NCBI RefSeq assembly: GCF_013340845.1
Contig: NZ_AP020335.1
Coordinates: 744,001 to 808,000, forward strand
Length of the DNA: 64,000 nt
Source: Hydrogenovibrio marinus
GTDB taxonomy: Bacteria > Pseudomonadota > Gammaproteobacteria > Thiomicrospirales > Thiomicrospiraceae
Direction of reading: 5' to 3'
Shown: positions 1 through 64,000 of the stretch, in pieces
How positions within the stretch are numbered: position 1 is the stretch's first letter
How the letters are laid out: each line of letters begins with the position of its first letter
Program-made: the position numbers and the translations under genes
The notes under the pieces: model-generated
What the model was told of the DNA's origin: nothing
Database searches by the model: none
Seen by the model: only the letters and a program-made list of their open reading frames with translations

Positions 1-15
1 GCAGTCGAATGTCGA

Positions 16-1422
16 TTAGCTTGAATAGTACATATCGAATTCGATTGGGTGAGTTGTTGCACGGAAGCGAGTAACTTCTTCCATTTTCAATGCGATGTAA
101 GAATCGATTGCATCATCAGTGAATACACCACCTGCTTTCAAGAAGTCACGGTCTTTATCCAATTCAGACAAAGCTTCGTCTAGAGATGCACAAACTGTTT
201 TGTAAGTTGCTTCTTCTTCTGGAGGAAGATCATATAGATCTTTCTCTGCAGGCTCGCCTGGATCGATCTTGTTAAGAATTCCGTCTAGACCAGCCATCAT
301 TGAAGCTGCGAACGCCAAGTATGGGTTTGCAGTAGGATCTGGGAAACGTAGCTCAACACGACGTGAACGCTCAGAAGGTGCGTATGGAATACGGATAGAA
401 GCAGAACGGTTTTTGCCAGAGTATGCCAGTAGAATTGGCGCTTCGAAACCAGGAACCAAACGCTTGTAAGAGTTTGTACCAGGGTTAGTGAAAGCGTTCA
501 ATGCACGAGCATGCTTCATCAAGCCACCAATGTACCAGATTGCTTCTTGAGAAAGACCTGAGTAAACGTCACCAGCGAAGATGTTTTTACCATCTTTAGA
601 CAAAGACATGTTGATATGCATACCAGAACCGTTATCACCAACGATTGGCTTAGGCATGAAAGTCGCTGTTTTACCTAGCGCTTGGCATGTGTTATGTACT
701 GCATATTTCAAAATTTGAACTTCATCAGCTTTTGCAGTCAAAGTGTTACCTGCAACCGCTAGCTCACATTGACCCCCGTTTGCTACTTCATGGTGGTGAG
801 CTTCTAGTTTAAGGCCCATTGCTTCTGCCATTGCGCAGATGTCAGCACGTACTTCATGAAGTTGGTCAACTGGAGGAACTGGGAAGTAACCACCTTTAAC
901 TTTAGGGCGATGACCCATGTTACCGCCTTCATAAACTTTTTCCGTGTTCCAAGCGGCTTCATTACCATCGATTTTAACGAAGCTACCAGACATGTCCGCG
1001 CCCCAGCGAACATCGTCGAAAATAAAGAATTCAGGTTCTGGACCGAAGAACGCAGCATCAGCAACACCAGTTGATTTTAGGTAAGATTCTGCTTTCTTAG
1101 CGATACCACGAGGATCTTTTTCATAAGATTCCATGGTTGCTGGTTCAACGATCATACAACGAATGATAAGTGTTGGATCGTTTGTGAATGGATCCATGAA
1201 GAAACCGTCTGTTTGCGGCATCAATAGCATGTCTGAATCGTTAATGCCTTTCCACCCCTGGATGGAAGAACCGTCAAATGTTTCACCATCGGCAAAAAAG
1301 TCTTCGTCAACTTTTGATGCTGGAATCGTAACGTGTTGCTCTTTACCATGGGTGTCAGTGAATCGAAGATCAACCCACTTAACGTCGTTGTCTTTCATTA
1401 GGTCAAAGATTTCTTGTGACAT
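16..1422 (-). CDS. glnA: Glutamine synthetase type I
   Basis: This enzyme joins ammonia to glutamate using ATP and is the main ammonia-assimilating enzyme of the cytoplasm. The 468-residue product has the usual length of a bacterial GS-I subunit. It shows the N-terminal beta-grasp region, the glutamate/ammonia-site segment around NGSGMH, and the ATP-binding stretch with [10 protein letters not shown]. Near residue 400 there is a [10 protein letters not shown] segment whose tyrosine matches the adenylylation site of the GS-I beta type, so control by GlnE is likely. An AAGGA ribosome site lies 6 bases before the ATG. The gene stands alone at the window edge. Its upstream region carries a sigma-54 promoter and an NtrC-type site, which fits nitrogen-regulated expression. 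Identification is secure. Confidence 0.98.
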
Positions 1423-1494
1423 GCTGTGTCCTTATCGTTGTGTTAAGAGCGCAAAAACAGCGCTGTTTTTATAGATTTAAACAGGCAAAATGAT

Positions 1495-1511
1495 AGCTTG
1501 AACTGTGCCAA
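1495..1511 (-). promoter_or_regulatory. Sigma-54 (-24/-12) promoter of glnA
   Basis: Read on the minus strand, this is TTGGCACAGTTCAAGCT. It has the invariant GG and GC dinucleotides separated by exactly 10 bases and a full TTGGCAC -24 block. The -12 block is AAGC rather than the more common TTGC. Transcription would start near 1484, about 60 bases before the glnA start codon. Confidence 0.75.
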
Positions 1512-1607
1512 AATTCCAATTATTTTTTTGAATAACATAAGTGTATGAAATGTAAGAAAAAAGGATGTTCTTTGATGATGCGAGGTGATAATGAAAAAAG
1601 CTTACAA

Positions 1608-1624
1608 TGCATCAAAATGGTGCA
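1608..1624. promoter_or_regulatory. NtrC-type enhancer site upstream of glnA
   Basis: The sequence TGCATCAAAATGGTGCA differs at one base from the classical NtrC dyad TGCACC-N5-GGTGCA. It lies about 125-140 bases upstream of the predicted sigma-54 start point, the distance range of the enterobacterial glnA enhancer. The protein that binds it is inferred; no ntrC gene is in the window. Confidence 0.7.
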
Positions 1625-2087
1625 AATAAAATTCTTTTTTGGGGCGTAATAAAACTGTCAAGTTTACCTTGAAAGTTTAACCTACTTGTCATTTCCGTAA
1701 GCTATATTTCTTGGCGTAACTCATAGGTTAAGGGTTTCGTGTTTTTACGTATATTTTTTGCGTATTGGTTTCCAAGTGAACGAGTGGGTTCATATTTTAC
1801 GAAATCATGGCATTTTTTGCTGTCAAATCGCGTCTATTCAGACAAGAATCTACATAGAGCAAAGAAGTTTTATTTGAAAAATACGAAACCTAAGTTTACA
1901 TTACTTCGATAAGACCTGCTTTGTGCATAAAGAAAAAACTATATGTGCGCTACGTAGCCTGTCAGAACAGGGTGTAAAGCCGGAGTGCTATCAAGTTTTT
2001 GGAGTAAGTGCAAACATCAAGCCATTGCTTTGTTTGCGGGTGTTCTGGATAGGCAGGCAGGTTTTAGAATTTTAAGAGGAAAGGTAG
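1625..2087. other. Intergenic region glnA-phoU with candidate phoU promoter
   Basis: No credible gene is seen here. A TTGAAA (1874-1879), 17-base spacer and TACATT (1897-1902) form a reasonable sigma-70 promoter, giving phoU a leader of about 180 bases. The leader contains a short GCTACGTAGC palindrome (about 1949-1958) and a CCTGT/ACAGG stem just after it. I found no acceptable Pho box in this region. Confidence 0.4.
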
Positions 2088-2828
2088 ATGGACAAAAGAG
2101 AATTTACATCACACATTTCGGGTGAGTTGAATCGCAACCTAGAAGATTTGTTTAACCATATCTTGGAAATGGGTGGTTTGGTCGAGAGCCAGTTCGAAGG
2201 GGTGATGATGGCTTTGACTGAGAGCAATGTTAATCGTGCACAAGAAGTTATTTTGTTGGACAGAGCTGTCAATAATGCGGAAATGGTGATTGATAAGCTT
2301 TGTGCAAAAGTCTTGGCAAGACAGCATCCTACAGCATCTGACTTAAGACTGATTATCGCGACGATTCGTATCGCGATTGACTTGGAGCGTATCGGTGATG
2401 AAATCGTTAAAATTGCCAAAATGGTGCTAACTTTTGCAAATGAACAAGTTGATAATTGTGCGATTTTGCCGGGTTACATTCCGTTGATTGATATGTCTAA
2501 CCGTTCCATCAATATGTTGCACGATGCACTGGATGGTTTTGCGCGCGTTACAACAGAAGCTTCTTTGAAGTTAATTCAAGAAGAAGAAAGTGTTGATAAT
2601 ATCTACAAAGATGCGTACAAAGACGTTATTGATGGGTTCAAGACATCACCTGAAAATGCAGCATGTCTTGCAGAAATTTTAATTACGCTTCGTGCGGTAG
2701 AACGTATTTCAGATCACGCACGCAATATCGGTGAAAGTATTATTTACTTGATTAAAGGTAAGGACGTGAGAGAATTGGATAAAGCAAGCCTAGTAGCCTT
2801 TATCAATTCATTTGATCACGAGGGTTAA
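2088..2828 (+). CDS. phoU: Phosphate signalling regulator PhoU
   Basis: PhoU is a cytoplasmic helical protein that links phosphate transporters to the PhoR kinase and keeps the Pho regulon off when phosphate is plentiful. The 246-residue product has the expected length and the two repeated three-helix PhoU domains. Each carries a conserved acidic/arginine helix, ERIGDEIVKIAKM in the first half and ERISDHARNIGE in the second. A strong AAGAGGAAAGG ribosome site precedes the ATG. It is followed 6 bases later by phoB, so phoU-phoB-phoR is almost certainly one operon. In many gammaproteobacteria phoU ends the pst operon; no pst genes are present here. Confidence 0.96.
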   Translation: MDKREFTSHISGELNRNLEDLFNHILEMGGLVESQFEGVMMALTESNVNRAQEVILLDRAVNNAEMVIDKLCAKVLARQHPTASDLRLIIATIRIAIDLERIGDEIVKIAKMVLTFANEQVDNCAILPGYIPLIDMSNRSINMLHDALDGFARVTTEASLKLIQEEESVDNIYKDAYKDVIDGFKTSPENAACLAEILITLRAVERISDHARNIGESIIYLIKGKDVRELDKASLVAFINSFDHEG

Positions 2829-2834
2829 GACAAG

Positions 2835-3530
2835 ATGTCAGATCGCCATACCGTGTTGGTTGTTGAAGATGAAGCCGCAATCCGAGATATGCTGAACTTC
2901 ACTTTATCAGCAGCCGATTTTAACGTTATAGAAGCGCCGAATGCCGAACAAGGCTGGAACTTACTTTTAGAACACAAGCCTGATTGTATTATTCTAGACT
3001 GGATGCTTCCTGGTACATCGGGTGTTTCTTTAGCGCAAAGAATTCGTCAACATGATCAAGTCGGTCATACTCCGATATTGATGTTGACGGCAAAAGGTGA
3101 AGAAAACGATCAAGTAAAAGGCTTTGAAGCCGGGGCTGATGACTACGTCGTTAAGCCTTTCTCTCCGCGTGCGTTAGTGGCAAGGTGTCATGCATTGCTT
3201 AGACGTCACATGCCGGACAAGCATTCTTCTGAAGTTATTAAAGCAGGCACGCTACAGTTAGATTTAAGCAGTTATCGTTTCACAGTCGATGGTGAGGAGG
3301 TGAAGCTTGGTCCTACTGAATTTAAGTTGATGCACTTCTTTATGACACATTCGAATCGTGTCTATACTCGTTCACAATTATTAGATCATGTCTGGGGTGA
3401 AAGCATTATCGTTGAAGAAAGAACGGTGGATGTTCACATTAGACGCCTTAGAAAAATCTTAGAGCCTGTTGGTGCTGCTAACGTTATCCAAACCGTTAGG
3501 GGTGCAGGTTATCGTTTTTCTACAGAATAA
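2835..3530 (+). CDS. phoB: Phosphate regulon response regulator PhoB
   Basis: PhoB is an OmpR-type transcription factor that binds Pho boxes when phosphorylated by PhoR. The receiver domain (residues 1-120) has the acidic pocket E11-D12, the phosphoacceptor D55 in ILDWMLPG and the conserved lysine in VVKPFSP. The C-terminal winged-helix domain (about 130-230) has the EERTVDVHIRRLRK recognition helix and the VIQTVRGAGYRF wing. Length (231 aa) matches the family. It sits between phoU and phoR. Pho boxes found at 6500-6517 and 6559-6576 are plausible local targets. Confidence 0.96.
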   Translation: MSDRHTVLVVEDEAAIRDMLNFTLSAADFNVIEAPNAEQGWNLLLEHKPDCIILDWMLPGTSGVSLAQRIRQHDQVGHTPILMLTAKGEENDQVKGFEAGADDYVVKPFSPRALVARCHALLRRHMPDKHSSEVIKAGTLQLDLSSYRFTVDGEEVKLGPTEFKLMHFFMTHSNRVYTRSQLLDHVWGESIIVEERTVDVHIRRLRKILEPVGAANVIQTVRGAGYRFSTE

Positions 3531-3550
3531 TCGCAAGTAGGTTTGTCACA

Positions 3551-4852
3551 TTGACCGAAAGTGTATCAAGAGAACTCACCTGGACAATTGCAACCCTTTG
3601 GGGGGCACTTTTCATTGGTTGGCTGATTGAAGATTATGAGATTGCCGTTGCAGGCTATCTGGTTTTTTATCTGGCACGTCATTTCTATAGTTTAAGAAAG
3701 TTTGAGCTCTGGATAAAAGGAAGCTCAAAAGCACCTTATCCACCAGGGTCAGGTTTTTGGTCTGAAATAGGCTACCTGGTTTCGAGAAAACAGCGTTCGC
3801 TGGAAAAGTTAGCAGAGCTGCAGGCAAATAAGTATCAGCAATTGCAAGCGGCGTCGATGTCAATCCCTGATGCCATTGTCTCCATTGATCCCAATGGCAA
3901 AATCGAGTGGTTTAATGCAGCTGCAAAGCGTTTATTACACTTGAGACATTCAGACGTTACCCGTTCTTTGGAGCCCTTGGTCAGGGTGCCGGAATTTATA
4001 GCTTATCTTAAAAATGAAGATTATTCAAAGCCGCTTATTTTGCCTTCATTTAAAGGGATGAAGCGTGTCTTGAGTGTGTCAGTTTTTGAGTACTATCAGC
4101 ATCACCGTTTGATTGTCATCAAAGACATCCATGAGTTATACAATCTGGCGCAGATTCGTAAAGACTTTATTGCCAATGCTTCGCATGAATTGAGAACACC
4201 TTTGACTGTATTTAATGGCTATCTCGAAATGATGATTGATATGCCGACGCAGGATGTGACTTGGCAGAAACCTTTAGAACAGATGCATAAGCAATCTTTA
4301 AGAATGCAGTCTATTATCAATGATCTGTTGACTTTGTCTGCAATGGAATCCGAGACGTTGACAGAAGACAGACAGGTGGTGGATGTGCCAGCCATTCTGG
4401 GAGGGTTGCAGCAAAATGCAGGGCTGATCAGTGCGGACAAGCATCAGTTTACATTTGAAGTCGAAGAGGGTTTAAAAATAGTGGGCTATCTGATGCCGCT
4501 AACCAGTGTGTTCACAAACCTTATTTCCAATGCCGTGCGCTACACGCCTGAAAACGGTCGCATAACGGTTCGCTGGTATCAAACACAAAAAGGTATTTTC
4601 TTTGAGGTAGAGGATACAGGTATCGGCATTGCTCAAGAACACATTCCTAGAGTGACTGAACGTTTCTATCGTGTTGATACAGCAAGGTCTAGAGATACTG
4701 GTGGCACAGGTCTTGGCCTAGCAATCGTAAAGCACATTCTTGAAAGACATCAGGCAGTGTTAACTATTCAAAGTCAGATACGTGTTGGCTCGAAGTTTAC
4801 CTGTCGTTTCCCATTGGATTTGAAAGCGGATGAGAAAGCAGAGGAAGTTTAA
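3551..4852 (+). CDS. phoR: Phosphate regulon sensor kinase PhoR
   Basis: PhoR is an inner-membrane histidine kinase that phosphorylates PhoB when phosphate is scarce. The 433-residue product starts with two hydrophobic helices (about 9-45) and almost no periplasmic loop, as in E. coli PhoR. A PAS domain (about 95-190) and a HisKA helix with H212 in SHELRTPL follow. The HATPase domain has N box NLISNAVRYTPENG, DTGIGI and TGGTGLGLAIVKH. The start is a TTG 20 bases after phoB with AGTAGG upstream, so the exact start is less sure than the identity. Lack of a periplasmic sensor domain fits sensing through PhoU and a transporter. Confidence 0.95.
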   Translation: MTESVSRELTWTIATLWGALFIGWLIEDYEIAVAGYLVFYLARHFYSLRKFELWIKGSSKAPYPPGSGFWSEIGYLVSRKQRSLEKLAELQANKYQQLQAASMSIPDAIVSIDPNGKIEWFNAAAKRLLHLRHSDVTRSLEPLVRVPEFIAYLKNEDYSKPLILPSFKGMKRVLSVSVFEYYQHHRLIVIKDIHELYNLAQIRKDFIANASHELRTPLTVFNGYLEMMIDMPTQDVTWQKPLEQMHKQSLRMQSIINDLLTLSAMESETLTEDRQVVDVPAILGGLQQNAGLISADKHQFTFEVEEGLKIVGYLMPLTSVFTNLISNAVRYTPENGRITVRWYQTQKGIFFEVEDTGIGIAQEHIPRVTERFYRVDTARSRDTGGTGLGLAIVKHILERHQAVLTIQSQIRVGSKFTCRFPLDLKADEKAEEV

Positions 4853-4870
4853 CTTCCTCTCGCTCCAGTA

Positions 4871-6442
4871 TTACGGCACCATAATGCCGCGAATCGTAAA
4901 ATAAATAAGTGCTGCAAGGAATGCAGAAGCCGGTACGGTAATCAGCCAAGCGGCGACGATTTTCAAGAATGCAGAGCGCTTAACCAATTCTTTTTGATAA
5001 ACCTTGTTCAGTGACTTACGTTCTTTTTTCGTAAGCTCCACCGAGGCTTTATGTTGCTTAAGCTCTGCTAACATGTGTTTCTTCTGAATCAAGCTGGCAC
5101 TGGAAAATTGCTTAATAAATTGATCTACATCTGTTTGACCTAAGCTTTGATAGTGCTCACGAATTTTTTGAATGGTTTTTGCATGATTGCGTTTCAGATA
5201 TTCTCGTAAGAAACCAACACCGAAAATCCCACCCACAGCAATGTGGGTCGAGCTTACCGGTAAGCCTAACTGAGAAGCGACTATGACTGTAATTGCGGCT
5301 GACATGGCAATAGAGAAGGCTCTCATTTGATCCAAGTCGGTGATTTCTTCACCAACGGTTTTGATCAGTTTAGGACCAAAGAGTGCCAAGCCTAAGCTGA
5401 TACCCAATGCGCCGATTAACATAATCCAAAGTGGAATGTTGGCAGTAGATGCGACACCGTCGTGGGCTATAGCATCATTAATAGCGGCAAGCGGGCCCAC
5501 TGCATTCGCGACGTCGTTAGCGCCATGGGCAAAACTGAGAAGGGCTGCTGCAAAAATAAGTGGAATGGTGAAAAGTGTGTTGACACTAGCCTTTTCATTT
5601 TTCATGGCGCTGGCCTGCTTTTTCATGACCTGTCTTAAGACTAGATAAACCAAAACCGCAATACAAAAGCCAATCAATGCAGCGATAGAAAAGTCAGTTT
5701 TCCAAATCTTTTTGAAGCCTTTTAGGATGATGTATGTCGAGAAAGCCCAAGCCATAATGGCAATCAAAAGTGGGAGCATTTTTCTAGCAGCCGCAACCAT
5801 ATCTTCTTGGTAGGTGATGCTGCGTTTTATCCATAGTAGGAAGCTTGCGGCAATGATGCCTCCGATAACAGGAGAGATGACCCAGCTTGCGACGATGGAT
5901 CCCATTCTATCCCAGTTCGCGATATCCCAGCCTGCTGCTGCAACGCCAGCGCCTAAAACGCCGCCAACGATGGAGTGCGTGGTGGAAACTGGTGCGCCAA
6001 GCGCTGTGGCGACATTAAGCCAGATAGCACCAGACAACAAAGCCGCCATCATCAACCAAACAAACGTATGTCCATCCTTGATTAGTGCGGGGTCAATAAT
6101 ACCGTTTTTAATTGTGTTGACGACATCGCCGCCAGCAATTAATGCTCCGGCAGACTCACAGATAGCTGCGATGATAATGGCGCCCGCCAGGGTGACGGCT
6201 TTTGAGCCGACAGCAGGACCGACATTGTTGGCGACATCGTTAGCACCGATGTTCATTGCCATGTAGCCACCAATCATCGCACCGACGACCAACTCAATGC
6301 TGAAGCTGCCGGAACCCACGTGTAGGTTGGCAGAAAAAATCATGATGAAGATGATAAAAAGAAGTGCGGTTCCGAGACGAAACATCTCTCGGCGACTTTT
6401 TAATGTTGCGTCTTCAATTTCATTTATGTTTTGGAATTCCAT
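4871..6442 (-). CDS. Inorganic phosphate transporter, Pit family
   Basis: This is a large inner-membrane phosphate:cation symporter of the PF01384 (PiT) family. Two inverted-topology halves each carry the signature GANDVAN: GANDVANNVGPAVGSKAVTL near residue 66 and GANDVANAVGPLAAI in the second half. Many hydrophobic helices are visible. A charged cytoplasmic segment rich in Lys and Gln (about 420-490) precedes a final membrane helix, making the protein longer (523 aa) than a minimal Pit. It converges with phoR. A minus-oriented Pho box and a TTTAAT -10 lie upstream, so PhoB control is likely. Whether it acts as the low-affinity system or a PhoB-induced one cannot be decided from sequence. Confidence 0.93.
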   Translation of the reverse strand: MEFQNINEIEDATLKSRREMFRLGTALLFIIFIMIFSANLHVGSGSFSIELVVGAMIGGYMAMNIGANDVANNVGPAVGSKAVTLAGAIIIAAICESAGALIAGGDVVNTIKNGIIDPALIKDGHTFVWLMMAALLSGAIWLNVATALGAPVSTTHSIVGGVLGAGVAAAGWDIANWDRMGSIVASWVISPVIGGIIAASFLLWIKRSITYQEDMVAAARKMLPLLIAIMAWAFSTYIILKGFKKIWKTDFSIAALIGFCIAVLVYLVLRQVMKKQASAMKNEKASVNTLFTIPLIFAAALLSFAHGANDVANAVGPLAAINDAIAHDGVASTANIPLWIMLIGALGISLGLALFGPKLIKTVGEEITDLDQMRAFSIAMSAAITVIVASQLGLPVSSTHIAVGGIFGVGFLREYLKRNHAKTIQKIREHYQSLGQTDVDQFIKQFSSASLIQKKHMLAELKQHKASVELTKKERKSLNKVYQKELVKRSAFLKIVAAWLITVPASAFLAALIYFTIRGIMVP

Positions 6443-6499
6443 GAGATGACTTGGTTATGAATACTTAGTGTGCAAATTGTAATCAATTAAAGATGGTTT

Positions 6500-6517
6500 A
6501 TGACAAAAATGTGACAA
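6500..6517 (-). promoter_or_regulatory. Pho box upstream of pit
   Basis: Read on the minus strand this is TTGTCAC-ATTT-TTGTCAT, two 7-base PhoB half sites with the canonical 4-base spacer. A TTTAAT -10-like hexamer follows 8 bases downstream (6486-6491), and the pit start codon is at 6442. The arrangement matches PhoB-activated promoters that lack a -35 element. Confidence 0.75.
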
Positions 6518-6558
6518 AAAATATTTATTGTAGGCGTTTCGTCGAGTTTGCAGATGTT

Positions 6559-6576
6559 CTGTCATCGAAATGTCAT
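6559..6576 (+). promoter_or_regulatory. Pho box upstream of small secreted-peptide ORF
   Basis: The sequence CTGTCAT-CGAA-ATGTCAT has one mismatch between its two half sites and an exact 4-base spacer. It points away from pit. A TAACAT -10-like hexamer (6584-6589) lies 7 bases downstream, and the only downstream ORF on this strand is the 41-residue peptide starting at 6648. Confidence 0.75.
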
Positions 6577-6647
6577 TCAAGCTTAACATTCCGTTTGGGT
6601 TTCTAAGACAAAATATTTGTTTTGAATTTTTACTTGGGAGAGTAGGT

Positions 6648-6773
6648 GTGAAGCGAATTGTTATGTTTACCATTGGTGTATTAAGTTCTTTGGCTTCAAC
6701 GCAAGCGATATCGCAAACAACTCAACTGACTTCTGGTGACAAGAACAAGGTTTATTGCAACTTTACCAGATAA
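6648..6773 (+). CDS. Small exported peptide, 41 aa, under a Pho box
   Basis: I do not recognise this product. A GTG start at 6648 is preceded at good distance by GGGAG. The peptide begins with Lys-Arg, a hydrophobic core and STQA, a convincing signal peptide of about 20 residues. That leaves a mature part of about 21 residues with one cysteine near the C-terminus. A hairpin follows the stop. It may be a true PhoB-induced secreted micropeptide, or the 5' remnant of a longer exported protein such as a phosphate-binding protein or porin whose remainder has been lost. The Pho box and the ribosome site argue that it is expressed. Confidence 0.5.
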   Translation: MKRIVMFTIGVLSSLASTQAISQTTQLTSGDKNKVYCNFTR

Positions 6774-6779
6774 TTGCAT

Positions 6780-6802
6780 GGCCTTATTGTGAATAAGGCC
6801 GA
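6780..6802. terminator. Hairpin between small peptide ORF and ferredoxin gene
   Basis: GGCCTTATT and AATAAGGCC form a perfect 9-bp stem with a 3-base loop between two convergent genes. There is no long U tract on either side, so it is a weak or non-classical terminator for one or both genes. Confidence 0.45.
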
Positions 6803-6809
6803 AAGCGGT

Positions 6810-7061
6810 TTAGATTAATTCTATTTTAATATCACTAATCGGAATGACACTACAAGTAAGAATGTGGGCTTCATCCGTTTCATAAACGGTATCTTGAATA
6901 TTCTCGACTTTGCCGGATAACAATCTTACCTCACAGGCTCCACAGTTTCCGCCTCGGCAGCTATAAGGCATATCAAACCCAGCTTCATCTAAACATTCTA
7001 ATAATGTAAATTGATCTTCAAACTCACATTCTCCCTGACCGACTACGGTGATTTTGTGCAT
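6810..7061 (-). CDS. Small [2Fe-2S] ferredoxin, YfaE-like
   Basis: This 83-residue plant-type ferredoxin should carry one [2Fe-2S] cluster and transfer electrons in the cytoplasm. The cluster motif is C-R-G-G-N-C-G-A-C, with the fourth cysteine in LTCSV near residue 70. Length and layout match E. coli YfaE, which maintains the diferric-tyrosyl cofactor of class I ribonucleotide reductase, including a C-terminal DIKIEL like the IEIEM of YfaE. No nrdAB genes are nearby, so the partner is not shown by context. It could instead be a general ferredoxin or serve an oxygenase. Confidence 0.8.
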   Translation of the reverse strand: MHKITVVGQGECEFEDQFTLLECLDEAGFDMPYSCRGGNCGACEVRLLSGKVENIQDTVYETDEAHILTCSVIPISDIKIELI

Positions 7062-7164
7062 GGTGTTTCCCTATTGTTTATTTCAATTCAATCAAAGTTA
7101 TTTTAACAGATTACGCTAAAACGATAAGTTAGGTTTGTGAAATCTGATTAGCTCTATAAAAACA

Positions 7165-7191
7165 AAAAAGGAGCCTGTTTAGCTCCTTTTT
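7165..7191 (-). terminator. Terminator of DsrE-like gene
   Basis: AAAAAGGAGC and GCTCCTTTTT form a 10-bp stem around a 7-base loop, with a T run on either strand. It lies 14 bases after the stop codon of the minus-strand DsrE-like gene. Confidence 0.8.
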
Positions 7192-7204
7192 AGATTGGCT
7201 GGTG

Positions 7205-7738
7205 TTACCAAACCAATAGCTTATAGCCGTGCTCTTGAAGTGCCATCAGAGCGGCGGCGCCGACTTGCGCGTACTCAGCAAAAGGACGAATATCTTGGTC
7301 AGTCCAGCCAATAGTTTTCATGGTGTTACCACAGGCAATCCAGCGCACGTGATAGTCTGTTGCAAGACTTTTGACGCGAGCATAGATTTCTGGCGGAACT
7401 TTACGCTGAGGGTGTTTTGCTAAAACATGAATACCAGGCCCGATGGCAACGACAGCAATAGCAACATTGTCCCCAAATTCAGTAATCATCGCTTGAATAG
7501 AGTTCAAAATATGTGTTTGATAATCTGGGTCGGATTTGTTCCACATATAAACCGCTTTGTGTTCTGGTGGGTCACCTGGAAAACGATCGCTTGGAGGAGT
7601 CTGAAGTTCTGGAAAAACCTTTAGAGTATGATTGGCCGGATTGGTTATTTCTGCATAGCCAGATAGCGGAATCATTAGCAGCAGAACCAAAGAAAACAGA
7701 TTGAATCTGAAGAATTGAGTGCTGGCGATATGTTTCAT
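7205..7738 (-). CDS. Exported DsrE-family protein
   Basis: This is a secreted, probably periplasmic, protein of the DsrE/DsrF-like fold. The chosen ATG at 7738 has an AAAGGA ribosome site 6 bases upstream; an in-frame ATG at 7774 lacks one. The N-terminus is a signal peptide with a long hydrophobic core ending in GYA. The mature part shows the family pattern: a central VAIVAIGPGIHVLA strand-turn, the conserved cysteine in WIACGNTMKTIG, then VGAAALMALQEHGY near the end. Similar exported proteins occur in sulfur oxidisers, but the molecular function is unknown. It is transcribed alone and ends at a strong terminator. Confidence 0.75.
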   Translation of the reverse strand: MKHIASTQFFRFNLFSLVLLLMIPLSGYAEITNPANHTLKVFPELQTPPSDRFPGDPPEHKAVYMWNKSDPDYQTHILNSIQAMITEFGDNVAIAVVAIGPGIHVLAKHPQRKVPPEIYARVKSLATDYHVRWIACGNTMKTIGWTDQDIRPFAEYAQVGAAALMALQEHGYKLLVW

Positions 7739-7839
7739 ATCAAGTCCTTTATGGGGTTTGATGAAAAATTTCAAGTTTATTGCTTTTAGTCTAAACGTTA
7801 TTATATAGCGAATTATTCCAAATTATGATTGAGAAAAGA

Positions 7840-8142
7840 ATGAGTTTACAGAGCGCAATAGAGTCAAAAATAGAAAGTACATTTCACGTTAATTATCTGA
7901 ATATGGAAAATGAAAGTCACATGCACTCAGGGCCCGCAACAGAATCTCACTTCAAGATGACATTGGTAGCAGAAGAGTTTGAGGGATTATCTAAAGTAAA
8001 ACGACATCAAGCTGTGTATAAGGTATTATCGGAAGAAATGCCAAAATTTCATGCGCTGGCATTGCACACGTTTTCACCAAAAGAGTGGTTGGAATCTCCA
8101 CAAGTTTCAGACTCGCCGCTTTGTCGAGGTGGTGGAAAGTAA
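7840..8142 (+). CDS. bolA: BolA family protein
   Basis: BolA proteins are small class-II KH-like proteins that pair with monothiol glutaredoxins and act in iron-sulfur trafficking and stress morphology. The signature RHQAVYKVLSEEM followed by FHALALHTFSPKEW is clear, with the conserved His-Ala-Leu. The ATG at 7840 begins the family-typical helix SLQSAIESKIES; an in-frame ATG at 7825 lacks a ribosome site. The conserved helix loop contains an unusual His-rich ENESHMHSGPATESH stretch, which includes the variable-loop histidine that can bind an Fe-S cluster. The gene converges with a membrane protein gene, leaving only one base between the stops. Confidence 0.92.
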   Translation: MSLQSAIESKIESTFHVNYLNMENESHMHSGPATESHFKMTLVAEEFEGLSKVKRHQAVYKVLSEEMPKFHALALHTFSPKEWLESPQVSDSPLCRGGGK

Positions 8143-8143
8143 A

Positions 8144-8719
8144 TTACTCTTCTGGTTCGTGGTTGGGGTCGGTTTCAGGGTGTTTTAGTCGCCAGATATA
8201 AATGAACTTTTCGCGGTCTAGCTTGTTTTGCAAGAGTTTCATTGCGGCGATGTACTGTTCGATATAGATGAAGTTTTTTCTACGTACGGTTTGCCATAAA
8301 TGGCGATATTTTGTCGGTAAAAAGTCGTTGAAATGCGGTAGTAATCCATACTCGCCTTCAACGGCTTCAATGCGTTTCATGGCTTCTATACGGGCTAGAT
8401 TTTTAAACTTGCGCTCGTATTGATCTAGCATTTGTCCAATGAGAAATACGAAAGTAGCTCCGATGATGAAACTGGCGATGAAGTAGCCTGTTAAAAAAGT
8501 GCCAAGTAGGGTGACGATGACCAAAAATAGTGCGCTGACAGGCATTGTCATGACAAACAGCCAAGCTTGGTTGCCTTTTGCTTCTTCCGTCAATTGTTTC
8601 AAATCCAAATCGCCAAGCTCAACATCGTGCAGACGTTCAAGCATTTCTTCTGCAGTTGGCTTTAAAGGAATGGCTTCATCTTCAATTTGAACTGTTTCGT
8701 CTAGTTGCTCTTCTGCCAT
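8144..8719 (-). CDS. Uncharacterised two-helix membrane protein
   Basis: I do not recognise this 191-residue protein. The N-terminal 50 residues are acidic (many Glu/Asp). Two adjacent hydrophobic helices span about 54-95. A basic and aromatic cytoplasmic tail follows, containing a repeated-looking segment RKNFIYIEQYI and REKFIYIWRL. It starts 14 bases after apaH and is probably the last gene of the lptD operon, though it need not share its function. Its stop almost touches the convergent bolA stop, so no separate terminator fits between them. Confidence 0.7.
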   Translation of the reverse strand: MAEEQLDETVQIEDEAIPLKPTAEEMLERLHDVELGDLDLKQLTEEAKGNQAWLFVMTMPVSALFLVIVTLLGTFLTGYFIASFIIGATFVFLIGQMLDQYERKFKNLARIEAMKRIEAVEGEYGLLPHFNDFLPTKYRHLWQTVRRKNFIYIEQYIAAMKLLQNKLDREKFIYIWRLKHPETDPNHEPEE

Positions 8720-8733
8720 GAATGATTCGCTGG

Positions 8734-9567
8734 TTATTTACGATAATTTTCCGCACAGCCTACGGTATGTCGCTCGTCCGTTTCCAGACAATATGCGGTG
8801 AGTTCTCCACCCCATAGACAGCCGGTATCTGTTGAATGTATTTTATAAGCATCGATTGCGCCAAGTGTCGACCAGTGCCCGAAAAAAATCTGCTTGTCGA
8901 GGTTTTTACGTTCGTCAATGGTAAACCACGGTTGATATTTGGCTTTATGAGTCTTATCTGTTGGTGCCATCTTGCTTTTGAAATCAAGTTTACCGTTTTT
9001 ATCGCAATAACGCATTCTTACCAGTGCATTTAAAATATATCGGATGCGATCCCAGCCTCTTAGCTTGTCGCTCCACTCATTTGGTTCGCTGCCGAATAGG
9101 TGGTGTTTTAGGCTTTGTTTCCAGTCATCCGCCTGAATAACGGCTTCCACTTCTTTTGCATAGTCTTTTGCTTGCTCAATTGTCCATTGAGGGGGAATGC
9201 CAGCATGCACCATGACAACAGGAAGGGTGGAGTGTTCCACCATGAGTGGTTGGTGTCTTAACCAGTTGACTAACTCGTCAACATCATCCGCTTTCAGAAT
9301 CGGCTGCAGGGTGTCGGTTTTGGCGCGATATTTATCCAGTCCTGTATAGGCGGCAAGCAGGTGGAAGTCATGATTTCCCAATACCATTTTCCCTGAGTCA
9401 CCAAGCTCTTTGACAAACCTTAAGCATTCTAATGATTTTGGGCCGCGGTTAACGATGTCGCCGGCAAACCATAGCTCATCGTTACTGGAATCGTATTCAA
9501 TCTTGTCCAGTAAACGCATTAAATCATCATAACAGCCTTGTAGGTCTCCTATAACGTAGGTTGCCAT
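8734..9567 (-). CDS. apaH: Symmetrical diadenosine tetraphosphatase
   Basis: ApaH hydrolyses Ap4A to two ADP and in E. coli also removes nucleoside-tetraphosphate caps from RNA. The 277-residue product has the metallophosphatase motifs in order: GDLQGCYDDL at the N-terminus, GDIVNRGP, then GNHDFHLL, and a later FFGHWSTLG. These residues bind two metal ions. It follows rsmA by 3 bases and is part of the conserved lptD-surA-pdxA-rsmA-apaH operon. Confidence 0.96.
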   Translation of the reverse strand: MATYVIGDLQGCYDDLMRLLDKIEYDSSNDELWFAGDIVNRGPKSLECLRFVKELGDSGKMVLGNHDFHLLAAYTGLDKYRAKTDTLQPILKADDVDELVNWLRHQPLMVEHSTLPVVMVHAGIPPQWTIEQAKDYAKEVEAVIQADDWKQSLKHHLFGSEPNEWSDKLRGWDRIRYILNALVRMRYCDKNGKLDFKSKMAPTDKTHKAKYQPWFTIDERKNLDKQIFFGHWSTLGAIDAYKIHSTDTGCLWGGELTAYCLETDERHTVGCAENYRK

Positions 9568-9570
9568 GCC

Positions 9571-10392
9571 TTATAAAGTCTCCTGATAAAAATTTGCCAG
9601 TTTTACAAATCCTTCAATGTCGATGCTTTCCGCTCTATCTGAAGGGGCAATGCCACATGCTTCGATTTGCTCTGCCGTTAACCAACCTTTCAAATTGTTG
9701 CGCAGGGTTTTACGCTTCTGTGAAAAAGCTTGTTTCACCAAATCCGCAAAGGTTTTGTCGTCTTTCGCCTGAAAAGGTTTTGAGCGGTACGGGACTAGCC
9801 TAACGATGGCTGAATCCACTTTGGGCGGTGGGGTGAAGTTTTCTGGACCAACGGTGAATAAATATTCCGCCTGACAAGCATATTGCATCATTACGCTCAG
9901 TCGTCCGTAAGCTTTGACACCAGGACTTGCTGTCATGCGTTCAACCACTTCTTTCTGCAACATGAAATGCATATCTTCAATTAAAGCCGAATACTCCAAT
10001 AAATGGAATAGAAGCGGGCTAGAAATATTATAGGGAAGGTTGCCGACGATTCTCAATGCCGCCGTTGGTTTTTCTTCATTTTCAACCAGCGTTGCGTAAT
10101 CGAAAGTTAGAGCGTCATGGTGGTGAAGGTTGAATGCCTTCATGTTGCCGAATCGCTTAGTCAGCGGCCCAATAAGATCGTTGTCGATTTCGATAATGTC
10201 CAGTTTTCTAACGACTTGAAGCAATGGCTCAGTCAAGGCGGCTTCACCCGGACCGATTTCCACCAAATGTTGCTCGGACATAGGGCGAATTGCCGCGACA
10301 ATCCGATCAATAATTTTTGGATTGTTTAGAAAGTTCTGACCGAAACGTTTCTTGTGCTGGTGACCGGATGTTTTGGTGCGCTTTTCTCTCAT
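9571..10392 (-). CDS. rsmA: 16S rRNA A1518/A1519 dimethyltransferase
   Basis: RsmA (KsgA) dimethylates two adjacent adenines at the 3' end of 16S rRNA during late assembly of the small ribosomal subunit. The 273-residue protein shows the SAM-binding motif VEIGPGEAALTEPL, the acidic EID that holds the ribose, and the catalytic NLPYNISSPLLF. The N-terminal KKRFGQNFL is the usual RNA-binding start. Its ATG overlaps the end of pdxA by 4 bases, indicating translational coupling. Confidence 0.97.
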   Translation of the reverse strand: MREKRTKTSGHQHKKRFGQNFLNNPKIIDRIVAAIRPMSEQHLVEIGPGEAALTEPLLQVVRKLDIIEIDNDLIGPLTKRFGNMKAFNLHHHDALTFDYATLVENEEKPTAALRIVGNLPYNISSPLLFHLLEYSALIEDMHFMLQKEVVERMTASPGVKAYGRLSVMMQYACQAEYLFTVGPENFTPPPKVDSAIVRLVPYRSKPFQAKDDKTFADLVKQAFSQKRKTLRNNLKGWLTAEQIEACGIAPSDRAESIDIEGFVKLANFYQETL

Positions 10393-11387
10393 GGCTTTCC
10401 TGTCATCTCGAGTGCAACCTGAATAGCGTATTGAAAGCTGTTAATGTCTGCTTTCCCTGTGCCGGCGATACCTAGAGCGGTTCCGTGATCAACAGATGTA
10501 CGGACAAATGGCAGCCCTAAGGTCACATTTACGGCTTTGCCAAAACCAAGTGTTTTCAATACCGGTAACCCTTGGTCATGATACATGGCAAGAAAAGCAT
10601 CAGCGGCTTCAAGGTTGGTAGGGCTGAAAATGGTATCAGCAGGCAAGCTGCCGATTAAATCCATACCTTCCTGCTGAAGCTTTTTGATAACAGGGTTGAT
10701 GACGGTAATTTCTTCAGTTCCAAGGTGACCGTCTTCTCCGGCATGCGGGTTTAAGCCCATGATGAAGATTTTAGGCTGTTCAATGCCAAACTGGTTTTGC
10801 AAAGAGTCATGCAGGATGCGGATAACGCTCTCCAAGAGTTCTGCCGTGATGGCATCAGGCACATCACGCAGTGGTAAGTGGGTTGTTACCAAAGGCACGC
10901 GCAGCTGCGGAGTGGCAAGCATCATAACTACTTGTTCTGTATTGGAAGCCTCTGCCAGAAGTTCGGTGTGCCCCGTGAACTTCAAACCAGCTTCATTGAT
11001 AATGCCTTTATGGATAGGACCCGTCACCATGGCGTCAAAGTCATTGTTCATGCACCCTTGAATCGCAGTGCCTAGCATTTGCAAAACATAGTCGGCGTTT
11101 TTGACATTGAGTTGACCGGCAATTGAGGGTTCAGCCAATGGAATATCTATGAGCCTGACCCAACCTGGCAGATTTTTGCTGGCAGGTTGGTTGAAGTCGA
11201 AGTGCTCAATGTTGATTGGCAGTCCAATCTGTTTGGCTCTGTGTTCCAATAAGGCTTTGTTACCAATGACAATGCATTCGACATTCTGGTCAAAACTTAA
11301 GTCTGATTGCGCAAGCTGAACGATTTGTTCAGGTCCAATGCCTGCAGGTTCTCCTGACGTGATGACAATACGTTTGAAGTCAGACAT
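10389..11387 (-). CDS. pdxA: 4-hydroxythreonine-4-phosphate dehydrogenase
   Basis: PdxA oxidises 4-phosphohydroxy-L-threonine in the deoxyxylulose-dependent route to pyridoxal phosphate. The protein (332 aa, normal length) begins with the SGEPAGIGPE motif and has TGPIHKG, the metal-binding histidines in GHTELLAE and MYHDQGLP, and NPHAGEDG. Its ATG shares one base with the surA stop. The gene contains one copy of the ~19-bp repeat family (11155-11178), read here in antisense and encoding the KNLPGWV segment. Confidence 0.96.
   Translation of the reverse strand: MSDFKRIVITSGEPAGIGPEQIVQLAQSDLSFDQNVECIVIGNKALLEHRAKQIGLPINIEHFDFNQPASKNLPGWVRLIDIPLAEPSIAGQLNVKNADYVLQMLGTAIQGCMNNDFDAMVTGPIHKGIINEAGLKFTGHTELLAEASNTEQVVMMLATPQLRVPLVTTHLPLRDVPDAITAELLESVIRILHDSLQNQFGIEQPKIFIMGLNPHAGEDGHLGTEEITVINPVIKKLQQEGMDLIGSLPADTIFSPTNLEAADAFLAMYHDQGLPVLKTLGFGKAVNVTLGLPFVRTSVDHGTALGIAGTGKADINSFQYAIQVALEMTGKP
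11155..11178 (+). repeat. ~19-bp repeat copy 1 (in pdxA)
   Basis: Plus-strand orientation: CTGACC-CAACCTGGCAGATTTTTG, one C short of the core ACCCCAACCTGGCAGATTT. A partial inverted arm CTGGCAGGTTGG follows immediately. Confidence 0.7.
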
Positions 11388-12739
11388 TAATTGATGTTCG
11401 CCTTATCGTTATCAAGGTCGTTCTGTTTGCCAAGGTTGATGTCTATAATGGCGTCATCTTTCAAGCGGCGCAGCCAGATTTCATAAGCTTCGTTGGCCTT
11501 TTTCAGGCGCAAGGTTTCCATCGCTTGTTTACGTTTATTGGCAGCGTTCAAGTCTTGCTGACGCTTGTCTGCAAGGTACAAAATAACCCAACCCTGTTCG
11601 GTAGCAAAAGGAATTGCAGTATGATGCGGTTTTACCCCAGCAATGGCCTTAGCGTATTGCAGTGGCATTTGTTGTATCGTTTGCCAACCGAGGTTACCGT
11701 GTGCGTTGACTGAAGCGGGGATGTCTGAGTATTGTTTATTCAATTTTTTGAAGTCTTCAAGGGATTTGATGTTATTTGCCAGTTCAACCAACGCTTTCGG
11801 TGGAGCAGCTTGTTTTTGCGCATTGTCAGACAGCAAAATAAAGCGGTACAAATGATATTGCTCAACGAGTTTGCTTCCTTTGTCGCGCTTACCAAGCAAC
11901 TTGATGATGTGGTAACCAATCGGGCTGCGGATAATGCCGCTCAATTGTCCAACTTTAAGTGACTCAACGATGCTGGTAAAGAAGGTCGGAATCTGGTCTG
12001 TGGTCAGCCAGCCCAAGTCACCACCGTTCAATGCTTTAGTGCCTTCAGAGTAGCGTACGGCGACCTGGCTAAAGTCTTCACCGTCTTCAAGTTTTTTTAG
12101 GATGGTTTCGGCTTTCTTTTTGGCATCGTCACGTTGAGCAGGTGTGGCAGAATCTGGCAGATTCACCATGATATGGCCGATATGGTATTCGAAGTTGTTT
12201 TGTATCAGGCTCTGACGTTGTAAGTAGTTGTTGATTTCGTCTTCAGTGACTTGTGTTTGGTCCAGTACCTCAACTTGTCTGAGTTTTTGGAACAACATTT
12301 GTTGACGAATGCGCTCACGAAAATGCTGAAATCCGTCAGGCTCAGATAAGTTCAGGCGATCTCTTAGCTCTAGAACGGTTAGATTGTTGCGTTTAGCAAT
12401 GTCTTCAACTTGTGCCAGCACTTCTTCATCCTGAACTTGTATGCCTCGGGATTTGATTCGCTGCATTTGCAGTTTGTCCATGATCATCTTATCCAACACT
12501 TTGCGCTTGAGTTGCTCAAGGTCTGCAATGTGGACATTACGGGCGGCAAGATCCTTTTCGGTTTCCGCAACCTGGCGATCCAGTTCGCTTTTCAGGATGA
12601 TATCGTCGTTGACCGTGGCTACGATGCGGTCAAGCAATTGCCCTTTTTCCGGTTCAGCAAATGAAGAGATTGGAAGGAGTGCGGTCGATGTCAAGACTAA
12701 GACAAGCAGAGTATGTCGCCAAGTGTTTGATAATGTCAT
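11387..12739 (-). CDS. surA: Periplasmic chaperone SurA
   Basis: SurA escorts outer-membrane proteins, including LptD, through the periplasm. The 450-residue protein has a signal peptide ending near SSFA-EPEKG, the N-terminal chaperone domain (about 33-180), two parvulin-type prolyl isomerase domains (about 185-285 and 295-400) and a C-terminal helix. Parvulin features such as GHIMV, GGDLGWLT and GYHIIKL are clear in the first domain. The second is more diverged. It lies 1 base after its major client lptD. Confidence 0.96.
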   Translation of the reverse strand: MTLSNTWRHTLLVLVLTSTALLPISSFAEPEKGQLLDRIVATVNDDIILKSELDRQVAETEKDLAARNVHIADLEQLKRKVLDKMIMDKLQMQRIKSRGIQVQDEEVLAQVEDIAKRNNLTVLELRDRLNLSEPDGFQHFRERIRQQMLFQKLRQVEVLDQTQVTEDEINNYLQRQSLIQNNFEYHIGHIMVNLPDSATPAQRDDAKKKAETILKKLEDGEDFSQVAVRYSEGTKALNGGDLGWLTTDQIPTFFTSIVESLKVGQLSGIIRSPIGYHIIKLLGKRDKGSKLVEQYHLYRFILLSDNAQKQAAPPKALVELANNIKSLEDFKKLNKQYSDIPASVNAHGNLGWQTIQQMPLQYAKAIAGVKPHHTAIPFATEQGWVILYLADKRQQDLNAANKRKQAMETLRLKKANEAYEIWLRRLKDDAIIDINLGKQNDLDNDKANIN

Positions 12740-12740
12740 A

Positions 12741-15143
12741 TTAGAAATCTAGTTTGTTGGTTAAGTATTTTGAAAAAGGTGTTCCGACGGAACTGAGGCC
12801 TTTGAGTTCAATCATGTACTGGATGCCGTAATTATACAAGCCATTTGCCAATTGTGCTTCTTTAACTGACAGCTCACTTGCCCAGCAACAGCTGTCGTAT
12901 CGGATTGCTGAATTGATTTCCGTTTTACGCTCTGCAGTGAAGTCATAGTTCCAATAACTTCCAAGGGTCCATTTATCGTTGATGCGCCAGTTAAACCCTG
13001 TTGCAACGTTTTCTTGCTCACCGGGTCGGTTGTTATTCACAACGGTATTGGTCAGCAAGAACTTAAACCTTGGCGAGAGATCCAGTTTCATGCGATTGTT
13101 GGCATTCGTCAATTCGTAATTGTGGCGTGAATATTGGCTGGTGGAGGCAAAGCTGAATTTACCAACAGTAAGCCCAAGGTTCAGGTAGTAGTCCGATACG
13201 CGACTGGTATCAATGCTGGTGCCTGTAAGTTGAACCTTGCGGTCATCCAAATAAAAAATCTGTCCAATACCTGCTTGGGCAAGAGGGGTTCCGTCCGCTG
13301 TCAGGAAACGTGTGGTTAAAGCGGTAGAGACCTGATTGGTGTCGCCGATACGGTCATAACCTGAAAAACGGTTATAGGAAAACAGGTTGCTGAAGTCCAA
13401 GCTTTGTACTGCCGTGTCGAATACAGGAATATTGCTTTGGTTTTGGTAAGGCACATACAGGTACTGGACTTGAGGTTCAAGCGTTTGAATAAAGTCGTTT
13501 GAACCGAAGCTGAAGTTACGTTCGAATGTTAGCCCGCCATTAAGCGCATATTGAGGTACGGTGATGTCATGTTCATTTGCGCCAGTGGTGTTGTAGCCAT
13601 TGTTTTGCATCGTATAGTGTACTTTGTTGGCAACCACTTCCGCTTTTAAATGGCCATAGGGCTTAACGAGCGTGTAATCCACGCTCGGTGATAAATAGGA
13701 TCGCTTGGCTTCCGGTTTTTGCGCAAGAGAGGAGGAAACTTGAAAGTCGGTAGCCTCCGCTATGATGTTGGTGTTGATGTTTTTTAACGCGCCTTTATCA
13801 AAATTGTGAAAGTAGCTCATGCCGATTTCAGGCTTTTTCTCATAGTTGTATGGTGCGTCTTTTCTCAGTCTCAAGTAATTCAACATTGAAATATGAGAGC
13901 TGAAGTTCTGGTTTTGATAAGCCAGATTAACGTGTCGTTCAGTCGTTGTGACTGTGTCGAGTGTGGTGTCAACCGGAACGTCTGCATAGAAGCTTTTGTC
14001 CGATACTTCACGCCAAGAGATGTCGCTGTTCAATCCTTCGGCCCAGTGTTGCTGAGCGGTCAATTGAGCATCCCATCGATCGGTTACTGGGTTGGTGTGC
14101 TGTACGTTGCCACTACTGTCTAGGTAAGCAATGCCGTCTTTTGCAGTGAGATTATCTCGTAACCAATGAGTGGTAAGTGTCGCGCTGTGGTTAGGTTGTA
14201 GATAACGGAATTCATTACCAAGTACGGTGCCTCGCTTGGACATCTGCATTACGGTCAAGGTGTCGTCGTAATTTGGTGCAATGTTGAAGTAATAAGGAAT
14301 CGCTAAATAGGACTCTGGTGAAGTTTGGTTGATGGATTGTTGTGTACCGAATGTAGGGAATAAGAAACCACTGGCACGGTTATCCATCGGAAAGTTGATG
14401 TAAGGCGTATAAAAAACCGGCAAGGTCTGAAAATACAGAACAGCATTTTTGCCGTAAATGCGGCGCTTGGCATCGTCTATTTTCAGGTGGCTGAAATCCA
14501 GCTCCCAGTCGTATTTTTTATCTTGCGGGGCGCTTTTCCCTTGCCAGAAAAAGTGTGTGAGCTTGCAGGTTGTGAAGTTGGCGTCATCTAAGTTGGCAAG
14601 GCGATCCTGTTGGTCGATGGAGACGGTTTTCGCTGTACCATGTGCTCGAGTATCGGTAAATTGGTATTGCGATTCATTGATGGTGGCAGTTTTATCGCTT
14701 TGGTTTAACGTAGCGGTGTTTCCAGTTAAGATAATGTCGCTACGATGGAGTTCTACTTGTCCAAAAGCATGAGCGGTTTGCTTGATGCGATTGAATAGCG
14801 CTTCGTTTGAGATCAAAATACTGCCTGGGCGCTCTATGACAACGTTTCCAAGTAGTTTATAGTCATCAGGCGAAGTTTGGATTAATTCATCAGCGGAAGC
14901 ATTATCCTGAATGTCGGCACTAGGAATAGGGCGAGGCGTTGCAATCCACGCAGGTTTGCAGGATTCTTGTTGTGCGGGTGATGTGTCGCAGCTAGTGGAA
15001 GATGTGGTTTCGGTTTTAATTTTTGTTTGCTGAATGGATTCATTTGCGTACGCTGGAGACAGGATTCCCCACAAGCTAAATGCAAAACTTAGCGCAAAAA
15101 AAAATGACCCTATTCGTAGAAGAAAACGAAGATGAATTGACAT
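12741..15143 (-). CDS. lptD: LPS-assembly outer-membrane protein LptD
   Basis: LptD is the beta-barrel that, with LptE, inserts lipopolysaccharide into the outer leaflet. The 800-residue product has a signal peptide ending in AYA near residue 34, then a Cys-containing linker. The N-terminal OstA/LptA-like jellyroll domain (about 90-220) and a long barrel domain rich in alternating aromatic strands follow. The disulfide system looks conserved: cysteines in TSCDTS and ESCKPAW, one in TTCKLTHFF and a vicinal pair in YDSCCWAS near the C-terminus. It is the first gene of the operon and is divergent from amgK across 75 bases. Confidence 0.96.
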   Translation of the reverse strand: MSIHLRFLLRIGSFFFALSFAFSLWGILSPAYANESIQQTKIKTETTSSTSCDTSPAQQESCKPAWIATPRPIPSADIQDNASADELIQTSPDDYKLLGNVVIERPGSILISNEALFNRIKQTAHAFGQVELHRSDIILTGNTATLNQSDKTATINESQYQFTDTRAHGTAKTVSIDQQDRLANLDDANFTTCKLTHFFWQGKSAPQDKKYDWELDFSHLKIDDAKRRIYGKNAVLYFQTLPVFYTPYINFPMDNRASGFLFPTFGTQQSINQTSPESYLAIPYYFNIAPNYDDTLTVMQMSKRGTVLGNEFRYLQPNHSATLTTHWLRDNLTAKDGIAYLDSSGNVQHTNPVTDRWDAQLTAQQHWAEGLNSDISWREVSDKSFYADVPVDTTLDTVTTTERHVNLAYQNQNFSSHISMLNYLRLRKDAPYNYEKKPEIGMSYFHNFDKGALKNINTNIIAEATDFQVSSSLAQKPEAKRSYLSPSVDYTLVKPYGHLKAEVVANKVHYTMQNNGYNTTGANEHDITVPQYALNGGLTFERNFSFGSNDFIQTLEPQVQYLYVPYQNQSNIPVFDTAVQSLDFSNLFSYNRFSGYDRIGDTNQVSTALTTRFLTADGTPLAQAGIGQIFYLDDRKVQLTGTSIDTSRVSDYYLNLGLTVGKFSFASTSQYSRHNYELTNANNRMKLDLSPRFKFLLTNTVVNNNRPGEQENVATGFNWRINDKWTLGSYWNYDFTAERKTEINSAIRYDSCCWASELSVKEAQLANGLYNYGIQYMIELKGLSSVGTPFSKYLTNKLDF

Positions 15144-15218
15144 CCAATTAAAAATCGTGAATTATGAATTAAACGCTTATTCTAACCGAGATTACTCTCA
15201 GTACGACCAAAGATTTGC

Positions 15219-16259
15219 ATGACGGAACGTTTTCAAAAATTACTCACCTGGCTCGAGCAGCTAAATTCCTTCGATAAAGATGTCTTTACAATGCCGGAAC
15301 CGGCATCGAACGATGCCAGTTTCAGGCGCTATTATCGTATTCAATTAACTCAAGATGTTGACACTTATCGACAGGGGCAGACGTTCATTATTATGGACGC
15401 ACCGCCTGAGCATGAAGATTGTCGTCCGTTTATCAAAGTCTCTCATGATATGACTGCGATGGGTTTGAACGTCCCTAAAGTGCTTGAGCAGGATCTTGAA
15501 TTGGGATTTTTGCTGTTGACAGATTTGGGGGCGGATACTTATGCGTCTAAACTCAATGACTCGACGGTGGATTACTTGTATCGAGATGCGATGCGCGCGT
15601 TAATCAAGTTGAACAGCTTGGGTGAACCATACGCAAAAGACTTGAAGCCTTATGATAGCCAGTTGTTAACCACCGAAATGTCACTATTTAGCGATTGGTT
15701 GGGCGAAAAACACCTTGGGTTGGGTATGAGTCAATTTGAAAAAATAGAGTGGCAGAATACTCAAGATGTTTTGATTAAATCTGCACTGCAGCAACCACAA
15801 ACTTATGTGCATCGCGACTACCATAGTCGAAACCTGATGGTGTTGGCAAAAGGCAATCCGGGGGTTTTGGATTTTCAGGACGCGGTTCATGGTCCGTTAA
15901 CCTATGATGCGGTTTCTTTGTTTAGAGATTGTTATGTACGCTGGCCTGCGGAGCAGGTTCGTGAATGGATTCGTGAGTATTTCCTGAGATTGGTGGAAAT
16001 TAGACTGTTGTCTCGTGATGAGTGGAAAGGTTTTTCAAAGGCGTTTGATTTGATGGGGGTGCAGAGACATTTGAAGGCATCCGGTATTTTTGCACGGCTT
16101 TATCATCGCGATGGCAAAGACGGCTATCTTGCCGATATTCCCAACACGCTTGATTACATTATCGAAGTGGGAAGAGAGCACTCGGAGATGCGCTTTATTG
16201 TTGATTGGACAGCAGAAAAAGTTTTACCGAGATTGATGGAAATCAATAAAGCATCATGA
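15219..16259 (+). CDS. amgK: N-acetylmuramate/GlcNAc anomeric kinase (AmgK-like)
   Basis: This aminoglycoside-phosphotransferase-fold kinase most likely phosphorylates N-acetylmuramic acid at C1, feeding muropeptide sugar back to UDP-MurNAc. The 346-residue product has the APH catalytic motif HRDYHSRNLM and the metal-binding DFQDAVHGP. The next gene encodes a MurU-like nucleotidyltransferase, and AmgK plus MurU is the defined recycling pathway in Pseudomonas. Divergence from lptD across a short spacer is the usual arrangement. The symbol rests on this context. Confidence 0.9.
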   Translation: MTERFQKLLTWLEQLNSFDKDVFTMPEPASNDASFRRYYRIQLTQDVDTYRQGQTFIIMDAPPEHEDCRPFIKVSHDMTAMGLNVPKVLEQDLELGFLLLTDLGADTYASKLNDSTVDYLYRDAMRALIKLNSLGEPYAKDLKPYDSQLLTTEMSLFSDWLGEKHLGLGMSQFEKIEWQNTQDVLIKSALQQPQTYVHRDYHSRNLMVLAKGNPGVLDFQDAVHGPLTYDAVSLFRDCYVRWPAEQVREWIREYFLRLVEIRLLSRDEWKGFSKAFDLMGVQRHLKASGIFARLYHRDGKDGYLADIPNTLDYIIEVGREHSEMRFIVDWTAEKVLPRLMEINKAS

Positions 16260-16308
16260 GAGCAATCATGATGGCGAGATTAGGCAGAAATTGGTGGTAA
16301 ATTAATAG

Positions 16309-17010
16309 ATGAACAGGCGTGCAATGATTTTGGCGGCGGGTAGAGGTAATCGCTTAAGACCTTTGACGGATTCCATTCCTAAGCCTTTGGTGACAGTGGG
16401 TTCGTATTCCTTGATTGAACATCACTTGCATAAATTCTGCCAGGTTGGGGTCAAGGAAGTTGTCATCAACCATGCGTGGCTTGGAGATAAGATTGAATCT
16501 GCATTGGGCGATGGTTCTCGCTATGGTGTCAATATCTCCTATTCCTCAGAGCCAGAAGGTGGTCTGGAGACGGCGGGTGGTATTTTACAGGCGTTGCCGA
16601 TGTTATCAGATGGGCAGCAGCCTTTTTGTGTCGTCAATGGGGATGTTTTTACCGATTATCCTTTCGATAAAATCTCTCAGTTGACATTGGCCTCTGGCAT
16701 AATGGCGCACCTGATACTGGTACCCAATCCTGACTTTAAATCAGAAGGTGATTTTGGTTTGGAACACGGTATGGCTACCTTGGATAAGACCTATACCTTT
16801 TCAGGGGTGAGTGTGTTGCATCCTGCATTGTTCGACGGGTTTGAAGTTGGTCGGTTGGCGCTGGGAGGCATTTTGAAGCAAGCCATTGCCGATTGCAAAG
16901 TCACCGCAGAACTCTATGAGGGTTATTGGAGCGATGTGGGCACGCTAGAAAGATTAAATAAAACAAGACAAGATTTTGAATCAAATAAAATAAAAATGGA
17001 GAAACTATGA
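16309..17010 (+). CDS. murU: MurNAc-1-phosphate uridylyltransferase
   Basis: MurU converts MurNAc-alpha-1-phosphate and UTP to UDP-MurNAc, bypassing MurA and MurB. The 233-residue protein carries the nucleotidyltransferase signature MILAAGRGNRLRPLT followed by PKPLV, the GGLETAGG substrate loop and VVNGDVFTD with the metal-binding Asp. A YWSDVGTLERL motif near the end is typical of sugar-1-phosphate nucleotidyltransferases. It lies 49 bases after amgK. One copy of the ~19-bp repeat family (16432-16454) lies inside it, in a different reading frame from those in pdxA and sufD. Confidence 0.92.
   Translation: MNRRAMILAAGRGNRLRPLTDSIPKPLVTVGSYSLIEHHLHKFCQVGVKEVVINHAWLGDKIESALGDGSRYGVNISYSSEPEGGLETAGGILQALPMLSDGQQPFCVVNGDVFTDYPFDKISQLTLASGIMAHLILVPNPDFKSEGDFGLEHGMATLDKTYTFSGVSVLHPALFDGFEVGRLALGGILKQAIADCKVTAELYEGYWSDVGTLERLNKTRQDFESNKIKMEKL
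16432..16454 (-). repeat. ~19-bp repeat copy 2 (in murU)
   Basis: Minus-strand orientation: CTTGACCCCAACCTGGCAG followed by AATTT, one base from the core. It is read in murU as KFCQVGVK. Confidence 0.7.
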
Positions 17011-17267
17011 GTCACAAACATCAAGCAATGATTGATAAGGTATTTGCTCATCCAATGGCGATGAACTTGGATTGGAAAAAGTTGTCTTCAGCATTGACGC
17101 ACTTTGGTGCGGAAATCTCAGTCTCTGAAAGTAATCATGCAAAAATCGTGATTAATGGCAATGAATTCAACTTGAGTTTGCCTCACCACGGTCATGAATT
17201 GAACAATCGCGATGATATCGCCAAGCTGAAACACTTTTTAGAAGATAGCGGGATTTCCGGTAGCTAA
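17007..17267 (+). CDS. HicA-like small protein
   Basis: This 86-residue protein has the layout of the HicA (YcfA) double-stranded-RNA-binding fold: a helix with LSSALTHFGAEI, a strand with SNHAKIVINGNEF where the histidine sits at the HicA catalytic position, SLPHHGHELNN, and a closing helix LKHFLEDSGIS. Its ATG overlaps the murU stop by 4 bases, so it is co-translated with the recycling genes. No HicB antitoxin ORF follows. It may be a domesticated HicA-fold RNA-binding protein rather than a toxin. The family assignment comes from pattern recognition only. Confidence 0.65.
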   Translation: MSHKHQAMIDKVFAHPMAMNLDWKKLSSALTHFGAEISVSESNHAKIVINGNEFNLSLPHHGHELNNRDDIAKLKHFLEDSGISGS

Positions 17268-17406
17268 AACATCATAAAAAGACGATAGTCTCGGATAAAG
17301 AAATTCTCTGGAAGTAACTTGGGGATTCGGTTGTAATTGCATTATTAGTGTTTAATAATATGGCAGAATTCTTAAGTTTTAATCAATCTGAATGAAAGGA
17401 TAGAAA

Positions 17407-17583
17407 ATGAGATTAACAGGTCTTTTACTAGCAATGATGATGGCTTTGGGTTTGACTGCGTGTTCTGGTGGTAGTGATAAGTCTACTGATAAAGCTGCAG
17501 CCGCTCCAGCGGCTTCTGCACCAGCTGCGGCTGCTCCTGCAAAAGCTTACAATCCTGATAAGGATACAGACGGAGATTGCTAA
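17407..17583 (+). CDS. Small Ala/Pro-rich lipoprotein, 58 aa
   Basis: The ATG at 17407 is preceded by GAAAGGA at good spacing. The product has a signal sequence with a Leu/Met-rich core and the lipobox LTA-C (cysteine 19), then SGGSDKS, a low-complexity Ala/Pro stretch and an acidic end (DKDTDGDC). A strong terminator follows 26 bases after the stop, so it is an independent single-gene unit. It resembles small entericidin-like or spacer lipoproteins only in style, and no function can be assigned. Confidence 0.75.
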   Translation: MRLTGLLLAMMMALGLTACSGGSDKSTDKAAAAPAASAPAAAAPAKAYNPDKDTDGDC

Positions 17584-17608
17584 GTTTTTAGCCAACTCAA
17601 TCTGATTG

Positions 17609-17645
17609 AAAAAAAGAGCTAGCGCATTTGCCTAGCTCTTTTTTT
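17609..17645 (+). terminator. Terminator of small lipoprotein gene
   Basis: A-rich GAGCTAG and CTAGCTC arms form a stem of 7 GC-containing pairs extended by A-T pairs, with a 9-base loop and a run of 8 T. It is a classic intrinsic terminator. Confidence 0.88.
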
Positions 17646-17716
17646 ATGCCATAAATAAATTCATCCGCTTAAAATACGGATATGAATGTTGTATCTAGTG
17701 AAAGGAGATGTTGAGA

Positions 17717-18493
17717 ATGTTGTTTGTAATTTCCCCGGCCAAATCTTTGGATGAATCACCGGTTTCATTGAATATTGGAGAAACGCAATCCGACTTTCTC
17801 GATCAATCTCAGGCTCTTGTCAATCAATTGAAAGAATATGGTCCTGTCGATATTGCGGGATTGATGGGGTTAAGTGATAAGTTATCCGAATTGAACTATC
17901 AACGGTTTCAGGATTGGCAATTGCCGATGCCGTCAGATCATGCACGTCCGGCAGCTTTTTTGTTTAAGGGTGACGTCTATCAGGGCTTGGATATTCGGAG
18001 TCTGGATGAAAAGCAAGTGTCTTACTTGCAAAAGCATCTAGGAATCCTATCTGGGTTGTATGGTATTGTCCGTCCAATGGATGTGATTTTGCCATACCGT
18101 TTGGAAATGGGTACCAGTCTTGAAAATACACGAGGCAAAAACCTTTATCAGTTTTGGGGGAATCGTTTGACGGATTGGGTTAATAGCCACCTTGAGGCGT
18201 CGACTGGTAGGGTATTGGTGAATCTGGCTTCAAATGAGTATTTTAAAGCGGTAAATCCAAAGAAAATTAATGCAACCGTCATTACACCACAGTTCAAAGA
18301 CTGGAAAAACGGCCAGTATAAGATGATCAGTTTTTATGCAAAAAAGGCGAGAGGGCTGATGGTGCGTTATGCAGCAGTAGAGCAAATAGAACAGGTAGAA
18401 GATTTAAAACACTTTGATTATGAAGGCTACCGTTTCGCGCCAGATTTATCCAATGCAACAGATTGGGTGTTTACGCGTCGACAAGAAGATTAA
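17717..18493 (+). CDS. yaaA: Peroxide-stress protein YaaA
   Basis: YaaA (DUF328) is a DNA-binding protein that lowers free iron and protects DNA and proteins during hydrogen peroxide stress. The product begins with the family hallmark [10 protein letters not shown]. Other typical segments are [33 protein letters not shown] and the GYRFAPDLS end. The ATG at 17717 is used because AAAGGAG lies 9 bases upstream; an in-frame ATG at 17708 abuts that ribosome site. The gene is monocistronic. Confidence 0.93.
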
Positions 18494-18502
18494 TTACGTT
18501 TC

Positions 18503-18631
18503 TCAAAGAATGGGGTTTCCCATTTTGTACATAGAAAGTACGCCCACAATTGCTAGGGTCGATAATACAATCAAGAGCATGTAAGGGCGTACTTGTCGCG
18601 ATGGCTGTTTTTTAGCTGAATGTGCGTTCAT
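18503..18631 (-). CDS. Small single-pass membrane protein, 42 aa
   Basis: On the minus strand between yaaA and rnpB there is an ATG ORF preceded by a purine-rich GAGAAGAAAG. Its product has a basic N-terminus (AKKQPSRQVRP), one hydrophobic helix of about 20 residues (YMLLIVLSTLAIVGVLSMY) and a short polar tail ending GNPIL. This layout is typical of real small membrane proteins. I do not recognise it. The short length means it could be a chance ORF. Confidence 0.5.
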   Translation of the reverse strand: MNAHSAKKQPSRQVRPYMLLIVLSTLAIVGVLSMYKMGNPIL

Positions 18632-18723
18632 TTCTTTCTTCTCTTTTTTATGTCTACGAACTTTATCAAACGATATTTTCTTAATCTAATCAGAGTTATT
18701 TATCTTGAGATAAGTGTCAGAGA

Positions 18724-18739
18724 ATAAAACCGGTTTTAT
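18724..18739. repeat. Perfect 16-bp palindrome upstream of rnpB
   Basis: ATAAAACCGGTTTTAT is perfectly self-complementary and ends 3 bases before the -35 hexamer of rnpB. A second dyad, TTATCT-TG-AGATAA, lies at 18700-18713. They could be a protein-binding site or a weak yaaA terminator. Confidence 0.45.
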
Positions 18740-18742
18740 CTT

Positions 18743-18771
18743 TAGACTTTTCGACAGGACTTCTGTATAGT
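18743..18771 (+). promoter_or_regulatory. Sigma-70 promoter of rnpB
   Basis: TAGACT (-35) and TATAGT (-10) are separated by 17 bases. The predicted start, 7 bases after the -10, falls on 18778, exactly where the conserved RNase P RNA begins. Confidence 0.7.
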
Positions 18772-18777
18772 TGCCGC

Positions 18778-19140
<363 letters not shown>

Positions 19141-19142
19141 AT

Positions 19143-19496
19143 TTTTACCATCCTCCTGAAGTTAGCTTAACAGCCCCACGTTTCCTCCACAAAATCAAAT
19201 TTTTTTAAAAAATCCCCACTTCTCACCACTATTTTTTAAATTAAATTCACAAACACTATATATTGTGCCATTTTTTTTAGATAGCACTATATGTGTGCTT
19301 TTCCTCATCTCGGATTAAAAGCTTAATTTCTTCAATCTCTTGTTGTTCTTACCTAATGCATTGCCGCATGTTTATTTTTTAACCTATTGAATTTAAACGT
19401 TAAATTTTTTATATAATTTTTCGGTGTTTACACCTTGATGGACGCTAAGTTATTGGTCTGCTTAGCAAAAATCTAGAAAAATCCTATTTGCATGGC
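19143..19496. other. AT-rich intergenic region rnpB-mraZ
   Basis: No gene is seen. Two related motifs, CACTATATATTGTG (19254-19267) and CACTATATGTGTGC (19285-19298), recur 31 bases apart, about three helical turns. A TTTAAACGTTAAA-type dyad and TATAAT-like sequences lie at about 19390-19425 and could be an extra promoter. Nothing else can be supported. Confidence 0.35.
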
Positions 19497-19525
19497 TTGA
19501 CAGTGGTGGTTAAGTTGCATATAGT
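19497..19525 (+). promoter_or_regulatory. Sigma-70 promoter of the dcw cluster (mraZ)
   Basis: A perfect TTGACA (19497-19502), a 17-base spacer and TATAGT (19520-19525) give a strong promoter with a start near 19532, about 33 bases before mraZ. The MraZ operator repeats overlap its -10 and start point. Confidence 0.82.
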
Positions 19526-19561
19526 GGCGTCAAGTGGAGAAATGTGGTGTAAAGTGGAAAC
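19523..19561 (+). promoter_or_regulatory. MraZ operator: four GTGG repeats, 10-bp period
   Basis: GTGG occurs at 19524, 19534, 19544 and 19554, each within an A/T-flanked 10-base unit of the form (A/T)GTGG-N5. MraZ is known to bind tandem short G-rich repeats with about one helical turn spacing at the mraZ promoter and repress it. Here the repeats run from the -10 hexamer to the ribosome site. Confidence 0.75.
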
Positions 19562-19564
19562 ATA

Positions 19565-20023
19565 ATGTTGTTTTTCAGAGGCATAAATTCAATCAACATG
19601 GATACGAAGGGGCGGCTAGCCATTCCCAAGAAGTATCGTGAGTCGATTGAAGAAGCGAGCGAAAGTCAGTTGGTGGCAACCATTGATTTGAACAGTCCGT
19701 GCCTGCTGATCTACACCATGGATGAGTGGGAAGTGATTGAGCGTAAATTGATGTCGCTTCCAAATATGGATCCACAAGCAAGATTGGTTCAGCGCCTATT
19801 GCTTGGGCATGCCTCTGAGATGGAGATGGATTCCCAAGGCCGTATTTTGCTTCCAAGCATGTTAAGAGAGCATGCGAAGTTGGACAAGAACGTGATCTTG
19901 CTTGGACAAGGAAATAAATTTGAACTCTGGTCACAAGAAGCATGGGATGCATCGAGACCAGATATGTTGGATACCGCTTCGACGGGTCAAGTATCCGATG
20001 CGCTTTCAACGTTGAGCTTGTAA
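19565..20023 (+). CDS. mraZ: Transcriptional regulator MraZ
   Basis: MraZ is an AbrB-like DNA-binding protein that represses the dcw promoter and whose effect is balanced by RsmH. The 152-residue product shows two MraZ half-domains, each with the DXXXR-type signature: MDTKGRLAIPKKYRE near residue 12 and MDSQGRILLPSMLRE near residue 90. It is the first gene of the dcw cluster and has its likely operator directly upstream. Its stop codon overlaps the rsmH start (TAATG). Confidence 0.96.
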   Translation: MLFFRGINSINMDTKGRLAIPKKYRESIEEASESQLVATIDLNSPCLLIYTMDEWEVIERKLMSLPNMDPQARLVQRLLLGHASEMEMDSQGRILLPSMLREHAKLDKNVILLGQGNKFELWSQEAWDASRPDMLDTASTGQVSDALSTLSL

Positions 20024-20961
20024 TGACTGAAACCACAAATACCGAATTCACGCATTATTCGGTGATGTTGAAGGAGTCGGTAGAAGGGTTGGCAATCAAG
20101 TCGGATGGTATTTATATCGATTGTACCTTTGGGCGAGGTGGTCACAGTAGAGAGATACTGGGTCATTTATCAAGTGGAAACTTGATGGCGATTGATCAAG
20201 ATCCAGAAGCAATAGAGTTCGCAAAGCAGCACTTTGCAGAAAGTAATTTCGAAATACAGTACGGCAGTTTTGAGCAGTTGAAAGAGTACTGTGACTCAAG
20301 GGGTTGGACTGGAAAGGTTGATGGGGTGCTTATTGATTTGGGTGTTTCGTCACCGCAACTGGATGACGCAAGTCGTGGATTCAGTTTTATGCGTGAAGGC
20401 CCTTTGGATATGCGCATGAACCCGGAAAGCGGGTTGTCGGCAAAAGAATGGTTGGCTGAGGTAGATGAAAAAACCTTGGCGCAAGTTTTAAGGCAATATG
20501 GTGAAGAAAGATTTTCCGGCCGTATTGCGAGAAATATAAAAGAAGCTGCGCAGGCTGGGCAATTGGAGACCACACTTGATTTGGCTGAGTTGGTCAAAAA
20601 GGCGTCTCCAAAAACAGAAAAAAATAAACACCCAGCCACACGTACGTTTCAAGCAATCAGAATTGCAGTGAATCGCGAGTTGGATGTGCTGAAAAACGTG
20701 TTGGAAGCCGCGGTACAAGTTTTGGGTTCGGGCGGGCGGCTATCCATTATCAGTTTTCACTCGCTGGAAGACAGGATTGTGAAGCAGTTTATTCGTGATC
20801 AGTCTCAGATGAAGGACTTGTTTCCAGATTCTCCGATACAGTTGGAGGTGGTGGAACCGGTGTTAAAAAAGGTAGGTAAACCTATTTTTCCTTCGGATGA
20901 AGAATGTCGTGAAAACCCACGCTCGCGTAGCGCGGTATTGAGAATAGCGCAAAAAATTTAA
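20023..20961 (+). CDS. rsmH: 16S rRNA C1402 N4-methyltransferase
   Basis: RsmH (MraW) methylates C1402 of 16S rRNA. The ATG at 20023 overlaps the mraZ stop and gives 312 residues starting MTETTNTEFTHYSVML, the family-typical start. A longer reading frame upstream is only a run-through of mraZ DNA. Motifs include the SAM site DCTFGRGGHSREIL, DGVLIDLGVSSPQLD, the RGFSFMREGPLDMRM block, HPATRTFQAIRIAVN and SIISFHSLEDRIVKQF. Instead of ftsL, the next gene is ftsZ. Confidence 0.96.
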   Translation: MTETTNTEFTHYSVMLKESVEGLAIKSDGIYIDCTFGRGGHSREILGHLSSGNLMAIDQDPEAIEFAKQHFAESNFEIQYGSFEQLKEYCDSRGWTGKVDGVLIDLGVSSPQLDDASRGFSFMREGPLDMRMNPESGLSAKEWLAEVDEKTLAQVLRQYGEERFSGRIARNIKEAAQAGQLETTLDLAELVKKASPKTEKNKHPATRTFQAIRIAVNRELDVLKNVLEAAVQVLGSGGRLSIISFHSLEDRIVKQFIRDQSQMKDLFPDSPIQLEVVEPVLKKVGKPIFPSDEECRENPRSRSAVLRIAQKI

Positions 20962-21037
20962 TGCAACTTCAATTATGGGGTTGCGAGGGCAAATTGGACA
21001 AAGTTTTTTAACGTGTGTTTATTAAGGGGAGAATCAC

Positions 21038-22207
21038 ATGAAGTTTAATCTGCAAGAAACCATTCCAGAAGATGCTGGTATGCCAAAAATCAAGGTCATC
21101 GGCCTTGGTGGTGGCGGCGGTAACGCCGTCGATTATATGGTGCGTTCACAAGTAGAAGGTGTGGATTTTATCTGTGCCAATACTGATGTGCAGGCATTGA
21201 AAAATTCAAGTGTTGATACTTGTATTCAACTTGGTTTAAACGGTTTAGGTGCTGGCGCTAACCCTGAAAAAGGGATGGAAGCGGCAAAAGAAAACATTGA
21301 ACAAGTCAAAGAAGCATTAAAAGGTGCGGACATGGTCTTTATTACTGCCGGAATGGGTGGTGGTACTGGAACTGGTTCTGCTCCGGTTGTTGCGCAAGCG
21401 GCAAAAGAAATGGGTATTTTGACTGTTGGTGTTGTGAGCAAGCCTTTCGGTTTTGAAAGACGCCAGAAAATTGCAGAAGCCGGTATTGAAAAATTGGCTG
21501 AGCATGTTGATTCTCTAATCACAGTTCCAAATGACAAACTGTTAAAAGTATTGGGTAAAGATTTTGTTCTTGCCAAAGCTTTTGATTATGCAAACGAAGT
21601 TCTTCACGGTGCGGTTCAAGGAATTTCAGAATTAGTGACTCGTCCTGGAATGATCAATGTTGACTTTGAAGATTTGCGTACAGTGATGACTGAGCGCGGT
21701 GTCGCCATGATGGGTGTTGGACACGCGACTGGTGAAGACCGTGCAATCAAAGCAGCTGAAAAAGCTATTGCAAACCCACTGTTGGAAGACATTTCGGTAT
21801 CGGGTGCAAAAGGTCTGTTGGTAAATATCACTTCTGGTCTAGACTTTACGTTGGGTGAGTTCAACGAAGTTGGTGAGGTGATTGATCAGGTTGCTTCTGA
21901 AGATGCTAAGGTCATCATCGGTACGTCAATTGATGAAACAATGACAGATGAAATTCGTGTAACGGTGGTGGCAACGGGTTTGAGCGACATTGTTTCAACT
22001 GCACAACGTCCTGAAATGGTTAAGCCTAATCTTCAAGCTGTAGAGGCAAATAAAGCCGAAGAAAAACAGCAAGTCATTGAAGAAGTAGAGAGAAAACCTG
22101 AAGTTGTTAGGCCAAAAATGGTGGTAAACGGTGGTGTAACCGCGAGTGTGGAATCTAATTCTAACTACCTAGATATTCCAGCGTTTCTACGTCGTCAAGC
22201 TGACTAA
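21038..22207 (+). CDS. ftsZ: Cell division GTPase FtsZ (displaced in the dcw cluster)
   Basis: FtsZ is the tubulin-like GTPase that forms the Z ring. The 389-residue product is a complete, orthodox FtsZ. It has IGLGGGGGNAVDYM near the N-terminus, the tubulin signature GGGTGTGSAP at about 107-116, the T7 loop region NVDFEDLRTVM, a variable linker rich in Glu/Lys/Val, and the C-terminal peptide YLDIPAFLRRQAD that binds FtsA and ZipA. AAGGGGAG lies before the ATG. The position is unusual: it lies between rsmH and ftsL, whereas gammaproteobacteria normally have ftsQ-ftsA-ftsZ-lpxC. The usual site between ftsA and lpxC is empty here. Confidence 0.97.
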   Translation: MKFNLQETIPEDAGMPKIKVIGLGGGGGNAVDYMVRSQVEGVDFICANTDVQALKNSSVDTCIQLGLNGLGAGANPEKGMEAAKENIEQVKEALKGADMVFITAGMGGGTGTGSAPVVAQAAKEMGILTVGVVSKPFGFERRQKIAEAGIEKLAEHVDSLITVPNDKLLKVLGKDFVLAKAFDYANEVLHGAVQGISELVTRPGMINVDFEDLRTVMTERGVAMMGVGHATGEDRAIKAAEKAIANPLLEDISVSGAKGLLVNITSGLDFTLGEFNEVGEVIDQVASEDAKVIIGTSIDETMTDEIRVTVVATGLSDIVSTAQRPEMVKPNLQAVEANKAEEKQQVIEEVERKPEVVRPKMVVNGGVTASVESNSNYLDIPAFLRRQAD

Positions 22208-22213
22208 CCCTTA

Positions 22214-22236
22214 GACTGAAAGGGGTCCTTTCGGTC
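22214..22236 (+). terminator. Strong hairpin between ftsZ and ftsL
   Basis: GACTGAAAGG and CCTTTCGGTC form a 10-bp stem (one G-T pair) with a 3-base loop, 6 bases after the ftsZ stop. It has no T run, so it is more likely an mRNA stabilising or processing element, or a partial terminator, than a full one. Confidence 0.5.
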
Positions 22237-22251
22237 GATGAGTCCAGCAGC

Positions 22252-22632
22252 ATGATGATGCAATCTCTCCCCAGTTCAAGTCAGCTAAAGCTTTTTAGCT
22301 GGCCAAGAACTATTGCACTCCTGCTGTTGGGCTTTATTTGTTTTCTTTTAATTCTTATCGTACAAGTCCAACATCAAGTAAGACATCTTGAAACACATTA
22401 TGCAAAAGCGCTTCAAAAGGAAGTGGATTTGCATCAAGAGTTTGGCAAACTTACCCTTGAGTTGCACCATTTGACCGCTCTAGCAAGAGTGGAAGAAATT
22501 GCCGTTACTCAACTTCGCATGACTATCGATAAGACGCCAGAACATAACAATATTCAAACCATATTCCTAAATCCGGTTGTGAAGCCATCAATTCAAAGTG
22601 GCACCCTCTCAAAAGGAAAGGGTGATGAATAG
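22252..22632 (+). CDS. ftsL: Cell division protein FtsL
   Basis: FtsL is a bitopic divisome protein that binds FtsB and FtsQ and activates FtsWI. The 126-residue product has a short cytoplasmic N-terminus, one hydrophobic helix (about 18-40) and a periplasmic leucine-zipper-like coiled coil (about 42-85). Identity comes from this layout and from its place directly before ftsI. There are three consecutive ATG codons at the start and no clear ribosome site. A five-codon mini-ORF (22238-22255) ends in a TGA overlapping the start, so translation may be weak or coupled. Confidence 0.88.
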   Translation: MMMQSLPSSSQLKLFSWPRTIALLLLGFICFLLILIVQVQHQVRHLETHYAKALQKEVDLHQEFGKLTLELHHLTALARVEEIAVTQLRMTIDKTPEHNNIQTIFLNPVVKPSIQSGTLSKGKGDE

Positions 22633-24517
22633 CGTTAATCAATATCGACGAGTTCATCGTGATTCTGTTGTTTACGGTTTGATTCTTTTGCTGTTCGGCG
22701 CAGTTTTTGCAAAAGCCGTTGATGTCCAAATCATTCAATCTCATTTTTTGCAGGAAGAAGGTAATAAGCGTCAAATACGTGCAATGACGATACCTGCTCC
22801 AAGAGGTGAGATATATGATCGAAATGGCAATCTACTGGCACTTAGCACGCCTATTGATTCCATCTGGGTAGACCCTAAAATTCTCAGCTACTATCTAGAT
22901 CCTGCTCAACAGCAGCAAGCAGCCAATGCAGAAAATCTGTCTGCAAAGGAACTGCAGCAGCAAAAGGCACAAGTCGCAGCGGATGTTAAGCGTTATCACC
23001 AAATGTTAAAGCTGCTCGGGTTGGATGAAAAAAATATCACGGCAACCCTTCTTGAGAAAAAAGATAAACGTTTCCTTTATATCAAACGCAGTGTTTTGCC
23101 TCCGGTTACCAAAAAAATTGAAGCGCTTGATGTTCCAGGTGTTTTCGTTCAAAACCAATATAAGCGTTACTATCCTGCTGGAGAAATACTGGGTCATGTT
23201 GTTGGTTTCACCAATATTGACGATAAAGGGATTTCCGGCATCGAAAAAGCCTATGACAAATGGCTTACTGGTCACCCAGGAAAGAAAGAGGTGATTAAAG
23301 ACCGTGCTGGAAGAGTTGTAGATTTCGTTAAGGATTTAGTGCCAGCAAAACCCGGTCACGATATTACATTAAGCATTGATAAGGATATTCAGTTCTTCCT
23401 TTATCATGCCTTGAAAAAAGCTTACATACGCCATCAGGCGAAATCAGTGCAGTCCGTTATTTTAGATGCAAAGACGGGTGAAATTCTCGGGATGGCCACG
23501 ATTCCAAGCTTTAACCCGAACAACCGCAGTCAATTGCAGGGTAGTCGTTTAAGAAATCGGGTTGTGACTGATGTGTTTGAGCCTGGCTCGCCAACCAAAC
23601 CATTCATCATTTCCAGAGCGCTGGATTTAGGATTGATTAATCTTGATACCGTAATTGACACTTCTCCGGGGGCGATGTGGATTCAAGGGCAGCGAATTAC
23701 GGATACAAGAGATCATGGTAAGTTGACACCGCAGGGCATTATCGAAAAATCGAGTAACATCGGTGCCAGTAAGGTTGCGTTTAAAATGACGCCAGATCAA
23801 GAGTGGCAGATGCTAAACAATGTTGGCTTCGGACAGGACTTAGGTATTTTTATGCCAGGGGAGTCTTTGGGGTATATGAAGTCGCCAGTTGAGTGGCAGA
23901 AAATAGACCAGGCATCGGCTTCATTCGGTTACGGCTTTAACATCAATTTATTACAACTTGCTCGAGCCTATACGATTTTTGCAAATCACGGTGTGTTGGA
24001 ACCCGTTTCTTTAATTAAGTTGACGCCAAAACAAGTGGCAGAACGTAGAGCTGCGGCCTCTCAAAATGCGTCCGGTAAAAACTCAAACGAAAAAGATATC
24101 AATCTGGATACAAACTACTCAGCGACAGAAGTACACCGTGTGATTTCTGCTAAAAGTGCAGATGAAGTTCTGAAAATGATGCAAACTGTCGTTTCTCCTG
24201 ACGGTACGGCGCCAAAAGCTAGGATTCCTGGGTATATGGTGGCCGGTAAGACGGGAACGGTTCATAAAACCAAAGCCGGTGGGTATCATCAGAATGAATA
24301 TTTCTCGGTATTTGTTGGCTTGGTTCCTGCCTCCGATCCAAAATACATTATGGCAACCGTTGTTAATGAACCTAGCAGAGGGGTTTATTATGGTGGTTTA
24401 GTTGCCGCACCAATTTTTAAAGAAGTGATGCAAGATGTTCTTAGAATCAAGAACGTGCCACCTGACGAAACGTTGGAAAGTCTAGAAGAACACCGTTTGG
24501 TGAAGGAGGAGCGATGA
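22625..24517 (+). CDS. ftsI: Septal peptidoglycan transpeptidase FtsI (PBP3)
   Basis: FtsI cross-links septal peptidoglycan in complex with FtsW. The ATG at 22625 overlaps ftsL by 8 bases and is preceded by AAAGGAAAGG; this gives 630 residues. There is one N-terminal membrane anchor (about 15-35), the pedestal domain with RGEIYDRNGNLLA, and the transpeptidase domain. That domain has the serine motif SPTK in FEPGSPTKP, the SSN triad and KTG in VAGKTGTVHK. The C-terminus overlaps murE by 4 bases. Confidence 0.96.
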   Translation: MNSVNQYRRVHRDSVVYGLILLLFGAVFAKAVDVQIIQSHFLQEEGNKRQIRAMTIPAPRGEIYDRNGNLLALSTPIDSIWVDPKILSYYLDPAQQQQAANAENLSAKELQQQKAQVAADVKRYHQMLKLLGLDEKNITATLLEKKDKRFLYIKRSVLPPVTKKIEALDVPGVFVQNQYKRYYPAGEILGHVVGFTNIDDKGISGIEKAYDKWLTGHPGKKEVIKDRAGRVVDFVKDLVPAKPGHDITLSIDKDIQFFLYHALKKAYIRHQAKSVQSVILDAKTGEILGMATIPSFNPNNRSQLQGSRLRNRVVTDVFEPGSPTKPFIISRALDLGLINLDTVIDTSPGAMWIQGQRITDTRDHGKLTPQGIIEKSSNIGASKVAFKMTPDQEWQMLNNVGFGQDLGIFMPGESLGYMKSPVEWQKIDQASASFGYGFNINLLQLARAYTIFANHGVLEPVSLIKLTPKQVAERRAAASQNASGKNSNEKDINLDTNYSATEVHRVISAKSADEVLKMMQTVVSPDGTAPKARIPGYMVAGKTGTVHKTKAGGYHQNEYFSVFVGLVPASDPKYIMATVVNEPSRGVYYGGLVAAPIFKEVMQDVLRIKNVPPDETLESLEEHRLVKEER

Positions 24518-26163
24518 AAAGTTTGCATGAACTGATCGAGTTTTTAGCGGTGGATCTACAGCAGCAGAAAATGGCGGCTGGCGAGTCATTGGTGTTGATG
24601 CGCCAGTTAACACATTTGTATACCAGCTCTTCTGAAATTACCGAAAACAGTGTGTTTGTCGCATTGCCGGGCAGTCGATGCCATGGCATCGAGTATATGG
24701 ATCAAGCGATAGACCAAGGCGCCGCTTGTATTTTGACTGACCAGTTACCGGAGCATGTTGAAAGTACGGATGTTCCTGTTTTTTTAGTGAATGATTTGGT
24801 GGGGCAATTGGCTGGTTTGGCGGATTGGTTCTATCAAAGACCTAGTCAACAAGTGAAAATTATTGGCGTAACAGGTACAAATGGAAAGACTTCCACTGCA
24901 CATTACATTGCTCAGCTTTTAGGTCAGCAGTATTCCGTGGGTGTCTTGGGAACCTTGGGCAATGGCATCCTAGGGCAGTTAATTCCGACAGCTAATACCA
25001 CTTTGGAAGTAGTATCCCTTAATCGAAAGCTTGAAGAATTTGCCAGGTTGGGGGTTGAGTATGTGGTGATGGAAGTTTCCTCTCATGCCATTGCCTTAGG
25101 TAGAATCCAAAACATACGTTTTGAAGGCTTGGCATTGACCCAAGTGACTAGAGATCACCTGGATTTTCATGAGACTGAAGAGGCTTATCGCGAAACAAAG
25201 GCCATGCTCTTCTTGGAGTATCCAGCCAAATTCCGAGTGTTGAACTTAGGAGATTCACTCGGTAAATCCATTATGGAAACACTTGCGCAGAGCGTAGGAG
25301 AGGTCGTATTCGGTTACGCATTGAATGATTCATTTTGCGAGTTGGCCAAGTCTGACTTGAAGTCGGAAAGTGATGCGATGTTCTCTTGTGCTTGTTTCAG
25401 TGAGCTGCGTTTTGTCCCCACGGGAATGGAGGGAGTAATATTGCTCTCCTTATTTAAGGAAGATGAATCATTAGGGCATTCCGACCTGACATTTAACGCG
25501 GATTTGATGGGGGTCTTCAATGCAGAAAACCTATTGTGTGCTGTCACCGTCGCTTACGGGTGTGGGCTACCACTTTCAAAGATTGAGGAAGGTATTCATG
25601 TTTTAACGCCTGTGAGTGGGCGTATGGAAAAAGTTCACGAACGCCCATTGATATTGATTGATTATGCGCATACGCCAGACGCTTTGGCATCGGCACTGCA
25701 CGCTGTGCAACAACACTTTGTGTCTGATGGTGGTGCAGAGCAACCAAAAGGTAAATTGTGGTTGGTTTTTGGTTGTGGTGGCGATAGAGATAAAGGCAAA
25801 CGTTCATTGATGGGTGAGGTTGCAGAAAAGTTGGCGGGTTATGTCATCATTACAGACGACAACCCACGTAATGAAGCGCCGGAAGATATTGTAGCTGATA
25901 TCGTCAAGGGGATGTCAAAGGCATCGGCAGCACAAATTATCCATGACAGAGCGCAAGCAATCGAATACGCGATCCGCCATGCTGAGCCATCTGATATTGT
26001 GCTGATTGCGGGGAAAGGACATGAGAATTATCAGGAAATCCAAGGACAGCGATTTTTCATGAGTGATGCTGTTTTAGCGGATTTAACCTTGAGAGAAATT
26101 GCGCAGGAAGCGGCGAGTGAAACAGGTATGAGAAAAACTGACACAGGGAAAATCGATTTATGA
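24514..26163 (+). CDS. murE: UDP-MurNAc-tripeptide synthetase (meso-DAP ligase)
   Basis: MurE adds meso-diaminopimelate to UDP-MurNAc-L-Ala-D-Glu in the cytoplasm. The 549-residue protein is somewhat long for the family. The ATP loop is GVTGTNGKTSTAHY, and a later DYAHTPDAL is typical. The DDNPRNEAPEDI segment holds the DNPR motif that selects meso-diaminopimelate over lysine. Overlaps of 4 bases with both ftsI and murF show tight coupling. An unusual C-terminal tail (TGMRKTDTGKIDL) extends past the normal end. Confidence 0.96.
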   Translation: MKSLHELIEFLAVDLQQQKMAAGESLVLMRQLTHLYTSSSEITENSVFVALPGSRCHGIEYMDQAIDQGAACILTDQLPEHVESTDVPVFLVNDLVGQLAGLADWFYQRPSQQVKIIGVTGTNGKTSTAHYIAQLLGQQYSVGVLGTLGNGILGQLIPTANTTLEVVSLNRKLEEFARLGVEYVVMEVSSHAIALGRIQNIRFEGLALTQVTRDHLDFHETEEAYRETKAMLFLEYPAKFRVLNLGDSLGKSIMETLAQSVGEVVFGYALNDSFCELAKSDLKSESDAMFSCACFSELRFVPTGMEGVILLSLFKEDESLGHSDLTFNADLMGVFNAENLLCAVTVAYGCGLPLSKIEEGIHVLTPVSGRMEKVHERPLILIDYAHTPDALASALHAVQQHFVSDGGAEQPKGKLWLVFGCGGDRDKGKRSLMGEVAEKLAGYVIITDDNPRNEAPEDIVADIVKGMSKASAAQIIHDRAQAIEYAIRHAEPSDIVLIAGKGHENYQEIQGQRFFMSDAVLADLTLREIAQEAASETGMRKTDTGKIDL

Positions 26164-27578
26164 AATGGATGCTTAACGATTTGATTGTGGCAACAGGCGG
26201 TGAGTTAAGTACTCAGTCTGCAGACAAAGAGGGTGTCGGCTTCGATTTTGTTTCTACCGATAGTCGTGAGATGTCGACAGGCGGGTTGTATATCGCGGTT
26301 AAAGGTGCAAAATTTGATGGCCATGCGTTTGTGTCTCAAGCGGTGACGCAAGGCGCTTCGGTCGTATTGGCATCCGAGCCAGTCGAAACGTCGGTGCCAG
26401 TGGTTTTGGTAGCGGATACGCGAATTGCATTAGGGCAGTTTGCCGCTTGGCATCGTAAGCAGATGCCGCTGAAGAAATTGATTGCTGTTACCGGAAGTAA
26501 TGGGAAAACCACGTGTAAGAACATGATTCAACATTTGCTTTCCAAGCAAGCGAAAGTGTTGGCGACACAAGGGAATCTTAATAATGATTTTGGTGTGCCG
26601 AGAACATTGCTGCAGTTAACTGACGAACATGAGTATGCGGTAGTGGAAATGGGCGCAAACCACCACAAAGAAATTGAGTATTTAACCCAGCTTGCAAAGC
26701 CTGATATTGCCATAATTACGCTGGCAGCTGGAGCGCACCTAGAAGGTTTTGGCTCTCTGGAAGGGGTTATTCACACCAAAGCTGAAATATTGTCGGGTTT
26801 GCAGGATAAAGTCGGTGTGGCAGTATTGAATACGGATTCACCGGGCTTTGATATTTGGCAAGACATGTGCCGCGAGCGAGAACTGTCTGTACTGACGTTT
26901 GGCTCCACAGCGATTGCCGATGTACATTATGAGCAGTTTGAACAATCGTCCGATGTGATTGAGTTTGATGTTGTTTCTACCGCGGATAAAGTGATAAACC
27001 AAGGCAAGTCGCATGTTGTGGCGCCCATGCTGGGAGAGCACAATGCGATGAACGCCTGCGCCGCGCTGACGGCAGTGATGGCATGCGGTTTCAAGTTGGA
27101 AGTCTTGACCCCCAACCTGGCAGATTTTTGTGGGGTTTCAGGACGCCTGCAAAAAGTATCGTTACCCAATGGTATTTTGATTGACGACAGCTATAATGCC
27201 AACCCGGATTCCATGAAGGCTGCATTAAGAACACTTGTTGCGCTTCCCGGTAAAGGGTTAGCTTGTTTAGGCGCCATGGCAGAGATAGGGGAAACTTCAG
27301 CTTCCGCTCACGCTGAAGTGGCAAGTTATGCGAAGTCATTGGGTGTGTCTTATCTACTGATTTACGGTGAAGCGGCAAAGCCGATGATTGATGCTTTCGG
27401 CGAGGGCGCTTTTTGGTTTGAATCTCATCAGGCATTAACGGATAAAGCGATTGAATTGATAGAAAAAGACAGTCTTAATCATTGCCTAGTGAAGGGGTCT
27501 CGTTCAAGCAAAATGGAAACCGTTACCCAAGGCATTTCAGAATACTTTAACAATCATTTAAAACCACAGAATACTTAG
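26160..27578 (+). CDS. murF: UDP-MurNAc-pentapeptide synthetase
   Basis: MurF attaches D-Ala-D-Ala to the UDP-MurNAc tripeptide. The protein (472 aa) has the ATP-binding loop AVTGSNGKTTCKNM, the NLNNDFGVP segment, the VVEMGANHHKEI metal/ATP region and the DDSYNANPDSM motif that identifies MurF. It overlaps murE by 4 bases. A copy of the ~19-bp repeat family lies at 27105-27130, within the LTPNLADFCGV stretch. Confidence 0.96.
   Translation: MKWMLNDLIVATGGELSTQSADKEGVGFDFVSTDSREMSTGGLYIAVKGAKFDGHAFVSQAVTQGASVVLASEPVETSVPVVLVADTRIALGQFAAWHRKQMPLKKLIAVTGSNGKTTCKNMIQHLLSKQAKVLATQGNLNNDFGVPRTLLQLTDEHEYAVVEMGANHHKEIEYLTQLAKPDIAIITLAAGAHLEGFGSLEGVIHTKAEILSGLQDKVGVAVLNTDSPGFDIWQDMCRERELSVLTFGSTAIADVHYEQFEQSSDVIEFDVVSTADKVINQGKSHVVAPMLGEHNAMNACAALTAVMACGFKLEVLTPNLADFCGVSGRLQKVSLPNGILIDDSYNANPDSMKAALRTLVALPGKGLACLGAMAEIGETSASAHAEVASYAKSLGVSYLLIYGEAAKPMIDAFGEGAFWFESHQALTDKAIELIEKDSLNHCLVKGSRSSKMETVTQGISEYFNNHLKPQNT
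27105..27130 (+). repeat. ~19-bp repeat copy 3 (in murF)
   Basis: Plus-strand orientation: TTGACC-CCCAACCTGGCAGATTTTTG, the core with one extra C. Confidence 0.7.
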
Positions 27579-27587
27579 GATAGGCTT

Positions 27588-28673
27588 ATGTTAATTTATT
27601 TAACCGAATTTTTAGCACACTACATCTCCGGTTTCGGTGTTTTTAAATATGTCACCATGCGCACCATCATGAGTGTGCTGACGGCACTGGTACTATCATT
27701 TATCATCGGCCCTAAGGTCATCCGTTGGTTGATTCGCTTGAAGGTTGGGCAGAGTGTCCGTTTGGATGGGCCGGAAACTCACCTGGTGAAAACAGGTACC
27801 CCAACCATGGGCGGTGTGATGATTCTGTTCTCCGTGACAATTTCGGTTTTGTTATGGGGGGATTTGACTAACCACTACTTATTGATTGTGACACTGACCA
27901 TGCTAGCATTCGGTGTAATTGGCTTTATCGACGACTATAAAAAAGTCGCCTATAAGGACCCTAATGGCATGCGTTCACGCACCAAATATCTATGGCAATC
28001 CATTATCGGGTTGATTGCCGCCTACAGCCTGTTTGCGATGGCACAAGTTCCTACCGAACATGAGTTATTGATTCCTTACATGAAAGATACGTTTATTCAC
28101 CTCGGCGCCTGGACGGTGGTGCTGTCTTATTTTGTCATTGTCGGAACCTCTAATGCGGTTAACCTGACGGATGGGTTGGATGGTTTGGCGATTATGCCGA
28201 CGGTAATGGTTTCAGCCGCTTTGGGCGTGTTTGCCTACATGACCGGGCATTTGTACTTTTCGGCTTACCTGACGATTCCGTATATTCCCGGAGTGGAAGA
28301 ATTGACCATATTCTGTGCAGCATTAGCGGGTGCAGGATTAGGCTTTCTTTGGTTTAACGCACACCCAGCGCAAGTATTTATGGGGGACGTTGGTTCTTTG
28401 TCTATCGGTGCCGCGCTAGGGGTAGTTGCCGTTGCCGTGAAGCAAGAGTTGGTTTTATTCATCATGGGCGGGATTTTCGTTGCGGAAACCCTATCGGTGA
28501 TTTTGCAAGTGGGGTCCTACAAGCTACGTAACGGAAAACGCATTTTCTTGATGGCACCTCTGCATCACCACTTTGAACAAAAAGGCTGGCACGAATCACA
28601 AGTTATCGTGCGGTTTTGGATTGTCACCATCTTTTTGGTGTTGATTGGTTTGGCCAGTTTGAAGATTCGTTAA
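27588..28673 (+). CDS. mraY: Phospho-MurNAc-pentapeptide translocase
   Basis: MraY transfers phospho-MurNAc-pentapeptide to undecaprenyl phosphate to make lipid I at the inner membrane. The 361-residue protein has about ten hydrophobic helices. The active-site aspartates are in GFIDDYKKV and [10 protein letters not shown], and the histidine cluster is in APLHHHFE. It follows murF by 9 bases. Confidence 0.97.
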
Positions 28674-28716
28674 AAAAATAAACAAGAACAAAAGAATAAG
28701 AAGAAAGGGAACAGCC

Positions 28717-30081
28717 GTGCATCTTGTCGTGGGTTTGGGGATTACCGGAAAAAGTGTTTTACACTACTTGTTGTCGCAAGGCGTAGACTGTCTTGCTTTT
28801 GATACCAGAGAGGGTTTTGACCTGACTGTTTTGCAGACTGAGTTCCCTTCAGTGCAATTTGCCAGCGGTCAGTTACCTGTAGAGTGGATAAGTCAAGTTT
28901 CGGATGTTGTCATCAGTCCTGGGGTTGCTACTTCAGAACCTTGGCTGGATGTATTTCATCAAGCGGGTGTACCGATTATTGGTGATATTGAATTATTCGC
29001 TAGAGCAGTAGGTAAGCCTGTTGTGGCAATCACCGGGTCAAATGGTAAAAGTACTGTGACAACCCTAACAGCACAGGTGCTTGCTGAAGCTGGTTATCGT
29101 GTCGGCCTGGGGGGGAATATTGGTGTTCCTGCATTGGATTTATTGAGAAGTGGACAGGGTTTTGATGTCTTTGTTTTAGAGCTTTCCAGTTTTCAATTGG
29201 AGACAACCTATTCCTTGCAACCAACTTCGGCAACGGTACTAAACGTATCGGAAGATCACATGGATCGCTACAGCGGGTTGGAAGACTATCTTCAAGCCAA
29301 AATGACGATTCTTAATAACACGCAATGGAGTATATTGCCGTTTGATCTTGTGGATAGCCCAAGCAGTGAGCAATCTCATGCCTTGCACTTTGGTTTACGC
29401 TTGGCAGTAGATGGTCAGCCTGCGCCTTTGACGGACACTCAATATGGTGTGATTGATGATAATGGCGTCCATTGGTTGGGTTATAACCATACGCCATTGT
29501 TAAAAATTGAAAGCATGGCACTGAAAGGTGAACATCATCAGTTGAATGCGCTTGCGACGATGGCTTTGTGCAGACCTTTTAAGGTGTCGCCTCAAAACTA
29601 TGAGCGTGTTTTTTCTGTGTTTACAGGGTTGCCGCATCGAACGCAATTGGTAAAGGAAGTAGATGGTGTTCAATGGATCAACGACTCAAAAGGTACCAAT
29701 GTTGGGGCAACACAAACAGCCATTAGAAGCTTTGCTAAACAAACTAGAGACTCCGGTGGGCAAGTGATTTTGATTGCAGGTGGGGTCGGTAAGGAAGCAG
29801 ACTTCTCCCTCATGGCGAAAGATGTTCAAAGCGCCTGTCGTAGCGTCATTTTGTTTGGTAGAGATAAAGACATTATTCGCAACGCTTTAATATCAAAGGT
29901 TTCGGAAGCGAAAATGCATCTGGTTGACGATTTAGTTCAAGCGGTTAACCTTGCACGAGAAAAGGCGGAGAAAGGCGATGTGGTTTTATTTTCACCTGCC
30001 TGTGCCTCATTTGACCAGTTCGCCAATTATATGGAACGTGGAGACGTTTTTGAAAAACTTGTAAAGCAACTTTTTGAATGA
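28717..30081 (+). CDS. murD: UDP-MurNAc-L-alanine:D-glutamate ligase
   Basis: MurD adds D-glutamate to UDP-MurNAc-L-Ala. A GTG start with AAAGGGA upstream gives 454 residues. Visible motifs are the N-terminal VVGLGITGKSV UDP-binding loop, the ATP loop AITGSNGKSTVTTL, FVLELSSFQLE, LNVSEDHMDRY and WINDSKGTNVGAT. The C-terminal FSPACASFDQF is diagnostic for MurD. Confidence 0.96.
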   Translation: MHLVVGLGITGKSVLHYLLSQGVDCLAFDTREGFDLTVLQTEFPSVQFASGQLPVEWISQVSDVVISPGVATSEPWLDVFHQAGVPIIGDIELFARAVGKPVVAITGSNGKSTVTTLTAQVLAEAGYRVGLGGNIGVPALDLLRSGQGFDVFVLELSSFQLETTYSLQPTSATVLNVSEDHMDRYSGLEDYLQAKMTILNNTQWSILPFDLVDSPSSEQSHALHFGLRLAVDGQPAPLTDTQYGVIDDNGVHWLGYNHTPLLKIESMALKGEHHQLNALATMALCRPFKVSPQNYERVFSVFTGLPHRTQLVKEVDGVQWINDSKGTNVGATQTAIRSFAKQTRDSGGQVILIAGGVGKEADFSLMAKDVQSACRSVILFGRDKDIIRNALISKVSEAKMHLVDDLVQAVNLAREKAEKGDVVLFSPACASFDQFANYMERGDVFEKLVKQLFE

Positions 30082-30109
30082 CAATCTTCAAGGTAAAAGC
30101 GAAATTTTT

Positions 30110-31285
30110 ATGAAGCAAACCGATGAATCTCTTTCTCTCCACCGAGTTCGTGACTGGAGAGAACTAAGCAAGCAATGGCCAATTGATTTTTGGCTGTTAG
30201 GCGCATTGCTGGTACTGATGGTCATTGGTTTGACAATGGTTTCCTCCAGTTCTGTTGCCATCAGTGAAAAGCGTTTTGGCAACACGCTACATTATTTCTT
30301 ACGCCAAGCATTCGCAATGGGGCTTGGTGTCTTTGCTGCCTATATCGTGTTGCATGTTCCTTTGTCATTTTGGGAAAAACATCGCGGTCGAATTTTTATT
30401 TTCGGTTTGATATTACTGGTGCTTGTTTTGGGGGTCGGTAGGGAAATCAATGGTTCCAAACGTTGGTTGCCCCTGATAGTCATGAACTTCCAAGTGTCGG
30501 AGTTTATGAAATTAGCCGTTGTTATTTTTATGGCGGGTTATCTCAATCGTCATGCAAATGCAGTTAGAGAAAGCTTTGAGGCGGTCATGCGCCTGGCGAT
30601 ACCGTTTGGTGTAATGGCAATTTTGCTGTTGTTGGAACCGGATTTCGGAAGTACCTTTGTTATTGCCGTGGTGATTACCGGCATGTTATTGATTGCCGGC
30701 GCACCTTGGCGTTTCTTTGTATTGACCGTATTACCGATGGCCGCCATTTTGGTTACAATGGTCATCACCTCACCTTATCGTATGGCAAGGGTGACTAACT
30801 TCCTTGACCCATGGTCTGATCCTTTTGGTAAAGGTTATCAGCTAACCCAAGCGTTGATTGCCAGTGGTCGTGGCGAATGGTTTGGTGCTGGCATCGGTAA
30901 ATCTGTGCAAAAACTACTGTACTTGCCTGATGCTCACACGGATTTTCTCTTTTCGATTTACGCTGAAGAATTCGGTTTGATTGGAGTCGGTTTCTTGATC
31001 TTTCTCTACCTGTGGATTCTATTCCGTTGTTTCCGAATTGGTCGTAAAGCGATTGAAAACGCTAAAGTGTTCGGTGGATTAATCGCTTATGGAGTGGGGA
31101 TTTGGATTGTGCTTCAAGCGACCATCAACATGGGGGTAAACCTCGGTTTGTTCCCAACCAAAGGGTTAACGTTGCCATTTATGAGTTATGGGGGAAGTAG
31201 TGTCTTGCTGCTTTCCATTGCCATCGCCTTAGTGTTCCGGGTTGATTATGAAACTCGTTACTATGAAGCGGAGGAAGCAGAGTGA
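30110..31285 (+). CDS. ftsW: Septal SEDS glycosyltransferase FtsW
   Basis: FtsW polymerises glycan strands at the septum together with FtsI. About ten membrane helices are visible. SEDS hallmarks include the catalytic aspartate in LLLEPDFGSTFV, YLPDAHTDFLFSIYAEEFG, and the TKGLTLPFMSYGGSS near the end. Neither candidate start has a good ribosome site. The ATG at 30110 is given here; an in-frame TTG at 30074, overlapping the murD end, would add 12 residues. It overlaps murG by 4 bases. Confidence 0.93.
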   Translation: MKQTDESLSLHRVRDWRELSKQWPIDFWLLGALLVLMVIGLTMVSSSSVAISEKRFGNTLHYFLRQAFAMGLGVFAAYIVLHVPLSFWEKHRGRIFIFGLILLVLVLGVGREINGSKRWLPLIVMNFQVSEFMKLAVVIFMAGYLNRHANAVRESFEAVMRLAIPFGVMAILLLLEPDFGSTFVIAVVITGMLLIAGAPWRFFVLTVLPMAAILVTMVITSPYRMARVTNFLDPWSDPFGKGYQLTQALIASGRGEWFGAGIGKSVQKLLYLPDAHTDFLFSIYAEEFGLIGVGFLIFLYLWILFRCFRIGRKAIENAKVFGGLIAYGVGIWIVLQATINMGVNLGLFPTKGLTLPFMSYGGSSVLLLSIAIALVFRVDYETRYYEAEEAE

Positions 31286-32331
31286 AGCGAATATTGATCA
31301 TGGCTGGCGGAACGGGAGGGCATGTTTTTCCCGGTTTGGCATTAGCCGCTAGCTTCAAGCAAAAAGGGATTGAAGTTGCCTGGCTTGGTACCCTAGGTGG
31401 TATGGAAAAAGAGTGGGTTGAGAAGGCGCAAATAGATTTTTACCCCATCCGAATCAAAGGTTTGAGAGGAAATGGATTGTTGGGCTGGCTGAAGGCTCCG
31501 ATAAATGTCTTGAAAGCTTGGATGCAAGCTCGACAAATCATCAAACATGTTCGTCCGGATGTTGTACTTGGAATGGGGGGATTTGTGTGCGGCCCAGGGG
31601 GCTTGGCAGCAAGAAGCCTTGGAATTGATTTAGCTTTGCATGAACAAAACGCCATAGTGGGGTTAACAAATCGCTGGTTGGCACCTTTTGCTAAGCATAT
31701 TATTACCGCCTTTCCACAAAACCAGCTTCAAGGTGATAAGGTTGTGTGCCTAGGGAATCCTGTAAGAGAAGGCTTGGAAGCTATTGCAACCGTCAGTGTG
31801 CATCGCCCATTGCATTTGTTGGTCTTAGGCGGGAGCCGCGGCGCATTGGCACTTAACAAAACGGTTCCTCAAGCACTCGCATTAATGCCAGAATCGAAAC
31901 GTCCCGTTGTGATTCACCAAACAGGTACTAAAACACTTGATGAAGCGCAGCGAGCTTATCAAGTGGCAGGTGTTACCGCCAAAGTTGTGCCATTTATTGA
32001 TGATATGGTAGAAGCTTACGAGCATGCAGACTTGGTGGTTTGTCGTTCAGGCGCCCTAACAGTGTCGGAGTTGATGGCATCTGCAAGGCCCGCTATTATG
32101 ATTCCTTTTCCTTTTGCAGTGGATGATCACCAGACTGCTAATGCAGAAGTGTTGGCTGCTATTGGCGGCGGAGAAGTGATTCAGCAAACCGATTTAACGC
32201 CGGATAGTTTGGTGGCTCGCCTGCAATTTTGGCAACAGGATGATGTACTAAAAACGGCCTCTGAAAAAATTCGAGCGAAAGCTCCTCAACAAGCAAAAGA
32301 ACAGATAGTCGAATTATTGATCAATTCGTAA
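31282..32331 (+). CDS. murG: Lipid II synthase MurG
   Basis: MurG adds GlcNAc from UDP-GlcNAc to lipid I on the inner face of the membrane. The GTG start has GGAGG upstream. The 349-residue GT-B protein begins with MAGGTGGHVFPGLA, then shows LHEQNAIVGLTN, the LVLGGSRGALALN second glycine loop and CRSGALTVSEL. It is the last gene of the first dcw segment. murC, normally next, is 17 kb away. Confidence 0.97.
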   Translation: MKRILIMAGGTGGHVFPGLALAASFKQKGIEVAWLGTLGGMEKEWVEKAQIDFYPIRIKGLRGNGLLGWLKAPINVLKAWMQARQIIKHVRPDVVLGMGGFVCGPGGLAARSLGIDLALHEQNAIVGLTNRWLAPFAKHIITAFPQNQLQGDKVVCLGNPVREGLEAIATVSVHRPLHLLVLGGSRGALALNKTVPQALALMPESKRPVVIHQTGTKTLDEAQRAYQVAGVTAKVVPFIDDMVEAYEHADLVVCRSGALTVSELMASARPAIMIPFPFAVDDHQTANAEVLAAIGGGEVIQQTDLTPDSLVARLQFWQQDDVLKTASEKIRAKAPQQAKEQIVELLINS

Positions 32332-32385
32332 TCTGCATTAAGCGATCATCAAACAATCAAGACAAAAGTATTAACTGGAGTGGAG

Positions 32386-33195
32386 ATGTCGATTCAACAA
32401 AACAATCCTGTTTTTCCCGACTTAAAAGGCAAGCGGATTTTGATTACCGGTGCATCAAGTGGCATCGGAGCAGGTATGGCAAAAGTGTTAGCTGAAGCGG
32501 GTTGTCGTTTGGTGTTGCATTATCATGCCAACCCGGAAGGGCTTTCCAGAACGCTTGATTCCATAAAAGATACTGGTGTTGAAGTGGAAACTGTACAATC
32601 TGATTTTAGTCAGTTGTCATCTATCAAGCCATTTTTTGAAAAAGCATGGGCAGCATTTGCCGGGTTGGATGGTTTGGTCAATAATGCGGGGGTTATTACC
32701 AAAAGTTTAAGCTTGAAGGATGATGAGGCAGATGCCTACGATTATACGCTGGCAGTCAACCTACAGGCACCATATCGTTTGAGTACCCTGTTTGCTAAAT
32801 ACTGCATTGCAGCTGAGCAATCTGGCGTGATTGTGAATAATTCAAGTATTCATGGGCAAGCGACTTGTGAATGGTTTGCTGCTTATGGCTCTTCTAAAGC
32901 TGGGCTGGATGCGTTAACAAAAGTTCATGCTGTGGAGTGGGGGCAATATGGCATTCGTGTCAATTCTTTGGCGCCGGGCGTGGTGCCGGTAGAAAGAACC
33001 TTTGACGTGTTGTATCAGCCAGCCATGGAAAAGAAGTGGGTGGGTGCTATCCCTGTCGGGCGTTATGGAACGGTTGAAGACATGGGAATGGCGACGGCAT
33101 ATCTTTTGTCAGACGCGACAAGCTGGATGACAGGAAGCGTTTTAACGCTCGATGGTGGGCTGATTGCTAGGGGAAATTACCCAAAAAGGGACTAG
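32386..33195 (+). CDS. Short-chain dehydrogenase/reductase
   Basis: This is a classical SDR with NAD(P)-binding motif GASSGIGAGMA, NNAGV, the catalytic serine in NNSSIHG and YGSSKAG with the Tyr-X3-Lys dyad, and a C-terminal GSVLTLDGGL typical of FabG-like proteins. The substrate is unknown. The ATG at 32386 is chosen because GGAG lies a few bases upstream. The lone position between murG and a chemoreceptor says nothing clear about function. Confidence 0.88.
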   Translation: MSIQQNNPVFPDLKGKRILITGASSGIGAGMAKVLAEAGCRLVLHYHANPEGLSRTLDSIKDTGVEVETVQSDFSQLSSIKPFFEKAWAAFAGLDGLVNNAGVITKSLSLKDDEADAYDYTLAVNLQAPYRLSTLFAKYCIAAEQSGVIVNNSSIHGQATCEWFAAYGSSKAGLDALTKVHAVEWGQYGIRVNSLAPGVVPVERTFDVLYQPAMEKKWVGAIPVGRYGTVEDMGMATAYLLSDATSWMTGSVLTLDGGLIARGNYPKRD

Positions 33196-33268
33196 CAATA
33201 AAAATTGATTGGCATTTTAATTGCTAGTGCAAAGACGTGTCGAAAAATATTATAAAACGGATGGAGTC

Positions 33269-35290
33269 ATGGTGGATTTTCTTAGCAAGCTAACAGTCAA
33301 ACGAAAAATGCGTTTTGGTTTTGGCGTGATTTGGGCTGTTCTAGCAATCATCACTATTCAAGCTGCAGTCAACTTATACATCGTTAGGGTGAATGTCCAG
33401 AAGGTCGTTGACGTCAAACAACCTGTCGCTTTGAAAGCCAGTGAAATGTCTATGACACTGGAGAAAAGCATGAACTCGTTAAGTATGTTTATGCTGACGA
33501 ATGATGCTAAAAGTTTAGACGCCTATGAAGGTGGGTTGAAAACAGCGGAAACGCTTTTGGCCGAAGTCCGTAAAAACGTTTCAAATAGCGATTCCAAACA
33601 AAATGCTGATTTGAATTCCATCGAAAAATCTTTGAAAGAACTTCCTCCATTAGTGGACGAAGTTAAATTGTTGCAAACCGATCGAAACAAAAAATTTCCG
33701 GCGTTTGAGTTCGTCAATAAGAACATGATCGGTCCTGCGCAAAAAATTCAGCAACAAATCAGTTTGATGATTTCGTCAGAATTAGAAGATTTGCAAGCAC
33801 GCAGAAAACCTGTGTTATCAACCTTATTGGCAATGCAAAAAGATTGGTTGAATATGCAAAGTAGTATCCGTGGTTATGTCGCGTTTAGAACTGATGCTAT
33901 GGCGGGTGATGCTGAGAACTATTTAAATCAGTTTGAGTCAGGTATTGATAAGTTGTCGCAGCAAAAAGACATCGAATTAACGCTTGAAGAAGAAGACGGT
34001 ATTGACGCAGTTAAAGCACAGTATGTTGATTATCGTGAAAGTTTTATGAAGCTTAAAGAAATTCATCAAGGCCCTAAATGGCGCATGGACACTTGGTTGA
34101 TGGAAAATAAAATTCAGCCTGTGTTCAAACAAATCGAAGAGCATTTGAACTCGATTTCTAGTCAAGCAATCAGTGATATGCAAGACACCAGTCAGACGGT
34201 TGTTGATAGCACGTTGCGTAATTTGATTTTGCTATTGAGCTTGTCAATTATTGGTCAATTGGTGGGTATGTTGATTTCTCGTAAAGTGACTCAAGCGGTT
34301 GTGCATCCAGTCGAGAACTTAGCCACTGCAATGAAAAATATTTCGCAGGGTGAAGGGGATCTGACCAAGCGTTTGACGATTAAAGGTCAGGATGAATTGG
34401 CTGACTTGGCTAACTACTTCAACTTGTTCATCAGTCGTATTCAGGAAATGTTGAAAGAAGTTACCGAAACCGTTCATGAGTTGGAGCAAGCTTCAAGTGG
34501 TTTGCTAAGGGTTACCCACGAAACGAAAGACGGCGTTGAAGAACAAATGTTGGCCTCGGAGAAACTGAGTAACTCCATGGTTATCATGGATGAGAAGGCG
34601 AAAAGTGTTGAAGATCATTCGCACAATACTTCAAGTGCCACTGCACAAGCTGTGTCACGAGTTAAGGAAAGTGGGGAAGTGGTTACCAGTGCTGCGGAGA
34701 CAATCAAACTGGTATCTAATCGAATGGATGAGATTACCCAAGCCGTTATGCAATTGAATAACGACAGCCAAACCATCAGTACTGTTATTAATGTGATTCG
34801 TGAAATTGCAGAACAAACTAACTTGTTGGCCTTGAATGCGGCAATTGAGGCGGCAAGAGCCGGTGAGCATGGACGAGGATTTGCCGTCGTTGCCGATGAA
34901 GTGCGTGGCCTGGCGCAAAGAACGCAAGAGTCTACGTTGCAGATTGAAGCGGTTATCGAAAAAATTCGTAAGGCGACAGAAGAAACCGTTACGGTGGTCG
35001 AGCAAGGACAAGAGACGACAAAAATCGGTTATGACTCTGTCATGAAGGTGCAGAAAGTACTGAGTCCGGTTATTATTTTAATGGATGACATCAATAACAT
35101 GAGTAATCAAATGTTGGCATCAGCACAGTCGCAAAACGAGCTTGTGAATGAAGTGAACGGCAATATCAACCAGATTCACAAAGTGACTCGCAACACAGTT
35201 GAAGGTGCAGCTAATACGGAAACCTCCGGTAACCAATTGCAGCACTTGGCTGATAAGCTTGAGCAGCTGGTTCACCAATTTAAAATCTAA
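33269..35290 (+). CDS. Methyl-accepting chemotaxis protein
   Basis: This is a transmembrane chemoreceptor. It has an N-terminal membrane helix (about 14-35 from this start), a helical periplasmic sensor region of about 290 residues and a second membrane helix with [23 protein letters not shown] domain ([16 protein letters not shown]) and the signalling coiled coil with [32 protein letters not shown] follow. No known ligand domain was recognised. The ribosome site GGAG is closer to optimal for a GTG at 33272 than for the ATG at 33269. A terminator follows, so it is monocistronic. Confidence 0.92.
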
Positions 35291-35304
35291 TTTGATTTTT
35301 TGAT

Positions 35305-35330
35305 AAAAACTGCCTGCTGGCAGTTTTTTT
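35305..35330 (+). terminator. Terminator of chemoreceptor gene
   Basis: AAAAACTGCC and GGCAGTTTTT form a 10-bp stem with a 4-base loop and a run of 7 T, 15 bases after the stop. Confidence 0.9.
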
Positions 35331-35432
35331 ATGTCTCATAAGAGATATTCATTTTCGCTTGCGCTCCGGTTTTGCTAGACTTACGTTTTATAATTTTTTA
35401 GTCGTAGAATATTAACTTCAGTTTTAGCACTT

Positions 35433-36224
35433 ATGTGGACTTATCCCTCAATCGATCCTATCGCTCTGGCCCTGGGGCCATTACAAATTCACTGGTACGG
35501 GCTTATGTATTTGGCAGGGTTTCTCTGCTTCTGGTTATATGGTTCCTATCAAGCAAAAAACAATCAATACTGGAATAAAGATTTAGTTGGTGATTTCTTA
35601 TTCTATGGTGCGTTAGGGGTTATTCTCGGCGGACGTATTGGCTACATTCTTTTCTATGATTTGCCGCACTACATCGACCATCCATTGGATATGTTCAAGC
35701 TTTGGATGGGAGGTATGTCTTTCCATGGTGGATTAATGGGGGTTATTTTGGCTATGTTGTGGTTTGCGCGCCATAAAATGAAAGTACCTTTGTTTGCCGT
35801 TTCAGACTTTGTCGCTCCGATGGTGCCATTTGGCTTGTTCTTTGGTCGTATTGGCAATTTCATCAATGGCGAATTGTGGGGTAAAGTTGCCGATGCGCAT
35901 TCCTTCTTCGCTATGAAAGTTTTTGATCCAGCGTTGAATCAGGTGGTTCCCAAGTATCCGACGCAGTTGTTGGAAGCCTTTTTAGAAGGACTGATGTTGT
36001 TTATCTTATTGGCACTCTACCAAAAAGGTAATCGACCTATGGGCGCTGTTTCTGGTATGTTTTTAGTGTTGTATGGAATGTTCCGCTTTTTTGTGGAGTT
36101 TTTCAGAATGCCGGATCCTCAGTTGGGTTATTTAATGTGGGGTTGGTTGACGATGGGGCAAATATTGTCCTTCCCTATGATTTTGATTGGTTTAGGCTTG
36201 ATGGCTTGGGCGTATCGCAAATAG
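35433..36224 (+). CDS. lgt: Prolipoprotein diacylglyceryl transferase
   Basis: Lgt attaches diacylglycerol to the lipobox cysteine of prolipoproteins at the inner membrane. The 263-residue protein has about seven membrane helices, the IHWYGLMYLAGF start, GGRIGYILFYD, SFHGGLMG with the conserved histidine and the signature FGRIGNFINGELWG. It heads an lgt-thyA-folA group, a common gammaproteobacterial arrangement. Confidence 0.97.
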   Translation: MWTYPSIDPIALALGPLQIHWYGLMYLAGFLCFWLYGSYQAKNNQYWNKDLVGDFLFYGALGVILGGRIGYILFYDLPHYIDHPLDMFKLWMGGMSFHGGLMGVILAMLWFARHKMKVPLFAVSDFVAPMVPFGLFFGRIGNFINGELWGKVADAHSFFAMKVFDPALNQVVPKYPTQLLEAFLEGLMLFILLALYQKGNRPMGAVSGMFLVLYGMFRFFVEFFRMPDPQLGYLMWGWLTMGQILSFPMILIGLGLMAWAYRK

Positions 36225-36251
36225 AATAAAGAAGCGTAATTCGAGAAAACG

Positions 36252-37085
36252 ATGAAACAGTATTTGGATTTGTTACAACACATTATTGATAACGGCTATG
36301 ATAAGGGTGATAGAACGGGAACGGGAACACGCTCTGTTTTTGGTTATCAAATGCGGTTTAACCTGCAACAGGGTTTTCCTTTGGTAACCACCAAAAAACT
36401 CCATTTGAAATCAATTGTATATGAACTACTGTGGTTTCTGAAAGGTGACACCAATATTGATTATTTAAAAGAGCATGGTGTGCGCATCTGGGATGAATGG
36501 GCAACTGAAGATGGTGACTTGGGACCTTTGTATGGTAAGCAATGGGTTGCCTGGGAAAAGCCGGATGGAACGACCATTAACCAGATTCAGGAAGTCATCG
36601 ACACATTGAAAAAGAATCCGAACAGCCGCCGTATGATCGTGTCTGCTTGGAACCCGGCTGATTTGCCAGATGAATCGATTTCGCCACAGGAAAATGTTAA
36701 ACAAGGGCGAATGGCCTTGGCGACTTGCCATGCGTTTTTTCAGTTTTATGTCGCTGATGGCAAGCTTTCGTGCCAATTGTATCAGCGAAGCGCGGACACT
36801 TTCTTAGGCGTGCCATTTAATATTGCCAGCTATGCTTTGTTGACACATATGATTGCACAACAGACAGATTTGGGTGTTGGGGACTTTGTTTGGACGGGTG
36901 GCGATGTACATCTTTACAACAACACTATGGAACAAGCCAAGCTTCAGCTGACCAGAGAACCTTTCCCATTGCCTAAATTGAATATTAAGCGTAATCCTGC
37001 ATCCATCTTTGACTATGAGTTTGAAGATTTTGAAATCCTAGACTATGAATCTCATCCGCATATTAAGGCCCAGGTATCCGTATGA
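36252..37085 (+). CDS. thyA: Thymidylate synthase
   Basis: ThyA methylates dUMP to dTMP using methylene-tetrahydrofolate. The 277-residue enzyme has [12 protein letters not shown], the catalytic cysteine in [12 protein letters not shown], the [18 protein letters not shown] block and [10 protein letters not shown]. It overlaps folA by 4 bases, pairing the enzyme that consumes tetrahydrofolate with the one that regenerates it. Confidence 0.98.
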
Positions 37086-37606
37086 TGGAAGCAGGCATGG
37101 ATTTTGATTTTTCAAATTGCAATCTGTCGATGATTGCAGCGATGGATTTAAATAGAACCATCGGTATAGATAATCAAATGCCATGGCATTTGCCGGATGA
37201 TTTAAAGTTTTTTAAGGCTAAGACATTGGGTAAAACGGTTGTGATGGGACGCAAGACTTTCGAGTCATTAGGTAGTAGGCCTTTACCTAAAAGACGTAAC
37301 TTGGTGATTACACGCAATGCGGATTATCAGGCGGAAGGCGCAGAAGTGTTTACGTCGATTGAGCAGGCATTGCAAAGTTGTCAAGGCGAAGCGGAAATTA
37401 TCATTATGGGTGGAGGGGAGTTATATAGACAAATGCTTCCCTATGCAAACAAACTCTATGTTACCAGGGTACAAACCACCGTGCCAGGGGATACGGTCTT
37501 TCCCGAATGGAAAGATGATGAGTGGCAAGTGGTGGAAAAAGAATGGCATGATAAGGATGAAAAGCATGAATATGCTTTTGATTTTGTGGTGTTACAAAAA
37601 AAATAA
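37082..37606 (+). CDS. folA: Dihydrofolate reductase
   Basis: FolA reduces dihydrofolate to tetrahydrofolate with NADPH. The 174-residue product shows [27 protein letters not shown] with the catalytic acidic residue, the NADPH segment [12 protein letters not shown] and [11 protein letters not shown]. The listed ATG overlaps the thyA stop, but an alternative ATG at 37097 would remove five residues from an N-terminal extension not needed for the fold. Confidence 0.96.
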
Positions 37607-37628
37607 AAGAAGAGGATGGTTGTGATAA

Positions 37629-40115
37629 ATGAGTATCAAAACAAAATTAATGAGCATCAAAACAAGACTGCTGGTCGGTGTGTTGGGTGCTATTTTCTTT
37701 TTATTAATTTCAAATCTAATTGCGCAATATGTTTTTAGACAGGCAACTGACACTACCAGTCAAATAACCAATGCGGCTGATCAAAAGCTAGAGATGCTCA
37801 ATCAAATTGAGATTCTTTCGGGTTATAGGGCCGCGTATACTCGCGATTTAATCATTTATGATGATAAAAAACTTCTTCAGAATACAAGGGAGAAGTTGAA
37901 GGTGACAGCAAGTGATATTGTTGACGCATTCAATACGCTAGATAGGATGCAATTGTCCAGCCAGGAAAAAGACTATTTAGAAAAAATTAGGCAAAGTGTA
38001 GTCAGTGCAAATCAGTCATTTGGTAATTTTACTTCGGCCATAGACGAAGGGTTTTCTGATGAAGCCAAACATATTCTGGTTAACGAGTTCAATCCAAAAT
38101 TTATTGCTTTTTCCAATATTGTTACCAATTTCAAAAGTTACGAGGAGAAGCAGAACACTGAGCTAGCTAATCAACTCGCATCACAGCAAGACTTTGGTAA
38201 TAAGGCTCTGTGGTCGTTACTTGCGTTGAGTGTAATTATTTTCTCAATAGTTGGTTCGATTTCCGCAAAAATCTTGTTGGCTCCAATTTATGCCATGCGA
38301 GATACCATGGCAAAAATTTTGGAAACAGGGGATTTGAGTCATCGTGTTCCTATTTATTCTAAGGATGAAATCGGACAAAGTGCGCAATCCATTAATGAGC
38401 TTTTGACGACGATTAATGGTGCCACAAATGATGTTAAGTCGGTTATGACTGAAATTTCTAATGGTACGTTCAAAGAGAAAATTGAGAACGAATACAAGGG
38501 TGATTTTGAGTTACTCAAAAAAGGCGTTAATAGTTCGTATGATCAAATTTACAATATGGTTGTTATGTTAAGGGGGACTGCTTCCAATTTGAGAAATGGT
38601 TCTTTAGAGTCTATATATAACGAACATGTAGAAATGAAAGGGGATTACGCAGCTGTCATTACAGATATCAAGGTAGCAATGGATGCTATAAGATTCACGG
38701 TTGATGATATTTCTCGAACGTTGGATAGTCTTTCAAAAGGTGATTTCTCCAAGCGTGTGGAAGTTGAAGCTATGGGTGAGTTTTCAAAACTCAAGAATGC
38801 TATCAACAGTACTATTGACGGTCTTGATCAATTCGTTGGTGAGGTTGTCACCGTTCAAAGCAAGATTAGTGAAGGAGATCTCACAGATTATGTTAGAAAA
38901 GATTATTCAGGAAAAATGGCTGCACTAAAGGATAGTCTAAATTTTTCAACTCAAAACATGGCATGCATGATCGCAAAAGTTGGTGCTGTCACTAAACTGG
39001 TCTCTGGTGAAGCAAGCACAATCGCAAGTAGCAGTGCCACCGTGTCTGACCGTATTCAAGAGCAGACAATAGCGCTTGAAAAGACTTCCACGCAAATGGA
39101 AGAAATGACAAAAATTGTTCAGCAAAACGCTGAGGTGGCTTCCAATGCAAATGCTATGACGCAGCAGGCACAAGTAAAATTGACTTCTGGCGTTGAAATT
39201 ATGAAGAGTGCTTTGAAGTCGATGGATCAGATGACTGAGGCAAGTAGAAAGATCAATGATATTATTTCTATTATCGACAGCATTGCTTTTCAAACTAATT
39301 TGTTGGCCTTAAACGCAGCTGTAGAAGCGGCAAGAGCGGGTGACCACGGTAGAGGCTTTGCAGTTGTTGCAGGTGAAGTCCGTAGTTTGGCTGGGAAGTC
39401 ATCGGATGCCGCCTCTGAAATTAAAAAGTTAATTGAAAATTCAGTCAATATTAGTGATGAGAGTGGGCGCTATGTCAAACAGACTAGTGATGCATTGATT
39501 GAAGTAAATCATTCAATAAAAGAAATGTCAGGCATGATTTCTGAAATTGCTTCTGCAAGTCGTGAACAAGCAGATGGTATAGCTAGAGTTAATGAGTCTA
39601 TTTTAGAAATGGAGTCTAGCACTCAGCAAAATGCTGGTTTGATAGAGGAATCTGCTTCTGGAAGCCAAGATTTATTCAGTCAATCTGAACAGCTTTTACA
39701 TATGGTACAGGGTTTTAAAGTAGATGAAACTATGTCGAAAAGAATTGCTAGAAATCAGAGTTCACATATCGCCCAGCATTTTGAAAAGATGATAGAGGCT
39801 CATCGGTCTTGGAAAAGTAAAATTCGTGGTTTTATAAATGGTATGGATATTGGTGTTACCTATGAGGTTGCAACTGACCATACTGCCTGTATTTTAGGGA
39901 AATGGTACTATGGCGAAGGCCAAAGTTTGATGCATATGCCTTTGATGCAAGAGCTTGGACAAGAGCATATGGAAATGCATCAGGCCATTAAGAAAGTAAT
40001 GGATGCTAAAGAGATTGGCGACGACAGTCTAGTTGCAGAAGGTTTGACGCAAATCGATAAGCAATCTGAAAAAGTGGTGGCAATTCTAGAGCAGTTGGAA
40101 GACGAAGTTTCCTAA
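37629..40115 (+). CDS. Chemoreceptor with C-terminal zinc-binding (CZB) domain
   Basis: This is an 828-residue methyl-accepting protein. It has a first membrane helix (about 15-32), a periplasmic helical domain, a second helix (about 193-215) and several HAMP-like segments ([22 protein letters not shown]). The signalling tip is [31 protein letters not shown]. The last 120 residues match the CZB pattern: H in HRSWKSKIR, the Cys in [11 protein letters not shown], and later EHMEMHQAI, residues known to bind zinc or sense oxidants such as HOCl. The first 14 codons are a near-perfect tandem duplication of 7 codons. The gene looks AT-richer than its neighbours. Confidence 0.92.
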
Positions 40116-40129
40116 TTGAGTTTCACCCT

Positions 40130-40170
40130 AAACGGGCAAATATTGTTTTTACAGTGTTTGCCCGTTTCTA
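40130..40170 (+). terminator. Terminator of CZB chemoreceptor gene
   Basis: AAACGGGCAAA and TTTGCCCGTTT form a perfect 11-bp stem with a 16-base loop, followed by a short T-rich tail. It lies 14 bases after the stop codon. Confidence 0.75.
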
Positions 40171-40195
40171 TTCTATAGATTCATTCTGAATCAAA

Positions 40196-40217
40196 GACCC
40201 CAACCTGGTAGATTTTA
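40196..40217 (+). repeat. ~19-bp repeat copy 4 (intergenic, CZB receptor/znuB)
   Basis: Plus-strand orientation: GACCCCAACCTGGTAGATTT, the core with C to T at one position. It lies between convergent genes, after the chemoreceptor terminator. Confidence 0.7.
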
Positions 40218-40243
40218 ATACAGTCAATAAAGTGGAATGGCTT

Positions 40244-41047
40244 TTAGAGTGGCTTTCTGATGAAACTTGCCAAGAAAATCAAGCTGGCAACCACTACGAT
40301 TGATGGTCCGGCTGGCGTGTCCCATTGCATGGAAAACAGTAGTCCAAGCACGATCGATAGCAATGCGAACAGGTAGCTGATGTAGAGCATTTGTTCTGGC
40401 GATTTTGACAGCCTGTGTGCTGCAGCTGAAGGAATAATCAATAATGAGGTAATCAACAGAATACCGACAACCTTGATTGCCAGTGCGATCAACAGCGCCA
40501 ACAAAAGGGTATACATCAGTTGAACCGATTGTGTACAAACCCCTTCAACCTGTGCTAATTCAGCATTCAAGGTAATATTGAGTAGGTCTTGCCAATAACG
40601 AAAAAAGTAAAGTACGACAGCGACCAGTAGTGCAGACATCAAGATGATATCTGTCGTGTTTATACTAAGAATGTCGCCGAAGAGATAGCTCATGATGTCA
40701 ATCTGGATATGATTCTGGAAGCTGAGAATTACTAGCCCCAAAGCCAATGTACTGTGTGCCAGTAGCCCTAGAAGCGTGTCTGAGGATAGAGCAGTTTTTT
40801 TCGATAAAAAGAAAATCGATAAGGCAATTACCACAGAAGTCAGCATCACCGCCAGTGTCAGATTAAGCTGCAAGAGTAGCCCTAGGCTAACCCCCAATAA
40901 TGCCGAGTGTGCCAAGGTTGCGCTGAAATAGGATTGGCGCTGCCACACCATAAAAACACCTAGCGGTGTAGCGATAGACGCGACTAATAAGCCGCCCAAT
41001 AATGCAAGAACCAGAAACTCAGGTGGGTGCAGTAGAATATCAATCAT
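40244..41047 (-). CDS. znuB: Zinc ABC transporter permease ZnuB
   Basis: ZnuB is the inner-membrane channel of the zinc uptake ABC system. The 267-residue product is highly hydrophobic with about eight helices and belongs to the ABC-3 family. A GVFMVWQRQSYFSATLAHSALLG segment early in the protein is typical, as is the SLLIIPSAAAHRL block later. It overlaps znuC by 4 bases. Zinc rather than manganese specificity is inferred from the linked His-rich binding protein. Confidence 0.93.
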   Translation of the reverse strand: MIDILLHPPEFLVLALLGGLLVASIATPLGVFMVWQRQSYFSATLAHSALLGVSLGLLLQLNLTLAVMLTSVVIALSIFFLSKKTALSSDTLLGLLAHSTLALGLVILSFQNHIQIDIMSYLFGDILSINTTDIILMSALLVAVVLYFFRYWQDLLNITLNAELAQVEGVCTQSVQLMYTLLLALLIALAIKVVGILLITSLLIIPSAAAHRLSKSPEQMLYISYLFALLSIVLGLLFSMQWDTPAGPSIVVVASLIFLASFIRKPL

Positions 41048-41868
41048 TTCAATAGCCCATGAGTATGGTCGCAGGTATCGCCGTGGTGGTGTTCGTAAAT
41101 CGCGATTTCGTCGAATTCCTGGCCGAATAGATTTTTAAAGGCGGGAGACTCGCTGACGATTTGAGGGTGCCCGGAGCAACAGATATGTTCGTTCAAACAG
41201 AGCACTTGATGCGTGCTTTTCATGACGATATGCAGGTCATGACTTACCATTAAAATACCGCAATGTAAGGTATCTTTGATTTCATTGATAAGATGGTAAA
41301 GTTCGACCTGACCTTGTAGGTCAACACCTTGCACGGGTTCATCCAGCACCAGTAAATCCGGCTTACGGATTAAAGCTCGTGCAAGCAAAACACGCTGCAT
41401 TTCACCGCCTGATACTTTCTGGATCGGGGTGTTCAGTAGTTTTTCTAGCTTCAGAAGTGACACGGTTTGCATCAGCTCTGTGGTAAAATCCGCTTCCATT
41501 TTTTGGGTAGAGAAAAAGTGGGGTTTGCGTAATCCCAGCTTGAGAAAGCGAGCAACGTTCATCGGTAAAGAAGCATCGACTTGAATTTTCTGAGGCATGA
41601 ATCCGATAGACAGATGAGGTGAACGCCAAATCTTTCCGTGTGTAGGTTGAATCAGGTCAATCAGGATTTTTAGCAGGGTGGATTTCCCTGCACCATTTGG
41701 ACCGATTAACGTAGTGATCTCATTTCGCTTTATCGTTAGGTCGATATTCTGCAACACACGCTTTTCACCGAAGAAATGGCTGATATTGGTTGCTTGCACC
41801 AGAATTTCGTTGGTGTCGATTTGGGAAAGATTAAGGGATGCATTCATAGCGACTATTGTATGTGACAC
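41044..41868 (-). CDS. znuC: Zinc ABC transporter ATPase ZnuC
   Basis: ZnuC powers zinc import through ZnuB. The 274-residue ATPase has Walker A GPNGAGKSTLL, a Q-loop GFMPQKIQ, the signature VSGGEMQRVLLARAL, Walker B LLVLDEP and the switch VSHDLH. A His-rich C-terminal end (EHHHGDTCDHTHG) resembles the metal-binding tails of ZnuC proteins. It is divergent from znuA, separated by about 70 bases. Confidence 0.94.
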   Translation of the reverse strand: MSHTIVAMNASLNLSQIDTNEILVQATNISHFFGEKRVLQNIDLTIKRNEITTLIGPNGAGKSTLLKILIDLIQPTHGKIWRSPHLSIGFMPQKIQVDASLPMNVARFLKLGLRKPHFFSTQKMEADFTTELMQTVSLLKLEKLLNTPIQKVSGGEMQRVLLARALIRKPDLLVLDEPVQGVDLQGQVELYHLINEIKDTLHCGILMVSHDLHIVMKSTHQVLCLNEHICCSGHPQIVSESPAFKNLFGQEFDEIAIYEHHHGDTCDHTHGLLK

Positions 41869-41940
41869 TTTATGCTCTGTGTATCAGATTTTATGAGAAT
41901 ATTACCCGATACCATTAAAAACCCGTTTGAGGATTTTGAG

Positions 41941-42876
41941 ATGAACAAGTTATTGAAGTCTGTACTCTTGCCCCTTGCATTGATGACGATGATGCAAGCT
42001 GCCGAAGCAGCGAGAGTTGTCGTGACGATTCCGCCACTGCTATCAGCCATTAAACCTTTGCTGGGTGTGCAAGATAAAGTCACGGTTTTGCTGACCAGAG
42101 GGCAATCGCCACACGGCTTTACCATGAAACCCTCTCATGCATTGGCGCTACAACAAGCCGATATTATTGTTACTGTAGGTTCGGGTGTTGATCAATGGGC
42201 TCAAAAAGCCATTGAGAACGCAAAGCAAAACCATTCTGTTGAAGTGGTGAGGATGACGGATATCTCTGGCATGACGCTGATAGAAGGTGGTGATGACGAT
42301 GACGAACATGGTACACATGACCACGCGCTTCATGAAGAAAATCATGATGAAGATGGTGATGCGTTCATGAATATCAATCCTCACCTGTGGTTGGATATTG
42401 GAAACATTGAAAAAGTGGTTGAGGCTTTCAGTCAGGCATTGCAGAAAAAGGATGAGAGTCGTGTCGGTGAAATCGCTAGCCAAACACAAGCTTGGCTGGC
42501 TAAATTACAAATGACGGATAACGACATCAAGCAACAATTGTCGTCAGTGAAGCAAGTGCCTTACATGGTGTTTCATAATGCGTTTGTCTATTTTGAAAAG
42601 CGTTATGATTTGAATAATAAAGGTGCATTACATAATAGTGCCGAGCGTAAAGCGGGTGTAAAACGTCTTGTTGATGTTGATGACATGATTCAGTCAGGTG
42701 AAGTGAAATGTGTTTTCCAAGAGCCGCAGTTGTCGAACAAACAATTAACGGGACTCGTTAAAGGTTCCAAGGTTAGGTTGGGTACGTTGGACCCTCTTGG
42801 CGATGGTAGTTTGGATACGGCGCAATTTATGGAAAAATTGGCACATCAATATCTGAGTTGTTTGGCCGCCAAATGA
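41941..42876 (+). CDS. znuA: Zinc-binding periplasmic protein ZnuA
   Basis: ZnuA captures zinc in the periplasm and delivers it to ZnuB. The ATG at 41941 has GAGG 8 bases upstream and opens a signal peptide ending AAEA. The upstream in-frame ATG at 41872 would place 23 polar residues before the signal. Metal ligands include SPHGFTMKPSH, an acidic His-rich loop between about 110 and 140, and HNAFVYFEKRYD. The His/Asp loop is a hallmark of zinc-specific cluster A-I proteins. Its stop overlaps the next gene. Confidence 0.94.
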   Translation: MNKLLKSVLLPLALMTMMQAAEAARVVVTIPPLLSAIKPLLGVQDKVTVLLTRGQSPHGFTMKPSHALALQQADIIVTVGSGVDQWAQKAIENAKQNHSVEVVRMTDISGMTLIEGGDDDDEHGTHDHALHEENHDEDGDAFMNINPHLWLDIGNIEKVVEAFSQALQKKDESRVGEIASQTQAWLAKLQMTDNDIKQQLSSVKQVPYMVFHNAFVYFEKRYDLNNKGALHNSAERKAGVKRLVDVDDMIQSGEVKCVFQEPQLSNKQLTGLVKGSKVRLGTLDPLGDGSLDTAQFMEKLAHQYLSCLAAK

Positions 42877-43565
42877 GTAATGAAGTTCTGCTACTTGGGT
42901 TGCCAGGCTGTGGTCAAAGCCGCTTTGCTGAAGCATTGAGGGTTCACTGTCAAAAGCAACAGGTTCAATCTCCAATATGCATTGAAAGCCTTGAGGTTGG
43001 TTCTCAAACGAAAAAGCGGGTTTGGACACTAATTGATATTCGATCCGAATTACACCATGATCAGGCGGAAAACTATTTGTTGGCCTGCCTTGAGCAGAGC
43101 TCTGGAGTGGTGTTTGTGTTTGCAGAATCGGCGGATTTAACCACGCAAGCATTCTGGCAGAATTGGTTAAAACGCCAAGGAATTGATTTGCCCGTTTTGC
43201 GCTGGTTTTCGCAAACCTTTGCGGAAAATTGGCACTGGCAGTCGTTCGGTGACGAAGTTTTGGTTAATCAAAGTGAATTCCCAAGGTTGTCTTTGCAGAG
43301 CATGGAATTTGAGTTAGGTACTATTTATCTAGAGCATCTTTTGTTCGGCTTGGACTCGATCAAGCAGAACTTGGGTGCTGAGATCTGGCGAGTAAAGGCC
43401 AGTGTGCAAACTCAAGAGTATGTAAATCCTGTTTCGATAGAAGGCACAATCAACCGTTGGGATACCTACGCCGTCGAGCAGGCTAGTGGAAAGTTGACAG
43501 TTCTAGGAGCTTCTCTTGATAAAAGCTTGTTGACCGAGATTGTAGAAGCGAGTGCATTGGTGTAA
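42873..43565 (+). CDS. Degenerate CobW/COG0523-like protein linked to znuA
   Basis: The ATG at 42873 overlaps the znuA stop (ATGA). The 230-residue product starts with a P-loop-like GLPGCGQSRFAEAL in which the catalytic lysine is replaced by glutamine. The C-terminal 70 residues (IWRVKASVQTQEYVNPVSIEGTINRW then LTVLGASLDKSLLTEIVEA) read like a CobW C-terminal domain. The Cys-X-Cys-Cys metal motif and the NKxD guanine motif of true COG0523 GTPases are absent, and the protein is shorter than usual. I infer a zinc-handling relative that has lost GTPase activity. Function is unproven. Confidence 0.55.
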   Translation: MSNEVLLLGLPGCGQSRFAEALRVHCQKQQVQSPICIESLEVGSQTKKRVWTLIDIRSELHHDQAENYLLACLEQSSGVVFVFAESADLTTQAFWQNWLKRQGIDLPVLRWFSQTFAENWHWQSFGDEVLVNQSEFPRLSLQSMEFELGTIYLEHLLFGLDSIKQNLGAEIWRVKASVQTQEYVNPVSIEGTINRWDTYAVEQASGKLTVLGASLDKSLLTEIVEASALV

Positions 43566-43617
43566 TACGCGGTATTGTTTATGAGGGTAGTTTTTTAATC
43601 GAAAACAACCTGAAAAC

Positions 43618-43646
43618 TGGACAATAAAACAATATCCGACTAAAAT
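43618..43646 (+). promoter_or_regulatory. Promoter of the suf operon
   Basis: TGGACA and TAAAAT are separated by exactly 17 bases, giving a start near 43653, about 26 bases before the sufB ATG. Confidence 0.7.
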
Positions 43647-43656
43647 ACTAGGAAAT
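43632..43656 (+). promoter_or_regulatory. IscR type-1-like operator over the suf promoter
   Basis: The left part ATATCCGACTA fits the IscR type-1 half site (ATA-SYY-GACTR), followed by an A/T centre and a weaker right half TACTAGGAAAT. It overlaps the -10 hexamer, where a holo-IscR repressor would act. The right half is imperfect, so this is a candidate only. Confidence 0.5.
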
Positions 43657-43678
43657 TAAATTAGAAGCTGTAGTACCT

Positions 43679-45172
43679 ATGTCAGAAGCGACTCAATACG
43701 AAGAGATAAACGACCTACTAAATAAGAAAACTGGTTACAAAGAAGGCTTTGTAACTCAGACAAGCGTTGAAACCTTTGAGAAAGGAATCAGCGAGGACGT
43801 TGTGCGCGCGATTTCGGCGAAAAAGAATGAACCGGAATGGATGCTGGAGTTTCGTTTGAAAGCCTATCGTCATTGGTTGACGATGGAAGAACCTCATTGG
43901 GCGAAAGCCAACTACGACCCACTGGATTACCAAGATTACAGTTATTATTCAGCACCAGAATGTTCAGCCTGTGGCGGTGATGCCTGTGCGGCAGATGAAG
44001 CTAAAAAGGCTGAAATCGCTGAGATGGATTTGGAAGTCGCTAAAGCCTTTGCCGCGCTCGGCGTGCCGATTGTCGGAAATGAAAACGAAAATACCAATAT
44101 CGCGGTAGATGCGATTTTCGACTCGGTTTCGGTATCAACGACCAAGCGCGAAGAGTTGGAAAAGTTGGGCATTATCTTTTGTTCGTTCTCCGAAGCGGTT
44201 CATGAGCATCCAGAACTGGTTCAAAAGTATTTAGGAACGGTTGTTCCTTATCATGACAACTATTTTGCGGCGTTGAACTCCGCAGTGGCGTCTGATGGTA
44301 CTTTTGTTTACATTCCGGAAAATGTTCGTTGCCCGATTGATCTATCTACTTACTTCCGTATCAATGAAGCGAAAACAGGTCAGTTTGAACGTACGATTTT
44401 AATCGCCGACAAAAACAGCTATGTCAGTTACCTTGAAGGGTGTTCCGCGCCTGTTCGCGATACTTACCAGCTACATGCTGCGGTGGTAGAAGTTATCGTA
44501 CTGGATGATGCCGAGGTGAAATACTCTACGGTACAAAACTGGTATCCGGGTGACGATGATTGCGAAGGTGGTATTTTGAACTTCGTTACCAAGCGCGGTA
44601 TCTGTGAAGGTAAAAATTCAAAACTGTCTTGGACGCAAGCGGAAACCGGTTCTGCGATTACTTGGAAATATCCAAGCTGTATCCTGAAAGGCGATAACTC
44701 AATTGGCGAGTTCTACTCGGTCGCACTAACCAATCGTCGCCAGCAAGCGGACACTGGAACCAAGATGATTCACATCGGTAAGAACACGCGTAGCACGATT
44801 ATCTCTAAAGGGCTGTCTGCGGGTAGATCGGATAATACTTACCGTGGTTTGGTGAAGATTTTGCCATCCGCTGAAAACGCGCGTAACTTTACCCAATGTG
44901 ATTCGATGCTGATTGGTGATCAATGTGGTGCGCACACTTTCCCTTATATTGAAGTGGAAAATGCGACAGCGAAGATGGAACACGAGGCAACGACTTCCCG
45001 TATTGGTGAAGACCAGTTGTTCTATTGCCAGCAACGGGGCATCAGTGAGCAAGATGCGATTTCCATGATCGTGAATGGTTATTGTAAAGAGGTGTTTAAA
45101 GAGCTGCCGCTTGAGTTCGCACAAGAAGCTGAAGAATTATTAGCAATCAGTTTGGAAGGGTCTGTCGGATAA
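43679..45172 (+). CDS. sufB: Fe-S scaffold subunit SufB
   Basis: SufB is the scaffold subunit of the SufBCD complex on which Fe-S clusters are built. The 497-residue product has the expected length. It shows the [17 protein letters not shown] start and the core beta-helix with NFVTKRGIC, the conserved cysteine region GCSAPVRD, and the C-terminal [21 protein letters not shown]. An N-terminal CSACGGDAC stretch (about 98-106) is a further cysteine cluster often seen in SufB. It opens the sufBCDS operon. Confidence 0.96.
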
Positions 45173-45258
45173 AAGCATACCGGCATTGATACTCGAAATA
45201 ACAAGATTTTAGAAATGAATGGTCTGTATGAATGCAGGCTGAATAGGGTTAAAAAAAC

Positions 45259-46032
45259 ATGTTACTCAACGTTGAAAACTTAAAAGCTGAAGTGGCCGAA
45301 GACGGCAAGCAAATCTTGAAAGGCTTGAATCTGCAAGTGAATCCAGGTGAAGTTCACGCCATCATGGGGCCTAACGGTGCAGGGAAAAGTACTTTCTCAA
45401 GTGTGTTGGCGGGTCGTGAAGATTATGAAGTGACAGAGGGTTCTGTTGATTTCGATGGTGAAGACTTGCTTGAAATGGACGCGGAAGAGCGTGCAAGAAA
45501 AGGGTTGTTCCTGGCTTTCCAATACCCTGTGGAAATTCCTGGCGTCAGTAACAAGTTGTTCATGCAAACTGCATTGAATGCCATTCGCGAAGAAAAAGGA
45601 CTGCCTGCGCTTGATATGTTCGACTTTGACGAATATGTGCAGGAAAAAATGGAATTGATGGGCATGCGTAAAGACATGCTTGAGCGTTCGGTTAACGTTG
45701 GTTTCTCCGGTGGTGAGAAAAAGCGTAATGATATTTTCCAAATGGCATTACTTGAGCCAAAACTTTGCATTATGGACGAAACCGATTCAGGCCTGGATAT
45801 TGATGCCCTTAAAGTGGTTGCCAATGGTGTGAATTCACTTCGTGATCCAAACAGAAGTTTTATTGTCGTAACGCATTATCAACGTCTGCTTGACTATATC
45901 AAACCTGACTTCGTTCATGTTTTGTATGACGGGAAAATTGTCAAATCTGGCGGTTTTGAGCTGGTACACGAACTGGAAGATCAAGGGTACGATTCTATTA
46001 TCCAATCTCATGAAGCGCAGCTAGCGGGATAA
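45259..46032 (+). CDS. sufC: Fe-S assembly ATPase SufC
   Basis: SufC is the ABC-type ATPase of SufBCD. The 257-residue protein has Walker A GPNGAGKSTFSSVLAG, the SufC-specific FLAFQYPVEIPGV, signature FSGGEKKRNDIFQM, Walker B LCIMDETDSGLDIDA and the switch VVTHYQRLL. It stands between sufB and sufD, 4 bases from the latter. Confidence 0.97.
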   Translation: MLLNVENLKAEVAEDGKQILKGLNLQVNPGEVHAIMGPNGAGKSTFSSVLAGREDYEVTEGSVDFDGEDLLEMDAEERARKGLFLAFQYPVEIPGVSNKLFMQTALNAIREEKGLPALDMFDFDEYVQEKMELMGMRKDMLERSVNVGFSGGEKKRNDIFQMALLEPKLCIMDETDSGLDIDALKVVANGVNSLRDPNRSFIVVTHYQRLLDYIKPDFVHVLYDGKIVKSGGFELVHELEDQGYDSIIQSHEAQLAG

Positions 46033-46035
46033 TTT

Positions 46036-47337
46036 ATGGCGGCTGTGAATCCAATAAAACCTAGAAAACAAAGTCCAGTAGCACAAAAAACGATTGAGCA
46101 TTACGTTGGCTTGTCTCAAAGCCTAAATGCCAAGACGCAAAATCAGATGTTATCGGCTAAGCGTTTAGATGCCCAGAAAAAACTTCAGGCACTTGGGTTG
46201 CCGATGCGTCGTGATGAGGATTGGCAGTACACTTCTCTGAACCACTGGATGCAAACCGCTTTTGAGCAAAATCTACCAGGTTGGGGTGAGGTTAGCCAAG
46301 ATCAACTGAAAGCTATTTTGCCAACATTCGAAACGCACCGCTTCGTTTGGGTTGATGGTGTCTTCTCACAAGACTTGTCATGTGATTCTGGTAGTTTGCC
46401 TTCGGGTTTGACGGTAGAGAATGCGGAAATCACCAATGCCGATTTAGTGGACTCCAATCATGCTTTTGAATTGCTGCATGATATGTTGGCTGAAAGTCGC
46501 ACTAAAATCCACGTGCAAAAAGGGGCGGCAATCGAAAAACCGGTCGAGTTGGTTTACATACAGACTCTGCCAAAAAGTCTTGCTACCTTGAGCCTAGATG
46601 TTCAGGTTGAAGAGAATGCGCAGCTGAGTTTGATTCAACAGGTGGTTTCTTTTGCTGATGAGTCGGTTTGCATCAACGGTGTGTTGCAAATGGAGTTGGC
46701 CGCGCATGCTATTTGTAAGCAGTATGTGGTTCAGGATTTGAACATCAACGACTTTTATTTCAATAACCAACACGTCCGTCAGCAAGCTTCGTCTGTATTT
46801 GATACCTTGTATGTCGGTTTGGGAGCAGAAGTGTCTCGCCATCAAAATACGGTGAACCTGTGCGGAGAGTACGCTGAGGCTTCTCAAAACACCATCGCTT
46901 TTGGTAAAGGTGAGCAAACAATTGACTCACGCACTGATACGCAACACCTTGTACCGCACTGTAACAGTCAGCAGCTACACAAGTTTGTACTGGATGATCA
47001 AGCAAGAGGCGTGTTCAACGGCATGATTTACGTCGCAAGAGGTGCGCAAAAAACGGATGGTCAGATGGATAACAAGAATTTGTTATTGTCGAATGACGCC
47101 AAAATGGATACTAAGCCTCAGCTTGAAATCTATGCGGATGACGTGAAGTGTTCGCATGGTTGTGCGTCTGGGCAGATTGATGAAAACCAAGTTTTCTACT
47201 GTCAGGCACGTGGTATACATTATCATGATGCGGTTCAACTTATTACCAAGGCATTCTTGTTAGAGCCTTTGGATAATGTATCGAATACTGCTATCCGTGA
47301 CTGGCTAATGCAACGCGTAAGTAAGTTGCTAGCTTGA
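46036..47337 (+). CDS. sufD: Fe-S assembly protein SufD
   Basis: SufD is the partner of SufB in the scaffold complex and is required for iron entry. The 433-residue protein has the N-terminal helical region with MRRDEDWQYT and the beta-helix domain with DDVKCSHGCASGQIDENQVFYCQARGI near the C-terminus, containing the conserved histidine. A copy of the ~19-bp repeat family (46268-46290) encodes its QNLPGWGE segment. Confidence 0.95.
   Translation: MAAVNPIKPRKQSPVAQKTIEHYVGLSQSLNAKTQNQMLSAKRLDAQKKLQALGLPMRRDEDWQYTSLNHWMQTAFEQNLPGWGEVSQDQLKAILPTFETHRFVWVDGVFSQDLSCDSGSLPSGLTVENAEITNADLVDSNHAFELLHDMLAESRTKIHVQKGAAIEKPVELVYIQTLPKSLATLSLDVQVEENAQLSLIQQVVSFADESVCINGVLQMELAAHAICKQYVVQDLNINDFYFNNQHVRQQASSVFDTLYVGLGAEVSRHQNTVNLCGEYAEASQNTIAFGKGEQTIDSRTDTQHLVPHCNSQQLHKFVLDDQARGVFNGMIYVARGAQKTDGQMDNKNLLLSNDAKMDTKPQLEIYADDVKCSHGCASGQIDENQVFYCQARGIHYHDAVQLITKAFLLEPLDNVSNTAIRDWLMQRVSKLLA
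46268..46290 (-). repeat. ~19-bp repeat copy 5 (in sufD)
   Basis: Minus-strand orientation: CTCACCCCAACCTGGTAGAT followed by TTT, with the same C to T variant as copy 4. Confidence 0.7.
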
Positions 47338-47368
47338 TCATTTCTTTAGTGGTTACCTTCCCTTTTTT

Positions 47369-48598
47369 ATGAGTGAGTCTATGAACGATTTTGCACAAAT
47401 CCGTCAACGTTTTCCTATCTTGAAACAAACTGAAAACGGTCAACCACTGGTTTATTTGGACAGTGGAGCAACCTCGCAAAAACCACAGGAAGTTATCGAC
47501 GCAATTACTCGTTACTACACGCTTGAAAACGCTAATGTGCATCGCGGTGTTTACGGGTTGAGTGAGAGAGCGACAGAAGCCTATGAAGGTGCTCGTGAGA
47601 AAGTAAGAAGATTCATGAATGCTGTTTCCACCAAAGAAGTGGTGTTTGTTCGCGGCACTACCGAAGCGATTAACCTTGTAGCGGCAACCTGGGGGCGAGC
47701 CAACATGAACCCAGGCGATGAAGTGATTATTACCGAGATGGAGCATCACTCAAATATTGTGCCTTGGCAGTTGTTGCGTGATGAATTGGGCATTCGCTTG
47801 ACAGTGCTGCGTATCAACCAAAAAGGCGAAATCTGTCTAAACGCATTGGAAAGCTTGCTTTCAGAGAGAACCAAATTGCTGTCTATCACTCATATGTCGA
47901 ATGCACTGGGAACCATCAACCCTGTTAAGGAAATGACGGCATTGGCGCATAAAGTCGGTGCGAAGGTTTTGATTGACGGTGCTCAGGCCGTACCTCATAT
48001 GAAAGTCGATGTTCAGGATATTGGTTGCGACTTTTATGCGTTCTCCGCGCACAAAATGTATGGTCCGACGGGTATTGGTGTGCTCTATGGTAAAGAATCT
48101 TTATTGGAAGCCATGCCGCCCTATCAAGGAGGCGGAGACATGATCTATTCCGTTACCTTTGAAAGAACTGAATACAACGTCCTTCCTTATAAGTTTGAAG
48201 CCGGTACCCCTCATATTGCTGGCGGTATTGGGCTTGGCGCAGCAGTGGATTTCATGGAATCTATTGGACAAGATAAAATCGCTGAGTATGAAAATCAGTT
48301 ATTGCAGTATGCAACTGAGAAGTTGAAGGCCATTGATGGGCTACGCATTATCGGTGAAGCCGAAAATAAGGGCGGCGTTATTTCATTTATTGTTGAAGGA
48401 GCGCACCCTCATGATATGGCGACGTTGATGGATCAGGATGGGATTGCAGTTCGTGCGAGCCACCATTGCGCCATGCCGGTGATGCAGCATTTTGATGTGC
48501 CAGCGACCGTTCGTGCGTCATTCGGTGTTTACAATAATTTCGACGACATAGATTGTCTTGTTGCGGCGGTGGTAGAAGCAAGGGATATGCTGCTTTAA
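47369..48598 (+). CDS. sufS: Cysteine desulfurase SufS
   Basis: SufS is a PLP enzyme that removes sulfur from cysteine for cluster assembly. The 409-residue class V aminotransferase has YLDSGATSQKP, EMEHHSNIVPWQ, the PLP lysine in FSAHKMYGPTG and the persulfide cysteine in RASHHCAMP. An ATG at 47381 would also fit as the start. No sufE or sufU follows. The next ORFs have their own promoter. Confidence 0.96.
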   Translation: MSESMNDFAQIRQRFPILKQTENGQPLVYLDSGATSQKPQEVIDAITRYYTLENANVHRGVYGLSERATEAYEGAREKVRRFMNAVSTKEVVFVRGTTEAINLVAATWGRANMNPGDEVIITEMEHHSNIVPWQLLRDELGIRLTVLRINQKGEICLNALESLLSERTKLLSITHMSNALGTINPVKEMTALAHKVGAKVLIDGAQAVPHMKVDVQDIGCDFYAFSAHKMYGPTGIGVLYGKESLLEAMPPYQGGGDMIYSVTFERTEYNVLPYKFEAGTPHIAGGIGLGAAVDFMESIGQDKIAEYENQLLQYATEKLKAIDGLRIIGEAENKGGVISFIVEGAHPHDMATLMDQDGIAVRASHHCAMPVMQHFDVPATVRASFGVYNNFDDIDCLVAAVVEARDMLL

Positions 48599-48629
48599 CT
48601 TTCTGCCTTCTCAAGATGGTTTTGAGATT

Positions 48630-48659
48630 TTGGACTGATAAGTAGGTTTGGAGTATGAT
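48630..48659 (+). promoter_or_regulatory. Promoter upstream of two hypothetical genes
   Basis: TTGGAC and TATGAT are separated by 18 bases. A small TCTCAA/TTGAGA hairpin with a short T run (48609-48630) lies just before it and may end sufS transcription. Confidence 0.5.
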
Positions 48660-48693
48660 TGCTCTATAGAAGGTTTTTTTATGGAGGAATGGT

Positions 48694-48906
48694 ATGGAAG
48701 CGCTTAAAAAAACCGCCGAAACCATGATCAAGGAAGATCAGTCAACAGGCTTAGTTGCAAAGTTTAAAACTGCTTGGACCGAGCTAGAAATCTATCAAAA
48801 AGTTTTCCTTATCTTTGTTTTGATTGCTTTTCCATTGGGGCTGATTTTTCCACCAGTGATGGAAATTTTATTGTTGCCCTTCGCATTCGTAACCTGTTCC
48901 GGTTAA
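48694..48906 (+). CDS. Uncharacterised small membrane protein, 70 aa
   Basis: I do not recognise it. An excellent GGAGG ribosome site precedes the ATG. The first 40 residues are polar and probably helical (ALKKTAETMIKEDQ). A hydrophobic hairpin follows, VFLIFVLIAFPLGLIF and VMEILLLPFAFV, ending in TCSG. It is followed 12 bases later by another unknown gene, probably in the same transcript. Confidence 0.7.
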   Translation: MEALKKTAETMIKEDQSTGLVAKFKTAWTELEIYQKVFLIFVLIAFPLGLIFPPVMEILLLPFAFVTCSG

Positions 48907-48918
48907 AAGGAGCAAGTA

Positions 48919-49239
48919 ATGTCAGAAGCATACAATTGGATTCGATTGGAGTGCATTCCTCTGCCTGATAGTGGTTTTGACCCTTGTATCGTTTTTTGGA
49001 ACCCGACCGAACAAACGATATTGGGAGATGCGGCAGAGCAGATTCTAAAGTGGGTCAGAGAAGCCAAAGAAAAGGGCTTTATCAGTACGCCAACGCTTAG
49101 TCATTTTGAAATTGTCAGCCCTTTAACGCAACCTTCAGAGTTGGCCGCTATTTTGGCGCAGTATTATTGGGTGATTCCTGTTCCAGTAGAATCACCTGAA
49201 CAATCAACTACTAATGATGACAAACCCGTACTGCATTAA
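48919..49239 (+). CDS. Uncharacterised protein, 106 aa
   Basis: I do not recognise it. AAAGGAG lies before the ATG. The soluble product has no signal peptide. It contains FDPCIVFWNPTEQTILGDAAEQILKWV and a C-terminal part beginning SHFEIVSPLTQPSELAAILAQYYWVIP, with an acidic, polar tail. It may be translated with the small membrane protein before it. It lies 133 bases upstream of murC, and no functional link is visible. Confidence 0.7.
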   Translation: MSEAYNWIRLECIPLPDSGFDPCIVFWNPTEQTILGDAAEQILKWVREAKEKGFISTPTLSHFEIVSPLTQPSELAAILAQYYWVIPVPVESPEQSTTNDDKPVLH

Positions 49240-49372
49240 AAGTTACTTGCGCTGAATGATGCATTTCATCTAACCTTGAGCTCAGGTTTTGGTTATCATA
49301 TAGCGAAAAATGACAGAAAGATAAACAACTCAAACAGGCTAGACCTGTACCGGGCGAGATTCTACCCATTTT

Positions 49373-50758
49373 ATGAAAGATTACGTCAAGCAAATTCATT
49401 TTGTCGGCATCGGTGGTGTCGGCATGGCAGGGATTGCGGAGGTCTGCCTAAACCTAGGTTACCAAGTCTCCGGCTCAGATATCCGTGAAAATATCACCAT
49501 TGCACGTCTAAAATCACTTGGTGCGAAAATCCAAATCGGACATGACGCCAGTTATGTCAAAACCAGTGATGTGGTTGTCGTTTCGACAGCAATCGGCAAA
49601 GAAAACCCAGAAGTCAGTTATGCCCGTGAGATGCGTATCCCCGTGATTCCTCGCGCAGCAATGTTGGCTGAGCTGATGAGGATGCGCTTTGGCATCGCAA
49701 TAGCCGGCACGCACGGCAAAACTACAACCACCAGTTTGGTGGCTTCGATTCTGACTCAAGGCGGTTTGGATCCTACCTTTGTGATTGGTGGTAAGCTGAA
49801 CCAAGTGGATGCCAACGCCAGATTGGGTTCTAGCCAATATTTAATTGCTGAAGCAGATGAATCAGATGCTTCCTTCTTGCATTTGTCTCCAATGATGTCA
49901 GTGGTAACCAATATTGATGAAGATCACATGGAAACCTATCAGGGCGATTATCAGCAGTTGGAAAACACCTTCATTGAGTTCGTGCATCGGCTCCCGTTTT
50001 ACGGTATTGCGGTATTGTGTGTTGATGATCCAAATATTCAGGCCATCATTCCTAAGTTGTCGAGAAAGATTTATACCTACGGTTTTTCCGAAGCGGCGGA
50101 TGTTCGTGGCACCGACATCAAGGCAAAAGGGTTGCAAATGCAATTCACGGTTGAGGCAAATGATGTTCCCCAATTCGAGGTGGTGCTAAACCAGCCTGGA
50201 CGACATAATGTTTTAAATGCGCTGGCAGCGATTACCATCGCCTTGGAGTTGGATGTTTCCGTTCAGGATATTCAAACAGCATTGGCAGACTTTGGTGGGG
50301 TAGGAAGACGTTTTGAAGTCTATCCGAATTGTTTGGTTGGTAATAAAGCGGTGACGATGGTTGATGATTACGGACATCACCCCACTGAGTTGGCAGCTAC
50401 TTTGAAGACGGCTCGTGAAGCATTTCCCGATAAGCGTTTGGTGCTAGTGTTTCAACCACATCGTTACTCAAGAACGAGAGATTTGTTTGATGATTTCGTA
50501 CAAGTCTTGATGGAACCGGATTTACTAGTGTTGATGGATGTTTATCCCGCGGGGGAAGCGCCGCTTACCGCCTTTGACTCTAAGGCCTTGTTGCAATCGT
50601 TGAGGTTGTTAGGGCGCAAGGAAAGTGTTCATGTGGAAGATCGTCAACAACTGGACGATGTAATGCCAAACTTACTGATAGAAGATGATGTAGTCTTGGT
50701 GATGGGAGCCGGTGATATCGGACAAATCTCAAAAGACTGGAAGGAACAAGGAGCATAA
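49373..50758 (+). CDS. murC: UDP-N-acetylmuramate:L-alanine ligase
   Basis: MurC adds L-alanine to UDP-MurNAc. The 461-residue protein begins with HFVGIGGVGMAGIAEV, and has the ATP loop IAGTHGKTTTTSL, EADESDASFLHL, DDYGHHPTEL and QPHRYSRTRDLF. It starts the second dcw segment, cut off from murG by 17 kb. No murB is found between murC and ddl, where it occurs in some relatives. Confidence 0.97.
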   Translation: MKDYVKQIHFVGIGGVGMAGIAEVCLNLGYQVSGSDIRENITIARLKSLGAKIQIGHDASYVKTSDVVVVSTAIGKENPEVSYAREMRIPVIPRAAMLAELMRMRFGIAIAGTHGKTTTTSLVASILTQGGLDPTFVIGGKLNQVDANARLGSSQYLIAEADESDASFLHLSPMMSVVTNIDEDHMETYQGDYQQLENTFIEFVHRLPFYGIAVLCVDDPNIQAIIPKLSRKIYTYGFSEAADVRGTDIKAKGLQMQFTVEANDVPQFEVVLNQPGRHNVLNALAAITIALELDVSVQDIQTALADFGGVGRRFEVYPNCLVGNKAVTMVDDYGHHPTELAATLKTAREAFPDKRLVLVFQPHRYSRTRDLFDDFVQVLMEPDLLVLMDVYPAGEAPLTAFDSKALLQSLRLLGRKESVHVEDRQQLDDVMPNLLIEDDVVLVMGAGDIGQISKDWKEQGA

Positions 50759-50760
50759 TC

Positions 50761-51702
50761 GTGGCCGACCATATTGATGTCAAAGCATTGGGAAAAGTGG
50801 CGGTATTGATGGGCGGTACCGCTGCAGAAAGAGAAGTTTCTTTAAAAAGCGGTAAAGCCGTTTTGGATGCGCTTGTGTCTCAAGGTGTCGATGCAGAAGG
50901 TATAGATGTTGTTTCTGTTGAGCAATTATTGGACGTTGCCAAACACTATGACCGAGTCTTTAACGTTGTGCATGGCCGTTGGGGGGAAGATGGCGGTATC
51001 CAAGCGGTATTGGATGCGTTGGATGTACCCTATACCGGTAGTGAAATGGCAGCGTCTGCTTTGACGATGGACAAGCTGCGTACTAAATGGTTATGGCAGG
51101 GCGCGGGCTTGCCGACGCCTGAGTTTGTCCGCGTTTCCGAAACACAACCGTTTGATGCCCAAGGTTTTTCTCTGCGTTTTCCTGTGATTGTGAAGCCTTG
51201 TCATGAAGGCTCGAGCATCGGCATGCGAAAGGTCGAAAATTTAGAACAGTTAATTGAAGCGGTTGATTATGCACAAGAGTTCGATTACGAAGTTTTGATT
51301 GAGCAATGGATTACTGGTCGTGAGTTTACCTGTGCCATTTTAGATGGTGAAGCTTTGCCTTTGATTGAGCTTCGGACATCCCACTCTTTTTATGATTATG
51401 ATGCGAAGTATCTGGCAAATGACACACAATATATTTGTCCAACGGATTTACCTGTAGAACGGGAGGTAGATATTCAACAGCTTTGTTTGCAGGCGTTTGA
51501 TGTTGCCGGTTCTCGTGATTGGGGAAGGGTTGATTTAATGATGGATGCAAACGGTCATATTTGGCTGATTGAGTTGAACACGGTTCCCGGAATGACAGAC
51601 CACAGCTTGGTACCCATGGCGGCTAAAGCTAAAGGAATCAGTTTTGAGCAATTAGTTGTCAAACTGTTAATGCTGACGCTGAAACATACCAAAGAATCCT
51701 GA
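50761..51702 (+). CDS. ddl: D-alanine:D-alanine ligase
   Basis: Ddl makes D-Ala-D-Ala for MurF. A GTG start with AGGAG 7 bases upstream gives 313 residues. ATP-grasp features include VLMGGTAAEREVSLKSG, HGRWGEDGGIQ, the PCHEGSSIGM loop and EVDIQQLC. The metal-binding end is IELNTVPGMTDHSLVP. It follows murC by 2 bases. Confidence 0.96.
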   Translation: MADHIDVKALGKVAVLMGGTAAEREVSLKSGKAVLDALVSQGVDAEGIDVVSVEQLLDVAKHYDRVFNVVHGRWGEDGGIQAVLDALDVPYTGSEMAASALTMDKLRTKWLWQGAGLPTPEFVRVSETQPFDAQGFSLRFPVIVKPCHEGSSIGMRKVENLEQLIEAVDYAQEFDYEVLIEQWITGREFTCAILDGEALPLIELRTSHSFYDYDAKYLANDTQYICPTDLPVEREVDIQQLCLQAFDVAGSRDWGRVDLMMDANGHIWLIELNTVPGMTDHSLVPMAAKAKGISFEQLVVKLLMLTLKHTKES

Positions 51703-51713
51703 TAGAGATTGGA

Positions 51714-52424
51714 ATGCTGAATAAAAAGCTGGCCTCAACGATTCTCTTACTTCTGATTCTCATCGGAGCCTTGGGGTCGATTATCTTTTCGCCAAGCCAT
51801 GTATTGAAAAGCTACCAAATCAAAAACACTCTGAAAAAAGTCGAGTCATCTCAAGTGGAATCTGTAGTGAAGCCTTATTTGGGGCAATCATTTTGGCGCT
51901 TAAACCTTGATGAACTTCACGCACAGATAGTGAGATTGGATTGGGTGTATCGCGCTTCGGTTACTCGCCATTGGCCAAGTCAGGTGGATATTACCATTGA
52001 AGAGCAACAGCCAGTTGTGCGTTGGGGTAAAGATGGCTTGCTGAATAAGAATGGGGATATTTTTTATCCAAGCGATATTAAGGCCTTTCAGAACCTTGTA
52101 GAACTGGATGGCGATGACGGTAAAGCCAAACAGTTATTGAAGGATTTGGTGATTTTTCAGAAAGCTTTCGATCAATTGGGATGGACAATTTCCAGGATAG
52201 TGATGAACGCCGATAATGTCTGGCAGATATACTTTGTTAAACAACCAACGATCGAGCTGGATGCAATGGATTGGCAGCATAAATTGAATCGATTTATTCG
52301 CGCTTATCCATTGGTCAAAGAAGCGCTAAGAAAAAATGCACGTCTGTATGATTTGCGCTATAGTAATGGCTTCGCGATCAAACAAAATTCTGAAACGCAA
52401 CAAACGGATAAAACAGGTTCTTAA
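51714..52424 (+). CDS. ftsQ: Cell division protein FtsQ
   Basis: FtsQ is a bitopic divisome protein that recruits FtsB-FtsL. The 236-residue product has a very short cytoplasmic start, one membrane helix (about 6-26) and a POTRA domain with VVKPYLGQSFWRLNLDELHAQI and WVYRASVTRHWPSQVDITIEEQQPVVRWG, the conserved FtsQ core. It follows ddl by 11 bases and precedes ftsA. Confidence 0.94.
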   Translation: MLNKKLASTILLLLILIGALGSIIFSPSHVLKSYQIKNTLKKVESSQVESVVKPYLGQSFWRLNLDELHAQIVRLDWVYRASVTRHWPSQVDITIEEQQPVVRWGKDGLLNKNGDIFYPSDIKAFQNLVELDGDDGKAKQLLKDLVIFQKAFDQLGWTISRIVMNADNVWQIYFVKQPTIELDAMDWQHKLNRFIRAYPLVKEALRKNARLYDLRYSNGFAIKQNSETQQTDKTGS

Positions 52425-52509
52425 TGCGAGTTATCGCAACAAATTTTAAGAATGTTTACCTGAGTTTAAGCAAATTGCAATGAGACTGAACCAAAAGGTA
52501 ATGATGTAA

Positions 52510-53766
52510 ATGGCAAAAAAGCAAACCACTTCTCACTCAAATATCGTCATCGGGTTGGATATCGGCACATCAAAAATCGCTGCAATCGTCGGTAAAGTGA
52601 AAGACGACGGCGAAATCGAAGTGATTGGAATGGGGACTCATCCTTCCAAAGGCCTTAAGAAAGGGGTGGTTGTTAATATCGATTCCACAGTTGAATCCAT
52701 TCAAAGAGCTATTGACGAAGCAGAGCGCATGTCAGGCATTCAAGTGAATTCAGTATCAGTTGGTATTGCTGGAAGCCACATCAACAGTTTCAACTCGAAC
52801 GGCATGGTGGCTATCAGTCACCAAGAAGTGCAAGAGCAAGATGTTCAGCGCGTTATTGACGCGGCACAAACCATTGCCATTCCGGGAGATCAGCAAGTTC
52901 TGCACATTTTGCCGCAAGAGTTTATGATTGATAACCAAGGTGGTATCAGAGAACCGATTGGGATGTCTGGTGTACGTTTGGAAGCTAAAGTCCATATGGT
53001 AACCGGTTCGGTTAGTGCAGCACAGAACATTACTAAATGCGTCGAAAAATGCTCTTTAACCGTTGATAACCTTATTTTAGAACAGCTGGCTTCTGCTGAA
53101 GCAGTTTTGTCCGAGGACGAAAAAGAGCTAGGCGTTTGTCTTGTGGATATTGGTGGTGGCACAACGGATATCGCCATTTTTCAGAATGGAGCCATTCGTC
53201 ATACAGCGGTTATTCCGGTTGCTGGCGATCAGGTCACGAATGATATCGCGGTGGCTTTGCGTACACCGACACCAGCTGCAGAACAAATCAAACGTCAGTA
53301 CGCTTGTGCTTTACCTCAGTTGATTAACCAGGATGAAGAGATTGAAGTGGCGTCAGTGGGAGATCGTCCAGCACGCTGCCTATCTAGAAATACCTTGGTA
53401 GAAGTTATCGAACCTCGTTATGAAGAACTGTTCCAGTTGATTCAAGCTGAGTTGAGACGCACCAATTTTGAAAACAAGATTGCTGCCGGTATCGTGTTGA
53501 CTGGTGGTAGTTCAATGGTGGAAGGTGCCGTCGAGTTGGCGGAAGAAGTCTTTCACATGCCAGTTCGTCTTGGGGTGCCAATGGGTGTGAGCGGCCTGAA
53601 AGATGAAGTCTCTAGCCCTGCATTTGCAACGACAGTAGGTTTGTTGCTTTATGCTAAAGAACATGAAACCTTTTCGCAGCATACTGAAGTTGGTAAACGC
53701 AAACAAACAATGAGCCAAGAATCCGTTCTGGAAAAAATGAAAAACTGGTTCAGTAACAGTTTCTAA
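52510..53766 (+). CDS. ftsA: Cell division actin-like protein FtsA
   Basis: FtsA tethers FtsZ filaments to the membrane. The 418-residue actin-fold protein has the phosphate-1 loop GLDIGTSKIAAIVG, the 1C domain region, phosphate-2 CLVDIGGGTTDIAIF, adenosine motif GIVLTGGSSMVEGA and a C-terminal amphipathic helix EKMKNWFSNSF. Normally ftsZ would follow. Here the next gene is lpxC, after a 108-base spacer with a large inverted repeat. Confidence 0.97.
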   Translation: MAKKQTTSHSNIVIGLDIGTSKIAAIVGKVKDDGEIEVIGMGTHPSKGLKKGVVVNIDSTVESIQRAIDEAERMSGIQVNSVSVGIAGSHINSFNSNGMVAISHQEVQEQDVQRVIDAAQTIAIPGDQQVLHILPQEFMIDNQGGIREPIGMSGVRLEAKVHMVTGSVSAAQNITKCVEKCSLTVDNLILEQLASAEAVLSEDEKELGVCLVDIGGGTTDIAIFQNGAIRHTAVIPVAGDQVTNDIAVALRTPTPAAEQIKRQYACALPQLINQDEEIEVASVGDRPARCLSRNTLVEVIEPRYEELFQLIQAELRRTNFENKIAAGIVLTGGSSMVEGAVELAEEVFHMPVRLGVPMGVSGLKDEVSSPAFATTVGLLLYAKEHETFSQHTEVGKRKQTMSQESVLEKMKNWFSNSF

Positions 53767-53782
53767 ATTGCATTTCTTTCGC

Positions 53783-53827
53783 GGCGAATTTTTCTGTAGC
53801 CAACATTACAGTATGGTAAAATTCGCC
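53783..53827. repeat. Nested inverted repeat between ftsA and lpxC
   Basis: GGCGAATTTT (53783-53792) and AAAATTCGCC (53818-53827) are perfect 10-base arms. Inside them CTGTA (53794-53798) and TACAG (53807-53811) form a second stem. It may act as an ftsA terminator or as an lpxC leader structure. It lies exactly where ftsZ would be in most relatives. Confidence 0.65.
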
Positions 53828-53874
53828 TCTTATCTACTCTAGCGGTCCGATCTCAACTAGGAGCAAAAAGCGGC

Positions 53875-54795
53875 GTGAAACAAAAAACCTTGGCAAATCC
53901 TATCAAAGCAAGAGGAGTTGGCCTGCACACAGGTCATGAGGCTTTAATGACTCTTAAACCTGCGCCAGCAGATACCGGGATTGTGTTTCGCCGAATTGAT
54001 GTTTCCCCGATTGTAGAATTTCCGGTTTCGCCGAATCTTGTTCAAGAAACGACACTTTGTACCACGATTGTCAGAGATGTTGAGCAAGAAATGGTGAAGA
54101 TCGCTACTATAGAACATTTGATGTCTGCACTGGCGGGTATGGGAATTGATAACCTCTATATTGATATTGATTCCGATGAAGTGCCAATTATGGATGGTAG
54201 CGCTTCCCACTTCATTTTCCTGTTACAGGCGGCTGGCATAGAGTATCAAGACGCTCCTAAAAAATTCATTCGTGTTTTGAAACATGTACGTGTTGAGAAC
54301 AACAAAGGTGGTGTTGCTGAATTCCGTCCTTATGAAGGGTATCGTTTGAATTTTTCAATTGAGTTCGATCACCCTGCATTTGATGAAACTGCAGAAAAAA
54401 TGACATTGGATTTTTCATCGACAGCTTATTTCAAAGAAGTTAGCCGCGCTCGTACCTTCGGTTTCATGAAAGACATGGAAAGATTGCGAGCTCAAAATTT
54501 AGGCTTGGGTGCTGGGTTGCATAACGCAATTGGTTTGGATGATAACGGTGTTATGAACCAAGAAGGCCTGCGTGACAAAGACGAGTTCGTACGTCATAAA
54601 ATCCTTGATGCCGTAGGCGACTTGTTCATGGCTGGACATGCGATTGTGGGTGAGTTTACAGCACACAAGTCGGGGCATGCGCTAAACAATCAATTGTTGA
54701 GAGCGTTAATGTCCGATCCAGATGCCTACGAAATTGCGGATTATTTAGGTAAAGAACCGCCAATCGAATATGGCAGTTCCAAGGTCTTGTTGTAA
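53875..54795 (+). CDS. lpxC: UDP-3-O-acyl-GlcNAc deacetylase
   Basis: LpxC catalyses the committed step of lipid A synthesis. A GTG start with AGGAG upstream gives 306 residues. The zinc and catalytic motifs are TIEHLMSALAGM, the IMDGSASHFIFLL segment, HKILDAVGDLFMAGH and the HKSGHALNN end. It sits directly after ftsA because ftsZ is absent from this place. Confidence 0.97.
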   Translation: MKQKTLANPIKARGVGLHTGHEALMTLKPAPADTGIVFRRIDVSPIVEFPVSPNLVQETTLCTTIVRDVEQEMVKIATIEHLMSALAGMGIDNLYIDIDSDEVPIMDGSASHFIFLLQAAGIEYQDAPKKFIRVLKHVRVENNKGGVAEFRPYEGYRLNFSIEFDHPAFDETAEKMTLDFSSTAYFKEVSRARTFGFMKDMERLRAQNLGLGAGLHNAIGLDDNGVMNQEGLRDKDEFVRHKILDAVGDLFMAGHAIVGEFTAHKSGHALNNQLLRALMSDPDAYEIADYLGKEPPIEYGSSKVLL

Positions 54796-54815
54796 AGCCC
54801 GAAAAAGCTCTTAAA

Positions 54816-54838
54816 CCTTGGTGTTCTGCCAAGGTTAA
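54816..54838 (+). terminator. Hairpin after lpxC
   Basis: AACCTTGG and CCAAGGTT form an 8-bp stem with a 7-base loop, 20 bases after the lpxC stop. It lacks a clear T run and is a weak candidate. An extended -10 element TGC-TAGAAT (54890-54895) downstream may drive secA. Confidence 0.5.
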
Positions 54839-55014
54839 CATCTTGTTACTTCTCAAGATTATCTCATCATTTTTTGCATGGACTTATGCTAGAATAAGCC
54901 TCATTTTTAATCTTATTGAAACTTTAGCGTGCTTAGATGAATCAAGCCTGATCGCTAGGCGATAACAAAAAGATTCAAACACAATTTAACGCTTAAACCT
55001 GGACTGTATTACGA

Positions 55015-57756
55015 ATGGACTTGTCTTTTTTCACCAAAATTTTTGGCAGCCGAAACGACCGTTTACTTAAAAAATATTATAAGAGAGTGCAGCAGATCAA
55101 TGCACTAGAGCCGGAAGTTTCCGCTTTATCTGATGAGCAGTTGAAAGAAAAACAACAGGCCTTCAAAGAAAGAATTGCTGCTGGCGAAAGCTTAGATCAC
55201 ATTTTGCCAGAAGCTTTTGCTGTGGTAAGAGAAGCAGGGAAGCGTGTTCTTGGGTTACGTCATTATGACGTCCAGTTGATCGGTGGGATGGTGCTACATG
55301 AAGGTAATATCGCCGAAATGCGCACAGGGGAAGGGAAAACTTTAGTTGCTACCTTACCAGCGTATTTAAATGCGCTATCTGGAAATGGTGTTCACGTGAT
55401 TACCGTTAACGACTACTTGGCATCTCGTGATGCTGAGCAAATGGGACAACTATATGGTTTCTTAGGCTTATCGACAGGAGTTATTCTGTCTGGCCAAGGC
55501 AGTGAAGAAAAACAAGCCGCTTATGCCTGCGATATCACTTACGGCACTAACAATGAGTTTGGTTTCGACTATCTTCGTGACAATATGGCCATTCAAGTTG
55601 AAGAGCGTGTCATGCGTGCGCAAAATTTCGCGATTGTCGATGAGGTCGATTCTATCCTAATTGATGAAGCCAGAACGCCGTTGATCATTTCCGGTCCTGC
55701 TGAAGACAAGTCCGAGCTTTACCAAAAAATCAATCCATTGATTGCCCATTTGGAAAAAGGGGAAGAAGACAAAGAAAACAAAACGGCAACGGGCGACTAC
55801 ACCATTGATGAGAAAAACAAGCAGGTTCATTTGACGGACGAAGGTCACGCGAAAATCGAAGCTATGCTGGTTGAAGCTGGTTTGATTGGTGAGCACGAGT
55901 CCTTGTATGATGCCGAACATATCAGTTTGATGAAACATATTAACGCAGCATTACGTGCAAACCTTTTGTTTGAAAAGAACCGCGATTACATCATTGAAGA
56001 AAATGAAGTCGTGATTATCGATGAATTCACCGGGCGTAAAATGCAAGGTCGTCGCTGGGGCGATGGTTTGCATCAAGCGGTTGAGGCGAAAGAAGGCGTG
56101 CAAATCCAAGCAGAAAGCCAAACTTACGCATCGATTACTTTCCAGAACTATTTCCGTCAGTATGAAAAGCTTTCGGGTATGACTGGTACGGCTGACACTG
56201 AAGCAGGTGAGTTCCTATCGACTTATTCCTTGGAAGTTGTCGTCATTCCAACCAATATCCAACCAAAACGTATCGACTTGCCGGATTTGGTGTTTTTGGA
56301 TATTGAAGGGAAGTTCGCTTCTATTGTTCGTGATATCAAAGATGTTCATGCCACACAACAGCCTATTTTGGTTGGGACGGCATCCATTGAAATGTCAGAG
56401 GTTTTGTCTGAGCTTTTGAACAGAGAAAAGATTCCGCATAACGTTCTGAACGCGAAACAACATCAACGCGAAGCCGGCATTATCGCTGAAGCGGGTCGTC
56501 CTGGCGCAATCACCATTGCGACTAACATGGCCGGTCGTGGCACTGATATTGTATTGGGTGGTAACTTGGAATCCGAGTTGGCTACATTAGAAAACCCATC
56601 TGAAGAGAAAGTTGCCGAAGTCAAGGCTGCGTGGAAAGAGCGTCATCAACAAGTATTGGATGCTGGTGGGTTGATGGTAATCGGTTCTGAGCGTCACGAA
56701 TCACGCCGTATTGATAACCAGTTGAGAGGTCGTTCAGGCCGTCAAGGTGACCCTGGTGTGACACGTTTCTACCTGTCACTGGATGACGACTTGATGCGCC
56801 GTTTCGCATCTGAAAAAGTTAAAAACATGATGCGTCGTTTAGGCATGAAATCAGATGAAGCCATTGAACACAATATGGTGACGAAATCGATTGAGCGCGC
56901 GCAGAAACAAGTTGAACGTATGCATCAAGACGAGCGTGCTAACCTGTTGAAATTCGATAATATTTCGAATGAGCAACGTAAAGTGGTCTATGCGCAACGT
57001 AATGAGTTGATGGAAGAAGAAGACGTTTCAGAAGTCATTGATTCACTACGTGAAAACGTATTCGAATCCGTGATGGCAAACTACATTCCACCAGGAAGTC
57101 TTGAAGAACAATGGGATGTCGAAGCACTTGAAGCCACGCTGAAAGAAGACTTTGTAATAGATTTGCCGGTTTCTAAGTGGATTGAAGAAGACAAGTCACT
57201 TTATGAAGAATTGTTGCGTGATAAGCTGATTGCAGAAATCAAAGCCTTGTATGACACTAAAATGCAGGTGCTTGATGAGCGTACACGTCATCATTTCGAG
57301 AAAGAAGTGTTGTTGCGTACGATTGACCAGCAATGGCGTGAGCATTTGAACGAGATGGATTATCTTCGTCGTTGGATTCACTTGAAAGGATTTGCGCAAA
57401 AAGACCCTTTCCAAGAATACCGTTCAACATCTGCTGAGATGTTCGAAGCTTTCTTGAATGCGGTTATGTATGACACCATCCAAACTTTGTCATTGGTACA
57501 GATTCACGGTTCTGATGATGTTGATGCTTACGAGAAACAGCAACAGGAAGAACGTCCTCAGCAGTTGGAAGCAAATCACCCAGCAGCACAATCACTGTCG
57601 CAAGCAATGGGGCTAGAGTCTGCAGAGCAGATGCCAAGCGAAGATCAGTCTGAGCAAACGACATTCAAACGCGAAACTCCGAAAGTAGGGCGTAACGATC
57701 CTTGTCCATGTGGTTCGGGCAAAAAATATAAACAATGCTGTGGAAAACTGGATTAA
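55015..57756 (+). CDS. secA: Preprotein translocase ATPase SecA
   Basis: SecA drives protein export through SecYEG. The 913-residue protein has the N-terminal nucleotide-binding fold with [19 protein letters not shown], the [19 protein letters not shown] helicase II motif, a preprotein cross-linking domain, NBD2 with [10 protein letters not shown] and [10 protein letters not shown], and the helical scaffold. The C-terminal zinc motif is [13 protein letters not shown]. An acidic [14 protein letters not shown] insertion is visible in the preprotein domain. No secM-like leader gene was found in the 219-base gap upstream. Confidence 0.98.
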
Positions 57757-57793
57757 TTCTCGCTATTATTTAATTCAGAAGAACACAAACCCG

Positions 57794-57828
57794 AAAGCCC
57801 ACTTGTAATTGATACGGTGGGCTTTTTT
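57794..57828 (+). terminator. Terminator of secA
   Basis: AAAGCCCAC and GTGGGCTTT form a 9-bp stem with a 14-base loop followed by TTT, 37 bases after the stop codon. It is a standard intrinsic terminator. Confidence 0.85.
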
Positions 57829-57865
57829 AGTTTAGCTATTTAAATATTTGTTACTAGGAAGTGCT

Positions 57866-59074
57866 ATGAGCGCAAATACGGTTATCCATCCTGTTCAAGG
57901 TGTTTACGCTGGAACAACTTGTGCCAAGATTAAAAAATCCGGTAAGGAAGATTTTGTCTTGTTCCAATTCAATGATGCAGCGGTCACGGTCGCAACTTTT
58001 ACGCTAAATGCATTTTGTGCCGCTCCTGTTACGTTGGCTAAGCGTCATCTTGCTGCAAAAGCGCCGAAAGCATTGGTTATTAACAGTGGAAATGCCAATG
58101 CGGGTACTGGTAAACAAGGCATGATGGATGCCGAACAAACCTGTGCTTGGGTTGCAAATGAGCTAGGTTGTAGTGCAGACGAGGTTTTGCCTTTTTCAAC
58201 AGGTGTTATCGGTCAGAATTTGCCAATGGATAAAGTGCAGCAAGCCATTCCTATGGCCGCTGCCAATTTAGCGATTGATGGTTGGGATGGTGCGATGAAA
58301 GGCATCATGACAACCGATACCGTTGAAAAAATGTACAGTGTAAAAGTCACTATTGGTGGGCATGAAGTGACTTTTACCGGGATTGCTAAAGGTTCTGGAA
58401 TGATTCATCCAAACATGGCAACGATGCTGGGCTTTGTGGCAACTGATGCAAAAATCACTAAAGCCTGCTTACAGCAAGCCATGACGGATGCGACAAATTT
58501 GTCGTTCAACCGCATAACGGTTGATGGCGATACCTCAACTAACGATGCCTGCACTTTGACGGCAACGCAGCAAGCCGATATGCCAACTATCGAAGATTGC
58601 AACTCAATGGCCTATCAAGAGTTTGCAAATGCGCTGAATCATTGCATGATGACCTTGGCTCAGAAAATTGTAAGAGATGGGGAAGGTGCTACCAAATTTG
58701 TCGCAGTTGAAGTCGAGAATGCGCGTTCTTCTGAAGAGGCATTGAAAGTTGCTCATGCAGTAGCGTTATCGCCATTGGTGAAAACGGCATTGTTTGCGTC
58801 TGACCCTAACTGGGGCCGTATTTTGGCTGCAGTAGGTCGTGCGGGAGTTGAAGACTTTGATATTGATGCCATTCAAATCTATTTGGGTAATGTGCTGTTG
58901 GTAGAAAACGGTGGACGTGCGGATTCTTATACGGAAGAAGCTGGTCAAGCTGTGATGAACGAAACCGATATTACGATTAAGATTATTTTGAATCGTGGAG
59001 AAGCGGGTGAAGTGGTCTGGACAACTGATTTCTCTTACGACTACGTGAAAATCAATGCCGAATATCGGTCATAA
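57866..59074 (+). CDS. argJ: Ornithine acetyltransferase / N-acetylglutamate synthase
   Basis: ArgJ recycles the acetyl group in arginine synthesis by transferring it from N-acetylornithine to glutamate. The ATG at 57866 has AGGAAG upstream and begins MSANTVIHPVQGVYAG; an in-frame start at 57848 has no ribosome site. The self-cleavage and nucleophile site is in HPNMATMLGFVATDA, with NSGNANAGTG, the GVIGQNLPMD oxyanion segment and SDPNWGRILAAVGRAG. It probably forms alpha and beta chains after cleavage at the Ala-Thr bond. It converges with hisC. Confidence 0.96.
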   Translation: MSANTVIHPVQGVYAGTTCAKIKKSGKEDFVLFQFNDAAVTVATFTLNAFCAAPVTLAKRHLAAKAPKALVINSGNANAGTGKQGMMDAEQTCAWVANELGCSADEVLPFSTGVIGQNLPMDKVQQAIPMAAANLAIDGWDGAMKGIMTTDTVEKMYSVKVTIGGHEVTFTGIAKGSGMIHPNMATMLGFVATDAKITKACLQQAMTDATNLSFNRITVDGDTSTNDACTLTATQQADMPTIEDCNSMAYQEFANALNHCMMTLAQKIVRDGEGATKFVAVEVENARSSEEALKVAHAVALSPLVKTALFASDPNWGRILAAVGRAGVEDFDIDAIQIYLGNVLLVENGGRADSYTEEAGQAVMNETDITIKIILNRGEAGEVVWTTDFSYDYVKINAEYRS

Positions 59075-59117
59075 TCGAATTTAGATCGGACTTAAACTTG
59101 GTTTAAGTTCCCATCAT

Positions 59118-59137
59118 AAATCTGCCAGGTTGGGGTC
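59118..59137 (-). repeat. ~19-bp repeat copy 6 (argJ/hisC, left arm)
   Basis: Minus-strand orientation: GACCCCAACCTGGCAGATTT, exact core. Confidence 0.75.
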
Positions 59138-59145
59138 GTTAATAC

Positions 59146-59167
59146 TTGACCCAACCTGGCAGATTTT
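59146..59167 (+). repeat. ~19-bp repeat copy 7 (argJ/hisC, right arm)
   Basis: Plus-strand orientation: TTGACC-CAACCTGGCAGATTTT, one C short of the core. It is inverted relative to copy 6. Confidence 0.75.
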
Positions 59168-59188
59168 CTTATTTAAACATCTGGATAA

Positions 59189-60250
59189 TTAAGCATTTAC
59201 GATGTCGGATAACGCATCGCACAGTGCTTGGTTCTCTTGATCTGTCCCAATACTGATTCTCAAATACTGATCGATGCGCGGCAATTTGAAGTGACGCACG
59301 ATAATCGCTTTGTCACGAAGTTGTTGTGCAATATCTACTGCATCCAAGTGCTTGTGCTTGGTGAAGACAAAGTTGGCAGCCGAAGGCACCACTTCAAAGC
59401 CATTTTTGGTGAGGAATTCAACCAGGTTTTCACGTGTATGGATGATTTTCTCACAGCAGCCGTCAAAATAAGCTTGGTCTTCAATGGCCGCCACACCTGC
59501 CGCTAAAGCTACACGATCCATCGGGTAAGAGTTAAAGCTGTTTTTAACGCGCTCCAAGCCTTCAATCAAGTGCGATTGCCCCATGGCATAACCAATGCGT
59601 AAGCCAGCCAAAGAGCGAGACTTGGAGTAGGTTTGCACCACCAGTAGATTTGGATAATCTTGAACCAACGATACCGCTGACTCGCCACCGAAATCAATAT
59701 AGGCCTCATCCACAACGACAACAGAATTTGGGTTGTTTTCCAGCAGGGTTCTGATGGCGTCTAGTGCCAGCACTCTGCCTGTCGGCGCGTTTGGGTTCGG
59801 GAAAATGATACCGCCGTTTTCAATACGATAATCAGCAGGGTCGATTTCAAACTGTTTGGTTAGCGGTACGGTTTGGTAGTTGATGCCGTAAAGCCCGCAA
59901 TAAACAGGGTAAAAACTGTAAGTAATGTCTGGAAACAGCAAAGGTTTATCATGCTTGAGAAGTGCCATGAAAATGTGCGCCAAGACCTCGTCCGAACCAT
60001 TGCCGATGAAAACTTGACCTTCCTTTAAGCCATAGTGGTTTTGCAGCGTCGTTTTTAAAGCATCCGAGTTAGGGTCTGGGTAAAGTCTTAATCTCTCGTC
60101 ATTTACCGATGCAATTGCCTCATACACTTTCTGCGATGGTGGGTATGGATTTTCGTTGGTATTGAGTTTAACAAGGTTGTCGACTTTCGGTTGTTCACCC
60201 GGTACATAAGGCGTTAGGGTGTGAACAAGATCGCTCCAAAATTGACTCAT
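59189..60250 (-). CDS. hisC: Histidinol-phosphate aminotransferase
   Basis: HisC makes histidinol phosphate in histidine synthesis with PLP. The 353-residue class II aminotransferase shows [38 protein letters not shown] and the PLP lysine in [16 protein letters not shown], with the phosphate-binding arginine near the end in [12 protein letters not shown]. It is not in a his operon here. A GAGAAC ribosome site precedes the ATG. Confidence 0.95.
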
Positions 60251-60360
60251 AGTGGTTCTCTAGTATTTTATCTTTATGGTTTGGTGGCTGTTCGCCTGAA
60301 AAAACAAGGAACAAAAAGAGTATTTTACTGTAAAAAACGAATTTCTAGCAGTGAAAACCT

Positions 60361-60381
60361 ACCCCAACCTGGCAGATTTTT
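60361..60381 (+). repeat. ~19-bp repeat copy 8 (upstream of Nudix-ThiE gene)
   Basis: Plus-strand orientation: ACCCCAACCTGGCAGATTTT, exact core. It lies between divergent hisC and the Nudix-ThiE gene. Confidence 0.75.
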
Positions 60382-60416
60382 GACAAAATAAAGCTCAGTA
60401 GAAATGAGGAAAGTAC

Positions 60417-61373
60417 ATGCAAGCCGAAACAAGTCGAAAACAAATCGTGGTAGGCGTTTTAAGAAAGGGAACGCACGTGTTGCTGTCTGTCAGGCAGAAA
60501 CATCAGGCTTATGCTGACTATTGGGAGTTTCCCGGCGGTAAAGTCGAAGCGGGCGAAGACTTTGAGTTGGCATTGGAACGCGAGTTTCATGAAGAAGTTG
60601 GGATTGAGACGCGCAATTGGCAACCGCTTATTCAAATTCCTTGGGATTACGAACATGCCTCAGTCATGTTGAATGTGTTTGAAACCGAAGAGTTTGTTGG
60701 AGAACCTCATGGCAAAGAAGGGCAGACCGTTGCCTGGGTAGAAACCAAAGATTTGGGTGATTATCGTTTTCCTGAAGCAAATGAAGGTATTGTTTCTGCC
60801 CTGAGCTTGCCTGATGCAATGATGATTACTGGAGACTTTGCATGCCAAGAAGATGCATTACACAAACTTGAAATCGCCTTGAAAGATGGTGTTCGTTTGG
60901 TTCAGCTTCGTGCTAAGAAAATGGAGGAAGAGGCATTTCTAGCATTTGCGAAAATGGCTATACCGAAAGTTCATGGGCATCAAGGAAAAGTGTTGATAAA
61001 CGGTAAACCGGAATGGTTGGATTTATTGCCCGAAGCGGATGGGTTGCAATTGGCGTCAACTGAATTAACGCATTGGACGCAAAGACCGATTGCAAAAGAT
61101 AAGTTGTTGAGCATTTCGACGCATAATGAGTTGGAGATTGCTCGAGCATTGGAGTTGAAGGCAGACATTATTTTGCTTTCACCAGTGAAACCAACTTCTT
61201 CGCATCCAGATATGGAAGCACTCGGTTGGATGGGGTTTCAATTACTGGTTCAAAATGTTCCTGTGCCGGTTTATGCCTTGGGAGGTATGAAGGCTTCGGA
61301 TATCAGAGAAGCAAAACGTTTTGGTGCACAGGGCGTTGCGGCGATTTCCAGCTTTTGGCCGGCAACGCTTTAG
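60417..61373 (+). CDS. Nudix hydrolase fused to a ThiE/TenI-like domain
   Basis: Residues 1-130 are a MutT-like Nudix domain with a perfect Nudix box, GGKVEAGEDFELALEREFHEEVGI, of the oxidised-guanine nucleotide hydrolase type. Residues 140-318 resemble thiamine-phosphate synthase/TenI: KDGVRLVQLRAKKM, VLINGKPEWL, LLSISTHNELEIARAL, ILLSPVKPTSSHP and VYALGGMKASDI. This fusion is known in many gammaproteobacteria. The role of the ThiE part is unsettled; it may not make thiamine phosphate. GAGGAAA precedes the ATG. A repeat copy lies 36 bases upstream. Confidence 0.92.
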   Translation: MQAETSRKQIVVGVLRKGTHVLLSVRQKHQAYADYWEFPGGKVEAGEDFELALEREFHEEVGIETRNWQPLIQIPWDYEHASVMLNVFETEEFVGEPHGKEGQTVAWVETKDLGDYRFPEANEGIVSALSLPDAMMITGDFACQEDALHKLEIALKDGVRLVQLRAKKMEEEAFLAFAKMAIPKVHGHQGKVLINGKPEWLDLLPEADGLQLASTELTHWTQRPIAKDKLLSISTHNELEIARALELKADIILLSPVKPTSSHPDMEALGWMGFQLLVQNVPVPVYALGGMKASDIREAKRFGAQGVAAISSFWPATL

Positions 61374-61392
61374 GTTGGTTTAGAAGAGTTTT

Positions 61393-61794
61393 TTAGTCTT
61401 CTAGCTTGGTTTTCGTTTTGATTGAGGATGGGAGGTCTTTGGTCGGAATGGTTTCTACATGGATGTCATGAGCGTTGAGCTGTTCTGTCATCAATTGCCA
61501 ATTGTTCTGGGGTACCGTCCAATTGGTGTGGTAATGGATCAGACTGTTGTCCTTAAGTCTGATGGTATTGTAAATCAAATCTACGCCAGGGTTGGATTCA
61601 AGCAATTCATTGAATTGCGCCTCGTCGACAATCATTAGCGGATTTAAATGGCTCTCTTGAACAATATGGGTAAAGTCCGCTAGCCTTAAATCTTTTTTTA
61701 CTAAATACTTGATGATAGTGTGGGCAAGCAGGCGCCGTGGCACCACTGCCGTGTAACAGTAACCGTCTTGTAGAGAAGTAACCTTATAAGGCAT
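61393..61794 (-). CDS. Uncharacterised protein, 133 aa
   Basis: I do not recognise it. A good AAAGAGAG ribosome site precedes the ATG. The product is soluble, without a signal peptide. It contains GYCYTAVVPRRLLAHTIIKYLV, VQESHLNPLMIVDEAQFNELL and a His-containing NSLIHYHTNWTVPQNNW stretch, then a Lys/Thr-rich tail. It is convergent with the Nudix-ThiE gene and lies downstream of coaE on the same strand, 133 bases away. No function can be inferred. Confidence 0.72.
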   Translation of the reverse strand: MPYKVTSLQDGYCYTAVVPRRLLAHTIIKYLVKKDLRLADFTHIVQESHLNPLMIVDEAQFNELLESNPGVDLIYNTIRLKDNSLIHYHTNWTVPQNNWQLMTEQLNAHDIHVETIPTKDLPSSIKTKTKLED

Positions 61795-61927
61795 GAATAA
61801 AACTCTCTTTGGTTGTGTTTGTTGTCGTGTTCTTCATCGAAAACTCCAGTCACTAGGCTATAGAAAAACCAAGGGTTTTACAATCGTTTCAAGATGAAGA
61901 TTTTGTGTGTAAGGCGGCGTGAGCTGT

Positions 61928-62515
61928 TTACAAATCTGAAAAGTAATGTCGGAGCTGTGCTTCAATAGATGCCAAGTCTCCTGATGTATCAATGATAATA
62001 TCTGCGTGATTCAAACGTTCCTGACGGGAAACCTGACGTTTCATAATATTGGCAATATCTTCGTATGCCCAGTTGTTGCGCTGTTGAACGCGTTGTATTT
62101 GTTGCGACGGAGGGCAGTCGGATACGATGACCTTATCAATGTAATCCGGTTTGCCCGTCTCCACCAAAAGAGGAATTTCCACAACAGCGATTGGGTGGAC
62201 TTTTGCTTCAAACTTAGCCAGCTGCTCTGCCGTGGTCTGCCTAATAAGAGGATGGAGAATGGCTTCAAGTTGCTTGCGGCGTTTCTCGTTGTTAAACACT
62301 GTTTGGCGCATCGCTTTTCGGTTTAAATGGCCGTCCTCTTGGATGAATTCGTTTCCGAAGCTTAAGGCAATTTGTTGGAGCGCTGGCATACCAGGCTGAA
62401 CCAAGTCTCGTGCCATCTCATCAGCGTTGAGTGTGGGCACGCCTTGTTCTTCAAACCAGTGTTTGAGAGTGGACTTGCCACTGCCGATGCCGCCTGTAAT
62501 CGCGTAGGTTTTCAT
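61928..62515 (-). CDS. coaE: Dephospho-CoA kinase
   Basis: CoaE phosphorylates dephospho-CoA in the last step of coenzyme A synthesis. The ATG at 62515 starts the conserved MKTYAITGGIGSGKST, whose P-loop must be near the N-terminus; a longer frame to 62587 is not needed. Other features are LNADEMARDLVQPG, the HPLIRQTT segment and VSRQERLNHADIIIDTSG near the end. It lies 40 bases after the GGDEF-EAL gene on the same strand, without the pilD partner often seen in relatives. Confidence 0.95.
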   Translation of the reverse strand: MKTYAITGGIGSGKSTLKHWFEEQGVPTLNADEMARDLVQPGMPALQQIALSFGNEFIQEDGHLNRKAMRQTVFNNEKRRKQLEAILHPLIRQTTAEQLAKFEAKVHPIAVVEIPLLVETGKPDYIDKVIVSDCPPSQQIQRVQQRNNWAYEDIANIMKRQVSRQERLNHADIIIDTSGDLASIEAQLRHYFSDL

Positions 62516-62555
62516 AGTGTTTGATTCGTGAAGATGTGTTTGGGTGTTAATACAG

Positions 62556-63992
62556 TTAATCTTGACTAAGCGGACTAGGTTTGTCAAACAAATAGCCTTG
62601 CAGGTGTGTTGCTCCGGCAGAAATTGCGGCTTGTTTCATTTCTTCTGTTTCAATACCTTCCATGACTAAGTCGTAGCCTGCCGAACGAATCATGGCAGCG
62701 GTTTTCTCAATGATATTTTTGCTTTTATCGTCCGTCATCAAACCTTGCGTCAGTGTCATGTCGAATTTGACGATATCCACTGGCATCCATGATAGGTATT
62801 TTATTGAGGAGTAACCGCTACCGAAATCATCAAGAGCCACTTTGAAACCTTCACTGCGGATACTGTTAAGGGTTTCGGTTGCTTGATCGATATTGGTAAT
62901 CAGTGTACTTTCGAGAATTTCGATGACCAGTTTATGTTCCGGCAAGAATCGTTTGAAAGGTATAAGCAGAGAAGGCAGGTTACCTTGCAGTAAAGTCTGA
63001 GCCGAAATGTTGATGGAAAGTCCCATTCCTGAAGGAATTTTGTTTTGGGTGAGTAATGTCAATATCGTGCCCAACACGCATTGATCCAACTCAATCTCTA
63101 GGTTACGATGATGCACGACCTTGAGAATTTCCACCGGTTGGATAAGCGTGTCGTCTGCTTTGATTCTGACCAACGCTTCTTTATAAGAAGAATTTTTGTC
63201 TTTTAATGAAACAATTGTTTGACCATAAATTTGCAGAGAGTTATTGCACTGCAAGCTTTCCACAATGGCATTAACATGTTTTTTGGAGAGCAGCACGGCT
63301 TCTTCGAATTCCGTTTCATGTTCGTACACACTGATTTTCTTCTGCAAAGATTTTTTGGCTCGGTAAAGCGCAATATCTGCTTGGCGGTTCATCAGGTAAA
63401 CTTCATTGGCAATGTCTGGTGTGACAATACTGATACCAATACTAAATACCACTTTTTCGTTAATACCCAACAGTTGTTCAAAGTTGAACTTTGAAATAGC
63501 TTCATAACATTTTTCAGCGATTTTGACACTTTCTTCCGGGCTACGATCTTTAACGATAGCAGCGAATTCGTCCCCGCCTAGTCGGTAGAGGTCGGCGTCA
63601 AGCGGTAGAGCTCTTTTAATGGTCGAGGCGGAAATTCGGATGATTTCATCTCCAATTTCATGTCCGTATGTGTCATTGATAGCTTTGAAGAAATCACAGT
63701 CGAACAAAAGGAATGCGAGGTTTCTAGGGTTTTTAGGGTAATTTTGAATGATTTTTAGCCAGTTTTCTTCGAATGCTCGGCGATTCATTACGTGAGAAAG
63801 TGCATCAACTCTAGCTTGCTCGTGGGCGATTTGGCGTTGTTCTTCTATTTCGATATTTGCGCTGACAATTTGCTTGTGGTAATGGTAAATAGCATCCTTG
63901 AGTCGCTCAAACTCTTTGAGGATGTAACGTTTGTTCAGTGGCGATTCAAGTTTGTTGGGACTATTTTTTAAGCGTTCAATATAGCCTGTCAT
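62556..63992 (-). CDS. GGDEF-EAL cyclic-di-GMP turnover protein (possibly 5'-partial)
   Basis: The product combines a diguanylate cyclase domain with a c-di-GMP phosphodiesterase domain. The GGDEF domain (about 60-220) has DALSHVMNRRAFEE and an intact GGDEF in RLGGDEFAAIV. The EAL domain (about 225-475) keeps EALVRIK, NISAQTLLQ, EILEST, DDFGSGYSS, FDMTLTQG, EGIET and QGYLFDKP, so both activities may be present. The ATG at 63992 is 8 bases from the window end, and the frame remains open beyond it. A helical coiled-coil-like N-terminus without a sensor domain suggests the true start may lie outside the window. Confidence 0.9.
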   Translation of the reverse strand: MTGYIERLKNSPNKLESPLNKRYILKEFERLKDAIYHYHKQIVSANIEIEEQRQIAHEQARVDALSHVMNRRAFEENWLKIIQNYPKNPRNLAFLLFDCDFFKAINDTYGHEIGDEIIRISASTIKRALPLDADLYRLGGDEFAAIVKDRSPEESVKIAEKCYEAISKFNFEQLLGINEKVVFSIGISIVTPDIANEVYLMNRQADIALYRAKKSLQKKISVYEHETEFEEAVLLSKKHVNAIVESLQCNNSLQIYGQTIVSLKDKNSSYKEALVRIKADDTLIQPVEILKVVHHRNLEIELDQCVLGTILTLLTQNKIPSGMGLSINISAQTLLQGNLPSLLIPFKRFLPEHKLVIEILESTLITNIDQATETLNSIRSEGFKVALDDFGSGYSSIKYLSWMPVDIVKFDMTLTQGLMTDDKSKNIIEKTAAMIRSAGYDLVMEGIETEEMKQAAISAGATHLQGYLFDKPSPLSQD

Positions 63993-64000
63993 TTGATGCA

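What the first reader, a model, noticed from the sequence alone, without database searches (positions are those of the whole stretch)
11155..60381. Eight copies of a ~19-bp repeat in genes and intergenic DNA, resembling a DNA-uptake or other genome-wide signal sequence
The core ACCCCAACCTGGCAGATTT (0-2 differences, one-base C-run variation) occurs at 11155, 16432(-), 27105, 40196, 46268(-), 59118(-), 59146 and 60361. Four copies are inside conserved genes (pdxA, murU, murF, sufD), on both strands and in different reading frames, so protein conservation cannot explain them. One pair is inverted and forms a terminator. In Haemophilus and Neisseria, DNA-uptake sequences show exactly this combination: genic and intergenic copies, both strands, inverted pairs used as terminators. 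The ~8-kb spacing is sparser than those systems, so a chi-, KOPS- or protein-binding-type signal or a remnant of a small mobile repeat is also possible.
Basis: partly seen in the sequence, partly recalled or inferred. Interest (0 to 1): 0.8.

Follow-up and report, generated by a model that had tools for sequence, protein, structure and literature searches.

The report
Genome-wide DNA uptake-like signal with dialects
A sulfur-oxidising marine bacterium and many of its relatives carry hundreds of copies of a short DNA word, each lineage with its own spelling, that looks like the 'self' label used by bacteria that take up their own kind's DNA; this has been described so far in only two other bacterial families.

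Summary
The repeat is real and genome-wide: 9 copies in the window (0 in shuffles) and 206+173 within 2 mismatches in the 2.49-Mb Hydrogenovibrio-type chromosome (reversed control 2+0). It is an 18-bp, non-palindromic word, CCCAACCTGG(C/T)AGATTTT, without conserved flanks, nearly strand-balanced, in genes and enriched between genes, often in inverted pairs.

The strongest result is that the word has dialects: the same word in a close species, CCCAGCCTGG(C/T)AGATTTT in a third, and CCAGGCCTGGnnRWTTT, CCCGGCCTGTTGAGTTTT, ACCACCCCTGGCGATTTT or ACCGGCCGGTAA in others. Orthologous sites carry each genome's own dialect: one murF site shows four dialects without a gap, and 6 of 6 retained sites show the same A-to-G switch. 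For genic copies this rules out a mobile repeat and argues against protein constraint.

ComEC, ComEA and MSHA-type pilus genes are present. Best reading: a DNA uptake sequence system in a third bacterial family (0.77); uptake is untested. Against: no PilQ, no identified receptor, acidic pilins, lower density than classical systems (recalled), two relatives with both genes but no detected word. No report was found in an open-access library.

The parts
11159..11176 (+). copy 1, CCCAACCTGGCAGATTTT, inside pdxA (gene on - strand)
   Evidence: G001 identical, G004 CCCAGCCTGGTAGATTTT at the same site
16432..16449 (-). copy 2, CCCAACCTGGCAGAATTT, inside murU (gene on + strand)
   Evidence: G004 CCCAGCCTGGCAGAATTT at the same site
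   Evidence: kept in G001, absent in G004
27111..27128 (+). copy 4, CCCAACCTGGCAGATTTT, inside murF (same strand as gene; reads P-N-L-A-D-F); four dialects at this site across relatives
40199..40216 (+). copy 5, CCCAACCTGGTAGATTTT, convergent intergenic (ORFs 37629-40115 + and 40244-41047 -)
   Evidence: kept in G001, absent in G004
46268..46285 (-). copy 6, CCCAACCTGGTAGATTTT, inside sufD (gene on + strand)
   Evidence: G004 CCCAGCCTGGCAGATTTT at the same site
59117..59134 (-). copy 7, left arm of the inverted pair between argJ and hisC (convergent)
   Evidence: in G004 the dialect-2 word, aligned with two gap positions
59150..59167 (+). copy 8, right arm of the inverted pair; hairpin about -33 kcal/mol as RNA on either strand, terminator-like
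   Evidence: in G004 ..CAAGCCTGGTAGATTTT with one inserted base; terminator scan did not call the pair
60363..60380 (+). copy 9, CCCAACCTGGCAGATTTT, divergent intergenic between hisC and a Nudix-family gene
   Evidence: G004 has CCCTGCTTGGCAGATTTT

Best explanation
The word is a DNA uptake sequence: a species-specific 18-bp label recognised by the DNA-uptake machinery of naturally competent cells, so that they preferentially import DNA of their own kind. Copies arise by point mutation at tolerant positions and are kept or spread because tagged fragments are taken up and recombined more often (uptake-biased drive). When the receptor's specificity changes, copies are respelled one by one at the same sites, giving dialects. 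Inverted pairs are reused as terminators. Shown: number, dispersal, near strand balance, dialects, same-site switching, inverted pairs, ComEC and ComEA genes, MSHA-type pilus genes. Inferred: that the cells are competent, that uptake depends on the word, that the pairs terminate transcription, and that the receptor is a surface pilin, probably of the MSHA-type system.
For: Genome count 206/173 against control 2/0. 18-bp logo with no flank information. A dialect in each of the 11 genus members held (own genome included) and in other genera of the family; reversed-pattern controls at most 5 per genome. One murF site carries four dialects without gaps, in 10 of 24 aligned genomes. Of 9 window sites aligned to G004, 6 still match the word within two mismatches and all 6 have A in G000 and G in G004; 10 of 10 such rows for G001 vs G004, which overlap the former. 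38 of 65 sites intergenic where 8.8% is non-coding; 16 of the 38 in convergent gaps. Neighbours within 60 bp: 26 against 1.7 expected in the first 1.41 Mb, all inverted. Leading/lagging 171 vs 208, p 0.06. ComEC 333 bits and ComEA 88 bits, over their cut-offs; MshL-like secretin and GspE/PilB/MshE-like ATPase. No dispersed word above simulation in samples of G016 (no ComEA match), G012, G018 and G017 (20-100 kb). The longest gap in the first 1.41 Mb holds NiFe-hydrogenase genes, a region type reported as horizontally acquired in strain SP-41 (PMC6501319, passages). PMC12616744 (passages) calls Neisseriaceae and Pasteurellaceae the only families known to do this.
Against: No uptake or transformation evidence; no paper reporting competence in these genera appeared in the listings seen. 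No PilQ over cut-off in the 34 family genomes searched. No GspH/FimT-type domain in G000. The three prepilin-like proteins found, and a less clear fourth beside them, have acidic soluble parts (pI 4.7-5.5), unlike an electropositive ComP. G012 and G018 have ComEC and ComEA over cut-off but no dispersed word in 80 and 100 kb. G044 has 483 loose-pattern matches although its ComEC matches lie in two pieces 37 kb apart; G008 and G048 have a word but ComEA below cut-off. Density, 152 per Mb genome-wide, is below that of classical uptake sequences (recalled). At murF 14 of 24 genomes lack a copy, among them genomes with a dialect of their own. Two of nine window sites are absent in G004 and one has an inserted base. 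+ copies exceed - copies in the second part of the chromosome (108 vs 73, p 0.011). Some gap as long as the hydrogenase one is expected by chance with p 0.30.
Confidence: 0.77

Rival explanations
1. A chromosome-organising or repair protein (nucleoid, segregation, recombination or methylation factor) binds the word inside the cell; the dialects follow changes of that protein.
For: Dispersed, 18 bp, nearly strand-balanced. The dialects of G002-type, G005/G006 and G046 genomes have a palindromic core, as dimeric binders prefer. Most dialects contain CCTGG, a Dcm-type site (recalled).
Against: No restriction to one part of the chromosome in the listed sites. Enrichment in convergent gaps, inverted pairs and same-site respelling are the described marks of uptake sequences. 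The dialects of G000/G001, G004, G044 and G008 are not palindromic. Samples from four genomes, one of them without a ComEA match, show no dispersed word.
Confidence: 0.15
2. A Chi- or KOPS-like oriented signal for recombination or chromosome translocation.
For: Genome-wide, genic and intergenic.
Against: 171 leading vs 208 lagging copies, assuming the record starts at the origin; such signals are strongly skewed and about 8 bp long (recalled).
Confidence: 0.03
3. A remnant of a small mobile repeat, or a terminator cassette copied around the genome.
For: Inverted pairs; some pairs with fixed spacing of 58-59 or 130 bp enclose a recurrent hairpin unit (L163-L168).
Against: 24 of 65 sites lie wholly inside genes; orthologues with other dialects or without the word align without gaps at murF; flanks show no conservation beyond 18-20 bp; 20 of 65 sampled sites are in close pairs, the rest are not.
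Confidence: 0.03
4. Codon or amino-acid preference in conserved genes.
For: Genic copies favour two frames encoding PNL(A/V)DF or NLPGW.
Against: 38 of 65 sites are intergenic; both strands and five of six frames; at murF the amino acid itself changes N/S/G with the dialect.
Confidence: 0.01

Closest known systems
Neisseriaceae DNA uptake sequence (DUS) and its dialects (PMC3630211, abstract and passages seen)
   Same: Many dispersed copies; lineage-specific dialects; inverted pairs linked to terminators; a short invariant core (CTG there; CTG also occurs in six of the seven dialects here).
   Different: Different sequence; longer (18 bp against up to about 13); lower density (recalled); no receptor identified; another class of bacteria; PilQ not found.
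Pasteurellaceae uptake signal sequence (USS) (PMC12616744, passages seen)
   Same: G/C-rich core followed by a T-tract: extended Hin-USS AAAGTGCGGTCAATTTT, here CCCAACCTGGCAGATTTT; more than one dialect; terminator pairs (PMC1852404, passages).
   Different: Different core (GCGGT there, CCTGG here). The predicted receptor PpdA/ComN was not searched for as such; one prepilin here has only a weak N-terminal match to a prepilin-peptidase-dependent-protein model.
HIP1, the highly iterated palindrome of cyanobacteria (recalled)
   Same: Many copies of a palindromic word; three dialects here have a 10-bp palindromic core.
   Different: HIP1 is 8 bp; the window's word is not palindromic and carries a directional T-tract.
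Chi, KOPS, matS, parS (recalled)
   Same: Dispersed signals made by substitution.
   Different: Short and/or skewed by strand or region; this word is long and nearly balanced.

Membership tests
DNA uptake sequence systems in general (DUS/USS kind) | Short word dispersed over the genome far above chance, in genes and between genes, both strands | tested here: met
DNA uptake sequence systems in general (DUS/USS kind) | Inverted pairs at gene ends, used as terminators | tested here: inconclusive
   Pairs and convergent-gap enrichment met; strong hairpins in the two pairs folded; termination not tested and the simple scan did not call the window pair
DNA uptake sequence systems in general (DUS/USS kind) | Lineage-specific dialects | tested here: met
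DNA uptake sequence systems in general (DUS/USS kind) | Host has DNA-uptake genes | tested here: inconclusive
   ComEC and ComEA present; MSHA-type pilus genes and a Tad-like locus; no PilQ over cut-off; DprA, PilT and others not searched
DNA uptake sequence systems in general (DUS/USS kind) | Preferential binding or uptake of DNA that carries the word | not testable with these tools
   needs an uptake assay
Neisseriaceae DUS | GCCGTCTGAA-type sequence with CTG core | tested here: not met
   Sequence differs; only a CTG is shared in six of seven dialects
Neisseriaceae DUS | ComP receptor pilin | not tested
   No ComP search was made; the prepilin-like proteins looked at are acidic
Pasteurellaceae USS | AAGTGCGGT or ACAAGCGGT core | tested here: not met
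   Core is CCAACCTGG
Chi/KOPS-type oriented signal | Strong leading-strand skew | tested here: not met
   (origin assumed at record start)
Small mobile repeat (MITE/REP) | Inserted unit with ends, mainly intergenic | tested here: not met
   Gapless orthologous genic copies at murF; no element beyond 18-20 bp

The most novel reading that the evidence does not exclude
This family of sulfur oxidisers holds a third, independently evolved self-DNA uptake system, with at least seven dialects in one family, read not by a PilQ-type pilus with ComP but by an MSHA-type pilus with an unknown receptor; the receptor's shifts have respelled many sites per genome at fixed positions, so that uptake specificity acts as a reproductive barrier in free-living chemolithoautotrophs.
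Probability: 0.5. Interest if true: 0.9.

Novelty: new variant of a known kind. Interest (0 to 1): 0.83.

Why it matters
Uptake sequences are described from two families (the two-family statement is in PMC12616744), both largely animal-associated (recalled). A third case in free-living marine autotrophs would give an independent test of how and why such sequences evolve (uptake drive against benefit of self-DNA), shows dialect change at fixed orthologous sites, and supplies many related genomes with different dialects for finding the receptor by covariation. It would also give a practical handle (tag the DNA) for genetics of these carbon-fixing sulfur oxidisers.

Tried and rejected
Mobile repeat: rejected for genic copies by the gapless murF alignment. 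Fixed-spacing pairs (58-59 and 130 bp) were followed as a possible element; in L163-L168 they are motif pairs around a hairpin unit present once or three times in tandem; the seventh stretch of that set, L169, has no such unit. They are a compound structure, not the source of the word.

Chi/KOPS: rejected on strand counts. One search uses the first 100 listed sites of each strand, not the full list.

'Genus members without the motif': at first eight of ten relatives seemed to lack it; all have other dialects, so absence by pattern alone is weak. This also weakens the competence-gene association. Of 34 family genomes, 22 have a detected word (20 or more matches to the dialect-3 or loose pattern, or dialect 6 or 7 found); 20 of these 22 have ComEC and ComEA over cut-off (G008 and G048 miss ComEA; G044's ComEC is in two pieces). 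Ten have no detected word; 2 of these 10 (G012, G018) have both. Fisher p 0.00016. G015 and G017 were left out as ambiguous; the genomes are related; only G012, G016 and G018 of the ten were sampled without a preset pattern, and G017's sample was only 20 kb.

PilQ and GspH/FimT searches gave no receptor pathway. The pilin query matched most family members with and without the word, so it does not single out a receptor. Scans of viral contigs found 5 and 9 stretches with exact words; not analysed further. Matches of dialect 3 that are symmetric are counted on both strands. A paper search with the letters of the word listed only unrelated papers among the 15 of 955 shown. Structure prediction, fold search, RNA-family search and the annotated phage/plasmid/E. 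coli collections were not used.
Full report
NAMES USED. G000 is the window's genome; G001 onwards are unnamed relatives. Dialects: D1 CCCAACCTGGYAGATTTT (G000, G001); D2 CCCAGCCTGGYAGATTTT (G004); D3 CCAGGCCTGGnnRWTTT (G002, G003, G007, G009, G010 and other genera); D4 ACCAGGCCTGGTnATTT (G005, G006); D5 CCCGGCCTGTTGAGTTTT (G044); D6 ACCGGCCGGTAA (G046); D7 ACCACCCCTGGCGATTTT (G008).

WHAT IS THERE. The 19-mer occurs nine times in the window with up to 3 mismatches, against 0 in 100 shuffles. Over the whole G000 chromosome (2,491,293 bases, one contig) CCAACCTGGCAGATTT with up to 2 mismatches occurs 206 times forward and 173 reverse; the same pattern read backwards occurs 2 and 0 times. About 1.3 are expected under equal base use. 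In 464 kb (window plus 20 evenly spaced 20-kb stretches) 65 sites with at most 2 mismatches give the logo (C)CCCAACCTGG(C/T)AGATTTT: 18 strongly conserved positions, one of them two-fold (C 74%, T 26%), and flanks with little information. The genus is Hydrogenovibrio by inference: the nearest relative, G001, has the contig length of Hydrogenovibrio sp. JE_KL2.

WHERE IT LIES. By a simple ORF caller, 24 of 65 sites are inside genes, 3 overlap an end and 38 are intergenic, although 91.2% is coding; of the 38, 16 are in convergent gaps that make up 13% of intergenic DNA, 18 tandem and 4 divergent. Genic copies use five of six frames, mostly those that read PNL(A/V)DF or NLPGW. Both strands are balanced among the listed sites of the first 1.41 Mb (98 and 100); the rest has 108 and 73, p 0.011; leading against lagging 171 and 208, p 0.06, taking the record start as origin. 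Of 198 listed sites in the first 1.41 Mb, 26 neighbour pairs lie within 60 bp where 1.7 are expected, and all 26 are inverted (13 each way). The pair at 59117-59167 folds to about -33 kcal/mol on either strand; the simple scan did not call it a terminator.

DIALECTS. The same search in 36 relatives found the word in G001 (216/199) and in G004 (196/154); of the G004 copies listed, all but two have G where G000 has A. The eight other genus members gave 0-4 matches. Counting words in raw stretches showed why: G002, G005, G006, G007 and G010 have CCAGGCCTGG words, and CCAGGCCTGGnnGTTTT with up to one mismatch occurs 169-707 times (both strands) in G002, G003, G005-G007, G009 and G010, and often in other genera (for example G013 159/145, G019 129/107), with at most 2 matches in each of 21 genomes of the class outside the family. 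G005 and G006 prefer ACCAGGCCTGGT. Further dialects are D5 in G044, D6 in G046 (40 in 100 kb) and D7 in G008 (8 sites in 35.7 kb). The loose pattern CCNRRCCTGNNNRNTTT over 62 genomes of the order (all one family, seven genera) gives at least 50 matches in 30, 10-49 in 8 and fewer than 10 in 24, with controls of at most 5 per genome; two of the 24 (G008, G046) have other dialects, and most of the other 22 were not sampled. Symmetric D3 sites are counted on both strands; after removing these, densities are 116-195 per Mb in G002, G007, G009 and G010, against 125 per Mb in G000 by the same pattern.

THE SAME SITES ARE RESPELLED. In a codon alignment of murF from 24 genomes, one site reads CCC AAC CTG GCA GAT TTT in G000 and G001, CCC AGC CTG GCA GAT TTT in G004, CCA GGC CTG Gnn nAn TTT in G002, G003, G007, G009, G010 and G013, and CCC GGC CTG TTG AGT TTT in G044, without gaps; the other 14, among them the D4 and D7 genomes, lack it there. 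The encoded residue changes N, S, G with the dialect. Over the stretches in hand, 9 of 10 aligned sites are kept between G000 and G001 (at most one change in 16 positions) against 48.5% of background 18-mers. Between G000 and G004 4 of 9 are kept so strictly (1.3 expected); 6 of 9 match the word within two mismatches (one of them, 59117, with gap positions counted as mismatches), and all 6 have A in G000 and G in G004; 59150 has an inserted base in G004 but still reads AGCCTGGTAGATTTT; 25035 and 40199 are absent. G001 against G004 gives 10 of 10 rows with A to G, overlapping these sites and counting pdxA twice, out of 13 aligned.

MACHINERY. G000 has ComEC (333 bits, cut-off 190) and ComEA (88 bits, cut-off 53). 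Its type IV pilus genes are of MSHA type: an MshL-like secretin (248 bits, cut-off 250), a GspE/PilB-like ATPase with an MshE-related domain and a GspF/PilC-like protein. A Tad-like locus is at 560-568 kb (named from the translations, not from a family search). Three prepilin-like genes and a less clear fourth lie at 2035.7-2039.2 kb; their soluble parts are acidic. No PilQ over cut-off in the 34 family genomes searched. GspH/FimT-type domains were found in 3 of these 34, G011 (below cut-off), G012 and G018 (just over it); the last two are the genomes with ComEC and ComEA but no detected word, which may be chance or may mean a different, unspecific uptake route. The association between a detected word and both genes over cut-off is 20 of 22 against 2 of 10, with the caveats given under Tried and rejected. 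G016 (no ComEA), G017, G012 and G018 show no dispersed word above simulation in 20-100 kb.

FOREIGN DNA. The longest of 168 gaps in the first 1.41 Mb is 861,281-912,911. The 20-kb stretch sampled in it codes for NiFe hydrogenase and HypD, the kind of region described as horizontally acquired in strain SP-41 (PMC6501319, passages). For that stretch alone zero sites has p 0.002, but some gap so long is expected with p 0.30. The second gap holds ribosomal-protein genes, where constraint is the likely reason.

READING. A long, nearly balanced, dispersed word made by substitution, with inverted pairs and dialects respelled in place, matches what is described for Neisseria DUS (PMC3630211, abstract and passages) and Pasteurellaceae USS (PMC12616744, passages; PMC1852404, passages), and no other kind I know. 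An intracellular binder with changing specificity remains possible. I found no report of such words in these genera in an open-access library (listings); subscription papers are not covered.

Noticed in passing
L163-L168 (G000 183,088; 298,465; 481,450; 555,898; 534,660; 591,329): Motif pairs 58-59 or 130 bp apart enclose one or three tandem copies of a hairpin unit like GCACTCGCCGCCC...GGGGTAAGGCGAGAAA; a similar unit is frequent in G001 stretches.
   Followed up: partly
G004:C1:937685 and G000:C1:1094834: The only exact dialect-1 copy listed for G004 (a dialect-2 genome) lies about 60 bp before the comEC match; G000 has a copy at the corresponding place. Possibly an imported allele.
   Followed up: no
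L215 (G012), L216 (G018): The two family genomes with ComEC and ComEA but no detected word are also the only two of 34 with a GspH/FimT-type pilin domain over cut-off.
   Followed up: no
L058-L060 (G005): 12-mers such as CACGCAGGCGGC (19 times) and GTGACGGTTAAC (11 times) in 60 kb, possibly a CRISPR or other tandem array.
   Followed up: no
G044:C1:50689-51309 and 88072-89325: comEC matches in two separate pieces about 37 kb apart in a genome with 483 loose-pattern matches: competence may have been lost recently, or assembly or rearrangement split the gene.
   Followed up: no
G017:C23:7260, C69:199 and 232, C111:5955: A genome of genus g2 without a detected word of its own has four exact copies of the G044 dialect, two of them as a close inverted pair; perhaps imported DNA.
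   Followed up: no
L233-L237 (for example IMGVR_UViG_637000325_000001): Five viral contigs carry one exact dialect-1/2 word each; not examined whether in host flank or phage DNA.
   Followed up: no
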